Assembly: GCF_019649055.1 (NCBI RefSeq)
Contig: NW_026570233.1
Location: 124,001-188,000, forward strand
Direction: 5' to 3'
Origin: Paramacrobiotus metropolitanus
Lineage: Eukaryota; Tardigrada; Eutardigrada; Parachela; Macrobiotidae
DNA: 64,000 bases
Position 1 is the first letter of the stretch; the number at the start of each line of letters is the position of its first letter. The notes beneath the pieces were generated by a model, which saw only the letters and a list, made by a program, of their open reading frames with translations, was not told the DNA's origin and searched no databases. Positions 1 to 64,000 of this stretch are shown piece by piece. Made by a program: the position numbers and the translations under genes.

Positions 1-967
1 TTAATGCGGTGACCTTTGACAACAACGCTTGTTTGGCAATTAATCGTTTTGTGGCTATTGTTTTTCCGCATCATTATAAGAAATGGGCAACGAAACGGGC
101 AGTTGCGTTAATGGTAGGTTTGAGCAAGCGGTCTCACGTATGCACATAATATAACTATAGACTTTTGGTTAAGCTTGTATGTTTTACGTTATTCATATTT
201 TACATTAAACAATTTGAATTTCTAAAAGAAAATGAATCGTCATCTTAGAAAATCGCAAGTATACTTTGTGTTTGGTATACAATATTGGCACTGTACTTCT
301 AAACTTGCGTACCTTGCGAAAATGTAAGCGCATTACTCTGGACGGTTGCAGATAGGCGGCGCGTGGCTCCTGACCTTTAATCTCTATACACCCCCCTTCT
401 CTTTGAAATTGGTGGCTCATACGGCTTGTCAAAGCCATGGAAGGCATGTGGATTTCATGTCCATCCCAGCGATCCAAATGCGCGCTTCTATCCTTTGGTC
501 ACATCACTAGCAGGTCATATTCCGAATGGTACGCAAATGGTCCTATACATCGCCATCCTCGTCAAATGCGCTTATACATCCCGCAAGACTTCAATCGCGG
601 AAAGCTCTCTGGATCAGAAGTTTCAACGACGGCGGCAAATGGCATACGCGCTCTTTGGTTTTTCCTTGTGGAATTTTCTCTGCTTGTATCCGTTACTGAT
701 CCTGGGCGCTTTCGATATGGCGGCCTACCGACAGAATCCCATGCTGAATTTATACGTCCGGAACGTCAGTTTGTCGGCGTATACCGTATCACCAGTAAGA
801 TAAAAACTGCTCTTCCCTTCTTTGCTATTCAATGACACTTTGAGTAAGCGATAAATGTTGACATTTCATGGCAGATTATATTGTTGGCTCTCAACGAAAG
901 ATACCGTGAGGCTGCTACGGCAATCGTGAAACGAATATGGTGCGTGTTGACTTCGTCACACAGTTGA
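1..967 (+). CDS. Rhodopsin-class GPCR, 5' truncated by window edge, one frame break
   Basis: Seven-transmembrane receptor whose first part lies outside the window. Exons read as <3..113, 352..794 and 875..967 (stop TGA 965-967). Exon 1 gives the end of TM3 and intracellular loop 2, with NRF in place of DRY. Exon 2 gives TM4 to TM7, including the TM6 motif FSLWNFLCLYP. Exon 3 begins just after an SP pair (a degenerate NPxxY region) and supplies the tail. Introns are GT-AG and phase 0 (donors GTAGGT and GTAAGA). Within exon 2 the frame changes by one base in a run of six C at 391-396: upstream TM4 reads in one frame and everything downstream in another, and one extra base would join them. This is either an assembly deletion or a real lesion. 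The ligand is unknown. Confidence 0.7.
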
Positions 968-1823
968 CCCTTCCCCAATAAACCGAAAAGGAAAGAAACC
1001 ACAACGCCGTGGCTGGTCGACAGCCGTCAAGTCCTTGGCATGCGACGATGCGCACAACAACTTAGTATGTCTAGTTTGGTGGTTCTGACTGCAATATTAA
1101 AAATTCACCAAAAGACAAAAATATCTATTCACCTATACTGCTACCTATATTTAGTTTAATGCTATACCTTATAGCACTATATAAGTGTCGGCGGTATGAT
1201 TTTGTTTACGATCTTAAATTTAAGATGTTTAGTTTATTCTTCAGCAAAATTATTTAGAACCACAATTTGTATTGTAATTTTTGCAGCTGCATAAATAATA
1301 ATGATATATAATTGAGTTTTCGTTCGCTTTGCGCAAAAATTAGCATGTTAGTTTACAGCTTGAATAACGATGCTCTCGAATGAATGAGGACAGAAAGTGT
1401 GAATCGTAATTGTACTCGTATCTTCTGAATCGTTATTACATCTACTCGTGCACGCAGTATATTGTAAATTGTTAAATCGGAAAATTTGCTGTCGAAGAAT
1501 TGATTGTCGCTACTGACATGCAAATATCTTGCCAGCACGCTTAATCGTGGCGCAAACAATTCGAAATCAATCAAAATGTAAAACGTGTAAAAAGAAGTGT
1601 TAAATTTGATTCCTATAGCAAACATTAAGCTATTACCGTAGAATGTGTGCAATACTGCCAGAGAAGTTTTTAACAAACATTTCAGCCGGAAGTAAAGCGG
1701 CATGCTCCGGATTGCCGGCTTTCCAGATGGTTAATGCGAGTTGCCGGTGTCCATCTACCAGAACAAGCGCACCGCGAATGTGAGCAAAAGCAGCCCGATG
1801 GTTTTTTTTAATTTTGCGCAACG
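968..1823. other. Intergenic, no gene recognised
   Basis: AT-rich spacer with no convincing gene. A 71-codon open frame on the minus strand (1633-1848) overlaps the start of the next chemoreceptor and is treated as doubtful. Confidence 0.5.
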
Positions 1824-3400
1824 ATGCCACGACCGCACGTTTATTCACCTAAACCATGCTTGCTGGTTAATTTTTTGACCGGCTTTCTTGGCATAACAAA
1901 TATCACAAATTCTAACTCTTGTACGACATTGCGAATAATCACTATCCGATTGGCGCAAATTCTGCTCATTTGCGGTGGCGTTCTTGCTACGGTAACGTAC
2001 CTAGCTGGTTATGCTGCTAAATTCATCAAAAGTGAGGGTAAACAACCGGAGCGTCTGCAGACTATCGCGTCATTCCAAGATGTCTTTACGCCTATCCGTG
2101 GTCCGCTTGTCATTATCAGCTTCTTGTTAACAAAAAACCGGCTGATAGATTTGCAAACGGCCACACAAACCTTCCTGCAAACGCAAAAGTTGACCTTTGT
2201 CGACAACTGTGCAGCAACGAAATCCACGATTATTCTACTAACCACATCCGTTGTGTTTCTACTGGTGTTTGATTTCATACAGTGGATTAAAGATGGTGAC
2301 CTTTCGGGAGTTAATATTCTACAGCAACTGGAGAATTACAGTTCAACGTTTGCGCGGTTAGGCGTTCCCCTCGTGAGATGGAAATTTTACATTTTGTGGC
2401 TGATTTGCGGAATGATGCCGTGCCTGTACTCGTTCATCATACAGTCGCTGTTTTTCTATTATTGTACTATCGTGGAGCAGGGAATCGAATCTTACTACCA
2501 ATTACTGGAGGAAATTTACCAGACGCTCTGTCGGGAAGAAAAGTTCCCGAATGTTGTGGTCAAGATTGACGAAGCCGTGGCGTTTCGACGAAATTTGCAT
2601 ATATGGGTGGAAAGTGTGAATGATGCGTTTCAGTGGATTGCGGGCGCGGCTTTCTGTGCAGATGTCGTGGTGATGCTGTTCAACACGGCTATGGTGCAAA
2701 TTCTGTCAAGCAGTCCAACGTACACTATGTTACTGGGCGTAGCTGTGTATGGATATTTTATTATTGGTTACCATTATCCGTTGATAAAGTATGGAAAAAA
2801 GGTAAGATACTTCGCACAAATAATAAGCTATGTGTAAATAACATTAATGAACTAACAGTATAAGATACAATACATGTAAAATTAAACGGTTTTTCAGATG
2901 TGCAAATTTGAGAAATACGGCTGCTACATTTTTGAGCGATGCCTTCAACACACCGGTTCCATTAATGTACGTATGAATTTGCACAAAAACCGGAATTATT
3001 GTAACAGTAAAAGACGACTATAATATGTTAGTAATCCGCAATCGGTAAAAAAAAGGCATAACTATATTGGACTATACATTTGGAACGTAGTATAAAACGT
3101 CGCAATAACGTTAATCTTTAAGTCACCCGAGCTGAGAATGCATTTGGATGCGCTGATACTCAGCGAACACCAACTGAAATTTGATATCTACGCGGCTGGA
3201 CTGCTAAAGCTGAACGGAAGCACCATAATAAAGGTACAAGGAGATTTAGTTTCGGCCTAGCAAAAGCTGATTGACGTCAGAATGATTTATTGCAGGTATT
3301 CACGTTGATTGCCACTATTAGCATTGTGGCTAACGAAATCACTAGCAGAGACCAGTCTGGTACCAAAATCCCGCCAGGTAATTGCACCTGTTCTGGATGA
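1824..3400 (+). CDS. Gustatory-receptor-like chemoreceptor 1 (subfamily A), four exons
   Basis: Predicted plasma-membrane seven-transmembrane chemoreceptor of 420 residues. Exons: 1824..2801, 2898..2966, 3123..3233, 3296..3400. All introns are phase 0 with GT-AG ends. Exon 1 carries TM1-TM6 with two family signatures, TPIRGPL near residue 90 and RWKFY near residue 187. Exon 2 is 23 codons. Exon 3 is 37 codons and starts TM7 (HLDALILSEHQLKF). The last exon reads VFTLIATISIVANEI and ends NCTCSG. The C-terminal phase-0 introns and the TM7 pattern match what is known for the gustatory receptor superfamily (7tm_7); the assignment by family is inference. The ATG at 1824 was chosen because an in-frame stop lies 15 bases upstream and the N terminus aligns with the paralogue at 14978. 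Confidence 0.82.
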
Positions 3401-4750
3401 TCCACCAACGGAATGTTGACCGTCGGGCAAAAAGTTTCTTAAAGATTCCCAGTCGTTAGTACGTGTCACATGAGTTTTTCGCTAAAATCTGCAATCCATT
3501 CTGGGGTATTTTGGCTTCAATAGGAATTCCATAATGTTGTCTCCAGAGTTATTTTAGTTTTATGGTCTTTGGGGAAAAATCATTGCAATCTTCCTCATGT
3601 TTTGTTTCATCGAGTAAAACGCATTGTCCTCGTATAATTTGTAGAGCATAGTACGGTATTTGCTCGTTTGCAAATTAACTGATTACTTAAGTATGTAAAT
3701 ATACCTTAAAGGGCAATTTAATGTTAATAATGCAACTGTTTTTGTATACAAATGCCGGAACACAGTGCAATACTAGATAATACGCAGAATAGAAATCAAT
3801 GCTACCTGTATGCGTGAAATCCTAGCATACCACTTTGATCATTGTAGAAGTAGAACAGATTCGTCTCTTGGAAACGTTCACAAGAGATATCCAACAAACC
3901 TGAAGAAACCGAATTACCGATTGCAATACGGTTTCCGGTGTGTTTTTCTGTTTCCGGCACAATCAATACTTTGGCAGTTTTACACCAATTTTCCCAGAAA
4001 GAGTAACAGGAGCTTCTGATGATCATTCGGCATTTTGTTTTTCACTCGGTCGGTTGCGCTATGTCATATATTCCGAATTAAATTGTTCTTGCCGTTATGT
4101 AATACTTTGGGGATTTGAGTTTCTTGCAATCTGCCATAGTGGCCGCTTTACTGCGATCGCTCCAGAAGATGCCGCAAGACATTTTTCTCTTGACCTGCCG
4201 GTGTGAAACGGGATAACCCAGTTGCATGCACAATTTATTTTGACATTGAGTTTATCACGAACACGTTTGAGCCAAATATCGGCGACAAAATATTTGACTA
4301 ATTTTGGCAAAGAACTCTAGAAAGCAAGAAAATGAGATATACGCTAATAAAAGGCACAAATCATACTTTTGCAGTATATGTACATCTGTTCTCGTATCAA
4401 ATGTGCGCCCATATATCGTATTTGCTTAGAGAGGATTTCGTGAGATTTTCTGCGGGTTCTGTGCTACACCTACAAAAATTACGCTGAAAAAGGTCTTTTA
4501 TACTCCAAAAAGTAGAGACAGTCGAAACTTTACCGGAAACATTATTAACGATTCAAAGAAAATTAAATGAAATTTAAAAAGGTGGGTGTAAAGTCGTGAA
4601 ATAAGTCTAATCTTCTTAGTATGATCCGTTCATGAGTATGGCATTCTAGTTCATTTGTTTTCGGTTGTGCATTTGTTTCCACTACCATAATCCAGGTATT
4701 ATCGACCGAAGCGTAGCGAAGGTCATCTATGTTCAGCGAATATGGGAAAT
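3401..4750. other. Intergenic with two doubtful minus-strand coding segments
   Basis: Two minus-strand open frames, 4095-4310 and 3802-4026, have protein-like composition (the second contains several Cys and aromatic residues). The phases of the obvious splice sites between them do not match (phase 1 donor, phase 2 acceptor), so no gene model is offered. The rest shows nothing recognisable. Confidence 0.3.
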
Positions 4751-5571
4751 ATGGTGTCCGTCCGTCGGTCACCGCCACCAAATGCACATGTGCGCAGTGG
4801 CCGTTTCTTTCAAATGCACACATGTGCCGTAGCCGTATATACTCCCCGCCTATGTAACTCGTGGTATCCGTCCGTCGGTCACCGCCACCAAATGCACATG
4901 TGCGCAGTGGCCGTTTCTTTCAAATGCACACAAGCGCCGTGGCCATATATACTCCCGGCCTATGTAACTGGTGGTATCCGTCCGTCGGTCACCGCCACCA
5001 AATGCACATGTGCGCAGTAGCCGTTTCTGTCAAATGCTGCGCCGTGGCCGTATGTACTCCCGGCCTATGTAACTGGTGGTAGTCCGTCGGTCACCGGCGA
5101 CCACCACCAAATGCACATGAGCGCAGTGGCCGTTTCTTTCAAATGCACACATGCGCCGTAGCCGTATATACTCCCGGCCTATGTAACTGGTGGTATCCGT
5201 CCGTCGGTCACCGCCACCAAATGCACATGTGCGCAGTAGCCGTTTCTTTCAAATGCACACATGCGCCGTGGCCGTATATACTCCCGGCCTATGTAACTGG
5301 TGGTATTCGTCCGTCGGTCACCGCATATGAAAGTGAATAGATACTGTGGCCGTTTATGCCCACGATACACAAACCTTGTGGTGTCTGTGCGTCGGTCACC
5401 GCCACCAAATGCACATATGGACAGTAGTGTCGGTTACTGCATACACACCAGCTCCGTGGCCGTTATACTAACGCCCCATGAACTTGGTGGTATCGTCCGT
5501 CGGTCACCGCCCACAAAACGGAAAGGGCCCGGTGGCCGTTTATACACTCACGGCTTGTAATAGCCGTGGTG
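4751..5571. repeat. Minisatellite, about 110-bp unit, about eight copies
   Basis: Units begin near 4751, 4861, 4971, 5076, 5190, 5300, 5382 and 5487, each with a version of TCCGTCCGTCGGTCACCGCC followed by two related half-units containing CAAATGCACA and a GCCGTGGCCGT-like stretch. The first six units are well conserved. The last two are shorter and diverged, as expected at an array edge. Open frames cross the array on both strands because the unit has few stops. I regard it as non-coding. Confidence 0.9.
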
Positions 5572-5714
5572 TCATTTCTTTGGTTCCACTCCCCTTTGGT
5601 TCCGGTGCGCTGTTTACTAACTGTAAGTATTGTCCTAATACAGATGTTTTCCCAAAAATACTTAAGAATATTTGAGCCGCTCGATGGTAAAGCACTACCT
5701 CGTACGGAAAAAAG

Positions 5715-6118
5715 TCACACGAAGCTCCATGTGCTAAATCTATAATGTGTTGCGTGTGCGGTGAAATAAGAAAAAGGCAAAACTACACCCGTTGCCCTTT
5801 CTGTGATAGATAAAATTTTAAAAGTATTGTCTGACAATTCCTCTACGTACGTAATACCGCAACAGCCATCTTCGGGCTCTGTAAAACGCCCGTCGTAATT
5901 TGTCCCAAATATGCTGCCGTCTAGGTTTTCTAAAATTTGCGACTGTGACCGGTAGAAATGACCATCAAAAACTTACCAGACTCCCTATATATTGCCCTCT
6001 CACCTGAACATCGTTGAAAAGGCAACCTTCGGCAAGAACGATGAAATGAGAGTTTTTCACCGAAATCATAATGTTTGAATTCCAATTGCCGTAACCTATT
6101 TCTTTTACATATAAACAC
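5715..6118 (-). CDS. Small unrecognised protein, last two exons (5' end unresolved)
   Basis: Two minus-strand exons fit together: 5977..6118 (acceptor TTTAG before it, donor GTAAGT after it, phase 1) and 5715..5929 (acceptor AAATTTTAG, stop TGA at 5715-5717). Joined, they give about 118 residues ending in a 70-residue stretch with NYDGRF, a CC pair and several aromatic residues. There is no in-frame ATG in the first of these exons, so at least one upstream exon is missing. A minus-strand open frame at 6795-7034 could be that exon, but its donor phase (1) does not match the phase-0 acceptor here, so another exon would be needed. I do not recognise the family. Confidence 0.4.
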
Positions 6119-7097
6119 CTAAATTGCCGCCAGCGTTAACAGTATGTCACCAAGACGAAACAAAATATTCATCGAATGAATTAGAATCAATTGCTGAAAA
6201 ATTAGAATTTTAGGGAACTTAATAACTTTCTGAGATTCGAAATGTGATTTCAGCATGAACAACTTTACTTGCACAGCTAAAGAAACAATTTACGCAGTTG
6301 TAGGAGCAACAAAATTTTCGTATCTGTCTGGGAGGTTTTACCAGTTATGGATTTTTGCTGTATGTTTTTGTTGTACCGGTTGCAGATTTTGGCTGTAACA
6401 TACATTTTACTAATTTTCGGCAGCTCTGCAGAAGATAGAGTACTGTACATGAGTTTTAAATATGCTAATAATTGTAAACATCGTATAATGCAATGGCACC
6501 GGAAACGACCTAAATATAAATATAAATTTATCTTATATTCCTTATGTTTGTTTATCTTATATTCCTGCACTACGCTTCGGTCATGCAGTGCCCGCCAAAA
6601 GCGAGTGCACTTTCCTAGTATATATATATTATGTACTATTATGTACAATATATCGAGTATGGCATTCAATGGCTTTAATACTTTAATACATTAAATTCGT
6701 ATGGCTTTAATACATCCAATTCTATAGTACGATATGTTTTTGCAATATATCGAAACATATTGCAGAATGGGATTAATGTCATGTAATGAGTAAACTAACC
6801 CGGAAGGCGGAAAGAAGGCGCACTCGTAGCTAAATCAGTTGGGTACCGCTCTCTGGCATTCGTACAATTTAAGAAATGACTAATTTCTTTTACGACTTCG
6901 TGTTTAATTTCCTTAATGTGTGTGGTAAGTAATTGCCACAACCACTCCTTTTCGCACCGTATTACCTGTGTTTGGAGCATGCGTATATATGTGACCACGA
7001 AGCTCTTCTCCGCATCCAACTGTAACCCAACCATTTAATATTAAGTACAATTTTGCGAAGAGCGAAGGGCATCAAAAGTTGCTGCTTTCGGTTAATC
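6119..7097. other. AT-rich intergenic region with a doubtful minus-strand exon
   Basis: Open frames overlap on both strands at 6277-6694 and look like low-complexity chance frames. The minus-strand frame 7034-6795 (79 codons from ATG, then a GTTAGT donor) is a possible first exon of a gene diverging from the GPCR at 7098. Confidence 0.3.
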
Positions 7098-8423
7098 ATG
7101 ACCGGTGCCGTTAACGACAGCATTGCTTTTCAATGGGACCATCACTGGATTGCTGTAAACTCGACAATGTCGTATGTGAGCAACATAACACATGCAACCG
7201 CCGCTAGACGACCATCTGGATGGAGTATTTTATTGAGCTTCAAAGTGCTGGTATCCATGTTGTCTTTAGTCCTTAACGTTGCAGTGCTTATCGTGCATTA
7301 CTTTGCGCGCTCGTTCGTCAACCCATTCAGCATCTACCTGCTGACGTTGTTCGCTACCAACATCTTTTACTTGCTAACGAACAGGTGATTTTTTATCTAA
7401 CAGACAATAACTATAACAGTACTGCTATCGCAAAGAATTTGATGCTGCAGTTTTTCTTAGTCGCACCGTTATGTTACGTGAAATAACACACTGAATTTCA
7501 AACAGTTTCAGAAGAACGATAATGATATTTTTTAATTATTGACCTTTAAATATAACTATTGTGCTGTGCTTAACGTTTCTATAACGGTGACCTAATACAG
7601 CAGCTGATATCTCAAAAACACGGAGAAAGTGTTACAAATGGCTGATAAAGATAACTGCGATATTAACAGAACCATCGGCATTCTGGAGGAGTTCTATGGA
7701 GAAATTCCAACCGGGAGCTTTTCCATCTGCGTCCTATACAGTTACAACCGCGTCAGCAGCGTTCTTCCCGTTGCATTCCACGTTCTCATCTCGTGCAATC
7801 GCCTGTGGGCTGTGACCTTTCCTGTCTCCTATAAGGAGCGGCACAACAAGCGCGTTGCTGCAACGATTTGTATGGCCACGGTTCTCATGGTGCATGTCAT
7901 TAACTTACCACCTTTTCTCGTCGATATGTTGTATTATTATCCTGTCTCGCGCTCGGGGCGCGCAGGCTGTGAACACGTATCGGGTGCCATGCTTGGATGG
8001 AACCAAGCCGCCAATATTGTTAATCGAATTATACCGTTGAGTTTTATCGTTATCGCTTATATGTGCATTATTTTTCTACGGTATCGGACGAGATTACGTC
8101 AAATAAGGACGGTTGCCCATAAGCAGGTAACCCTTACCCTGACGAAAAGCACACAGCAAACCGTCAACGAATGCATGAGCCTGTCGCTACAACAGAAAGT
8201 GTCAGCATCCAAGCCATCAAAACTCAGGCCTTTTATGATACTGACACTGACATCAATCAGTGTGGTGGTTTGCTGGATACCGGCTGATGTGTACTTTTGG
8301 GCAGCGATGTATTTTCGAGTGAAATATTCCGATGCCGTGTTCACCACAGTTTCCACGATGTATTCATTGCAGATGATATTCGATCCGCTGATGTGGGTCT
8401 GCAGTGTGCGCTGGAAGAGTTAA
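7098..8423 (+). CDS. Orphan rhodopsin-class GPCR, tandem copy 1
   Basis: Two exons, 7098..7384 and 7670..8423, joined through a phase-2 GT-AG intron, give 346 residues. The extracellular N terminus has N-glycosylation sequons (NST, NIT). TM1 starts near residue 40. The end of TM3 reads CNRLWAVTFPVSY, so the DRY arginine is kept but Asp and Tyr are replaced. TM6 has CWIPAD and TM7 has FDPLMW instead of NPxxY. The ATG at 7098 is the first in-frame methionine. The neighbour at 9824 has the same intron position and about the same length, so the two arose by tandem duplication. It probably couples a peptide or small-molecule ligand to G proteins; the ligand cannot be told from sequence. Confidence 0.8.
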
Positions 8424-9823
8424 TTCATTTCTTTTTTGCTAAAGAGTAATGATATTCATACGACACGTACAGTGTGTTAAAAAGTAGACGAGCCGCGACC
8501 GCGAACCGTACGAGCGGCTTTTGCTTTTTTGTCATGCGCTGTATGCAATAATTGATAATTGCAGTAAAGAAAATATACAATTATAGAAGATTCACTCTTG
8601 GGTTTAGCACAGTAAACAATGATATATGCATCTACTCGAACTTGTTGGTAGTTGGACTTTATCTTCGTGGAATGTGAAATAAATCTGTTCACCAAAAGGT
8701 CAAGTAAAAGTTTTTAATCAAAAGGTCAGGTCAAAAGGTCAGGTCATCTGTTCCCTTTCGTAAAAGTTGATGCATCTAAAAGTACAGTAACGGCCATCGC
8801 ATTCAACAGCCGGCAGAACCTACCAGTCGGCGTTCGCTACTGAATGGTTGTGCTAATTTAGTGGACGTACAGATAAAGAATTTTGATTATATTATGTTTT
8901 GCCCGTTTTTAAATTTCAGGAAGCGTGTCATTTAGTTTTCGTTACTATACGTAAGTTGCGCAGCGAGTTATCCATTCGGATATAATCTTTCAATTTATAA
9001 AAGCCAGGAGACTTCCAAGCCTTTTTCGGCCATTGCTGCCTGCTTCTTTTTTATTTTTTTCCTAGGTTTTGCAACACTTTGCAAAAGGTTTATTAAAGGT
9101 CACGCACTTCTCTTGCCATATTAGTCTATACAAACAGAACGGTGCACCTCGAAAAACAGTCTCGTAAGCCTCAAGCACTCCTGTCTGGTCGAGCACTACA
9201 AGACAAGTAATTATTTACCACAGATACGTACGCGCTGCTTGTGTGGCTGTCCTTTCGCGCGCACGAGACTCGAGAGCAAAATCAAGACTGAAATCTTGCA
9301 AATCATGTCATTAATAGGCTAACAGCTATAATAATATTAAAACCGAACAGTTATGTAATCACTACGGAACTCTGCTTCTTAAACAATACATTTCATAGGA
9401 AGGCCTGGCCCAGGAAGCTGTAATAAGAACTTGCATCGAGAGCTATCATAATATTCTAGGCTCTAACCTTACCCACTGACATTCCCTATATATTACAAAT
9501 GAATTTGTGAAACGTAAGCAAGGTAAGTCGTTGAATATACGCACAGTATGAAAGTTCTAACTCAACGTATTTCTTACGTAAATCTGGTCACGTTTTGTTA
9601 ATTTGAGACGACTGGTAATGAGTTTTCTAATTACTGTGTGCCATGCCCATATGTCTTTCCTTTTTTAATTGATAAGTAATTATAAATGATGCACTGTCAC
9701 GGCTTCCTTGTTTTCACTTGGTGCGGACACTTATTTAACGGAAAAATAAAGGGCCGACAACACATCACAGTCATTGCCATAATCATCTGGAATACAGCAA
9801 TAAGTGACCTATGTACCGCAACC
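8424..9823. other. Intergenic, no gene recognised
   Basis: No coding exon could be supported. A short direct repeat with AAAAGGTCAGGTC units lies at about 8695-8746. The remainder is AT-rich. Confidence 0.5.
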
Positions 9824-11278
9824 ATGTCGTATTCTCAAAACCAGAGTACTGCACAAGTCCAGTGGACTGAGTGGAGCATGCATCCCCGCATTACTGCCAA
9901 CTTAACGGTGGCATATATGAGCAATATGACACTTATGTCCAGCCTTACACGAACTTCAGGGTGGAACGTTCCCTTCGGCATTAAACTGCTGGTTTCAATC
10001 TTGTCATTGATCTTAAACGGTGCAGTGCTTAGCGTGCATTATTTTGTTCCATCATTTGTAAACCCATTCAGCATTTATCTCCTGGCCCTGTTTGGTATCA
10101 ACATCTTCTATCTGCTCACTAACAGGTGAACCCACTTAAAATCGCCGCAAAATAATTATCTTTTGACCGTTTGGGAGTTCTCTTGGTCGTTAAGATTTGT
10201 GGCTTGTGAGAAACCCCTTTTTGTGATAATTTTCAATTTTATACAGTTTAAAAAATACAGCTTGTAATTATTATTATCAATATTATGCGAATTTCTTCAT
10301 TAGCAATTTTGGCGAACTGAATTATGGACATACGTGCATACCGTTCTTCATCATGTCCAGCCGTTTGGGCAAACTACGGTATCATTAATAAACTTGATAT
10401 TTTACTTCGTAGCTATCTTGTATGTTTCACAAACATATTCGCTAAATAAACGATACTGCTGTAATGAGACATGATAATTATTTTTTATCCTTAACTTTGA
10501 AAACACTTGTTAAAACGTCATTGACAGATCGGTCGGAATGTTGGAAGAATTCTACGGAGAATTCCCGGGTGGCTTTCCCGTCTGCGTCTTGTACAATTAC
10601 AACCGCGTCAGCAGCGTCCTCCCCGTTGCATTCCACGTTCTCATTTCGTGTAATCGCCTGTGGGCCGTGACCTTTCCTGTCTCCTACAAAGACCGCCACA
10701 CCAAGCTAGTCGCGGTGATCGTGTGCGTAGTCACGATTGCCCTGGTGCATCTCATTAATTTGCCGCCTTTTCTGGTCGATATGTTCGTTCTGTACCCTGT
10801 CCGACCGGCTGGGAAAAGCGTCTGTCTGCATGTCTCGGGTTCTATGATGGCATGGAACCAGACTTCCAACGTCCTGAACCGCGTTGTTCCATTGGTTTTT
10901 GTTTTCGTCGCGTATTTCTATATTATAGCAGTTCAATGCCGGAAGAAATTACACCAGGGTGGTGTAGGGGCCCAAATTTGTAGCACGTTATCCAGAAGTA
11001 CCCAGAAAACTGGTTTAAGTGGCTCCGCAGCACAGCAAGGTGAACATACTACCGTTTCCACGTCTAAGCGGTCAAGATTGAGACCGTTTATGGTTCTCAC
11101 ACTGACGTCAATCAGTGTGGCTATCTGCTGGATACCGGCTGACGTATACTACTTCGGAGGAGCATTCTTTCGCATAAAATATTCTGAGGCCTTTTTCAGT
11201 GCCATGTCCACACTGTACTCCTTACAAATGGTTTTTGATCCATTGATGTGGGTGTGCAGCCTTCGCTGGAGGAACTAA
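9824..11278 (+). CDS. Orphan rhodopsin-class GPCR, tandem copy 2
   Basis: Two exons, 9824..10125 and 10528..11278 (phase-2 intron of 402 bp), give 350 residues. It is a close paralogue of the gene at 7098: the same NPFSIYLL in TM2, CNRLWAVTFPVSYK after TM3, CWIPADVYY in TM6 and FDPLMWVCS in TM7. The N terminus has three or more N-glycosylation sequons (NQS, NLT, NMT). An in-frame ATG at 9686 would add 46 residues, but these align with nothing in the paralogue, so 9824 is preferred. Intracellular loop 3 is Ser/Thr rich. Confidence 0.8.
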
Positions 11279-12221
11279 GGCACCGTATTCACTATTCATT
11301 ACAAAATACCAATCTATTTTCATTAGCGTTCATGGAAATGTTATTGTCAGTTGACACCTTTGTAAATGCTTAAGTTGGCTGTTTAATTTGTAATTTGGCA
11401 CCACTGTATGACAAACATCACGCGATTTCCGAAAAACGATCTTTAAATTTTCTATCTCCTAATCATGGATCTTGTTAAGCTGCATAACGGCTGATTATAC
11501 ATCAAATTACGTAGATGTTTCTACGTGCATTAAGAAATGGGTGCGTCAAGAGCTACCCGTAGAACATCCATAATATTTGTATTGACAATGTGGCTAACGA
11601 ACTTTATACGTACTTCCAGTCGACTTGAACGGTGCATTTTTATATTCACCCTCTCGTACGTTTTTGATTATTAGGTATGTATATGTTATCGCGCTTGCAA
11701 TTTTAGTTTAACGTTGCATTATAAACATTTCCGATCTTCCTGCTAAGAAAACAGTGCTGGCGCCTAATTAACCTAAAAGAAATAGAAGTCAGAGAAAAAC
11801 GAAAGATTAGCCTGATTAGCGCAAGTGTTAAAACTCTAATCTTAGCGCTACTCATACAGTAGTTTTCGTTGCTGTATGGCCACCTTATTAACAAAGAAAC
11901 ATAGCTTGGCAGATCGAGTAGCGGACATCTCCTTCGCTTTAATGTGCCCGATAAAAAGCTTGGAGTGCGACCTTATCGGCGCAAACATGATGACCTTCGC
12001 TACGCTGCCTTTGCACCAATGTATCTGCACTCCAATATACTCTAAAGCATTGTTCAAGCATGCGAACGCTATTCGGAGCGCGGCAACGTAGATGAATCGG
12101 CGAAGAAAACGAGGTCCAACCCCGGTTCCAAAAGCCTTTTTCAGAATGATCGTTTGAGACCAAAACTGAATAAGGCTGTGCTGTGCCTCTTACTTAATTC
12201 TCAGGGTTGAGTTTAGCGGAT
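11279..12221. other. Intergenic, no gene recognised
   Basis: Several short frames on both strands at 11703-12163 overlap each other and show no family resemblance. Confidence 0.5.
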
Positions 12222-12638
12222 TTACGCAGGCGTCATTTGTAATACAAACTGATAATTACCCGAGGATACCAAAATTTTCGTGTCATCGTTACTGAAACTG
12301 CAGCGAGCTGATATTAAACAGTTGTTAGTCGCGATTAGAAAGCGGCTATTTTCACAACAAAAAAGGGTTCCAAATTCTGATACAATTCGCATGCGGTCTC
12401 CACTTTGATCCGATACCGTGCACAGACCAGAATGAGCGGTATTCATTTTGCATGCGATCTGGTATTGAAAAATCGACGGAACCAGGAACGACAAACGATA
12501 ATCAAAGTCAAACGATATCTTATAGGTAAATGCATTTTTCGTTAGATCATTTTTAAAGGTACGAATATTCGCAACTGGAACGATAATTGGGCGCCATTGT
12601 ACGTCAACATTTAGCACTAACTGCAAGGTCATTCCCAT
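12222..12638 (-). CDS. Possible secreted beta-rich protein or last exon (CUB-like pattern, weak)
   Basis: A 138-codon minus-strand frame with even composition and six cysteines in its second half, including FCC followed by NNCLI and a SND-containing stretch. This order loosely recalls the end of CUB domains, but the match is weak and inferred by eye. The frame could start at the ATG at 12638 or be a last exon entered at the TTGCAG just inside it. It diverges from the chemoreceptor that starts at 12880. Confidence 0.33.
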   Translation of the reverse strand: MGMTLQLVLNVDVQWRPIIVPVANIRTFKNDLTKNAFTYKISFDFDYRLSFLVPSIFQYQIACKMNTAHSGLCTVSDQSGDRMRIVSEFGTLFCCENSRFLIATNNCLISARCSFSNDDTKILVSSGNYQFVLQMTPA

Positions 12639-12879
12639 AGGAGAGATACCAAACAGTAATGTACATACAAACGGATGTTAAAATGTGTATACAGGTTGTA
12701 AGTGTAACGTAAACCTTGCATGAAAAAGACTCGTGTGACAGAATAAAATACAAACACTGCACTAGCTTTCTTGTTATGGCAACAGCGTTTGAACTTTTTG
12801 GTCTGTTTTGAAAAATTCCACCAATATTCCAAACCGATACCAGTCATCGTTAATTTGAGATTATTGTGCACTAAGGAAA

Positions 12880-14550
12880 ATGACTTGTAAAAAACAGAAG
12901 TCGAACGCTTCATACATGTGTACTCTGACATATCTGCTTAAACTCTGCGGGATTTTAGAAAAGGAAAAGAACATGAAACGCACTTCTCTGCATTATATTG
13001 TGCGGTCTTTTTTGATAATCAGCACATGTACAGTGAATGCGATTCTGGTTTACGCTAGCATAATAAGGGTCATTCGACGGGGAGGGCACATTAGCTTCAT
13101 TGCCCTGGTCGACGATTTAGAGGGTATCACTGAACCACTCCGTTCTTCCTTGATAATCATGGCCGTGACCTACGCACAAGCGCATGTTTTTCAACTAGAT
13201 GTCGCCATTCGAAGAGTTTTACAGTTTACCATGCCGGATGGGACAACCGTGCAAGCCAACGCGGACCTCGGATCACGTATGGCTTTGGGAGTTTTTATTG
13301 TCACTGTTCTATCTTATTTTCTTATCGATTTGGTAATATGGATGAGAGTGGACAATGAATTCCGCTTCACTGTCAACACTTTCCTGGATCGCAATAGCTC
13401 AACAATGGAGGCGCTGGGAATTCCGATGACCCGCGGAAAATTTTATTTGGTATTTATCTTATTGAACCATCCAGCGTTTATATACTGCAGGCTTATCCAG
13501 ATTACGTTCTTTTTGAGCGGATATGTCCTATGGTCCGGACAGAAGCGATTGTTGAAGGAACTGCGACAAATAAACATCGCTGATGGAGAGCACCATATCT
13601 GTCATAGACTGAATGTCGTAGCGGAGTTACACAAAGCATTATTCCGACTGGCTACTGCTATTAACAGATGCTTCGGATGGGTCGCGGCTGTTGCATATTT
13701 TGTTGATTCCACGACAATGTTGACATACACTGCAAATCTTAGGCTTTTATCGGACGACCCGGACTATTTTCAGATTTTTCCGACAGTTATTTTTGGGTTT
13801 ATACTGGTCGCGTTTCCCTATCCCTTTTTGAAAGTGGACTCTTTGGTAAAATTCTGAGGCACTTGGTAAAACTTATAAGAAAATAAGCCTAACTTAAGAA
13901 CAGTTGAACTTTACAGGATTCCATAATCGAAACAGAAATATGTAATTTAACATTGGAAGCTCTTCCTTTAACAACACCTTTACCGGTAAGGTATTTTAAT
14001 AAATATTCACGTTTTAAAAAATGTTGCCAGTGCAAGCTACGAGTATCAGCAACGTAGGTACGCTTGAAGCGCTTAACGAAATCTGTTTGTTTTAGGGCAA
14101 TAAAGTGAAGGCACTCTTTGAGATGTTATTGTTAGCCCAGCAAAAACTAAAACTACAAGCGACAGTCGCTGGATTTTTTAATCTGACCTGGCCTCTGATG
14201 ATAAAGGTATTTTGTATTTACCAATGCGGAAAGTACAGCACATTATCCAGACTATACAGCATGTGTTTGCAGCTTACACTGCGCATGACCTTACCTAATT
14301 AACACTAAATACAAGTACTTACATAGTTTTTGTTTGAAATCAGCCGGTTTGCTGATATTTCTAAAATTAAATATTGAACAAATCGTTAGACCTACAGAGT
14401 AACTGTAGTCGTTAGTCAAAATATCAATTTCTGTTGTTTAATCTGCAGACCGTGGCACTTATTGCATCCATAACCGTACTGGCCAACGAATTCATATCAA
14501 AGGGCTCTGTCGACATTCACCAAAAGACGAAAACGAATACCACATCTTGA
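12880..14550 (+). CDS. Gustatory-receptor-like chemoreceptor 4, four exons
   Basis: Exons 12880..13845, 13917..13985, 14096..14206, 14449..14550; 415 residues, all introns phase 0. Exon 2 is 23 codons and exon 3 is 37 codons. The TM7 exon pair reads LLLAQQKLKLQ then TVALIASITVLANEF. The family motif EPLRSSLII is present, but the usual RWKFY reads RGKFY, a tryptophan-to-glycine change at an otherwise near-invariant site. There are alternative in-frame ATGs at 12916 and 12973; 12880 gives an N terminus of the usual family length. The gene lies in a same-strand run with the receptors at 14978 and 16892. Confidence 0.8.
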
Positions 14551-14977
14551 ACGTCTTACAGTTTTTGAACAACATGCAGTCAGCCGTACGGTCACTTTTT
14601 CGTATACATGCTAGCTTCGAGCTAAGTGAATGCTTTTAGTTTTGCTTGTCGTTGTTATTACTGCTGGACGGTGAAAATCAGTGCTGGGGATCAAGTTGCG
14701 GATGCTTGCTAGACAGTTAAGATAATGTTTGCGGTTCGTGGTGTCGGTGATTTAGCTAACCCCTTTTACGTGGATATCTGGCACATTCCATTCCGTCGTA
14801 CATTTCCGGTAGAAAGGGAAGAAGCGAGAAATAACGAAAACGGAAGGCAGCGCACACATGGTTCTCCACGATTGCTTTTATTTTTCCACAGAACAAAGTA
14901 AGTGTATAGCAGATGCCGATGATTGACTATTGCTAACCATCGTCGATCAGTCAGCAGTGTAGCCTTGTAGCGTTCAT
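14551..14977. other. Intergenic spacer between two chemoreceptors
   Basis: 427 bp with no coding signal. It presumably contains the 3' end of receptor 4 and the promoter of receptor 2. Confidence 0.5.
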
Positions 14978-16509
14978 ATGAGCATCAATTCAGCGTCTCT
15001 CGTTCAAATGAAAATTACGTGCAGGTTTATTCACGACCAGTTATTACTGCGCGCGCTGAGCGCTCTGTTAGGGGTTTGTTATTCGTCAGATGACCGCATT
15101 TCTCCTTCCAAAAAACGAGTGCAGATTGCTGTCATCCGGTTCATCCAGGGTGTGCTGATCTGCAACGGCTTTCTGGCAGCGCTGACCTTTGTAGCCGGTT
15201 TCATTGGCAAGTTTGTGCAGAATGAAGGCAAACAATCAGAGCACCTTCAGACCATGGACGTCCTTCAGGATATCTCGCGCGGACTGCGAGGGCCATTCGC
15301 CCTCGTGACCATTATAACGTGCAAGCATCATTTCCCTAAGCTCCACGCTGCAAGGAACCTTGTGCAGAAGAGACGTGATACAGATTTTACCAATCTCGGC
15401 TTTTCCCTCTTGTTGGCGTCTCTGGGAAGCTTTGTTTTTTGGGACTTCAGTGAATGGATTAAAGAGGGTGACTTCTCCATCGACAATATTACCGCCCAGT
15501 TCTCTAACTACAGTTCCACGTTTTCAAAGCTAGGAATCACTTTAATTCGCTGGAAGTTCTATGTTGGATGGTGCTGTATTGGTCTGTTGCCGGGTGCTTA
15601 TTCGTTTTTGATACAAACGCTATTTTATCTGCATTGTCGTGAGCTGGAGAAAGGCGTTGATGAATACTACCAACAACTACAGGAACTTGCGAATATGTTG
15701 TGTCACAACAAAACTGTGCCTGGGCTGACACAGAAGATTGATGAGTTGTTGTCGATGCGGAACCGGTTGTACGCTTTGACCGAATGTATCAACGATGCTT
15801 TTCAGGGAACGGCTGGCGCACTGTTCTGCACCGATGTGGCCGTTATGCTGTTCAGTGCAGCACTGGTGCAAGTGCTATCGTCAAACCCCAGTTACTGGCA
15901 GTTGACCGGTGTAGTACTGTATGGATTCTATCTGATTGCGTTTCATTATCCGTTAATAAGCATTTCGTTCAAGGTACAAGTACGCGTGATTATCTGTTCT
16001 GCAACGGTTCCGTAGTAGCACAAGATTATTTTGCCGTTATAGGTGCGAGAATACGAAAAGGTCACTTGCTATCTCTTGGAAAGAGGAATTCAGAACAACA
16101 ATTTTTCCACGGTACGCTTAAATTTTTGTTAATTTATAACTGTTAACATGTCTGTTTGAAGTGTGAACAACGAATAAAATACTGCACGCTAACGTTTCTG
16201 AAATCTGCAGGCAGTCGAAGTAAAGATGCATCTGGATGCTCTCATACTGCACGAAAGCCAGTTAAAGTTCGACATCTACGCTGGTGGAATTTTCCCACTT
16301 AATGGCGGCGCTATTCTGAAGGTCCCCCTTATAAATAAATGAATACTTATTTTTATCAAGTAGTTCTATAAGCACGCTAGGTAATAGTATTCGGTACTGG
16401 TTTTCAGGCGTTCACCTTAATTGCGACAATCAGCATTGCTGCCAATGAGATCACCAGTAAAGCCGACTCATCCCCACAGAATCTGTTACCTAACTGCGGC
16501 ACTGCATGA
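14978..16509 (+). CDS. Gustatory-receptor-like chemoreceptor 2 (subfamily A), four exons
   Basis: Exons 14978..15973, 16043..16111, 16211..16321, 16408..16509; 425 residues, phase-0 introns throughout. It aligns along its whole length with the genes at 1824 and 33837-37143: RGLRGPFALV, TLIRWKFYVGW, a 23-codon exon with EYEKVTCYLLERG, a 37-codon exon with HLDALILHESQLKFDIY, and a last exon AFTLIATISIAANEI. The third intron has the less usual donor GTCCCC. Its role is inferred from the family: a ligand-gated or chemosensory seven-transmembrane protein in sensory-cell membranes. Confidence 0.82.
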
Positions 16510-16891
16510 TCCTGACGTTCCCAACAAATATTAATAACTTTTCTTTGTTTGATGGTGCTGGCAGAGTTCTCTACCGGGAATCAGAGTAGCACGAAAAATA
16601 GTGCTTCAAATAATCCAACACTACGAGTGCATACATTGTGTAACCAAGGTTGGGGAACTGTTTTAGCCGGGCAATTGTAAACAATAAACCCGTCAGTTTA
16701 CAAAGTGTCAAATGTCTTGATCAAATGCACACTGATGTTTCAGTACTTTTTATCCGGAAGGCAACATGTTTCGCTGTGCAGGAAAGGGAAAGTGCAAGAA
16801 GAAAGGAGAAAACTTTAAAATTTAGTGCTGCTGTCGGTACAGTTGTACCTCAGATCTCGAAATTTGTCTAAAGTTAGAACTCTCATAAACG
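16510..16891. other. Intergenic spacer
   Basis: 382 bp, nothing recognised. A 73-codon frame at 16650-16871 has no family resemblance. Confidence 0.45.
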
Positions 16892-17498
16892 ATGGTAATA
16901 GTGTGTCACATGGCCGATAGAAAGATGCCTCTAAATAAGATAGATTCTACAGAGAAAAAAGAACCGGTCGATCCTAACATTATCCGATTTTCGAGATTTT
17001 TATTGCGGTTCCTCGGCATTAATAGCTCCTGTTCAAATCATGTTCGCTGTACGTTTCACCTTTTTGTACGGGTATTCTTATTATTAAGTTCATTGACGAT
17101 GAGTGGAGTGTACACTGGAGGGCTCGTGGTAAAATTTTTGCGAATCGGTAGCAGAGTTCCCATCACTGATATAATCACCTACTTTGAAAGCATCATCGAG
17201 CCTATCCGTTCTCCGCTCATAATCATCGCGTTCTTCTGTGCGGAAAGACACCTTTCATGCCTGGAAACTGCGTTGCGCCGGGTTCTGTTTTATTCTTTCC
17301 AAGACGGTTCCAATACAGTCGAACGTGCTAAACGCGGCGTTCGTAATGCGCTAATAATGTTTAACGATGTATTCGAGAAACGCTGACATGGTTTTGTAAG
17401 CATATGGCTGGCCTCACTCGGCTGCGGAGTCTCGGAAAACGTCAGAACATGCTCGGCCACCGGAAGGAGCGTGTATACGTGTTATGGAAAGCAGTGTC

Positions 17499-17630
17499 AC
17501 CTGGTCCGTGGCCAGGTGACCCTGATTCGTGGTCAGGGGTCGAAGACACCTGATCGTGCATTGCGGGGTGATACCCCTGATTCGTGGCCAGGGAGTGAGC
17601 TGGATCCTGATACGCGGCCAGGATGTCAGG
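17499..17630. repeat. Short tandem repeat with palindromic units inside the DIRS-like element
   Basis: Four to five imperfect copies of a unit like CCTGATTCGTGGCCAGG at irregular spacing. Several units contain their own inverted repeat (CCTGG and CCAGG). It lies in the 3' non-coding part of the decayed element. Confidence 0.6.
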
Positions 17631-17877
17631 CTGCCTTCCGGTGCGGTTCTGTGCAAGTAACATAGCGAGAGAGCAGCGCGAGTGAGTAATGGCCTTTAAT
17701 GAGTTTCACACTGGTGCTGCTATAACTAACGAAGTCAACAAGACAAGAGTTAATTGCTAAAGGGTTGGGAAGGCGGGTAACAGGAAAATTGCAATTGCGT
17801 AAGCTCTCCAATTGCGTAAGCTCTTCGGTAGATAAGTAGCCACTCCGGCGGCGAAAAGAGCGCCGGCGTCGAGGTTG

Positions 17878-19393
17878 TTATGGGAGGCTCTTTCCGATGA
17901 GGAATGGTTTCAGCCGTAAGCAGATCCGGTACCGACATACCGTTGGCGTCCGCTGAAGGATGGAGCTGACGAAAACGTTGCAACTGGAATCGAGACAATG
18001 CGTCAGCAGTGCTATTATCAACGCCAGCGATGTGCGTAATTCTAATAATAAAATTAAACCGCGCCGTAACAAAGAATTCTGCGTATGAGCTCCATCACCG
18101 CTGGTTCCTACAACTGCCAGCTGACCATGTCTGAGCTGTCGCTGTATTATCGCAATGAAAAGCACTCGTTTTCCGCACAGCTGTTCATTCCAAATAACGC
18201 ACGCTACATAGATTGGGTACATTTCCAGAAACGTTATCGGTGGGTTCACTTTAGCAGCCAACCCGGCCACGCGCCCTGGAACCACTCATTACCGAGCGTG
18301 CCTCCAAACCCATCGCTCCTGCCGCGTCAGTGTACAGATGTAGTACGCTTGCCGGTAACCATTCTGGTTGTACAAAGCCGGCCGTCCCGTTCCATGCCGG
18401 TAAGAACTCCTCCACCACGCAACATCACGACGGAATCCTCCGTCAGTGTAACTGGTGATACAGCCGATTCACCTTGCAGCTCAGTTGAATCATGCGTCTC
18501 AAAAATATTCGGCTGGCCGGTATACATTTCGTCACAAATGACAGCTTACCAATCAAGTCAAAAGTTCCTGTTTTGCATTGCGTACATGCGGAAAAGCTTT
18601 CGAGTAACTCTGTTAACTCTGCTAAACGAGCGGCCGACAGATAAGGTAAAGCTTTCACTGTTGATCTCTACACCGAGAAATTCAATTACCGTAGCCGGAC
18701 CCACCAACTTTTTTCTCATTGATCGGAACACCCAAATACTACACACTGACTGAACCTGCATTACTAACCGCCCACATGCCCAACTTGCTGCTTTACCGCA
18801 CATGAAAAATCGTCCAAAAAATGAAGAAACGTATCACTTCCCGTACACTTTTGAATATCCACTCGAGCATGCGGGCAAAGGTGTCGAACAAATACGGGCC
18901 TGAACGTAAACCGAACGGGACTACTACATCATGGTAAAACTGCCCTTCCATTCGTATCCCAGCAAATGCCAATCGCTCTGCCTGACTGGTAAATTACGAA
19001 ATGCGCTCTCAATGTCTACTTTTGCCATTAACGATCCCCGCCCATGAAACATCACCATTTAACTGCATCATCTACGCCTACGTAAGTTAGCGAATACTTA
19101 TCTTTCGGAATAAAATCATTCACGCTCAGTCCGAATGGTTGCGACAGATCCATAATAACTCGATGGCCTGACGGTCGCTTCGGGCGCAGCCCAAGTGGAT
19201 TCACAAACAAAATTCGGATGTGGCTGCACTTTAAATGGACCCTTGCATGATTGGCTTGCACCTCCTTCATGATCATTGCGGTGATGACCTGTGGATCTTG
19301 GAGTGCTGAACGTGCGTTTGCGGTAAACCGGCGCACTTGTGGGCCGTTATATCCGATTGCAAAGCCAAACCTGAAACCCTGCAATAGAAACAC
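17878..19393 (-). pseudogene. Reverse transcriptase-RNase H remains of the DIRS-like element
   Basis: The segment 19393-19052 aligns by eye with the intact element's RT N terminus (FAIGYNGP, then DLSQPFGLSVND and VDDAV). The segment around 18800-18560 has EFLGVEI, and 18658-18443 has IGKLSFVTKCIPASRIFLRRMI, matching the RT connection region at 53.5-53.7 kb. The segment 18285-17900 has FLEM and an RNase H-like core. These pieces lie in different frames separated by frameshifts. The YMDD catalytic box was not found in an open frame. Confidence 0.75.
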
Positions 19394-19419
19394 ACAGCCT
19401 CACGGTCATCATGCTCTAC

Positions 19420-20582
19420 CAGTAATTCAGCGAGTCTCCGTCGGAAACGGGCGTCGCCACCTCCGGCCTTGGCGTTAGTACTACTGGCAGGCTTATGCTG
19501 GGCTGAATCGTGCTCGTGGACGGTGTGGTCGGCCGCCCTGCATGTTCCACACAAGTGCTTGAAGCGGCAGTTCGAACCGTTGGTGCATCTCCGTTGTTCC
19601 AGTTCCTGCACAAGTCTGTGGGATGTGTCGAAAGGGCCGATCCCTTTGCGTCTTTCTGTCCCTGTGCAGTGATCTGGAGCTTTTTCGGGCAGTCCTGATC
19701 TGTATGGTCCGCAATGCTGCAGTCGCGACATAATGGCAGATGAGCGAAGCGGATGCCTGGCTATACAGCGGTCCAGCAAGTTTCGATCCAGCAGGTTCCA
19801 CTGATCATGGTTAGTGACATCACGGATGCGGCAGGCACGAAAAGTCTTATCATACTCCAACCACACTGGCGGCAGGTAGACACCTGCCATTTCAGTCATA
19901 ATCATGGTAAGAATCGAGCGGTTGCTGAAGAGCGGGATAGTAATAACTGCGCACACGGCGAAACACAATAAATGCTTCGTTCACAGAGTGAACGAGGTAA
20001 TCGTAATCTTCTTCGGCTTTGAATCAGAAAGAATAAAGTTTCCATCCCTAATCTCGAATTTAGCTTCCTGAATCGGCGACATGATGGTATTTGCTCTAAG
20101 CAATTTATCAAGTCAACGTTCACCGTAAGATCGTACAGTTCTTCAAGACATTTCACTGACAATTGGGAACCCAGCCGGCAACGGTGGCGGTTTCTTACTG
20201 TTACCTCGCTCCGGTGTTGGTGGATGGCGCCGCCTGGGCCTCGTTGACCTTCTGAGTAAGCTGGACAGCTTGATTCTGCTGATTCATCGCGAGCTCAGCT
20301 ATAGTCGTTTCCGTCGGTGGTGGCTGTGGAGGCTGTGGTGGTGGGGCCTTGATGTCGACAAGACAGGGATGACGTCCGCATCCTTCTGCGCTAACAACGA
20401 CTGCAAATGCTGCCTTGCCATGGCAATCTGAGAATCCAGATCTCCTGTGCTTCCCGCGCCAGTACTTCCACCAGATGCCGTCGGACGGGTAATAGGGTTC
20501 GCGCGCGCACGCGGACGGCCGCGAGCTGGCCGTGTCGCAGGCGGTCCCGGCGCATTGATCTCCTACCGCGCCGTCCAGTCAT
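19420..20582 (-). pseudogene. Gag-like remains of the DIRS-like element
   Basis: The minus-strand frame 19968-19273 contains LEYDKTFR and a Cys/His knuckle (CTNGSNCRFKHLCGTC) typical of DIRS-type gag. The N-terminal part, read from about 20580, is Arg/Pro rich and broken by frameshifts. The order gag then RT on the minus strand agrees with the intact element at 51-56 kb. Confidence 0.65.
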
Positions 20583-22230
20583 GCTTTATGTGAAAACACA
20601 ATGCTGACAACAACGATAACAGGAAAATTGCAACGTTAACTTTCAATGATCAACATCCAATTTTGACACACACGAAAAGTGAGGATAACAGGCAAAGGAC
20701 TCGCACATGCCGAAAAACACCAATGCGATAAATACAACTAGGCCAGCGTGAGATAGAACTGACGGTTAGGTAGTCCAGGCAAAAGGCAGTTTGCACACCG
20801 TCCGCACAGGAAAGGCAGGCGATTCGCTGGCACACATGCTGGTGCTACATTCCAGGAAGGAAGAGAAAATGCATCTGTCGGTTCGCTCAAAGTCCGGCGG
20901 CTAATCTTTAATGTCCTGTGCAGAAAGAGAGTAGCTCTTGCCGGCGTTTCTCTCGCATCGTTAAAACAAGTTAGCGATTAAACGCTAACTTCAATTAGTG
21001 GTGTGACTCTCGCATATTATACTTGGAACTTAATTACTTGGACGACGACCGACAATACTGATTTTAGGTTTGAATCCTTCTGGAATCAGATCAGTCCCAC
21101 GTTTGACTTGCTCGGTGTTAAATTAATTCGATGGAAGTTTTATTTAATGTGGTGCTTGCTTGCTTTACCATCGTTTGTGTATGCAATTGTCATTCAGACG
21201 CTGTTTTTCTTGAGCGGATACATTCTCCGTTCAGGGCAGAAGTTATTTCTGCTTCAGCTGCGGCAAACTACTGTTGCCGATGGAAGCCAGGAATTCTGCA
21301 ACAAACTGCAGCTTCTGTTGGATTTCCACAAGGCGTTATTCGGATTAGTGGAAATAATCAATTCGGCGTTTGGATGGATTGCCGCCGTTGCGTTCTATGT
21401 GGATGCGGCGGCCATGTTAACGCATAGCGCCGGGGCCAAACTACTGTCGACCAGCTCGACGCAATGGTTTGAATTTTCTGGGACGGCGATTTTCCTCCTA
21501 ACCATGATCATCTTTCCCTACCCATTCCTAAAGATCAATGAAACCGTATGAATTTATTGTAGCACTCTGTAACTACGTACCTTTTAGTGACCGCTTTCAA
21601 ACAGAAAATAAACATTGTCTTTGAGAGCAAAACTCGTTACCCTTGTCATAATTGTTAACTGATGCGTAAAAAATTGTCATGTTTTTTAGGATCACATTAT
21701 TGAGACCAAATTATATGTCCTGTCGCGAGAAGCGTTGCCTCTGTTTTCTGCACCGCAGGTACTATTTTGAGCAATCTGAAGGACTACACAAACCTTGCTG
21801 CGCCGACTCGTTGTATTACATTTCATCGACTGCAAACCAAATTAACCTGATAATTAAGCCTTTTTCAGGGGTCGGAAGTGAAGCTACTGTTGGATATGCT
21901 GCTTCTTTCACAGCAGAAGCTGAAACTGCAATTAAAAGCCGGTGGATCGTTTAATTTAACATGGTCATTGATGACGAAGGTGATGTCTCCAGTACTTTCA
22001 GTTTTATTTTACGCATTCCTCATAAAACTGCAATTCAGCCACAATCAATTTTTCCATTTTTTAAAATTTTATGTACCGTATCTGATCCCTTGACCTTCTT
22101 TATGAACTTGTGGTTGTATCTGCAGACGTTCGCCTTGATTGCTTCAATTACTGTGATCGCCAACGAACTCATCTCCAAAGATGACAGTATTCAGCAAAGG
22201 CTGCAGAACTCCAGCTCCTCATTTCAATGA

Positions 22231-23184
22231 ATGAAAACGTGTCCCATGTCCTGGCACAGGACGAACAAAGATGACTGTTTCATCACATTTCATTTGCAAC
22301 GGAACTACGTTAGCAATATAATTGGTTTGTCTTTTTGTTAATTCTCTGCTTCTTCGACTCTTCAGGACTTGTAAATGGCTGTGTAAAGCCGTATTTAGGA
22401 AAGTTCCTGTTTCTGTGTCCCTTAGCAAAATCCCACATTTGTAAGTAGTGTGCACCAGCAATTTCAAGGCAAGTGTACAATTTAATCAAGTCCAAAACAA
22501 TAAAACTATGAAACTTTCAAAAGAGGACTTAAAATTACGATAATTCGCAGCACAACTAACTTTCGTCATTTCCTTCGTGTCAACCAATTGTGAAACAAGA
22601 GTGTTACTGACGACATTTTAAAGACACAAAAAGGTTTTTGCAGTACCGCCTTGTTTTAAATTTCTGAGCAGAAAAATACAGTTGCAAGCTCTACTTGGTT
22701 GCAACATGAGCTTAATAAAATATTTCTCTAATTCCACACGACCAAATTTAAATACATGTCAAAGACTTCTCATGTTGGTTCATCATGCTGGGAATGACGG
22801 CATTCCTGCTATGTCATGCCTCCAGAGGCAGATGCGTTACGTAACGGAAAGCTGGTCAACAGCTTGCTTCCTCTAGGTGTGTGATAAATAATTTGTCCAG
22901 CTAAGCACGACCTGGGACCACCGGGAGGCCTTCCTGCCTCTCCTTTACGTGTCTTGTTTTCCTTCTTGAGCGAGACAATTTTTCATCGCATCCAGAGAAT
23001 TCCCATCAGAATTTTTCTGTAGGAGTTACGAATGTATGTTTTACTGAATGCATGTTTTACTCTGCGCGGAGTGCAGCACGGTATAACGGTTTTCCTGACA
23101 GTTATTTTTCTAGCTAGGTAACTTTTACTAGTATGGGCCTCGATTTTTTATTAAATTAATAATTGCGCATAAATAGCCTAGAAA
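22231..23184. other. Intergenic, no gene recognised
   Basis: Between receptors 5 and 6. No coding exon supported on either strand. Confidence 0.5.
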
Positions 23185-25011
23185 ATGACTTTAGAAAAGG
23201 TTGAATGCACAAGCAGCAAACAACCAGCAGAATATAGTATTATTCGGTGTGCAACAGCTATGTTGAGATGCCTCGGCATAACCACCAATATTTCAAAGCG
23301 TTTTTATGTCCATCATCTGGTACGCGCCATCCTGCTGGCGTGCTCACTGACAATCAGCGGGTTCTTCCTGGGTGGATTGGTTATGAAATTTCTTCGCATT
23401 GATGGGCGTGTTCCTCTCGCAGATATCATCGTATACCTCACCGGTATTATTCAGCCACTACGCTCCCCGATTTTGATAGTGGCATTCTGCTTTACCGAAA
23501 AGCATTTATCTGGAATAGTTGCTGCTTTTAAACGGGTACTACTGTTCCCTTTATATCACGGTACGAACACGGCTGAGCTGGCTAAAAACGGCGCGCATAA
23601 TGCTTTAACGATTCTGGTCGTCGTGATTGCTGTGTATTATATATGGAATTTGAGCACGTGGGTCACTTCGGAAACAGCAGTTATAAATTTACGACACTAG
23701 TTACCACAGTCAGTCCCACTATGCAGTCATTCGGAATTTCATTGGCTTTGTGGAAATTTTATTTAATTTGGTGTATCCTGGCACTGCCGTCGTTTGTTTA
23801 TGTGACAATCATTCAAGCTTTAGTTTTTCTCTGTGGATACGTTTTGCGATCAGGGCAAAGCAAGTTTCTGGAACAGCTACGAAAGGTCAGCGTTGGGGAC
23901 GGCCGACAAGAAGTTATGAAAAAACTGCAAGTTCTTCTGGATTTTCACAAGGTGTTGTTTGATTTGGCTGAAATCATCAGTCATGCGTTTGGTTGGATTG
24001 CCGGTATTGCGTACTACGTGGATGCAGTAGCTGTGCTAACGTATACCGCGACTACGAATATCTTGTCGGGCAACCCACTTTGGATCGAATTTTTTGGAAT
24101 GGCTTATTTTTTTACGACAATGGTAACGTTTCCTTTTCCGTTCTTGGAGATCGATCAGACAGTAAGTCAACTTTTGTGTTATGCAACAACTTCTGTTTTC
24201 AGTTCAAATGTTTAAATGTTCCATTCAAATGCAAACAGACCATTTTCAGGATTGCATTAGCGAGACTGAATTATGTATGCTCTCCCGAGAAGCGCCACCA
24301 CTGTGCTCTTGGCCGGAGGTATGCTTATTCCTTGCAATTGTTTCTGTATAAAAAGGTTTAGGGAAGGATTAGGTCTAACGATTATACAAACTTTACCGGC
24401 CGCCAGGATTTTGCATACACCTTTTGCGTAGACGTGGAGTCTGGTCGTGCTTACCAGCAAATCACAGTTCCACATTGTCAGACTAACTCGTCTCTTTTTT
24501 TCCATAGGGATTCGACCTGAAATTACTGTTGGATGCCATGCTACTTTCCCAGCAAAAGCTCAAGCTTCAAATCAAAGCTGTGGGATCATTCAACCTAACA
24601 TGGTCCTTAATTGTTAAGGTACTGTACAGAAAACGGTGGATAAAATGAAAATTTTGTGTCGCTAATTGCAATTTTTTTCCCCTGCTATGCCACCATGAAC
24701 TCTAAGAAATTTAGAGCTTGTCATTTTCATCGGTTCATTGTTTTACTTTAAAATTCATACCAGCTTAAGCTTAATTATTCAGCTGCGATGTGAATTATTT
24801 GGCCAAAAATGTTTTGAATACACCTGCGTAATTACAGTAGTGCAGCATTAGGGCTCACATGCCATTAGCTCCTGTGAAATTTTTCTCTGTTATTTTGTAC
24901 ATGCAGACGGTTGCTTGGATTGCATCTATCTCCGTAATAGCCAACGAGCTGATGCCGAAGGATGACAATATCCAACAACAATTGCGGAACTGCAGTTTTC
25001 CGATTACTTGA
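23185..25011 (+). CDS. Gustatory-receptor-like chemoreceptor 6, four exons, one frame break
   Basis: Exons 23185..24161, 24250..24318 (23 codons), 24508..24618 (37 codons), 24907..25011; about 420 residues if one base is added. Motifs: QPLRSPILIV, LWKFYLIW (the usual Arg is Leu), LLLSQQKLKLQIK, TVAWIASISVIANEL. In exon 1 the frame changes near 23675-23682, between the WVTSET stretch and KFTTL. Paralogues show a continuous tyrosine-containing segment there, so one base, probably in a TT pair, is missing. Whether that is an assembly error, an allele or a true pseudogene cannot be told here. All splice sites are GT-AG and phase 0. Confidence 0.75.
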
Positions 25012-25940
25012 AGAAAAGCCCAACCAGGCAATGGCAACGTCTGCCAAGGCATTTTTGTGTTATTACTTCAGTTGTATGTCTGGTTTGCTTGTATGTCTAC
25101 TTTAGTAATTTAAATTACAATTTAATGAAAGGTCACAGTGACCTCGATGCATGTCATACATGATGTGATCGCTTCCGTTTGTATTGAATAACATTAATTT
25201 TGTTATTCAGATCGAGCACTCGTATTGTTTGCACTGAGCACAGCTAACGTGTTTCTAATGATGTCGATGGCAAAAAGTATTAATTTTTTCTGCTTTCTTA
25301 CGCTTTTCCAGTTCCTAGATTTTTTTCCCAGCGGTAATGGGATCTGCTGGATATAACTTTTACCGGCATATACCTTCGTAATTTTCATTTAAATTAACAC
25401 AAAGTGAATTAACGCTACATACTGTATAACTGTTTATCAAAAGCAGGCGCACAAGCGTGCCCTAAGTAGCATACTACCGTAGTTGCAAACGCTACGCAAT
25501 CATAGTTCATGCCGAATGAGCGGTAACGCCAAAGGCAAAATGCATGAAGTGGAAAATATGGTACAAACCAGCTACCGGGTAGTCTTTGTTGGTCGTTTAC
25601 AAGAGACTACTTTCGGAGGTTTCTTAGGTGCAAATTCTCGCACGTCCTAATAGTATTATGTGTAAAACAATGGCAATTTGTTGGTTTGATAGTTTACCGG
25701 ACCGGAAGTTGCAACCACACTTGAGCTCGTTGCCCGACGTAAAAAACGCTGTTTTTTGGCATAAAACTGGCAGCAGACTCTTGTCACGCCGTTAGAGCAG
25801 TTTGAAAAATGTGCAATTAGCGTATCCTTTTTTGTTACAGTGCAATCTAACTTTGTCCATTTGCAGGACTGGACTTGGTGTTTCCCGCCTTTTATTTTAC
25901 AGTAGTGGAGGACTGCGTTCCCCGTTACCACGAATACGTT
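25012..25940. other. Intergenic, no gene recognised
   Basis: No coding exon supported. Frames on both strands at 25656-26033 are shadows of the next gene's region. Confidence 0.45.
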
Positions 25941-27095
25941 ATGTTTTCGGGGATCAGGAGATTGTTGGTTGTCGGTTATGCCATGATCGGAGGCGTTTCG
26001 TTGCAAACTACAAATACGCCAGTTTGCAATCATACGCCGGCCCCAGACTATGCAACAAAATGCAACGCCACGAACGGCTTCACCTTGCCCAACGGACGGT
26101 TTATCGACCAGTACACGAAATTTTGCGATTGCACAGAGAGAGTGTTAAGCGTTCAACAACAAACCTGCCTAGGAAGTAAGCGCCGACCACCAGTAAAAAA
26201 CCCCATTATTATAACTGGATTTTTAGATCCAATGTTAAATAGGCTTTCCTGCACTGAGTACAAGATGGCTCGTTATCTTGTACCTATATTAGCCACTTGA
26301 CTGGATTAACGTGAGAACATGCGTTTTAGGCAAAATAATCCACAACGTAGCGTTTACTACTCACAGTTGTTACATACTGTAGTAGGTTTTTTGATACTGC
26401 ACTTTTTGTACCTTACATTTATCGCTACTAGTACTGATCACCTTTCAGCGCTCGATTTGGCTTTCCTTGAGTGCAATCCCGACGGCACATTCAACTGTGT
26501 TGTGCACTGGTTTGGGCGGCCCTTTTGTAGCAACAACAGAGGAGGCACAACAAATCTGACTTATCCCGATTGCGGCATGCAGGAAGCTTTTGCCAGTCAG
26601 CATGCATTCGCTATTCGCAAGACGCTAATCAATTCCGGAATGTGGGACAGTGCACGTGCGACTTAGCAAGAAGGCAGCAAATGGACTCGACTTGTAAGTC
26701 CTGTTGTTGGTGCTGTGTTTCCAGTCATTTCGCGTTTACATAATAAACTGATACAAAAAAGCACGTAAACATATGTTTACATCCATCAGGTAAACATAAC
26801 ATGAGCATTCACATGATCATTTGCTAAAAAATCTGTATCAATCAGTATTCATTATACAACCCCATTCAAGAATTTCAAGCTATGCCAAACGCTGCATTTC
26901 ATTTTCTCTACAGCTTATACTCCTACCCTACGTTTTGTAGTGTCCGACATGGATAAGTATGTGCCACAGTGCAACGCAGATGGATCCTGGAAGAACATTC
27001 AAACGGGATACGGAGGATCGTGGTGTGTCAATTCCACCGGTGACCCGACCGGGGCTATATCGTTCAGCACCTTGTATCCACCTACGTGTTTGTAG
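25941..27095 (+). CDS. Secreted protein with two thyroglobulin type-1-like segments
   Basis: Exons 25941..26175, 26449..26655 (or ..26649) and 26941..27095, all phase 1, give about 198 residues. The first 20 or so residues (MFSGIRRLLVVGYAMIGG) look like a signal peptide. Exon 1 then has a five-Cys segment with NGFTLPNGRF, loosely like a chitin-binding type-2 domain. Exons 2 and 3 each carry a CNxDG motif: LECNPDGTFNC with a later FCSN, and YVPQCNADGSWK followed by WCVNSTGD. CNxDG plus (C)WCV is the hallmark of thyroglobulin type-1 domains, which often inhibit cysteine or aspartic proteases. The second intron donor is ambiguous (two GTGC sites with equal phase). The function is inferred. Confidence 0.55.
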
Positions 27096-27610
27096 CGACG
27101 TTACCCATGCACTTTCTGGCTTGCGTGGTATTCGTATGACACTAAATATTTGTTTTCCAAGACTGTGCGTGACTCATATTTTTCAAAAATGTCTTTAGCG
27201 GTATCCTGTACTCGCGCCTACTTGAAGTTCACATCGAGTATTACGGACGAGTTTGGTAAAAGAAGTTTTTTTGCGTTAGTACCTGGTTACCTTACCCGGC
27301 AAACAGGCAAATAGTACCGAAACTAATCTTTGCAAAAAATCGATGGTATGAACATCACACCTGTGAATACAAATTTTCTATCGACTAAATGTGTGTACTG
27401 AAATTTAGCGGTTGCATTCGCAGATCTTGACGGCAATGCCGCTTAAACAAACAATAATGTTAAAACTGTCAAAACGCTTGCGAAAATTCTGAATAAACGC
27501 TTTTATTCCAAATAATACAGATATATGTGGTTGCTCAGATTACAGTAGCATTCTGGTTATTAAAGCCTGGTTCGTATTCAAAGGGATGTTAACTATTTTT
27601 GATCTGCAGT
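27096..27610. other. Convergent intergenic region
   Basis: Separates the secreted protein gene from the minus-strand receptor 7. Nothing recognised. Confidence 0.5.
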
Positions 27611-29185
27611 TCACGCTGACAAGCAGTTGCAGGTGCAGTTCCGAAAATTCTCCCCGGAACTGTCATCGCTTGAGATAAGTTCGTCGGCAACAACAATGAT
27701 GGTCGCGACGAGAGCAAACGTCTTGAAACACGAAAAACAAAATAATACAAGGTTTAGGTGAAGTCATTGCACTCAAAACTGTATGAAACTGCAATGTTAG
27801 CGAAATGCAGTGAGTAAAATACCTTTATCATTAAAGACCAGGTTAGATGCAGTGATCCACCGACTCTTGCTTGAAGTTTCAACTTTTCTTGAGAAAATAC
27901 CAAAGCCGTTAACAGTTTCCTGACGTCATCGCTCTGGAAAATTGTTTTCGCAATTCAGTCATTTTTTATTAGCAGCTCGTATGCCAAAAAGATCGGAGTA
28001 CGCAGTTTTGAAGATCGAAGTACACATTCGTATGTCTGCGTGCCTTGAAGTACCTGCTCAGACATTGCACGTAATGCCGCATCTCGAGATAAAACGTACA
28101 GTTGAGTGCTCACAACAACGTCCTGCAAAATAATTTAATGGTGATGTAGTATATCGTCAAAAGTTTCTGGGGCTGTACATAATTATAATCACCGTTGCAT
28201 CGATTTCTAAGAACGGTAGCGGAAAGGCAATCATAGTCCATCCACTCATAACTGCCCCTATAAACTGTATCCACTCAGGGTGATTTGACAGCAGCCTGGC
28301 GGCAGCGACATGTGTCAGCATTGTAACAGAGTCCAGGTAGTAGGCAGCTGCCGCGATCGATGCAAATGATTTGTTGATGGTTTCAGACAACTCAAATAGA
28401 GCTTTATGAAAAGCTAAAAGGTCATGCAGTTTTTGTAAGAATTGTCCCCTTCCGTCTGACACGCTGACCTGCTGCAACTTTTCGAGAAAGTACAATTGAC
28501 CTTTATGCAGGACATAACCACTGATGAAATACAGCGACTGCACAGTGATGCCATAAATAAACGGCAGAAACACTAAGGCGCACCAAATTAAATAAAATTT
28601 CCACCGGACTAACGATATCCCCAGTAAAAGAAGCGTTGGACTGAAATTATCAGTCAACGTGTTAAAATTGTATGCTTTGTCATCAATAGTGGTCCAGGAG
28701 GCCGAATTCCAGAGATAATAGCCGATGGTTATGAAGGCGAATAAAAGCATGGTTTTATGCGGATCATTCTTTAATAAAGGAACAATGTTTGCGCCATCAC
28801 AGAAAGCAAAAAAAATTACTCGGCGGAGAGAATCGTTCAGTTGTGACAGATGTCTCTCAGCACGCCAGAGCGTTAGAATGATGATCGGAGAACGTATAGG
28901 ATCAAAAATCAAGGCAAAATAAGAAATTATGTCGGTAAACGGAAGACGCCGGCCGCTTTGTATGAACTGCATTGCCACAGCAGCAGCACAGATAGCGCTC
29001 GTTGACAAGGAGCCCAGAAACAGGATTATTCGTATTAAGTAATGCAATCGTGATCGGTATTTTAATGCTGTATTTTTGGGATCAACAGCCGGTATACCAA
29101 GTAATCCAGACAGTATTTCAACGGTCCGGATGATGACTGGTCGTTCAACGAATTTCGCTTTCATTTTGTAATCTAAACTTATCAA
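27611..29185 (-). CDS. Gustatory-receptor-like chemoreceptor 7, four exons
   Basis: Minus strand, exons in order 29185..28193, 28122..28054 (23 codons), 27933..27823 (37 codons), 27721..27611; 427 residues. No frame breaks and all introns phase 0. Motifs: DPIRSPIIIL, SLVRWKFYLIW, the 37-codon exon with LVFSQEKLKLQ, and the last exon TFALVATIIVVADEL followed by a Cys-rich tail (NCTCNCL). The usual asparagine of the ANE motif is aspartate here. It is followed on the same strand by receptor 8 upstream (29818-31363), so the two form a tandem minus-strand pair. Confidence 0.83.
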
Positions 29186-29817
29186 CTGCCGCAGTGTGCA
29201 CCCAGCAGCCTCATATCGTAACTTTAGAAAATTCCGAACTTATTGGATACAGGATATCCCACGCTCTGAACGTGTGATTCCTGAATTGCAGATTACTGCC
29301 CAAAGATTGTCGTACTCTCGTAATTACTGGAATAGAGAATTCCCAAGTGTCAGCATGCGTTAAAATTTGTATTTGCTACCGCACAATACCAGTCTTCTAC
29401 AAATGAAACACGCGCCACAGAGGTACTCGCATGCACACACAGTTGTAAAATACAACAGAATCTATGGAATGATAGAGATGACTGGCTGGAGTCACGGTGA
29501 CCCTACGATGCTTTTTCTGTGTTGCCGACCGATCAATTACAAGCCGACGGCAGTAACGAAATGTAGCTAAGCCAATTGTATGAGGCACACTGTCAGCCAG
29601 TTACTATAATTATGATCATATCGGTTGTTCTAGCTACGAAGGTTCTAGCTCCATTTAATTTACTTTCAACAAATTTGTAATTGTCTGCATTCTATGTACA
29701 ACTTGTATACAACACATGTTATATATTTTTCGGTAACGATATGCTACAACATTCAGCCAGCAATATTCTTTTAAATTTGTCGCATTTCCGTTTAACATGT
29801 TTAGAATTTTACTTGGT
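29186..29817. other. Intergenic spacer between receptors 7 and 8
   Basis: Nothing recognised. Confidence 0.5.
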
Positions 29818-31363
29818 TTAAAGGGAAGCACACGAGCAATTTTGAAATATTTTGTGGGAGACGTCGTCCCTGGATGTCAACTCGTTCGTAATGATGGTGA
29901 TGGATGCCAGCAAAGCAAATGTCTGGAATATAACAAAAAAATAAAAGAGTATAAGATATGTCCTATTGCACAAGCGTGAATTCACCTTGAGAATCAGAGA
30001 CCACGTTAGACGAATCGAACCACCGGCTATCGTTTGCAGTTTCAGCTTAGCATGCGAACGTGTCAGTGTGTTCAAAATAACATGTAAATCGTTCCCCTAA
30101 GGGTATAAAATTGCTGTTGTAATCTGGAAAGATTTTATGTTAAGGTATGGCGATTATACATGCTTTACCTGCGAATTAAGAATAAGTGACATAGCGTCTT
30201 GAGACTGAATGCAAAGCTCAGCTTCAATCGCGGAATCCTAAAAACACGCACATATTAAGTACGCACTACAAGCATGGCACAGCAATGGTAGCATAGGAAA
30301 ATTCTACTTCAACCCATACATTCTTATCAATCTGCAGAAAAGGAAAAAGAAACGCGATCATGGCTACAGCAAAGTACACTGCTCCGATCACTTGGACCCA
30401 ATCTGGTTTATCGGACAATAGTCCGGCTTCGGCGATGTGTGTTAGAAACTGGAAAGAATCTGCACTGTATGCAACAACTGCGATCCACCCGAATGACTGA
30501 TCGATTATGTTAGATAACTCGAACAAAGCTCTATGGAAATTCAGAAGCACCCTCAAATTTTGCTGGAGCTTTTCCCGGCCACCGACGGCGCGAAGTTGCC
30601 GCAGCTGATTTAGAAACTGGCATTGACCTTTGTACAAAATATATCCACTGAGATAAAACGAGGTCTGTATAACAAGAGTGTACACGACTGGTATCAGTGG
30701 TATGTAAGAAAGAGTGCACCACAGTAAGTAAAACTTCCACCTCGTCCACGCTATCCCCATCTCTTGCATGGTAGGACTTATCTGATCGGTTAGAGATCCG
30801 ATACTGTATACCTTTTCTCCCACGTTCAGCCATGCGCCAAAGTCCCAGAGAAACAATAACCAGGAAAGACCCAGGAAAATTATTACAGCATTACGGGTGC
30901 CATACTTTACGGAATGCACCGTGTTTAGGCCACCAGGAAGTGGGAAGCACAAAACGCTTCGAGTAGCGTTTTCCAGCCGCGATAGATTCTGGTGGACACA
31001 GCAAAATATAACGATCATAACTGAGGAGCGTAAAGGATGAGCAATTGACGTGACGTAAGAAAAGATGGTAACAAATGGTGCACGCCTGCCATTGTGAATG
31101 AAATGCATTACTAGAGAGAAGGCGTAAATTGTGCTGATGGAGAGTGCACTTAGTAGTAAAATCAGCCGCACAATACAGTGGAAGCGTGATCGCGTGCATC
31201 CTTTTTCATGCCCCTCCTGCTGGGTAGGTGTGCCAAGAAATCGCGCTAAGATAATAATTGTTTGGAGGACATTTGGTTGTTCAGCTGATTTAGATTCCGT
31301 TGAGCTCATTTTCTCTGGAGTACAAATTGTCGACGGTGTCGTTATGCAGCAAGACATGACCAA
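29818..31363 (-). CDS. Gustatory-receptor-like chemoreceptor 8, four exons
   Basis: Minus strand, exons 31363..30320, 30237..30169 (23 codons), 30096..29986 (37 codons), 29922..29818; 442 residues, the longest of the set. Motifs: HPLRSSVMIV, AWTRWKFYLLW, TLTRSHAKLKLQ and TFALLASITIITNEL. The first exon has a longer N terminus; the ATG for MSSTES 18 codons in is an equally good start and would bring it to the usual length. It is divergently arranged with receptor 9, whose ATG lies 410 bp away on the other strand. Confidence 0.83.
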
Positions 31364-31773
31364 ATTTTTGTTGCTCCTATGAGAACAGCCTCAGCAATTC
31401 AGTGAATGGTCGTAAAAATTAACAAGATAAGCATACCGGTGGTATACGTGCTTTGCTAACTCGTTGAATAGTGTCTCAGGAGGGTATTACGCATCAGTAC
31501 TGTGCAACTTTTTGCAAAGTAATCTGCTTATTTCTCTAGGGTGGGATTAATGTGGAACTGTAAGATAGCTATAGCGCAGTGGGAATGTTGAGCAAGTAAA
31601 GCTCCTTTCAAAGCCATTACTCAACACAAAACTCCCCCTGTGTACGGACAAATGGGAAAATGTAAATACTGTATTACCGCAGGTTGTATAAATGCTGTAA
31701 TGCACTTTTTTGCTCCGGAAATTAAAACCTCGTGTTCACTGTGCCGCCATCATTGCCGCCATCAGCTCACAAG
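31364..31773. promoter_or_regulatory. Divergent intergenic region between receptors 8 and 9
   Basis: 410 bp between two head-to-head receptor genes. It must hold the promoter of receptor 8. No specific element was identified by eye. Confidence 0.35.
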
Positions 31774-33441
31774 ATGGACAGGATGAATAACGAAGTTTCC
31801 AAAACGCCAAGAATCTTATGGATTACCAGGTTAATTTACAAGATTCTTGGCGTAGAAGTGCGGATTAATCTTGTCAAGGAACACTGGAAGCGAATGGTTC
31901 CATCGTGTCGTGCGTTTCCTTCTTTTCTGCAGTTCTTTGGTGATTAGCCGTGTGTACGCGTCTGAGCTGTTAACACAGTTTGTCCGCACTGGCAACCGGA
32001 CTGCGTTCGGGGAGGTCATGTATTATCTGGAGGACATTATTCAACCAATGCGCCCCCCACTTATAATTCTGGCGTTCTCTAAAGCGGAAAAGCATATATC
32101 CAAACTGGATGAGGCACTGCGTCGTGTTTTATTTTTCCCACTCTGCGATGGCAGCCAAACCATTATACGCACACGGAAAGGTGCTTGCACTTTGCAGTGC
32201 CTTGGTCATTTTCTGCGGATTAGTTTTCCTGTATTGCTTATGAAGTGTTAGCGAATGGGGCAAAGCAGATAACAAATTACAATGGGATTTCGATATACTT
32301 CTCAATAACACCAGCCCAACATTGGAAGTCCTCGGGATAAAGGTGATGCGATGGAAATACTTCTTACTGTATAGTGTACTCACCTTTCCCTCGGTCGTAT
32401 ACTGCATGTTTATCCAAACGCTGTTTTTCCTGTGTGGTTTCGTTCTTGGGAAAGGTCAAGAGCAATTGTTAAAACAACTGCAGCAGATTGCAATATGGTG
32501 AAGATTTATGTGAGAAAGTACACATGCTTTTCCAGTTTAACACCTTATTTGAATTAGCCGAAATGATCAATGCTACCTTTGGGTGGATCGCAGCAATGGC
32601 ATACTGTGTAGAGGCAGTGGCCATGTTAACCCAAACTGCAGGCGCAAAAGTGCTGTCGGCAGAGTCCAACTATTTTGAACTAGCTGGAACGGTGATGTTT
32701 GGATTAATAATGGTGACATTTCTATACCCGTTTTTGCAAATCCATCACCGGGTAAAGACAATAATTATTTTTAAAATTAGGTTCTGTTGGACTGTTATTG
32801 TAAAACACAGAACATGTCATCAGGATGACACAATCCAGACTGAAGTATGCCAGCTGTTATTCCGGAAAGCGATCGCCACTCCGGAAATAGAGGTAAGTTT
32901 TCCTTTAAATAGCAGATTTATTTACTACTGCAGGGCTTTGAGCTGGGCGCTTTGGTCTACGGAGACAACAAAACAAAACCTAAAATAAACAACCGTTAGG
33001 AAACGTTGTTTAGAGGTCCAAAAGCAATCATCCACAGCATCAAATTTGTTGATAGGGCAAAAGACTGAAGCATCTGCTGGAAAGCTTTCTACTGGCCAGC
33101 CAGAACCTGAAATTACAGATGGAAGCAGGCGGATTTTTTTATATAACGTGGTCATTAATGTTGAAGGTATGTTTTGAAGGTATATAAGGTGAAGGTTAAT
33201 CAGTATGTGCAGTATATCTGGTGAGCCTCTTAATCTCATGAAAATCAAATCCTGATCCTGTCGTATCTTTTCCTGTCAAACGATATCAAACTGATTTTAA
33301 GCAAGCACTCATGTTTTGTTGCAGACATTTGCTCTTATCGTTTCCATTAGCGTGTTGGCAAAAGGAATACCGGTACCATACCATCCATTGACGAGGCCAC
33401 CTTTTTATGGGCTCCTTCGAATTTTACGGCATCCTAATTAG
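31774..33441 (+). pseudogene. Gustatory-receptor-like chemoreceptor 9, pseudogene
   Basis: All four exon equivalents are present: exon 1 31774..32751, 32824..32892 (23 codons), 33056..33166 (37 codons) and 33325..33441. Exon 1 changes frame three times (near 31865-31890, 32180-32190 and 32485) and has an in-frame TGA at 32241-32243. The last exon loses the ANE motif and reads on to a late stop in another frame. Recognisable motifs remain: QPMRPPLIIL, MRWKYFLLY, FLLASQNLKLQ. Splice sites are still GT-AG, so the decay is recent or the gene has lain unexpressed. Three separate frame changes and a stop are too many to blame on sequencing error alone. Confidence 0.85.
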
Positions 33442-33836
33442 CAAAGGATATATGCGTGTACGTCTTTTCCACTAATTCTGTCTTTTCCACTTTTCCACTA
33501 ATTTCCACTTGTTTGGCTGATTTTTCTTTGATGTTTCCTGTTTACACATCAAAATCAGGATTTAAGAATTTAAGACTATATTACAGCCTAAACATAAAAC
33601 ATTTTCTTGGGCTCGTTATTTAGGAAGGTACTGTAGTTGTACATCATGATATTAATCGCAAACTGAATAAAATCTTGCTTTTCAGACGGGCCTGCCTTAC
33701 GGTGTTCAATTTGGTGTCCGCGGGAATACCATTAATTTTGTTAATTTTGTGACACCGGCAATTTTAAAACAGTCCTATTTAATGCTTCACCACACAGTCC
33801 ACACTATATAGATTTCACAGACAATTACGGCGGTAT
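33442..33836. other. Convergent intergenic spacer
   Basis: Between pseudogene 9 and the last exon of receptor 3. Nothing recognised. Confidence 0.5.
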
Positions 33837-34053
33837 TCAACCATGTTGTGTACAGTTTTGCACTGCACTGTTGCTGAAATGTGGCTCTTTGCTGACAATC
33901 TGGTTGGTGATGACGCTGATACTGGCGATGAGAGTACACGCCTACAAAAAGCAGATTATTCACCCTAGAGTAGATTAGCGATTCTTAGGAGTTTACAGAT
34001 ACCACGCTGCTACTACCGTATATGCTATATACTACATACCAAATATATATAAC

Positions 34054-34119
<66 letters not shown>

Positions 34120-37100
34120 TATTACCCAAATGCAATTGACCTATACCATTGGTATAGGTCAATTGCATTTGGGTAACCGATGCGCGTCGGGTAAAGGAGG
34201 AACGCGTAAAAATCTATCCATGACTCAGCGAAAAAATTATCGTCCAATCGTAAGTCGAGTACGCCTCTGTGTCAAGAAAGAAATTGAACAACTGAAAATT
34301 TGAAGTGGAACTGAAAAATTTATTTTTGATACGTTAGTGTGGTACTACGTCCAAAAAATGTTTATTCTGAGTTTAGAAGTGTGAATCTGGGTCGCTGGAT
34401 GCACTTTTGGTTCAAACAAACAAAACTTTTGTTGATCTGTGCAGGAGAGCTGCGAGTTACTCGTAGTTTGGGTAACGGTTGCGCTTCGACGTCGAAGCGC
34501 AACGGTTACACGGACGGGTAAACTGAAAACCCATCCCAGAATTCTCGTTCACCAATCAAATCGTTTACCTGCTTACGCGCCGTGACGTCATGTTTTTTTA
34601 CCCGACTGCCGCTTGCGCGTCGCGTAAGGCTTACACAGAGCAATTGACCTATGCCATTGGTGGAGGTCGATTACATTTGGGTAACCGTTGCGCGTCGGGT
34701 AACGGGGAAACGCGTAAAAAACGTGACGTAACAGCGCGTAAGCAAGTAAGCATTCTGATTCGTGATCACAAAATCTGGGATGGGTTTTTAGCTTACTTGT
34801 CCGCGTAAGCGTTGCGCTTCGACGTCGAAGCGCAACCGTTACCCAAACTACGAGTAACTCGCGCCTCTCCTGCACAGATCGACAAAATTTTTGTTTGTTT
34901 GAACTAAAAGTGCATCCAGCGACCCAGATTCACACTCCAAAATTCATAATTAACTTTTTTGACGTAATACCACATTTACCACATTACAGCATTAAAAATG
35001 AGTTTTTCAGTTCCGCTGCGGTGTTCAATTTCTTTCTTGGCACGGAAGCGTACTCGACTTACGATTGGACGATTGGGTTTTTGCTGAGTCATGGCTAATT
35101 TTTTACGCGTCTCTCCATTACCCGACGCGCAACGGTTACCCAAATGTAATTGACCTCCACCATTAATAAAGTACGGATACGCATCATTACAACGCCACAT
35201 TGAAAAGGTGGGAAGGCAGCAACTGGGCTATATAATGTCGTGAAACTCCGTCCACTGACAAGAATAATCCAGGCTCCAAGCATTGGTACTTCATAATGTA
35301 CACTCATTGTACGATTTTTTTCTGCCAATCAACGCATTAATTGAGGGTAACGCTACGTCGGCGGTGCCTGCCTCGCCTTCGCTGTCGGCCCATTGTTCAG
35401 ACCGGATGCCATTCGCACGCTTTGACTGCTCAGCGGCGGCCGCATGCTGTGTTGTAGCGTTTGGCACACGCTCGTTCGAACTGTTCTTGTGGCACAGTGT
35501 TCGCATACTCGCTTCATGAATTCTCATTTTACGCTAGCTCAGTTCTTGTTCACAACGTCGCTTATTTTGTTCTCTCGCCCGCTGCGCACCTATTGCTCTC
35601 TTTCTGTTTATTTTGCTTGTACACAACCCAAATAAACGGGTTGAAAATAAAGGGGTTGCTTGTGGGGCTGGAGCGATCAGAGGCGGCCAACGCATTCGTG
35701 TTCACGGACTTGTTCGCGTTTCCGGTCAGCAGCTGCTCCAGTATCCCCACGCGCTGTTACGGTTTGCACAGGAGACGTAGAGCATTAACCTTTTGTAGCT
35801 GAATCATATTATTAGATGTACCACTGTAGTACCTTTAAAATTGCTATTCCGTTAATGTGGAATATGCCACCAGCGAGGATATCAAATTTCAACTGGTTGT
35901 GACTTAGCACAAGTGCATCCAGGTGCATCCGTATTTCGATAACCTAAACAGCACTGGCCAGTAAACTAAGCATATCCAAAAGCGTTAGAAGTGTTCAGCA
36001 TTCACATTTAAGCCTTTGTAATACAACATACCTTGGAAGTATCTTTGCACCGTACACATTTGTCAAAAATGACGCAAATAAACTTGCTGAATTTCGTTTC
36101 CTGTAAGAACCAGCGCTTAGCATGGACACTGAGCGTGAGACTGCTGTCATCATTTCAATAACCTTGTGGCGTAGATCCAGTAGCGGGTAGTTGTAAGCTA
36201 TCATCAGCACTCCATAGACGGACACCCCAGCTAGATCGACGTAGTTGGGGTCGGGCGTCAAAATCTGCACCATGGCTGTGTTAAAAAGCATGGCAGTTAC
36301 ATCGATCAAAAACGCCGCTCCCGCAGCCCATGTAAAAGTGTTGTTCACCGCCTCGGAAAGGGCGTGGACTTGTCGTCGAAAACATACGACGTCGTTCAAT
36401 CGCTTAATTATTGTCGATACTTTTTCCTCGCCTTGTAATAACTGTTCCAGTGCTTGCAAACGCTTATAATATTCTTCAGTCCCTTTTTCCAGAATGCAGC
36501 AATAGAAGAAAAATGCAGATTGTATGACGAAGGCGTACAAACACGGTGTCAAGCCCAGGCCGCACCACATCAGATAAAATTTCCAACGAATCATCACCAC
36601 GCCGATACGCGACAGTGCCCCACTGTCAACCATCATTTGCGCGATAAAATTGTCTACCGTGAAATTCTCGCCTGGCTTAAACCAAGAAATGAAATCCCAG
36701 GCCACGAACACAACCGCTGTCACCAATGGTAGGACTAGCGTGACCTTTGCAGTGGCGCGTATGGCTTGTCGCTTTGGTTTAGTGTCCAGGATATTTTGGA
36801 GTGCCAGGCTGAGACTTTTGAAATGACGTTGACCGATTAGAAATCCCATGATAATGAGCGGTGCTCGCAGTGGCGTAACGAAGTCTTGGATGTACTGGAC
36901 TGCGCGCATTACTGCGTAGCCTGATGTACGATTCCGATAGGATTGCCGAACGTAGCCGGCGAAGAATATCATACCGATCGACAGCCCGCCACAAATAAAT
37001 AGTATCTGAATGATACGAATGGTTACGACAAATAGTCTGAAAAAACAGTTTTGGCGCCCAGTAAATGGTTTTCCAAGCAGGATAAATGTTCTTGGTAAAA

Positions 37101-37143
37101 GCTGCATCTCCGTACTATCGGTATGTTTTCCGTTGACAGACAT
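33837..37143 (-). CDS. Gustatory-receptor-like chemoreceptor 3 (subfamily A), element-laden third intron
   Basis: Minus strand, exons 37143..36163, 36100..36032 (23 codons), 35943..35833 (37 codons), 33941..33837; 421 residues, no frame breaks, all introns phase 0. Motifs: TPLRAPLIIM, VMIRWKFYLMW, HLDALVLSHNQLKFDIL and ACTLIASISVITNQI, ending near NCTQHG. The third intron is 1,891 bp, against 60-300 bp in paralogues, because it holds a foldback element and a TA repeat. The last exon was found only by looking for the family pattern downstream. The first intron uses the less usual donor GTTATT; reading through it would give a 382-residue protein without TM7. Confidence 0.82.
34057..34116. repeat. 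(TA)n microsatellite
   Basis: About 30 uninterrupted TA units directly beside the foldback element, in intron 3 of receptor 3. Confidence 0.97.
34122..34176. repeat. Near-perfect 55-bp palindrome at the left end of the foldback element
   Basis: Twenty-seven-base arms (starting TTACCCAAATGCAATTGACC) flank a single central base, with no mismatch. It would form a hairpin when single-stranded. Confidence 0.95.
34122..35165. mobile_element. Large foldback element (arms about 450 bp)
   Basis: The left arm, about 34149-34601, is complementary to about 34715-35165. Shared landmarks are CATTTGGGTAACC, GCGCGTCGGGTAA, TGTGAATCTGGGTCGCTGG and the 16-mer GCTTCGACGTCGAAGC in each arm. A further copy of the terminal motif sits in the loop near 34650-34700, so the structure is nested. 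The arms differ by scattered substitutions and small indels, so it is not brand new. No transposase frame is seen; it is presumably a non-autonomous DNA element. Confidence 0.85.
35166..35832. other. Remaining part of receptor 3 intron 3, possibly another old element
   Basis: GC-richer than the surroundings, with a TATA-like GCTATATAATG near 35227 and AATAAA near 35631. This could be a solo LTR or other transposon remnant, but no matching second copy is in the window, so I do not assign it. Confidence 0.25.
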
Positions 37144-38537
37144 TCACTAGTGCTGGACCAAAATTCTTGATAAAATGTAAATAAGTGTGGGGGTTTACGG
37201 AATGCTTTAAATTTCGTTAACAGATGTAGAAGATTGACGGTTTTCAGTGCGTTAACTTTAACTTTTTCAAGTTTACTGCCTATGTACCAGTCTGTGAGAT
37301 ACGTCAGAGCATGAAATCTGATTGTATCCTGTTGTTTGTTTGCTACAGATTCTGATGGCTTATACTCCATGCTTTTATTTGGAACACGATCTTTTGCTGT
37401 CGGAAAAATGCGACTCCCGGAAGATAAAATGTAACTTTAGGCAGGTGTCGTGTTTCCGGTTGCATACCGCTTTAAGTACCATGCTTACCATGGTTTGATT
37501 CCTCTCTCCCGGTAGCAGCGTGTATTGTATAAGGCATACTTTATCAGTGGTATCACCGATCACGTATCGTAGATGCTTATAATTTGTATAGTTGTACACT
37601 TGCTGTTGTGCAGAGTAACAGCGTTTGCGGTTCCGTACTGCAAAGCGCCAACTTTATCCAATGATAAAACACCTCTTTGAAAATCTGACGCTGAAATATT
37701 TGTTATAAGCCGGTTACAGTGCGCATTTAATAACCTGATCCGCGGTAGGCTATTGTTCGCCTGTCAAGTTGCTGGAAGCGCTTTATACTCGTGTAGAAAG
37801 CGATTATTGAAGTGAACGTTTCTTGGCAGTTATTATTGTACGTTTCTTCATAAGCATGTACGTGCATTTAATAGAAATTCTGTTTAACCAGGAATATTCA
37901 GTGTGTTCTGTATAAATAGTTCGGAATTTCCACAAAAAAATCACCAGCAGCTAATTATATCCCGAAAATTCCTTTTTCCTGTTTTTCCGTACTGTGCATT
38001 GTGCTTGACAAAGGCTTTTGACTCTAGTGCCAAAATGGTGTACTATAGCGTAGTTTATTTCCGCTTCCGGTTAGGTTGAGCGGGACAATTCAGTTAATTC
38101 AGTAGGCAGGGCCACGGTTTCGCGGTAATCTTGCACGTCAAACGCTTTTGCTTCCATTGTTTTAAACCGGTTCCCATCAAAGCTGTTGCAAAACTATGGT
38201 ATGCACTATGTTGGAATTCATAATTATCATATCGTTAATACCTTTCCATACTGTAATCCATCTTTTTATATCGTACTTGCACGTGTTGAGCCCCGAGGAA
38301 ACTGTGAAACATGCATAGCTGCTACAATACACCCTGTTTCATACCGCATATTTCACAGATTTAGCTTCGACCACAGGATAATCGCTACGCAATATATGAT
38401 TATATATTGCTTACGTCACGTTTAAAAATTTTAATTAATCAGTCACGTTTAAAAAATTTAATTCTGCCAAGCAATCCACTTTACATTGGGTACATTGGGC
38501 ACGGTTTTAAGTAATAAAGTCTGCTCTGATCACTGAA
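37144..38537. other. Intergenic, no gene recognised
   Basis: 1.4 kb between divergently transcribed genes. No exon supported. Confidence 0.5.
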
Positions 38538-41170
38538 ATGGTGATACTCACGGCTTCGGCAGTCGGCTCGGCTGTAGTTTTTGCAAGTGTGATTAAACGA
38601 CCCCTGCTGACGTTGGTATCTGCAAAGACATTAAAAATAATTACCGCCATGATCGCCAACGAAGAGAATTTTTCCCGAAAAGAACAAGAAGCCTTGATCG
38701 AAATGTTCTTCGCCAGAAACCATAACTTTATTTTACTAAAAGTGCAGAAAGCCATGGATCAAGCAGTGGCCCAGCTGGAAAACCAAATAAAAAGCGAAGC
38801 AGCGGAGTTACGCACTTGTGTCAAATTTGAGAAATTCGACCAGCAAGTAAACATTCTGCGGGAGAAAATGCGGCAACACCTGCAGAGTAAAGACGGACAC
38901 GCGTCATTTCGGCGAAAGGAATTTCTTGATGCCTGCGCCGCTAACTGTCCCGGTGTTTTACTGGCACAACTCCATGCCGCAATCATACCCCACAATCCTT
39001 TGCAAGGAAATCTCCTGCGCGACATTATAGAAGCATTCGATTTTCCGGTTAGTGTTATTTTTTACATCGTTAAACAATTGACGTAGGATGACTACGAGGA
39101 GGATTATAGCAAGTACTTACTATAGTGTGAGGAGGACTGGTAACCTACCGTTTGACGTCATCGCTCTCGCATACACGGGAGGGCGGCTGCCATGGTGACA
39201 GATGCGTGTTTTTTACGGTTTTTGTCAGTTTTCTCAGCATATTTCTTTTCTCTTCTATTTCTAGCCCCTCATGTTTGGGTTTCTAAATTCAATATGATCT
39301 GTTAAAATATCAGAAAGCTTTAGAGGAGAAAGGAACTGAGAATATCTTTAAAAAGGGACAATAAAATCTGTGGGCCTATGGTAAGCAATAGCACACCAGT
39401 GCATTCTGTATGCGACAGTGATGACGTAGTCGACCGTTGCAGAGTCGCTTGAAGCGACTCGCTTCCCAGTCCTCTACCTATAGTAAGTTCTTGATTATAG
39501 TTAAGTCGGTAGTGGTAGCGCGTAGCTGCTGCGAGTTACGGTAAACTGAACACCATTTCTGTAAGCTATTGACGTAATAGTCAACCGTGGATGGCTGCAT
39601 TTCCAACAACTGAGCAACAGTCAGCCGTGGGGGTTGCAATCCTTACTTACCAACCGCAGCTTTTGGTTTGTGCAACCATCCACGGTTGGCAGTTACGTCA
39701 ACAGTTTACGGAAATGGTGTTGTTACTAGTAACTCGCAGCAGCTATGCGCTACCGACTCAACTATAAGTAATCCTCCTCGTATGGATGCAAAGGCGCAAG
39801 CAAAATCGTCAGGGTCCTCTATTTAAAAAACTCATGAAACCGGTTTTTTTCTGAACAGCAATGTTGCGCTGCAGTCTCACATGTACAATCTGCTTTATAT
39901 GCGGGTTCACACTTAAATACATCATTTTTTTGCGAGTTCTGCGGTTATAATATAATATATCTCACCATCACAGTAAGCTGAAAATAAATAAGTTCATAGT
40001 TGGTTAAAAGTATTTTACGAGGAGCTTTTGTATTTTTAGCGTTATGAACCCTGTTCCGGTTACATCATGCTGTGCGCTTTCACGGCCATCTATTGTCGAC
40101 TAACGTACCTGTCACTCACGGTTGTCGACCCAGAGAATGCACAACGACTTCCGCCACAATCCGTACTTGATGATATTTGCCGCGAGAAAGAAGAGATGAC
40201 ACAGAAGATCTCGGAAATCGCTAAGGCTCTCACTGACCACCGGGTACACGCGCAGTCCAAGATCTTCCGCCACCCTTTCGCTGCGACTTCCACACCGTCT
40301 ACCCTGCAGGAGCTAATCGAAGGTCATCTGCGACTGAATTTGTTTCTTGGCGTACCCAGTAGCGCTAATCATGGACTGGCCAAGCGGATCGGACAGGAGC
40401 TGGAAGGAAAATTCCCATGGTACTCATGGACGGTCATTATAGCGGAAGATTCCCAAGCGCGCCCCACCACCATAACATTCTCGGATCATTTTAAAAACGA
40501 TTTCTTCTTTCTTAATTCGGTAGTGCATAAGCTGGTAAATTTGGATTCAGCCACAGCTAACGATTCCGAAACCACGATATTTTCCGAAGGAAACCGGTAT
40601 GTATTTCACGAGACAGGCAATAAATTGTCTTGCACTTATTTGCTTTATTACGAATTTCTTTAGAGAATGTTTCACCACAATCTGTTTGAATGATGCAGGT
40701 TCGGTTTAATCTCGTGCCGGAATAAGGTTGACATCGGGTATAGATCGTACGCACGTCGAATCAACGTATTTTGGTGTCCACCGGACGCGGTGAAAACTCT
40801 GTCGCAAGAGGAATATGATTTGGTAAAAGAAGCGGCCAACCTAAAGTACCTGCCGAACTGTCCAGTCAAGCGTATTTGCAACCATACGGCTACTCCAGAA
40901 AACGCAGCTCAGGTCATTCTGGAGAATGCGCTTCGGGCGTGTAAAAGCGAGTATGTAATGTTTCTTACACTTAGTAAAAGAAACAGCAAAGAGGATGTTG
41001 GAATCTACCCGAGAGCCCACACGGATCGTTCGGACAATCCTACATCATGGCCGTTTTGTATGAAAGATAACAAGGGAAGACATCTGTTCTTGTGGATAGC
41101 AGATGGTAGGATCAGAATGTATTTATACGCTTTACGCAGTTCTTCGCATCACGATACACTGATCTGTTAA
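38538..41170 (+). CDS. Unrecognised 512-residue protein, three exons
   Basis: Exons 38538..39047 (phase 0), 40040..40596 (phase 2) and 40699..41170 sum to exactly 513 codons with GT-AG introns. The N-terminal third is helical and hydrophobic at its start (ILTASAVGSAVVFASV), then charged helices with KFEKFDQQVN. A second hydrophobic helix (YIMLCAFTAIYC) is followed by a heptad-like stretch (EKEEMTQKISEIAKAL) near residue 220. The C-terminal half looks like mixed alpha/beta with several Cys. The helix, hydrophobic hairpin, helix arrangement recalls rapunzel-like and other helical membrane-associated proteins, but this is only a topology analogy and I do not recognise the family. Intron 1 contains a foldback element. 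Confidence 0.55.
39093..39782. mobile_element. Nested foldback element with TACGAGGA termini
   Basis: About 690 bp bounded by the 14-bp inverted repeat TACGAGGAGGATTA. Inside, 39110-39139 pairs with 39465-39492, and 39495-39597 pairs with 39673-39768, so it contains hairpins within hairpins. It lies wholly in intron 1 of the gene starting at 38538. No coding capacity. Confidence 0.8.
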
Positions 41171-41804
41171 TCGTGAATCGGGTAAATTTGATTCTTTCCT
41201 TTCCAGCAACACCACACAGTAAAGCGCTTTTCGCTCGACGAAACTTTCCAACACTTGTGGACGGGCTGAAAAGTAGCTGGGATTTTGGCGTCGCTCCTTG
41301 GTAGGCTGGTCATTCTGTGGGGACATTCGATTTTGGTAGTAGAATACCATTGTAAAGGGTTTATTCTTTGTACTGTAACCAGCTACTATAGTCAGTAAAT
41401 GCAGTGGGCGCCAATTGTGTTATCACATTAATCACAGCTGAATCAACCTTAAGGACTTGGTAGCCAACTCAACTCGCTCTCTTGTTTTGGGGAGCTGTTT
41501 GTTTTGTGATACTACTGTAAATCTTTTTAATCTGTTTCGTTAATACACACATCTACAAGTTTTTTGAAACTTTGAGTAAACGTAGTTGCTCTAACTCGCG
41601 ATGGATGCGCTACCAACTCAGTTAAGTGCCTCCTCGCTTTGTTGAATTCACGTTCCGGTTCCCTTTTGCTGTAGTATGCGTACCGGTACAGTAGCATATC
41701 AACATCATGTGAGTGTACTCTGTAATCTGTATTGTACATAAAAATATAATGCGCTGTGTTAACCTTAGCTGCAAGAACAAAGACTGATCGGACAATAGTG
41801 CTGA
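41171..41804. other. Intergenic with a degenerate foldback end
   Basis: Positions about 41583-41640 resemble the right end of the element at 39093-39782 (CTCGCGATGGATGCGCTACC, then CTCAGTTAAGTGCCTCCTCG). No second end was found. Confidence 0.4.
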
Positions 41805-43210
41805 ATGTACTTATGTACAGATACGCATGTTTTTAGCACGGCTGTTACGCTGGATTCAGCCAAGATCGAGGACGAACTGACTGATCAACTGTTTTTAAAA
41901 ACAAACGACTGGAGTAATCAGGCGCACCCATCAGCGGAAGTTCTCGAAACAACGAAAAAGTGCAGTCTTCAGTTGCTTCCACAAGAAAAATTAGGAAAAA
42001 CGGAAGAGTGGATTGCCCAGAAGCTTCCAAAAGAAGAAAAACCCGAAAAAACGGAAGAATGCATTGCCCAGTTACTTCCAAAAGAAGAAAAACCAGGGGA
42101 AACAATTAAAAGCCATCAAACGGTCCGGCGGCTCGTTACGTCGTATGAACATTTCCTGAACCGGACATATGGTTCCAGTGGGAGTGGAATTCAAGATGAC
42201 TGTGTATTAGCATCCCTTGTGCCTCGTGAGCGAGGAGCAGGTGCGTACACTTGATAGCTTTCAAGGAAAGCGCTTTATAAATACAAAGAAAAAGGCACCA
42301 CATGACCTTTTTACAATTTGATCTCGTTCATATGATAACCCGAGGGAAATCTAATGACGCTTTATTCTCATTTTAATTTACTGCTTTGGTATACTTCAGT
42401 TCCGCTTGCTAACCGATCATTTGCAGTTTATAATTACAGTTCAGGAAACTGATCACCCAATACGAGGACATTTGGGTGCTGTGAACATACCCTGCACGAT
42501 TAGGCTGCGATGAACAGCCGGCTAAATTTATAGCCGTTTGCATTCAGACTGTGATAACAGTAGCGTTGCGAGCTACGGCTAACCAGCTGTTCATCGCAGC
42601 CTAATCGTGCAGGGTATGTTCACAGCACCCAAATGTCCTCGTACACGATCGTAGATCAGCAGGTATGAAGCGTCACAGAGCGGCGGCTTGCGATCTGTTA
42701 GCTGACTTGCATGTTTTACTGTGCGTTCCAGCTAACCGAGTACCAACCGTCCCTGTGACGTGTTGCACATCTGTTGATCCGATAGCGCGTGTTGAGAATC
42801 TTCTGAACCGTAAACTGTGCTTAGTGTGCTAGTGACAAATTTGCGAGCGGAACTGAAATTTAGACTTTGACACAGGAGACATGAGACCTTATTCGATTTG
42901 GTGCGATTTGGAACCCAGCGCAGTGTCGGCTCCGGATGTAGTAACTGGACATGCGGAAAGAAGAAACAATGGTGACCCCAACATGGCAGACAGCAAAATA
43001 ATTAGCAAGGCGCAGTTGCACGCAGAGGCTCAACGAAAGCTGAAGCAACTGGAGACAGAAGAAAAGCGCTTAAAAGTGGAAAAATTGCGAATCGGCGCTG
43101 AGAAACTAAGATGGTCCGCTATACTGGATATATTGGAGATGTCCAAAGAGCAGCTGAATCCAGGGTATGGAACCAACGGTGGCATTGAAGACGAAGGAGT
43201 GATAAGTTGA
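41805..43210 (+). CDS. Coiled-coil protein with short tandem repeats, two-exon model
   Basis: Exon 41805..42240 (donor GTGCGT, phase 1) and exon 42864..43210 (acceptor AAATTTAG, phase 1) sum to 261 codons. The first exon has three imperfect repeats of about 20 residues around QLLPQEK, QKLPKEEKPEKTEE and QLLPKEEKPGET. The second has a strongly charged helix of about 45 residues (KLKQLETEEKRLKVEKLR) predicted to form a coiled coil, like the C-terminal tails of Myb/SANT-type nuclear proteins. The joining is supported only by matching phases. The second exon also has its own ATG at 42881 and could be a separate 109-codon gene. The intron contains a short perfect foldback element. Confidence 0.4.
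42461..42643. mobile_element. Short foldback MITE with perfect 58-bp arms
   Basis: The left arm 42461-42518 and right arm 42586-42643 are exact complements, beginning TACGAGGACATTTGGGTG. The loop is 67 bp. The identical arms suggest recent insertion or gene conversion. The TACGAGGA terminus is shared with the element at 39093-39782. It lies in the predicted intron between 42240 and 42864. Confidence 0.9.
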
Positions 43211-43570
43211 CATCTATGACCAATTTTGAAAAAACAGCTGTGTTACACAACTACTATACAATTACATGTCGTATCATTTCACTAGCACAAAAAATGATTC
43301 ACAGTGATGATGATTAATGATTCTTCACAATGACTGCAAATTTGCACAGATGCGCTTTTTCTGGAGGCAGTGACAAAGAGAACAAAAAATTGTAGCGAAG
43401 CTTACAGAAAACTCCGCGCTATGCATCTCTAACTGGAAATTATCTCTCGAACTGGCAGTTTATTGCTCAAGATATATAATACGATGCAAAATATGGGTAA
43501 AATGTAAGATATATTTTAATAATTTGTTCAAACGTTTTAATGATTAAAATCGCATAAAATGCTTTTTCTA
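43211..43570. other. Intergenic spacer
   Basis: AT-rich, nothing recognised. Confidence 0.5.
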
Positions 43571-44272
43571 ACCAAGGCACATTTTCCCCCTCCAAATTCA
43601 AAAAATTCTCATATTTTGTAAAATGGTAATGTACGTAATGGTAATGTATGCTTAAAAAAATATTTTTAGCTGCCATCGTCAAGGTGGTGTGGCCAGACAA
43701 CAATTAAAAGTTTGCATACTGTCACATAGTACTGTGAAATGCAGTGCAGTACAAGTTATTCGTAATTATTATGTTAACTTTTTCCTGCAGCACCGTGGAC
43801 TTTTGCAGCTGTCCGCTGTCGTGAAATGATGTAAAAAAGACGGCTCGCGCCATTGCTGCCTGAGTACACATTTTCGAAAATTTTTCATCGATTTGTGCTG
43901 TAAACAATAATTTGTGCAAAAAACTTTTTTCTGCTACTAAACAGATATGTGCTGTGCTTCATAACAAATTTTCAAAAATGTGCACAGGCACGAGCCGACG
44001 CACGTGGGCTTCTTTTACATCATTTCACGACAGCGGACAGCTGCACAAGTCCACGGTGCTGCAGGAAGAAGTTAACATAATAATTACGAATAACTTGTAC
44101 TGCACTGCATTACACAGTATGTGATAGTAAGCAAACTTTTAATTGTTTGTCTGGCCACGCCCCCTTGACGATGGCAGCTGAAAATATTTTTAAAGCATAG
44201 TGCAATAGTACACTACCATTTTACAAAACACGAGAATTTTTTGAATTTGGAGGGGGAAAAATGTCCCCTGGT
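43571..44272. mobile_element. Foldback element with arms of about 330 bp
   Basis: Left arm about 43571-43904, right arm about 43943-44272. Landmarks complementary between arms include TTCCCCCTCCAAATTCAAAA, AGCTGCCATCGTCAAGG, CAGCACCGTGGACTT and GCTGTCGTGAAATGATGTAA. Short open frames on both strands are by-products of the symmetry. No transposase. Confidence 0.88.
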
Positions 44273-44906
44273 AAGTAGCCGTAAAGAATGTTGCTTATGA
44301 TGACACATACACGGAATAAGCACTTAAATGTAATTTGTATTGGAGACGGGGAGCGTTTTGTTGCTAGCCTGCTTCAGGCCATCTGGACGGGATCTGACAC
44401 AAAAATATTAAGTTCAACGAAATAAATGCGCTTTAAAATTTACGCGACGGAGAATAGGGATGTAACCATACCATCAGATAGGTTAATTAGACTGCGTAAT
44501 CTACCAGTCATGTCATCCATAGTAATCCTTGCTGCAAATTAACTGCAGAAACAGCAGAAATGTTGAGCATGTTTGATAACCGGCGAAATGCGAATGTGGT
44601 GCTTTAACTCATCGAAGTCTGGCCCCTTTGCACAATATCACTGACAATCACCAAGGGATTGCCCCACACAGGAATACAATTGAGCTGCAGGTTATCTAAA
44701 GGCAAAGTGAATAAACCGATACTTCAGGATACATTGGACCGGGAACCCTGTTCCCAGCCTACAAACGCTTAAATTACAAAGTTTCAATCGGTCCTTGCAT
44801 TTACAGCTGGGAAACCTTTCACGAAGGTTACTTTATTCAGTGACTGTGCGTGGCTTTGTACAACTCTACTCGTACGATAGATAAATCAGGCATTTAGCGG
44901 AGCAGA
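44273..44906. other. Intergenic, no gene recognised
   Basis: Upstream of receptor 10. Nothing recognised. Confidence 0.5.
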
Positions 44907-46599
44907 ATGCCAGAAACAAAATTAAGGATGAACGGAAGCAATAAACTTTCTCTGACTTTTTTTGCCAATCGCGTGGAGACCGTACCAGGAAGAGAAAATG
45001 GTGGCGAGAACCCAACAGTTTTGGAGTTAAAGATACTAGTCCGTTGTTTACTACGCTTCTTGGGAATCTCACAGTCAGAGCAACAGAACCCGCTGCATGG
45101 TTGTGTGTTCCGACTACTGCAGATTGTCGTTTTCTGCAGTTCCTCTGTAATTACCACCTTCTACATGATCTCGATGGGTGTTACGCTAAAGGAGCTGCAA
45201 GGTAAAGATCTGGAACTGGGTGATGTGCTACGCACCGCTTTTTTACTCTTACAACCGGCACGTAGCTGCCTGTTAATTATAGCGTTACTTGCTGGGAAAA
45301 AGCATATGCACAGCATAGAGACCAGCGTGAATGCGGTTCTGGATTTCCAGCTTTTGGAAGCGCAACCGGAGCATGGTATTCGATTTACTGTGAAACGAGC
45401 ATTTGCTGTTATCATCACGGTTATTATGGGGTTTGTTTTGTGGGACTTTTTTACATGGCTAGGTATGGATGATGTCCATTACAGTCTTTTAGAATTAACC
45501 AATGCTACAAGTCCAACATTCGAAACAATGGGCATCAGTCTGGTGCGATGGAAATTCTATCTTGTATGGCTCGCATTAGGCTTGACATCGTTTGCTTACT
45601 CCATTGTCATTCAGTCCTTAGTCATTGTTTTGTGCCATGTTCTGAAGAAAGGTCAAGAAAAGTATAATCATCAGCTGTGTTCCTTACACTTGTCTAACAA
45701 CGTTTCGACGCTCAGCGTAAAACTAGCGGCATTGTTACAATTCCGTGACGTATTGCTGAACCTGTCTGACAACATCAGCACATCATTGCGATTTGTTGTG
45801 ACTACTGCTTATTTATTCGATGCTGCTCTCATGCTGATCAACGCTTATACATCCAACATTCTGTCTGTCCAGCCCAAATATACGCTGTTAGCCGGCGGGG
45901 CCGTGAACGGGTTTCTGCTTATTATTTTCTGCTATCCGATTGTGAAGTTGGACTTGTTGGTGAGATCCATAAAATAATTTATAAACACAGACTTCCCCTT
46001 TTAAATGTCTGTATAACAGCAACAGTTCTAACTAGAATTGGCAATTTCATCAGTTACTGTTACAAGATGTATTTTCATCCGTTTAAAGGAGAGAAAATCA
46101 CGGAACATTTTTATTTATTTTTGTTACCTCATAAAGAATGTTCCTAATTACAGGAATCCGAAACTAAGATGTTGCTATATAAATCCATTCAGATCAACAG
46201 ACGTTTGATTTTGAAACATGAAGTAAGGCCGTCTCAAATTTAGTGCCACTGCTTCGCAAACACAGAAATATCACTGTATTGAACCAAAGAAGCAGTTTCT
46301 CTGTTAGTGTCATCCACCTCGTGAGCATACCGGAAATGAAGAAACGTTTGTTTTCGATACTATAGAACTCCGAAATCGATCGGCTGATAGGAATGCTAGA
46401 AAAGCACCACAAACTGAGGCTAGGATTTTCTGGAGATCTCAACATTACCGGATCGCTTATGGTCAAGGTACCTACCGGTGCATAAGTTAAGCCATAATTT
46501 AGCTCTAACTCTCAAGTTTAAGCGGTGTGTCCTTTGCAGACGTTTGCTTTGATTGCGTCGGTACTGATTCTAGCAAGAGAATTCCTAAGAAGACAATGA
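44907..46599 (+). CDS. Gustatory-receptor-like chemoreceptor 10 (divergent), four exons
   Basis: Exons 44907..45959, 46154..46222 (23 codons), 46366..46467 (34 codons instead of 37), 46540..46599; 427 residues. Introns are phase 0 and there are no frame breaks. Motifs: QPARSCLLII, SLVRWKFYLVW, the divergent exon 3 ending LNITGSLMVK, and a short last exon TFALIASVLILAREF that ends about 15 residues earlier than in paralogues. The ANE motif reads ARE. It is the most diverged member and lies apart from the main cluster. Confidence 0.8.
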
Positions 46600-47499
46600 A
46601 ACCGGAGCAACAAAAATTTAGAAAGCAACGAAAAGATTGCAGCTGTTTATCATTGGTTGGTTTCTCCGTTAAATTATTGCTGTCAATCTGCTTAGTGACA
46701 CTGTGGACTTATTTACGTATTTTCCGGGTCACATCACATTACCGAACGATAAAAACAGCTGCCCAAGCTTGACAGCTGCTGAATCTGTTGCTGATTCATA
46801 GAAGGATTTAACATTTTTTGCGTTTCTCCAGTGATTTCACCGTAAGCGCCGCATTAGTTTTAAAATACCCAAATCATCTACTTCTATGACGTTTGATGAT
46901 GAATTATTTACTGCACCGGATTTAGAGGCTATGACGGATTGTGTTTGAAGTAACACAGTGCAGAGCTGTTGTACTGCATTGAACTTTTACGATCTGGGCG
47001 TAAAACGGATGCGGTTGCCAAGGTTTACCTTGGTTTAATTGGTTTTGTGCAGGAACAGGTGCCACTCATGCCCCCATACAAGTGTAAATACGAGCTACCA
47101 AACAATGATAGATTGCTAAAATTCGAGTTTCCAGACCAGATCACATTACATAAGCTGAAAGAGACGCCGAGCAATCGAAAGTGTCCTTTAAACACGCATT
47201 CCAGTAAGCGCTTTCTCTTGCATTCCTAATAGTAGAGTATACGTGCATTTAAATCGATTTGTTCCCGGAACCGGCATGAAATGCCGCGTGTATCGTATTT
47301 GCTGAACGTGACCTGCACTGCAGAAATTTTCCAAAAGTGTCGAAGCATTTATTTTGACTTTTGAGCCTAAAATAACTCGAGTACAATACAACTGTCTTGG
47401 TAATTTTATCAGCAGTTTGTGCTGTACTTTCTTGGTTGGCAAATTCCTTAGAGTCAGCATACGTGTGCAGAACCAGTCAGATAAAGTCTCGTCATTAAG
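46600..47499. other. Intergenic with two doubtful coding segments
   Basis: An ATG at 46596, overlapping the stop of receptor 10 by two bases, opens a 58-codon frame with a basic N terminus and one membrane segment. At 47051-47206 there is an exon-like open segment with an acceptor TTTTGTGCAG and donor GTAAGC. They could belong to one type II membrane protein, but no complete model could be built. Confidence 0.25.
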
Positions 47500-48559
47500 A
47501 TGCTAGAAACAATTATAAATCACACGTCTTTCTTCTCAAATTCTACGTCAACCGATCCGGATTCCATTCCATACGGCTTTGTAACGGTGGTTTCAGCTAT
47601 CTGTGTCGGCACGATTGCTTACAACCTTTTATTCATTTCGGCGTTCATACGGGACCCGGCAGTGCGAAATCCCTTTACGTATTATTTACTAAATGTCTCC
47701 TTATGTGATCTTGGCTTGGCCGTCTTCAGTATGCCGGGTTTTGTGTGGTTTACCTTGTCTCCTTGGTCCTGTGCGGCGTACTGTCCATACTATAATTTTA
47801 TCGATAAGCACCTTTTGACCGGCACCGGCTACGCAGTGATGCTAATCAGCATTGACAGGCTGCTGTCATTGTTTGCCCCGGTTTTTTACCGGAGGGTTCG
47901 ATCGGTAAAGACCACATGCGCGGCTTGCGCTCTAATGTGGTTGTTACTGTTTGCTCTAGTCGCTCCATATATTATCATGGATTCTGTTTTCTATAATCCC
48001 ATGACACTACCGTGTTCGATTAATTTTGGGGCACAGCGAGTGTATTCTTTGATCATGGAAATTTTGCCTATGATATGCCACCGATATTTGTGTTGTGCAG
48101 CTATGTGTTGATATTCTATCAGCTTTGTCAGCGTTCATTCAGAAGACATTCTACCATCAGGAAGATACGTCCAGGTAATTTTGATGCGGCTTGCAAAATT
48201 TAATTTTCTTTCGTAGAAATTTTCGAAATAACATTTTACAAAAACAGGGTGCTACTTGTTTAGATATGTCAAAGAAAAGAGACAGTCAACTTCTGACCCG
48301 TCCTGACGCTGAGAACACCGGTAGCAACGAGGGAAAGATTTACAGGTTATTCGCGCTTTTGGCGCTGTGTGTATTGGTGTGCTTTATTCCGGCGATGGTC
48401 TACTACTTGATTGTGGACTTCACAGACTACTGGAACGACACAATTTTTGCTGTGGTGGTGTGCTTGCAATACGGAAGTTGTGTGCTGAATCCTCTGATTT
48501 ATCACTCCAGTTTACCAGGAATCCAGAGAGCCATTAAGAATATATTAAGCTGCTGGTAA
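47500..48559 (+). CDS. Rhodopsin-class GPCR, two exons, one frame break
   Basis: Exons 47500..48174 and 48264..48559 (phase 1, GT-AG). The N terminus has N-glycosylation sequons (NHT, NST). TM2 contains LCDLGLAVFSMPG, the end of TM3 reads IDRLLSLFAPVF (DRL for DRY), TM6 has CFIPAMVYY and TM7 has the canonical NPLIY. Near 48061-48066 (ATTTTG) the frame changes in TM5; one extra T would restore continuity and make the total 324 codons. The canonical NPLIY and acidic DRL make this the most ordinary GPCR in the window. The ligand is unknown. Confidence 0.72.
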
Positions 48560-49116
48560 ATTCGCAGCTGCTAGTTGGCAAAAGTCAAGTTTTGTTAATA
48601 AAGACTCGTTTAATAAAGATACGTGTTCAAGTTGATAGGACAAAATCAACTTTTGCTACATGACCACCTTTGTCGAAATGCTGTAGTAATTAAATAGTTT
48701 AGCATTTGAAGCAAATACAAGCGAGGCTGATGTGTTTAATACCTAAAAATACTTCATAGCGCTGCGCTTGCAAGCATTTAAGCGAGAGATATACGACGCA
48801 TATGCATAACCTACCCAAATCATATGCACTGCCAAAGCCTAATTGTATACTTCAAAGTATCTATTAGGCAGATGCAGTTACTGGCAATTTATTTAATATA
48901 TTGTGGTTTTTTTAATGTCGTTCTATGGTTTTTCGTTAAGTTCGTGCATGTGAGCAAATTAATGGAAACAGCAAGCGTAGAAAGTCTAAGTCATAGAAAG
49001 TTCACAAATTTGTACGCAACTAACAAAAACTGCAATAAATAAAGTTCAAAGATATAATGAACCGATTCTCGGCTATTATCAATCGAAAAACAGAAACTGG
49101 TACCGCGGAGAATCGA
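48560..49116. other. Intergenic spacer
   Basis: A 72-codon frame at 48824-49042 has a hydrophobic stretch but no other support. Confidence 0.45.
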
Positions 49117-49725
49117 TTAGAAATATTCAATCGGACTGCTAGATGTTTGTCCGGTTCTAACACCTGCTAGAGAGTGATGTTGCTGCAGATCTTTGTAAAT
49201 TCGCGCGTGAAGGTATTGGGTCTGTCCGGTTCGTATCTGTAAAGAATTTAGTCTTAACAGAAAACCAAAAAAATGTTTATTACTAATAAACGTTTACTAA
49301 GGTTTAACCTTTTGAAAATTCTCAGAGATCAAAGAATAGTTTATACTGTACACTGTAGTTAACGTTAAAAATTGCCACAAGATGGAATACCTTGACAAAG
49401 TAGTTGAGACCGGCAACCACCTGAACGGTGTAAGACACTGGTACCAGTTGAGCATTGGCAGATAATCCAGCGCGGGAAGCGATCTGACCTTGAACCTATG
49501 GAGATAAGCCACTGTAATCGCAATTCGGAAATTATGGATGCTTCAGCGGTCGGTTGTTATTGTGCTTACCGCTTGTACCACTCTTTTAACATCGTCATCC
49601 GCCGGCCTAGGCTGGCCCATTCCTCCCACCATTCCTCCGCCCATGCCACCGATCTGGCATTCTACTACAGCCCATGCGCATAATGCCACTCCAATAAACA
49701 GCCTAAAATAAAATATAGCCGGCAT
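49117..49725 (-). CDS. Cystatin of stefin type with a signal peptide, three exons
   Basis: Cysteine-protease inhibitor of 126 residues. Minus-strand exons 49725..49570, 49495..49391, 49236..49117, phase 0. Residues 1-23 form a signal peptide (IGVALCAWAVVEC). A Gly/Met-rich linker (GGMGGGMVGGMG) leads to the conserved N-terminal glycine region GQPRPAD. QVVAG is the inhibitory QxVxG loop. NYFVK then joins to IRTGQTQYLHARIYKDL, and the protein ends PIEYF, all typical of family I25. After the signal there are no cysteines, so it lacks the two disulfides of secreted type-2 cystatins. Likely secreted; possible roles in digestion, defence or cuticle turnover are inference. Confidence 0.88.
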
Positions 49726-51242
49726 ATTTAACAGAAATTAGCGTCAAGGAACATCCTACCGCTACTTCTAACTTGGTTACCAATTGGTTGACGCCATTCT
49801 GAAATAAAAAATGTGTCGGAGCCTGGCGGTGCTAGTGTGTGATAAGGGATAATACTGTACTGCAAATAAAATCCAAGAAACCACACCGCTACAATTCGCA
49901 CGTATGCTTGCAAGTGTTTTATACGTTAAACACAAGTCGCTTGGCGGATCACGTGCATTGCGTTGTGTGCTTAAATCTCGAGGAGCATCTTAACGCAATA
50001 AAAAAACGCCACACAGGAAAAAATACTGGAACAGACAGCTTTGCCAGCAAATTTTAATATACATCGAGCGAGATAAATGCGAAGTGTCGTAAAATCTGGA
50101 GTGTACATGATGCTAGATATTTTGCTGCAATAGCAACGGTGACCAGCATTATCTGTATTTCTGATACTGTGTTTCTGTGAAATTCTGTATAGATCCGTTT
50201 GTTTTTGATTTTAATTATTATGCCGTGCTATATATGTGGTAAAGTTGTGGTCGGACGACAATAACAAAGCCCACATAATTCTTGAATGCGCATACTGCAT
50301 ACATATCCATCATTTTTTCAATAATATTGAAGCAATCGAATTTCAAAGAAATTTTAGTTTCACCACTTGTGTTTAAGGTTTGCGCTAGTTATGACAAAAT
50401 TGCTGAAGTTAGGCAAAATAAATGTTATGTACATGAATGCGTTATTACAACTCACAGGCGAATACTTTTTCCACCAGTCTAAAGAATTTGTAAATCTGTT
50501 ACCGTAAACCTCACACATTTTGCCATTTTGCGGTGATCGCGCTATATCCTATTTCCTACCAACATTTCCAACGTGCATTAATAACATTTTACTAGCATTT
50601 TCCTGTAATTTATTTGCGTTAAATAAATTAGACTCTGCGTTAAAACCACTCTGACGCTAACATTGGTTTCTTTTCAGAAGAACGGATAATTAATGTTTAT
50701 TTTTACTTGCCTAGCCGATGCTGACCTTTGACTCCAGTTACTCATATGAGTGCGCAGTTGTATCTCTAGTTGTCGCTGGTATGCGGTTGTGTTCACTGAA
50801 TATCAGCAAAATAAAACAAAACAGGTAGAAATGGCGAAAATTAAATAATTTATATATAACACAGAATAGCCATGAATATAGAAACAAAATCAAAAGTCTT
50901 GAAGAAAATATCAAAAGTCTCGAAAAACCTTTTACAGTTTTGCACCGATTTTGTTGTGTACGGGTATATCATAAAAATGCCGTAAGATCGCTGAGAAAAC
51001 GTACAAAGCGCAATTTCCCATGAGCTCTAGATTACTATTAAAAATTAATGTCATTGCTATAACGGTATTTATAGCATTTCCGTTGCGATCCATCTAGGCA
51101 TTTAATAAAAAGGTTTTCATTTTAAGACAATGAATGATATATTCCGTGTTAATTTCATTTTTTCATGCCATTTGTTTTTATTTGGCATGGATGTGATTTG
51201 ATCGTTAAAGTATGCTGGAAATTAACTGAGTGTAAACACATG
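49726..51242. other. AT-rich intergenic region, no gene recognised
   Basis: 1.5 kb between the cystatin and the retrotransposon. No exon supported. Confidence 0.5.
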
Positions 51243-51387
51243 TTAACGCTTTCGGACTCGTTTAATTAAGTTGCCGCTTTGTGGATGTCGGGGCAAGTGC
51301 TCGAAAGCCGGCGATGTCCAAACGGTCGCAACTGAACGGCGCCGCTGGTCACCGACTTCCGTTGAGACAAGCCGCGCCGAACACCCC
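51243..51387. repeat. Split direct repeat A1
   Basis: 145 bp, matching A2 at 51663-51807 with no difference that I could see. It begins TTAACGCTTTCGGACTCG at the outer boundary of the element. Confidence 0.92.
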
Positions 51388-51495
51388 TTTATTGAATTTC
51401 TGAACACAACAGAACGTTGTAGGCATGAAAAAGAACATCGTAGAAACCATAACAAGACATGAATGATACTGGATAGTTCCGGGTGGGCGGGCGGG

Positions 51496-51665
51496 TTTTG
51501 GCGAAAAAATTGGCGAACTAATTACTAAATGTTCAATCAAAGAACTATGCTTTCTTCTACTAAATTGTTAGCGTCATCACTGGATGAAGCTGCTACGTTG
51601 CCAGGGACAAACGAAACTCGCCCGGCGTTAACGGTATTTAACGCCTACAGCGTTAAATAGCATTA
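51496..51665. repeat. Split direct repeat B1
   Basis: 170 bp, matching B2 at 55621-55790 (constant offset 4,125 bp). It ends AATAGCATTA and shares its last TTA with the start of A2. Confidence 0.92.
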
Positions 51666-51669
51666 ACGC
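51650..51669. promoter_or_regulatory. Candidate recombinase crossover site at the B1/A2 junction
   Basis: Inverted 6-mers GCGTTA and TAACGC flank an 8-bp spacer AATAGCAT exactly across the B1/A2 boundary. A second inverted repeat with 8-bp arms (GGCGTTAA and TTAACGCC) lies at 51624-51645. Paired core half-sites with a 6-8 bp spacer are typical of tyrosine recombinase targets. Confidence 0.55.
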
Positions 51670-51807
51670 TTTCGGACTCGTTTAATTAAGTTGCCGCTTT
51701 GTGGATGTCGGGGCAAGTGCTCGAAAGCCGGCGATGTCCAAACGGTCGCAACTGAACGGCGCCGCTGGTCACCGACTTCCGTTGAGACAAGCCGCGCCGA
51801 ACACCCC
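51663..51807. repeat. Split direct repeat A2
   Basis: Internal copy of A1, followed on the plus strand by the 3' part of the recombinase gene region. Confidence 0.92.
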
Positions 51808-51876
51808 CAAAGCGACGCCGCGCGGCCCAACCGGAACGAGAAAACGCAACCGAACGGGAAAGAGAGTATTAATATT

Positions 51877-52848
51877 TCATGACAATAAACGGTTGTACAA
51901 GTGACAATATGGAGCGGAAGACTTATGAATGTATCTGTTAACGACATTACTGGTCCACCGTCCCATCTTTTGAACGTCCACATATGTTAAACCGACGTTA
52001 GCCGCGGTTGAAGCTGCACCAATCCGAAACGAATGGGTTGACATTGTGGGACCGAAGCAACTATGTAGCAAATCGGATATATATTGACGAGTTAAATATT
52101 TTCCGTCTGAAAAACAAAAGAATGGAGATGAAGAATCAAAACGGGTATCCCGAAGCGCTCGATAGCGAGAAACAGCAGTAACGGGGCACGTGATATCAGA
52201 TAGAGGAGGAATAGATATAACAACGGGAGCATGCTGAGATGTTTTGCTTTTCCGCAGTGTGATCTGAAGACAGGAAAAATCACACGAAATATCTGAACCA
52301 CGAAGACTGTGGGTAGCTGATCGGGATTGAGTAGGAGCACAATATTCAGACACACGCATAAATCCATAAAAAGCCATCATCGTGGCAGCTTGCAACATGA
52401 TGCGATCAAACATGCAGTACGGAAGTGATTGAATATAGTGAAACAAAGAACGCAGATTTGCTACTGTTAGTCCGGCACGCCTGATGGGAGGTGACCCACG
52501 GATTCTGGACCATCCAGAAAAAAGCAGCGCCAGGCGGCGTTTGTCCGGAATAGGATCCGGATAGCCATTAAGAGTGCTATATGTTGTAATGGCCGAAACG
52601 TACACTCGCGCTGTGGCTACAGTTAATTTATCCAAGAAAAGTTGTGCAGCAAAATTTAAGATGGTTTCAGAATCCGTGGGCACGAAAGGAAAACCGTTAC
52701 GGTTACAGAATGATTGGAAAGTTCGGAGAGCGACCCGATACACTTTTTGGCTGGCAGATGACAAATGCGCTTGCAATAAAGTTCGGATAACTGGGCGAAA
52801 TGGCGCATTATGAGCATTTAGTACGCGAGCGTTTTCTGCAAAAAACAC
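51877..52848 (-). CDS. Tyrosine recombinase of the Ngaro/PAT-type element
   Basis: Open for 323 codons. It integrates the circular DNA form by site-specific recombination. The catalytic set is visible: Arg in FMRVSEY near residue 164, Lys in LRKSKT near 200, HSFRIG near 270 (His-x-x-Arg), Trp in MGRWTSN, and the nucleophile Tyr in VNRYIH near 310. The N-terminal 90 residues form the SAM-like core-binding region. There is no in-frame ATG at the beginning; the frame opens with GTG and, 14 bases in, passes a strong acceptor (TTTTTTGCAG). A spliced junction to the preceding gene is therefore likely, from 52927 to 52835. Confidence 0.9.
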   Translation of the reverse strand: MFFAENARVLNAHNAPFRPVIRTLLQAHLSSASQKVYRVALRTFQSFCNRNGFPFVPTDSETILNFAAQLFLDKLTVATARVYVSAITTYSTLNGYPDPIPDKRRLALLFSGWSRIRGSPPIRRAGLTVANLRSLFHYIQSLPYCMFDRIMLQAATMMAFYGFMRVSEYCAPTQSRSATHSLRGSDISCDFSCLQITLRKSKTSQHAPVVISIPPLSDITCPVTAVSRYRALRDTRFDSSSPFFCFSDGKYLTRQYISDLLHSCFGPTMSTHSFRIGAASTAANVGLTYVDVQKMGRWTSNVVNRYIHKSSAPYCHLYNRLLS

Positions 52849-52888
52849 AAAATGTTAATAACAGTGGACAACAGAACATCATTAAGAG

Positions 52889-54835
52889 TCAATAAGAGAC
52901 AAAGGGATACTTTGACCGACGATTACGACATTTGGGTGGAGTAGCAAGAATGTCGAAGAATTCGGCGACATCAAACGGAGGGTCATCTCGAAGCCGATTT
53001 GCCGTCGGTAAGAGTTCAAAAAACCGCTCAATATTGTCACGGGACAACGCGTCTGCTGTGGCATTACTCTTCCCAGGTATGTATAAGATGCGTAGATGAA
53101 AATTATACCGTGCAGCCTCGAAATGTAATGCTCTGATTAGTGCCATGACCCCGGGATGCTTAGAAGAGAACTTGCTCCAAACTGCTGCTACGGCCTGATT
53201 GTCACAGAAGAATGTAATTCGCTTGCGGTGCCAGTGTGTAGCCCATAGTCTGCATGCGCAAAGAATTAGCAGCATCTCTAACCAAGTGATATGCGGATGC
53301 AGATTCATAAGTTCAGGTGGCCAAATTAAATGAAACCATCGGTTACCAAAACATCCGCCGCAGCCGACGTGAGACGCATCCGTATACAAACTCAGACTGT
53401 CTGCGTCTGTCCAGTCTGGCTCAACAAAAGAAGCAGTGCCGTTCCATAGAGGCAAAAACTTAATCCACCACTCTAAATCGGCGCGAAATTCGGAGTTCAG
53501 ATTAACTGACTGATGTAGCAAGCGGACTGAATTGGCACAATCGATCATTCGTCTTAAGAAGATCCGACCCGCCGGAATATATTTCGTAGCAAAACTAAGC
53601 TTGCCAATAAGACTCAGAAGGTCACGCTTTGAAGCAAACTGCCTAGTTGAGAACACTGTGAACTCATCGATTAAATCTTGAAGTTTTCCTGGCGGAAGCG
53701 AAATAGTTTGATCGACTGAGTCCAGGACGACGCCGAGAAAAGTTAATTTCGCTGAGGGCCCTTCAGTCTTATCGGGCGCTAGCGGGATGCCCAGATCCAA
53801 ACACAACAACGCCATAAGCTCAATGGCTAACTGACAAAGGATGGAACCGCATGGACCCGCGAAAAAGAAATCATCCATATAGTGCAGGACATTCCGAAAA
53901 TGACATACATTTTGAATAATCCATTCCAAAAAACAGGCCATTCTGTCAAAAATTGCGGGCGAAGAGCGGCAGCCGAAGGGTAATACGACATCAAAGTAAT
54001 ATCGGTCGTCAAAACAATACCCGAGAAGGTGCCAGTCTTGGTGTCTGACAGGTATGAGGCGAAAGGCATGTTTCAGGTCCATTTTGGCCATGATGGCACC
54101 GGCACCTAACTTGATGATAATACGAATTGCGTCATCGACAGAACAGAACCGCATAGTGTATGTTTTCTTGCAAATGTAATCGTTCACAGAGGTGCCGAAA
54201 GGCCGAGAAAGGTCCATAATCAAGCGTGCTCCTCCGGTCTTCTTCGGTCTTACTCCTAAAGATGAAGTGACGAAAAATTTAAAAGGAGGAGATGTGAAAG
54301 GTCCCAAAGTGTGCTTCAATTCAATCTCTTTGGCAATGTAACGACGCACTATTTCCGGGTACTGTCGAGCAGTGAGCGCGTTGGCAGTATGACGAGCTAA
54401 ACTTGGGCCAGTGTATCCAATGGAAAAACCATACAGCAAACCTGTTATAAACTGATATACAACGCCACGATTGGGGTACTCACGTAGATAGCCAAGGAAT
54501 TTATAGGGCTGTAGTGGAGTGAAAGGATTGGTTGGTAGACGCGGTCGAGGAAGAGTGGAAAGGTCGGGTGTGGGTTGCGTCGAAGCATTCATCACAGATG
54601 TGCAATCGACGACCGGGGCACGGGTTGGAGCATCGCCCCGCGTTGTAATCCCGGCAGACTGCAACGCGGGGTGGACGAAAGGGCTGATTCGAACGGTGTG
54701 CGGTACCGAGGTCACGTGGCTGGGTGATGGGAGCGGTAGGGGAACGCTGTGCGGGAGCGGATACATCAGACGGGTTACGACGCTGCGGGCATACATTAGC
54801 GTAATGCTCAGAGCTGCGGCACAAATAACAGCCAA
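52889..54835 (-). CDS. Reverse transcriptase-RNase H of the Ngaro/PAT-type element
   Basis: 648 codons. RT motifs in order: GVRPKKTGGARLIMDLSRPF near residue 205, KMDLKHAFR near 250, LPFGCRSSPAIFD near 285 and the catalytic YMDD near 318. RNase H motifs follow: YTDASHVGCGG near 490, FFCDNQAVAAVW near 545 and ATADALSRDN near 595. The first 100 residues overlap gag in a +1 frame and are Pro/Thr rich, so the true protein may start inside this stretch or be made by frameshifting. No methyltransferase-like domain follows RNase H, unlike DIRS1. Confidence 0.93.
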   Translation of the reverse strand: MAVICAAALSITLMYARSVVTRLMYPLPHSVPLPLPSPSHVTSVPHTVRISPFVHPALQSAGITTRGDAPTRAPVVDCTSVMNASTQPTPDLSTLPRPRLPTNPFTPLQPYKFLGYLREYPNRGVVYQFITGLLYGFSIGYTGPSLARHTANALTARQYPEIVRRYIAKEIELKHTLGPFTSPPFKFFVTSSLGVRPKKTGGARLIMDLSRPFGTSVNDYICKKTYTMRFCSVDDAIRIIIKLGAGAIMAKMDLKHAFRLIPVRHQDWHLLGYCFDDRYYFDVVLPFGCRSSPAIFDRMACFLEWIIQNVCHFRNVLHYMDDFFFAGPCGSILCQLAIELMALLCLDLGIPLAPDKTEGPSAKLTFLGVVLDSVDQTISLPPGKLQDLIDEFTVFSTRQFASKRDLLSLIGKLSFATKYIPAGRIFLRRMIDCANSVRLLHQSVNLNSEFRADLEWWIKFLPLWNGTASFVEPDWTDADSLSLYTDASHVGCGGCFGNRWFHLIWPPELMNLHPHITWLEMLLILCACRLWATHWHRKRITFFCDNQAVAAVWSKFSSKHPGVMALIRALHFEAARYNFHLRILYIPGKSNATADALSRDNIERFFELLPTANRLRDDPPFDVAEFFDILATPPKCRNRRSKYPFVSY

Positions 54836-55619
54836 AGGGCGGCTTCGCTGAAACCAGAGGCGGTGGCGAGCGGACGTCTTTTTGGAAAAGAGGACCCGTG
54901 TAGCTCAGTGGGATGGTACGCATGACCTCAGCAATGACAGACGAATCTTCAACGAACCAAGCATTATCAGAAATGTCACGGTTGCTCATCTTGTCGCGAA
55001 ACCGTCGATCATATTCAAGCCAGATTAACAGAGGACGAGATACTGATAAGCCACGAATAATGTCAATGTATGCGAACAGCGCAAGTGCCAGACTAGGATG
55101 ATAATAAACCCGGTAACGAGCAAATAACAAAAATGCGTCTAGCCAGGAGTTGAAAGTGTCAATCTTCCGGCGATTAGGCACAGTGGTGGTGGGAATTAAT
55201 TTACCGTCATTATCAGGCACATACATAGGCTGATCGGAAACTGATTCTACGCCTCTGTTAACCGGTAGTAGTTTATGCAAATTAATGAACCCATGACGAT
55301 CGGACAGTAATTTTAACGTAGGATTATCAAGTGTGGGTAAACATAGATTGGATGGCGGTTTAAATGACGTACTGGGCTCCGGAATGGAAAGGTCAATCAG
55401 CGCGGGAGTAGTGACTGAAGGTGAAGATCCAGGTGGGACGGGAAATTGGGGTTGTTGAACTGTTAAAGCAGCCAATTGCGTTTGCAATTGAGAAACTGTA
55501 TGCTGAAGAGCAACCAAATCGATGGAGTCTGGTGATTGTTGCTCTGTTGTCTTTTTAACAATCCCCCTCCGGCGTTTTCTGGGTGCGACAGGCGCGACGG
55601 ACCGGGGTTTAGGAGCCAT
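54501..55619 (-). CDS. Gag-like protein of the Ngaro/PAT-type element
   Basis: 372 codons, ATG at 55617-55619 directly adjoining repeat B2. The N terminus is basic (PRKRRRGIVKK), then a short helix with heptad repeats (VALQHTVSQLQTQLAALTV). A central domain has FNSWLDAFLLFARY and LIWLEYDRRFR, which is typical of DIRS-order gag. It ends with a CCHC zinc knuckle (CYLCRSSEHYANVC) and a second Cys/His cluster (CRDYNAGRCSNPC ... HICDEC). Its last 335 bases overlap the RT gene in another frame. Confidence 0.88.
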   Translation of the reverse strand: MAPKPRSVAPVAPRKRRRGIVKKTTEQQSPDSIDLVALQHTVSQLQTQLAALTVQQPQFPVPPGSSPSVTTPALIDLSIPEPSTSFKPPSNLCLPTLDNPTLKLLSDRHGFINLHKLLPVNRGVESVSDQPMYVPDNDGKLIPTTTVPNRRKIDTFNSWLDAFLLFARYRVYYHPSLALALFAYIDIIRGLSVSRPLLIWLEYDRRFRDKMSNRDISDNAWFVEDSSVIAEVMRTIPLSYTGPLFQKDVRSPPPLVSAKPPFGCYLCRSSEHYANVCPQRRNPSDVSAPAQRSPTAPITQPRDLGTAHRSNQPFRPPRVAVCRDYNAGRCSNPCPGRRLHICDECFDATHTRPFHSSSTASTNQSFHSTTAL

Positions 55620-55620
55620 T

Positions 55621-55790
55621 TTTTGGCGAAAAAATTGGCGAACTAATTACTAAATGTTCAATCAAAGAACTATGCTTTCTTCTACTAAATTGTTAGCGTC
55701 ATCACTGGATGAAGCTGCTACGTTGCCAGGGACAAACGAAACTCGCCCGGCGTTAACGGTATTTAACGCCTACAGCGTTAAATAGCATTA
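55621..55790. repeat. Split direct repeat B2
   Basis: Copy of B1 at the 5' end (minus-strand sense) of the element. It probably contains the promoter for gag. Confidence 0.92.
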
Positions 55791-56322
55791 TACACGTACC
55801 TCGAATTAAGAAGCTGCAGAGTTAGATTGTGCAGCTCTTTTTTTTAACGGAGTGCAGATATACTTGTAGTAGCTGCGAAAACCTTCAGCGGAGATCTCTT
55901 GCTCGGTATTATTCAAAGATCATTGCCAGTACGAGATTTTTCAATTACTTCTTGCCAAAAATATTTTTATTGTTTTCATTGCAAAAATGTTAAAACTGCT
56001 ATGATTACTTGCTTTATGACGTATGATGCTGTTTATTCATTCATTTTCTGATTAAATTTTTATCTGCTCTCTTGCTGTTCATCCACCTGTCTATTAATCT
56101 AGTTCACAGTTCCAAGCTTTGAAAATAATAAAACTGTTTATGATTACGGAAAATTACTTCTGGTTTAAGGTTTGGCCAAAGTATTGCTCTGTACAACGCA
56201 GAATGAACGTATCGCTCATACAGGGGCACTCTCTGTAAGAACAACTTTGCGCAATTTGTCTGTGTATTGAAGCAGTACTAATTTTAACTACAAACAATAA
56301 GAAAGCACTATTCGATATTATT
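55791..56322. other. Intergenic spacer
   Basis: AT-rich; nothing recognised. Confidence 0.5.
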
Positions 56323-57523
56323 TTAATGGGCACTGCATTTCATCACGATGCTTTTGCAGTACAGCAAGATTTCGGTAGCTGCTTCCTTCAGCTCCGGAAT
56401 GACCATAAGAAATATCAGCGGATCCACGATCATCTGCATGTTCTTAATCGTAATAGTCACCGTCAGGATTGTGGGGTTGAAGAACTGGAAATCAATTCGC
56501 AGCATTGTGGTGTAGATGCCACCCGGTGTCCAGAAGATGAGCAGGCTCAGCGTTAGCAGGGAGAGCACTAAAAATCCTTGACCACGAAATGCGCGTGGTT
56601 TGCTTTCGTACTGTTGCATACGGGTTGTGGCCTGCGTAGAAGTATCGAGATACTGCACGAGTACATTGTTTCCATTTAACACTCCTGCAAAAAACAACAC
56701 ATTTTGTGAACAATTATCAAGCTTTAGATCTTCTTTTAAAATTTTTTTGGAGTTCATGATATACAGAGTATTTACCGGCAACTTCATCCTGTGTTGATGG
56801 ATCAACTTTGGTTGTCTTGGACTTGATGGGTTCGGTCTGACCAATGGTTTTCTGCTTCTGTCGCTTATAGCAAATATACGGATAGACGGTAAGTGATGAG
56901 TAGAAAAGGAACAATCCCCAAATCTGCACCACCGCCTCCCAAGTCTTCAAGGCCGGTATATGTCCATCAAAAATACACTGACCTTTTGCCGCGGCCGATT
57001 GAAAATACACGCCGTCCATAATCAGTCCCGGGGCGGTGATAATATGCGCCAGGACAAAACTGCCCACACACACCTCCACGGCGATTTTAACGGTACTGTT
57101 GTGCCGGTACGCAATGGGCTTGATCATCGCCCACAGTCGAGTGCCAGCAATGAGAAAATGCGCTTGGAACAACATCATGCTGATGGTCCATGAGCCGTAC
57201 AGGAACACGTAGCACCATTTGCGGCCCAGCCAGAAGAAAGGGTACAGGGCGGTGATCAGGGCCAGGATGTTGTTGAAGATGATGTACAGGATGTTAGCGT
57301 ATAACAAGTTGATTTGATAGATGGTGAAGCCGGTTTTGGTGCGTTTTCGCAGCAGAAATAACGATAGGACGAAGGTATTCACGACAAATGCCGCTAGAAG
57401 AATGGATATATTGAGACAGGCTTTGGTACTCCATATTGCTGGTGGAGGACGCCAAAAAGTGTAGTTAGAGAACACGGCGGAATCGTTGACCATGGTTTTT
57501 GCTTTACGCCGCAACGGTGCCAA
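56323..57523 (-). CDS. Orphan rhodopsin-class GPCR, pair 2 copy 1
   Basis: Minus-strand exons 57523..56776 and 56684..56323, phase-1 intron of 91 bp, 369 residues. The N terminus has an NYT sequon. TM3 ends AGTRLWAMIKP, with Gly-Thr-Arg replacing DRY. A long TM4 segment has ITAPGLIMDG, TM6 has FWTPGGIY and TM7 has VDPLIFLMVIPELKEA. The gene is a paralogue of 61611-62958, sharing intron position and phase. The second ATG at 57493 (MVNDS) is an equally good start. The retained RLWA and DPL signatures link it to the pair at 7.1-11.3 kb. Confidence 0.8.
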
Positions 57524-59280
57524 ATATTTCTGGAAAAGGAAGCGAACTGTTTTAATAACTGGTTTATAAAGACGGTTCAGCAGTCGTATACAGAATGTAG
57601 GGCATAAAAGCGAATGAGAGACCTCGAAAGGTCAGCGCAGAATCAAACACAGCACATATTAACGTTTCTTGAAATATGTGATTTGACGAAAGAAACCCGA
57701 TGACAATTCCGGAAAAAATGGGCGGGGTGTACGTAGATGAAATATATTATTGACACAGGCTGACGTAAACAACAGTGAAAATTATAAAGACTTAAAGGTC
57801 ACAAGTACTAAAGCCGAAAATGTATCGACATGGTTTCCCGCACCAAATGAATAGAAGAAAATTACTGGAAATCGAAATATGGAAATACTGGCAACTACAA
57901 GCAAAAACTTATGATCAACAACGCAAAATAAAAAAACCATCGGGACATAAAGCAGTATTCCTCCAGTATATTGCGGGATGTGGTCGAGGAATATGCCTTC
58001 GGGTGGGGTACACATTTGCAGGTAAAACCATCCCGCTATAAATTTGGGTTTGAACATGTGATCCCCCGCAAACACAGGGAAGTTAATCAAACTTACCCTG
58101 CACGCTTTGCATCTGTACGCTGCTGAAAAGTCACTTGGTGTCAGCGGACACACAGTTCGACCGCTTTGCTTTGCTCGGGGATCACAAAGGCACAGTGTAC
58201 ATAATTATTTCCACCATGCATAAAACCATAAATATATATTTTGGGAGCAGCAAATTTCGTTGACCTTGGTTAAGGTTCTGCATTCGAGAGATTTCTCGCA
58301 ATCAACATACAAATTTAAGTAACAAGCCTTCAAATGCAATACCAGGCCATGTTTGTCCTTCAGTTATGCAGACACTTAACTAGTTTATGACCTGTGTTCG
58401 ATAAATGGAGCCTTCATACAGTAGGTAGAGTGTGACCCCACGCAGGCTTATTCCCGATTCGGATAAAGTGAAGTATGGGTAGTAATAATTAGTCCCAGAC
58501 AGTATAAACGGGCGTTCTTAAGGCACTATCGAGTCGGCAGGATACAAATTAAGGCAGGTAAAAATGCACACGTGAAACTAAGAATACACGATGAAGAAGG
58601 AATGCCGACTTCCAGAAAGCAGAGCATCTTCCCGCCTGGGGTCGTTATCCATGAATTAGATTCACGTAAAAGTTGTTCGAAATCTAGATTTCATTGACGG
58701 CCAACCCCTACGAGTAGTGGTACAAACCACATGCTGCTGCTGCTGGTTTCCTGCGGTGGATCATGAAATCGTTTACGAAGGCTCATTTTGATGAAAATCA
58801 ATGTGTAGCACAACCTGCAGTGGGATTAGTGACAATAAACTAAACTAGATGTGTCAAACTGAAAGCAGTTAAACGCTGACAATAGGCAGAAATCAATGGA
58901 AAATTGCATCCTGAGGAGCGAAACTGTGACAGTGAATGTCTCTTCGTCTTTACACTGCAACTTGTTGTATTTCTTAGGTGTTATTTCGTGCGTAATGTCT
59001 CAATTAACGGCGTGATTTAATTATGTTTTCAGGGACATAGTTGCGTGCACGGACGACAACGCTAACAAACATTCCACTGCTCTCTAGATGATATTGTCGT
59101 CATTTTGAAAAATCAACCAGGTGATATGGGGACTTGGCATAAAGCCGAAACCTTGGAGTAGAGCATGGTAGTGGTTTATTAGTCTACATGACAACCATCT
59201 GCGGTTGAAGTAACAATCGACAGCTGACCGGAGCCAGCTAAACCCGTTGCAATGAATGACCGTCTCAACTACTCGTAATA
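57524..59280. other. Intergenic, no gene recognised
   Basis: 1.75 kb. Overlapping frames on both strands at 57782-58153 show no family resemblance. Confidence 0.5.
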
Positions 59281-60029
59281 CAGCCCTGCCGGGCCAAGTT
59301 GGGGCAGTTGCGAAAATTAAATTTTAAAATATTTGTATGAGCTGTCTTGCTTTTCTTTTAAAGCATCCATAGTAGAACTTTTTGTTGCGGATTCCTTGGC
59401 ATGAAAATTTCGATCCTACGGTGCGCCATTAAGAGGCCAAAGGGCGGTTAAAGAGGTGGGGTGTGGCCATTTTCAAGAGGGTTATACTTGCCCCCCCTTA
59501 AAAATTCCCCACCCAATATTTTTGCGCTGACTTTTTTGAAAAGTTTTGAACGACCCGACAGGTGTCCTTTGCGGGTTATCCGGAGAACGTTGTGCGATCA
59601 CTGCTCGAGGTGACCTCGAAACAATGTGTTCATCCCATAGACTTACATGTTAAAAGGTGCCTACCAAAAAGTGAGGTTGCTTAGCGCTCTGAACGCGTTG
59701 GGTGAGATACAGTATTACCATTTAAACAGGAGTTGGGAAGGAGGAAGTACAGACCGCAGTACCACTTGGTGGCTCTCATCCTTCCACATTTTGTAAAATA
59801 TTGTTGAATAACCCTGCAGATTTTTCGGTAAGCAATTCAGTTTTCGGTGAAAAATTAAATTTAAAATACTGTTCCCATTTCCTGCATTTAAGCAACATTC
59901 AAGAAAACAAGCCTGCAAAAGGTGCAACAGACCCGAGCAAATCAATAAAAAATACACTGAATGTTTTAAATTTTACTGATGAAAGCAGAGGAATTTTCAG
60001 GAGTGCCCCAACTTGGCCCGGCAGGGCTG
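59281..60029. mobile_element. Non-autonomous DNA transposon with 26-bp terminal repeats and TA duplication
   Basis: 749 bp with perfect inverted ends beginning CAGCCCTGCCGGGCCAAGTT (59281-59306 and 60004-60029), flanked on both sides by TA (59279-59280 and 60030-60031). TA duplication with ends of this kind is usual for Tc1/mariner-type MITEs. No transposase frame. Confidence 0.85.
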
Positions 60030-61610
60030 TAGCTCCGCTTACGTTAGACTTGCACTTAAACAAAATCTGTGAAGATATCGCGTAGAGGTGAGTTAATAAT
60101 ATTATATCTGTATGTACAAAGTACAACATATTTGTAATTTCCATGGATTTCGGTGGTGTTTTAATACTTTTAAAATACACGTTGCTGACCGGGTATAACA
60201 TCCTCGCGAACAGGTACAGTTCGTCTACGACACTCACAACTCCAGTCAACATTGTCTCTCAGTTTCGGTGTAATTATTTTCTTTGATTGCACGATGCTAT
60301 GAGCTTCTCATTTCCATTTTTAATTACTTTTTTGGCGTTACAAGGATAGTTCCAGGGAACTGGTCCCGGAGCTTGTGCCGTATTCGCGGTATCTGGTTGC
60401 ATACCTAACAAGAAGAACGGTTGTGACCCAGTAAGTTCTGAGTCTAAGGACATCTCTGTTTCTCAATAACTCTGAGGCCGCTTCCTGTCGCGAACCGATC
60501 CCAGAATTCCTCTGATTCATCTGTCAAACAATGTCAAATTTTAAGAATTTCCCGTCAACAATGTCACTTCATTAGTGCGTGTATGGAGGTTGACCTTTCC
60601 CAGACTGCAGAAAAGAGAATTCACCCGAGTAATCATCAAATTAATTCTCGCAACCCTGTAATTTGTTGCAATCTGTACGCATTCAGCTGGTAATGGCGGT
60701 GATGCTAACGGTAAAACAACTAACATCAAATTCGACGTAATCCCAGAATAGTAAGGTTGATGACAAATCAAATAATGTATTTGATATTAAGACTGCAGCA
60801 GACTGCAGTTTTAGGATCTAACAAAAAATATTTGACTACATCTACCGCCAACGAAATGTTTCGCAGCCACCTAATTTCTCAAATGGCTCTTCACGGTTCA
60901 CGCAATATTACTCCTACTCTCCGGACAGACAAAGCGAAAAGAAAACTGCAATGAGAATCACACCGCACAACGGTTTTATAACTTATGAGTTCAGCACAAA
61001 TTTGATTATTTTGCTCGGTGATCTCCAGATTACCTGGGTAAGCATCAGAACGCGCCACGATCAGAAACTACCTGAAATAATTAATGCAGCTTTACTCCGA
61101 AACTGACGAATGCATTTCGGACTGAAAACTCCATGCCGCCCAAAACACAGGATTTCAATTATTATAATTATTATTAATTTTAATTATGGCCTTGAATCCT
61201 TAGAATTGTAAGATTTCAAAGGCGTGATTCAAGTTCTTTGAAAAGAAGCAGATGAGCAGGCACGTACATAATTCGATATCTTGTACGTAAATAAAATTAG
61301 TTTTCTGTGGGTGTGCTTTGGTAAAGCAAGAAATCGATTAGTGACCGTGTACGCTTGTCAAATTATGTACTGGGTTTGCTATCGTTATCATTCTAGTATG
61401 TACTTGTACTCGTACAAGAAACTGAACCAAGCCTCTTATGGGGTCTCATACGGTGCCGCGAACGTGAGTGCTTTATTGACAATTCGTGCATGATGTTGCT
61501 GTGCATTAGTTTAACGATGAAAAGCTATTTATCGTAGATTATTGCGTAAAAGTTGTGATGACGTCATGACAGAGGGTAGAAATGTTCTGTATCTCTGCCG
61601 CAGCGCTAGC
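60030..61610. other. Intergenic, no gene recognised
   Basis: 1.6 kb. Short frames only, none supported. Confidence 0.5.
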
Positions 61611-62958
61611 TCAGTCTTTGAACAGTATTCGCTTGAGGCTTTTGATGCAGCCATTGCACCACTCTTTCAGTTCCGGTATAACCATCAGGAAGATGATGGG
61701 ATCGACGATCATCTGCATATTCTTAATGGTAATGCAGGCGGTCAGCGCGTCGGGCGTAAAAAGACGAAAATTGATACGGAGCAGCGTGGTATACAGCGCG
61801 CCGGGTGTCCACAGTAGGAATAGACTGAGGGTCAACAACGACAGCACCAGGAAACCTTGCCCGCGACGTGGACCTTTCGGTTCGGATTTGGCATTTTTTG
61901 GCTTGTTGATCGTCGGGAGGGAGTTATCTGTAACTGAAAGAAATATTATCATTTTTAGATTAGACGTACTCGCACTTTTGTATAATTTGTTTTACATGAG
62001 GTTACCTACTACTGAATAATTCAGCGAATCAGTAGACGTTTTACTCGTACCTAGAAACTTAATTTGAATAATATCATAGCCAGCAACAGTCGGTAAGCAT
62101 TATTTCCTGAATAGTGTTTAACGTACCGGTGCCTTCGGCTTCCGCGGCGTCTTGGGCAATTACATGCCGGGGCTGAGAGCTGCTGAACTCCTTCTGTCCG
62201 ACCTTCTTGCCCATTTTTCGTTTCAACCAGATATAAGGATACGCCAACAACGACGAATAGAAACAGGCCAAACCCCAGATCTGAATGAAAAACGCCCAGG
62301 TCTTGAAATCCTCCGTGGCAGGATTCATCAGACAGCCATTTCTAGCCATAGCCGTGTGGTAAAAGAACCCATCCATAATCAGTCCCGGGGCGGTCACAAT
62401 ATGCGCTACCACGAAGCTAATGCCGCAGATAATGATAGCGTTTTTGACGGTACTATGGCTGCGGTAGGAGATGGGCTGGACGACGGCCCACATGCGGGTG
62501 CCGGCAATGAGGACATGGCACTGATACAGTGCCATACTGATGCTCCACATGCCGTACAGATACAAGTAGCACAGACCGCTGCCGACCCACCAGAAACGGT
62601 ACAGGGAATTGATGAAATCCAGGATGTTGCAGGTGAGGATGTACAGCAGATTTATCGTCAGCAAGTTCATCTGGTAAATGGTGAAGCTGGTCTTGGTGCG
62701 CTTTTTGATCAGAAAGAGAATGGTAACAAACGTGTTGAACAGAAAGCCCAAGATCAAAATGGACAAACTGAAACCAGCTTTGAGATTCCACATCGCCGGA
62801 TTGGGCGGACGATAGGGAAAGGTAAAATTACCCTGAACTGTGGAGTTGGCAAAGGTCACATTTGTGATGTTCGTCATGGTAGAGTTTAGCATGGACAATA
62901 CCTGGCAAAAAGTGCGTAGGAGAGTGCTGGTTTTGACAGTGACTGGTGCGGATAACAA
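61611..62958 (-). CDS. Orphan rhodopsin-class GPCR, pair 2 copy 2
   Basis: Minus-strand exons 62958..62127 and 61933..61611, phase-1 intron of 193 bp, 384 residues. The long N terminus has at least five N-glycosylation sequons (NST, NIT, NVT, NST, NFT). TM3 ends AGTRMWAVVQPISYR, TM4 has VTAPGLIMDG, TM6 has LWTPGALY and TM7 has VDPIIFLMVIPELKEW. Later in-frame methionines exist at codons 23 (MLNST) and 28 (MTN), so the true start may be shorter. It is tandem with the paralogue at 56323-57523, separated by a MITE and about 4 kb. Confidence 0.8.
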
Positions 62959-64000
62959 GCTCCTTATGTTTTTATCCCCTTTTTGCCCGGAAGTGCTTCC
63001 AACGAGACAAGACTGTAGTAATTACAGCAAACGAGACACAGGGTCGGCTGTAGCAGCTGCGCAGCCGGCGTTAATAAGCGGGTAATATTAGCTGCTTGTG
63101 ACCGATTGGATGTTGTGTCACGATTAGAACGTCATTTCTTGTACGTAAATTAACGACGTGATCAACTTTCGCTGTAAATCCGGCCAACGGCGGATGTGCA
63201 TAGACAGCGGTGGGCCTTGTGATTCCGATCAAGTGTAGGTAATGAGATTTGTCCAGGACATCAGTTTTCTTTGAATGTGGTCATCCATGCCGGGGTAAAT
63301 TGGATAGAGTACGGTGAAAAATTATGAACTTAAAATCACTATACGGGAAAATATGTAACTGGACTCTGTATTATTTATTCACCGGTTCCGTTCATTAAAT
63401 TTCTTTGTGGTTAGTAGAGATCATTCAGAGACTATGCTCAGCAAAAGCTACCCATCGAATTTTGGTTCGGCATATTACAAAACTAAACCTGAGCCGCATT
63501 GTGCGCTTTCCTGGGCATTTTCCAAATGATCCCGATAAATCTTTAAATGCTTCCGCTGCTGTCACTTATAATAAAAGTTATGTATTGCCAGCTATCGAGA
63601 AAGAAAAAAGTCACACAGAAATATTTCCCGTCGAACTAATTAACTGCATTAAATAAGTAAGCAGAAAGAGCACGGTTTACTCTTTTCTTTGTCAGAAAAT
63701 TCAAAATCGGTTTGATAACCTACAACCATCCACATCCAAAGCCAAAGCTATCCGCGGTTTATCCTTCGAAAATATATGAAAAATAACAAATTAATGTATT
63801 GTAAAACTGTAATCCAAATATTTGCAGCTTTGTTAAGAAAGTGGTGTAATGAAACGTTTATTTGGCGTTATTCGGTATTACCGTATTATTAATGTGTTTC
63901 ACTCTCGCCTGTAGAATTACGAGAAAGAAAGTTTGTAAGTGCGACTTGGTACAGCAAATTACAGATCACCGTAACCCAAAAATTAAATGCCCACCGACTC
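62959..64000. other. Intergenic to window end, no gene recognised
   Basis: An 84-codon frame at 63405-63656 lacks an ATG and shows no domain. Nothing else is supported. Confidence 0.45.

What the first reader, a model, noticed from the sequence alone, without database searches (positions are those of the whole stretch)
1824..46599. Ten gustatory-receptor-like genes share an invariant four-exon plan with 23- and 37-codon exons
Seen directly: in all ten genes, on both strands, the exon after the long first exon is exactly 69 bp and the next is 111 bp (102 bp in receptor 10), all phase 0, despite low sequence similarity between subfamilies. Shared signatures are PxR(S/G/A)P before TM3 and RWKFY in the middle. 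Known for gustatory receptors (7tm_7): conserved phase-0 introns near the C terminus. This looks like a lineage-specific expanded chemoreceptor family, possibly little described in this phylum.
Basis: partly seen in the sequence, partly recalled or inferred. Interest (0 to 1): 0.8.

Follow-up and report, generated by a model that had tools for sequence, protein, structure and literature searches.

The report
Tardigrade taste-receptor genes with altered gate
Ten neighbouring genes in a water-bear genome belong to the insect taste-receptor channel family; their shared exon pattern is mostly the known ancestral one, but most of them carry an acidic residue where insect receptors usually keep a glutamine at the channel gate.

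Summary
All ten genes have a 69-bp second exon; the third is 111 bp in nine and 102 bp in R10, all phase 0. R4, R5 and R8 are damaged; R9's last exon lies about 1.9 kb downstream.

By assembly statistics the genome is Paramacrobiotus metropolitanus, a tardigrade. The genes belong to the gustatory-receptor (7tm_7) family: four of nine models and the R8 C terminus pass the Pfam cut-off; the last intron lies six codons before the TM7 motif position, as reported for most Daphnia, insect and nematode relatives; a C-terminal profile aligns without gaps to MhOR5 (E 2.3e-4). So the exon plan is an inherited Gr plan.

Less expected: the residue matching the gate glutamine of insect receptors (Gln443 in BmGr9) is glutamate in 8 of 10 window genes and in 26 of 40 scored models elsewhere, clustered on a quick tree with at least four E/Q changes. 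In BmGr9, Q443E raises activity (PMC11062906 passage). Acidic variants are already listed for animal GRLs (PMC7746228 passage).

The parts
1824..3400 (+). R1: exons 1824-2801, 2898-2966, 3123-3233, 3296-3400; S7b motif TISIVANEI
   Evidence: 7tm_7 28.0 bits, cut-off 26.6
12880..14550 (+). R2: exons 12880-13845, 13917-13985, 14096-14206, 14449-14550; motif SITVLANEF
   Evidence: 7tm_7 35.5 bits
14978..16509 (+). R3: exons 14978-15973, 16043-16111, 16211-16321, 16408-16509; motif TISIAANEI
   Evidence: 7tm_7 45.3 bits, E 9.6e-12
16889..22230 (+). R4, damaged: exon 1 in two pieces (open frames 16889-17386 and 20982-21545) around an insert; exons 21690-21758, 21869-21979, 22126-22230; motif SITVIANEL
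   Evidence: 7tm_7 28.5 bits for the downstream part
23182..25011 (+). R5: frame break near 23690; exons 2-4 at 24250-24318, 24508-24618, 24907-25011; motif SISVIANEL
   Evidence: downstream part 7tm_7 21.2 bits, below cut-off
27611..29164 (-). R6: exons 29164-28193, 28122-28054, 27933-27823, 27721-27611; motif TIIVVADEL
   Evidence: no Pfam match at E<=1; matches R7, E 3.3e-77
29818..31357 (-). R7: exons 31357-30320, 30237-30169, 30096-29986, 29922-29818; motif SITIITNEL
   Evidence: no Pfam match at E<=1
31856..33441 (+). R8, damaged: exon 1 in three frames; exons 2-4 at 32824-32892, 33056-33166, 33325-33441; motif SISVLAKGI
   Evidence: C-terminal 75 aa match 7tm_7 with 32.7 bits
33837..37143 (-). 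R9: exons 37143-36163 (donor GTTATTGA), 36100-36032, 35943-35833, 33941-33837; motif SISVITNQI (Q)
   Evidence: no Pfam match at E<=1 when scanned without exon 4
44907..46599 (+). R10: exons 44907-45959, 46154-46222, 46366-46467 (102 bp), 46540-46599; motif SVLILAREF
   Evidence: no 7tm_7 match at E<=1
17387..20981 (-). retroelement-like insert in exon 1 of R4, frames broken; exact ends not determined
   Evidence: ORFs; CCCH zinc-finger match below cut-off in 19273-19980

Best explanation
The ten genes are a tandem, birth-and-death cluster of gustatory-receptor-family (7tm_7) genes of the tardigrade Paramacrobiotus metropolitanus. Each intact gene encodes a seven-helix subunit, by homology one quarter of a tetrameric ligand-gated cation channel used for chemical sensing. 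Exon 1 encodes helices S1 to most of S6, exon 2 the end of S6, exon 3 S7a and the start of S7b, exon 4 the pore helix S7b. The exon lengths stay fixed because these helices form the anchor and pore, which tolerate few insertions. In most of these genes the gate glutamine is replaced by glutamate, which should put an acidic ring at the outer mouth of the open pore and ease opening. Shown: gene anatomy by homology and splice signals, family membership, intron position, the residue difference. Inferred: the exon-to-helix assignment, the tetramer, ligand gating, chemosensory use, the reason for fixed lengths, the effect of the glutamate.
For: 7tm_7 over cut-off in R1, R2, R3 and the downstream part of R4, and in the C terminus of R8. 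Exon 4 starts six codons before the motif position in all ten window genes, as published for almost all Daphnia Grs and most insect and nematode relatives. A spliced search that requires this arrangement found a model in 42 of 50 other loci, 39 of them at 30 or more, against 0 of 49 opposite strands and 0 of 150 two-base-block shuffles (slightly different training set). A 42-column C-terminal profile of 30 genes finds MhOR5 (E 2.3e-4), ungapped, with E opposite chain residue Q471, which I take as Gln467 by a 4-residue offset. The relative L025 aligns ungapped to a solved Gr chain, 8vc1, with Q opposite Q, but only at E 0.11. Hydropathy: seven windows with more K/R on the inner side in R2 and R9. 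Clustered places and damaged copies.
Against: R6, R7, R9 (without exon 4) and R10 have no 7tm_7 match at E<=1 and R5 is below cut-off. The window profile A1 found no solved structure at E<=1. Strict TYhhhhhQF is absent from all ten. Hydropathy gave 6 or 8 windows in R1, R3, R6, R7 and R10, with the K/R bias the other way in R1, R3, R6 and R10. No transcripts, structure or function were seen.
Confidence: 0.85

Rival explanations
1. They are Gr-related channels with a non-chemosensory role, for example light sensing or development.
For: Relatives with such roles are known: C. elegans LITE-1 and light (start of the abstract of PMC13419714, listed); a cnidarian homologue in body patterning (title of Saina et al. 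in a reference list). No tardigrade function data were seen.
Against: Clustered arrays with damaged copies and low identity between members fit chemoreceptors better.
Confidence: 0.15
2. They are G-protein-coupled receptors, not Gr channels.
For: Rhodopsin-like GPCR gene pieces lie beside them.
Against: The receptor models match 7tm_7 or nothing, and none matches 7tm_1 at E<=1; introns and C terminus align with Grs/ORs.
Confidence: 0.02
3. The glutamate is a tolerated variant with no effect on gating.
For: The animal GRL motif is given as (T/S)Yhhhhh(Q/K/E)(F/L/M) (PMC7746228 passage); K, G and D also occur here; at least four E/Q changes; in MhOR5 the change of this glutamine to asparagine had little effect (PMC8410599 passage).
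Against: E is found in 28 of 32 rows on one side of a supported branch; in BmGr9 Q443A inactivates and Q443E enhances (PMC11062906 passage).
Confidence: 0.45

Closest known systems
Insect gustatory receptors (7tm_7; BmGr9, Gr43a)
   Same: Pfam match in several members; S7b region alignable without gaps for a relative in this genome; [quoted passage not shown]
   Different: Gate Q is E in 8 of 10 window genes; motif Y is I or V in all ten; a polar or charged residue stands just before the gate position
Daphnia pulex Gr family (PMC2680840 passages)
   Same: Three C-terminal phase-0 introns in most members; lineage-specific subfamilies
   Different: Daphnia Grs are recognised by TYhhhhhQF, and 49 genes share an extra mid-gene intron
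Insect odorant receptors (MhOR5, Orco)
   Same: The C-terminal profile finds MhOR5 (E 2.3e-4) and, weakly, Orco (E 0.12-0.36)
   Different: No 7tm_6 match in the nine window models; the relative L019 matches 7tm_7 far better than 7tm_6
Animal GRLs
   Same: The loose motif (T/S)Yhhhhh(Q/K/E)(F/L/M) includes E (PMC7746228 passage)
   Different: The window genes lack the Y

Membership tests
Gustatory receptor family (7tm_7) | Pfam 7tm_7 over its cut-off | tested here: inconclusive
   Met by R1, R2, R3 and the R4 part, 4 of 9 models, plus the R8 C terminus; not met by R5 (below), R6, R7, R9 and R10 (no match), which join by homology to the others
[quoted passage not shown]
   10 of 10 window genes; rule from PMC2680840 passages
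Gustatory receptor family (7tm_7) | Strict motif TYhhhhhQF (the motif is called diagnostic but not definitive in PMC7746228) | tested here: not met
   0 of 10 in the window; position fixed by intron and ungapped profile alignment
Gustatory receptor family (7tm_7) | Seven helices, N terminus inside | tested here: inconclusive
   7 windows and N-in bias in R2 and R9; 6 or 8 windows in R1, R3, R6, R7 and R10
Gustatory receptor family (7tm_7) | Tetrameric channel fold | not testable with these tools
   Structure prediction switched off
Gustatory receptor family (7tm_7) | Ligand-gated cation current; expression in sensory cells | not testable with these tools
   Needs experiment
Insect odorant receptors (7tm_6) | Pfam 7tm_6 | tested here: not met
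   No 7tm_6 match in the nine window models scanned at E<=1

The most novel reading that the evidence does not exclude
Much of the tardigrade Gr repertoire has an acidic gate: a glutamate ring at the position of BmGr9 Gln443 biases the channel toward opening and makes it sensitive to external pH or calcium, with apparent returns to glutamine as natural controls.
Probability: 0.25. Interest if true: 0.6.

Novelty: new variant of a known kind. Interest (0 to 1): 0.42.

Why it matters
Tardigrades are close relatives of arthropods, so a large intron-conserved Gr set helps trace how chemoreceptor channels diversified. The E/Q variation offers natural variants at a residue shown by structure and mutation in insect receptors to take part in gating, so its role can be tested directly.

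Tried and rejected
The window profile A1 gave no solved-structure hit. A broader exon-1 profile gave mosquito OR10 at E 6.4e-4, with OR28 (0.29) and Gr43a (0.92, 0.94) among eight hits, the other four being designed proteins. The single protein L025 gave only unrelated weak hits. The C-terminal profile also drew two short S100 hits (E 0.053 and 0.28), apparently by chance. I first took R9 as lacking exon 4 and dropped that. My first exon-1 ends were off by one (corrected). I first thought the glutamate unprecedented; PMC7746228 lists E among animal GRL variants.

Rows dropped: of 50 loci fetched for the TM7 count, 42 gave a model of 12 or more (43 models, L004 gave two); three below 30 (L060 G, L061 E, L065 E) are not in the 40; 8 loci gave none (L003, L007, L015, L027, L032, L057, L058, L067), nor did the plus-strand gene of L002, whose exon 4 by regular expression has E. 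L001 was dropped from the tree for want of an open frame; R8 and R9 were not put in. A second set of 14 loci, chosen after the first results, gave six models of 30 or more (E 4, Q 1, D 1), five lower (L068 Q, L069 Q, L071 E, L075 E, L078 E) and three without a usable one; it is not in the 40. The score matrix was trained partly on the genes counted, and both the regular expression and the matrix require exon 4 to start six residues before the motif, so that spacing is not an independent result of the count.

Papers: passages from find searches only of PMC9998090, PMC2680840, PMC11100771, PMC11062906, PMC8410599, PMC11191345, PMC7746228, PMC8277472 and PMC9136957; a find search without hits in PMC5531438; search listings otherwise. 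Vizueta et al. 2020 is recalled; Robertson 2003 and 2015 are known only as cited in these passages.
Full report
What is there. I rebuilt all ten genes from the sequence. Exon 2 is 69 bp in 10 of 10, exon 3 is 111 bp in 9 of 10 and 102 bp in R10, and the junctions are phase 0. R4, R5 and R8 are damaged in exon 1. R9 looked truncated until its exon 4 was found at 33941, beyond an intron of about 1.9 kb with inverted repeats. Length coincidence alone would mean little, since AG-69-GT/GC open stretches occur 321 times on the two strands; the aligned homologous copies do.

Where it comes from. G000 has 169,799,020 bases in 533 contigs; its longest contig is 4,484,719 and contig C51, in an apparently size-ordered list, is 1,033,953. 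I did not compute its N50. The published Paramacrobiotus sp. TYO assembly has 170,483,395 bases, 684 scaffolds, longest 4,484,941 and N50 1,033,707 (PMC8277472 passages); PMC11191345 gives 170 Mbp, longest scaffold 4.48 M and N50 1.0 M for P. metropolitanus. I take the genome as this tardigrade; the identification rests on these statistics alone.

What it is. Pfam 7tm_7 is over cut-off in R1, R2, R3 and the downstream part of R4 and in the R8 C terminus, below it in R5, and without a match in R6, R7, R9 (scanned without exon 4) and R10. Those tie in by homology to the others. The genome holds 36 7tm_7 places at E<=0.001. The searches are capped and split genes can merge or count twice, so these are rough.

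The exon plan. [quoted passage not shown] In the window exon 4 begins six codons before the matching nine residues in all ten genes. In a search that requires this spacing, 42 of 50 other loci gave a model, 39 of them (40 models) at 30 or more; 49 opposite strands and 150 shuffles gave none. A 37-codon exon 3 is an option in 21 of 43 models: the 12 clade models, L014, and eight from other lineages; others offer 33-36, 38 or 52-55 codons, and two have no acceptor in the range looked at. A 23-codon exon 2 is an option in 10 of 12 clade models outside the window. I did not establish exon 2 in the other lineages. Options are splice dinucleotides in frame, not proven exons.

The gate residue. Profile A4 aligns to MhOR5 without gaps, E opposite Q, and L025 aligns to a solved Gr chain, 8vc1, Q opposite Q, though only at E 0.11. 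The R4 C terminus and L025 both extrapolate to 7tm_7 position 365 for this residue. It is E in 8, Q in 1 (R9) and G in 1 (R8) of 10 window genes, and E 26, Q 11, K 1, G 1, D 1 in 40 models elsewhere. On a tree of 47 rows built without the exon-4 columns, one side of a branch (15 rows) has Q 9, E 5, other 1 and the other (32 rows) E 28, Q 2, other 2; SH-aLRT is 99 and at least four E/Q changes are needed. It is a quick tree, with several long branches, 14 of 44 inner branches unresolved and no bootstrap; the root is unknown, so the direction Q to E is inferred from the insect consensus.

How it likely works. In BmGr9, Phe444 closes the pore and Gln443 turns in when fructose binds; Q443A inactivates, and Q443E raises activity and apparent affinity (PMC11062906; PMC11100771). 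By analogy the tardigrade glutamate should favour opening. Against a strong claim: E is listed for animal GRLs (PMC7746228), Q-to-N had little effect in MhOR5 (PMC8410599), other residues occur here too, and neighbouring positions have changed as well (Y lost, a polar or charged residue before the gate position), so single-residue effects may not carry over.

What could not be tested. No structure prediction, no transcripts, no other tardigrade genome. Hydropathy supports seven helices with an inner N terminus in R2 and R9 only.

Verdict. The natural glutamate variants are the more useful lead.

Noticed in passing
window 7608-8423, 10514-11278, 47485-48111 (+); 56717-57631, 62074-63021 (-): Five rhodopsin-like GPCR gene pieces (7tm_1 over cut-off) lie among and beside the Gr genes; the first two and the last two look like neighbouring pairs.
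   Followed up: partly
window 51877-55646 (-): A retroelement with reverse transcriptase (RVT_1 over cut-off) and a tyrosine-recombinase-like frame (Phage_integrase E 2.5e-5, below cut-off); the label DIRS-like is recalled.
   Followed up: partly
window 17387-20981: Broken retroelement-like insert inside exon 1 of R4.
   Followed up: partly
window 34122-35171: Nested inverted repeats (longest arms 245 nt, 87% complementary) inside intron 3 of R9.
   Followed up: partly
L068, L069, L070, L071 (G000 C41, C145, C234, C19): Four of the six places matching the odorant-receptor model 7tm_6. Candidate TM7 exons of the first three read TY...YQT at the Gr intron position (scores 29.3, 18.8, 31.8) and the fourth SFVIVVREV (22.0), so they look like Gr-family members rather than insect-type ORs; the search assumes that position.
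   Followed up: partly
L008, L011 and window R9: Members of the mostly-E clade with Q at the gate position, possible reversions (R9 is not in the tree).
   Followed up: partly
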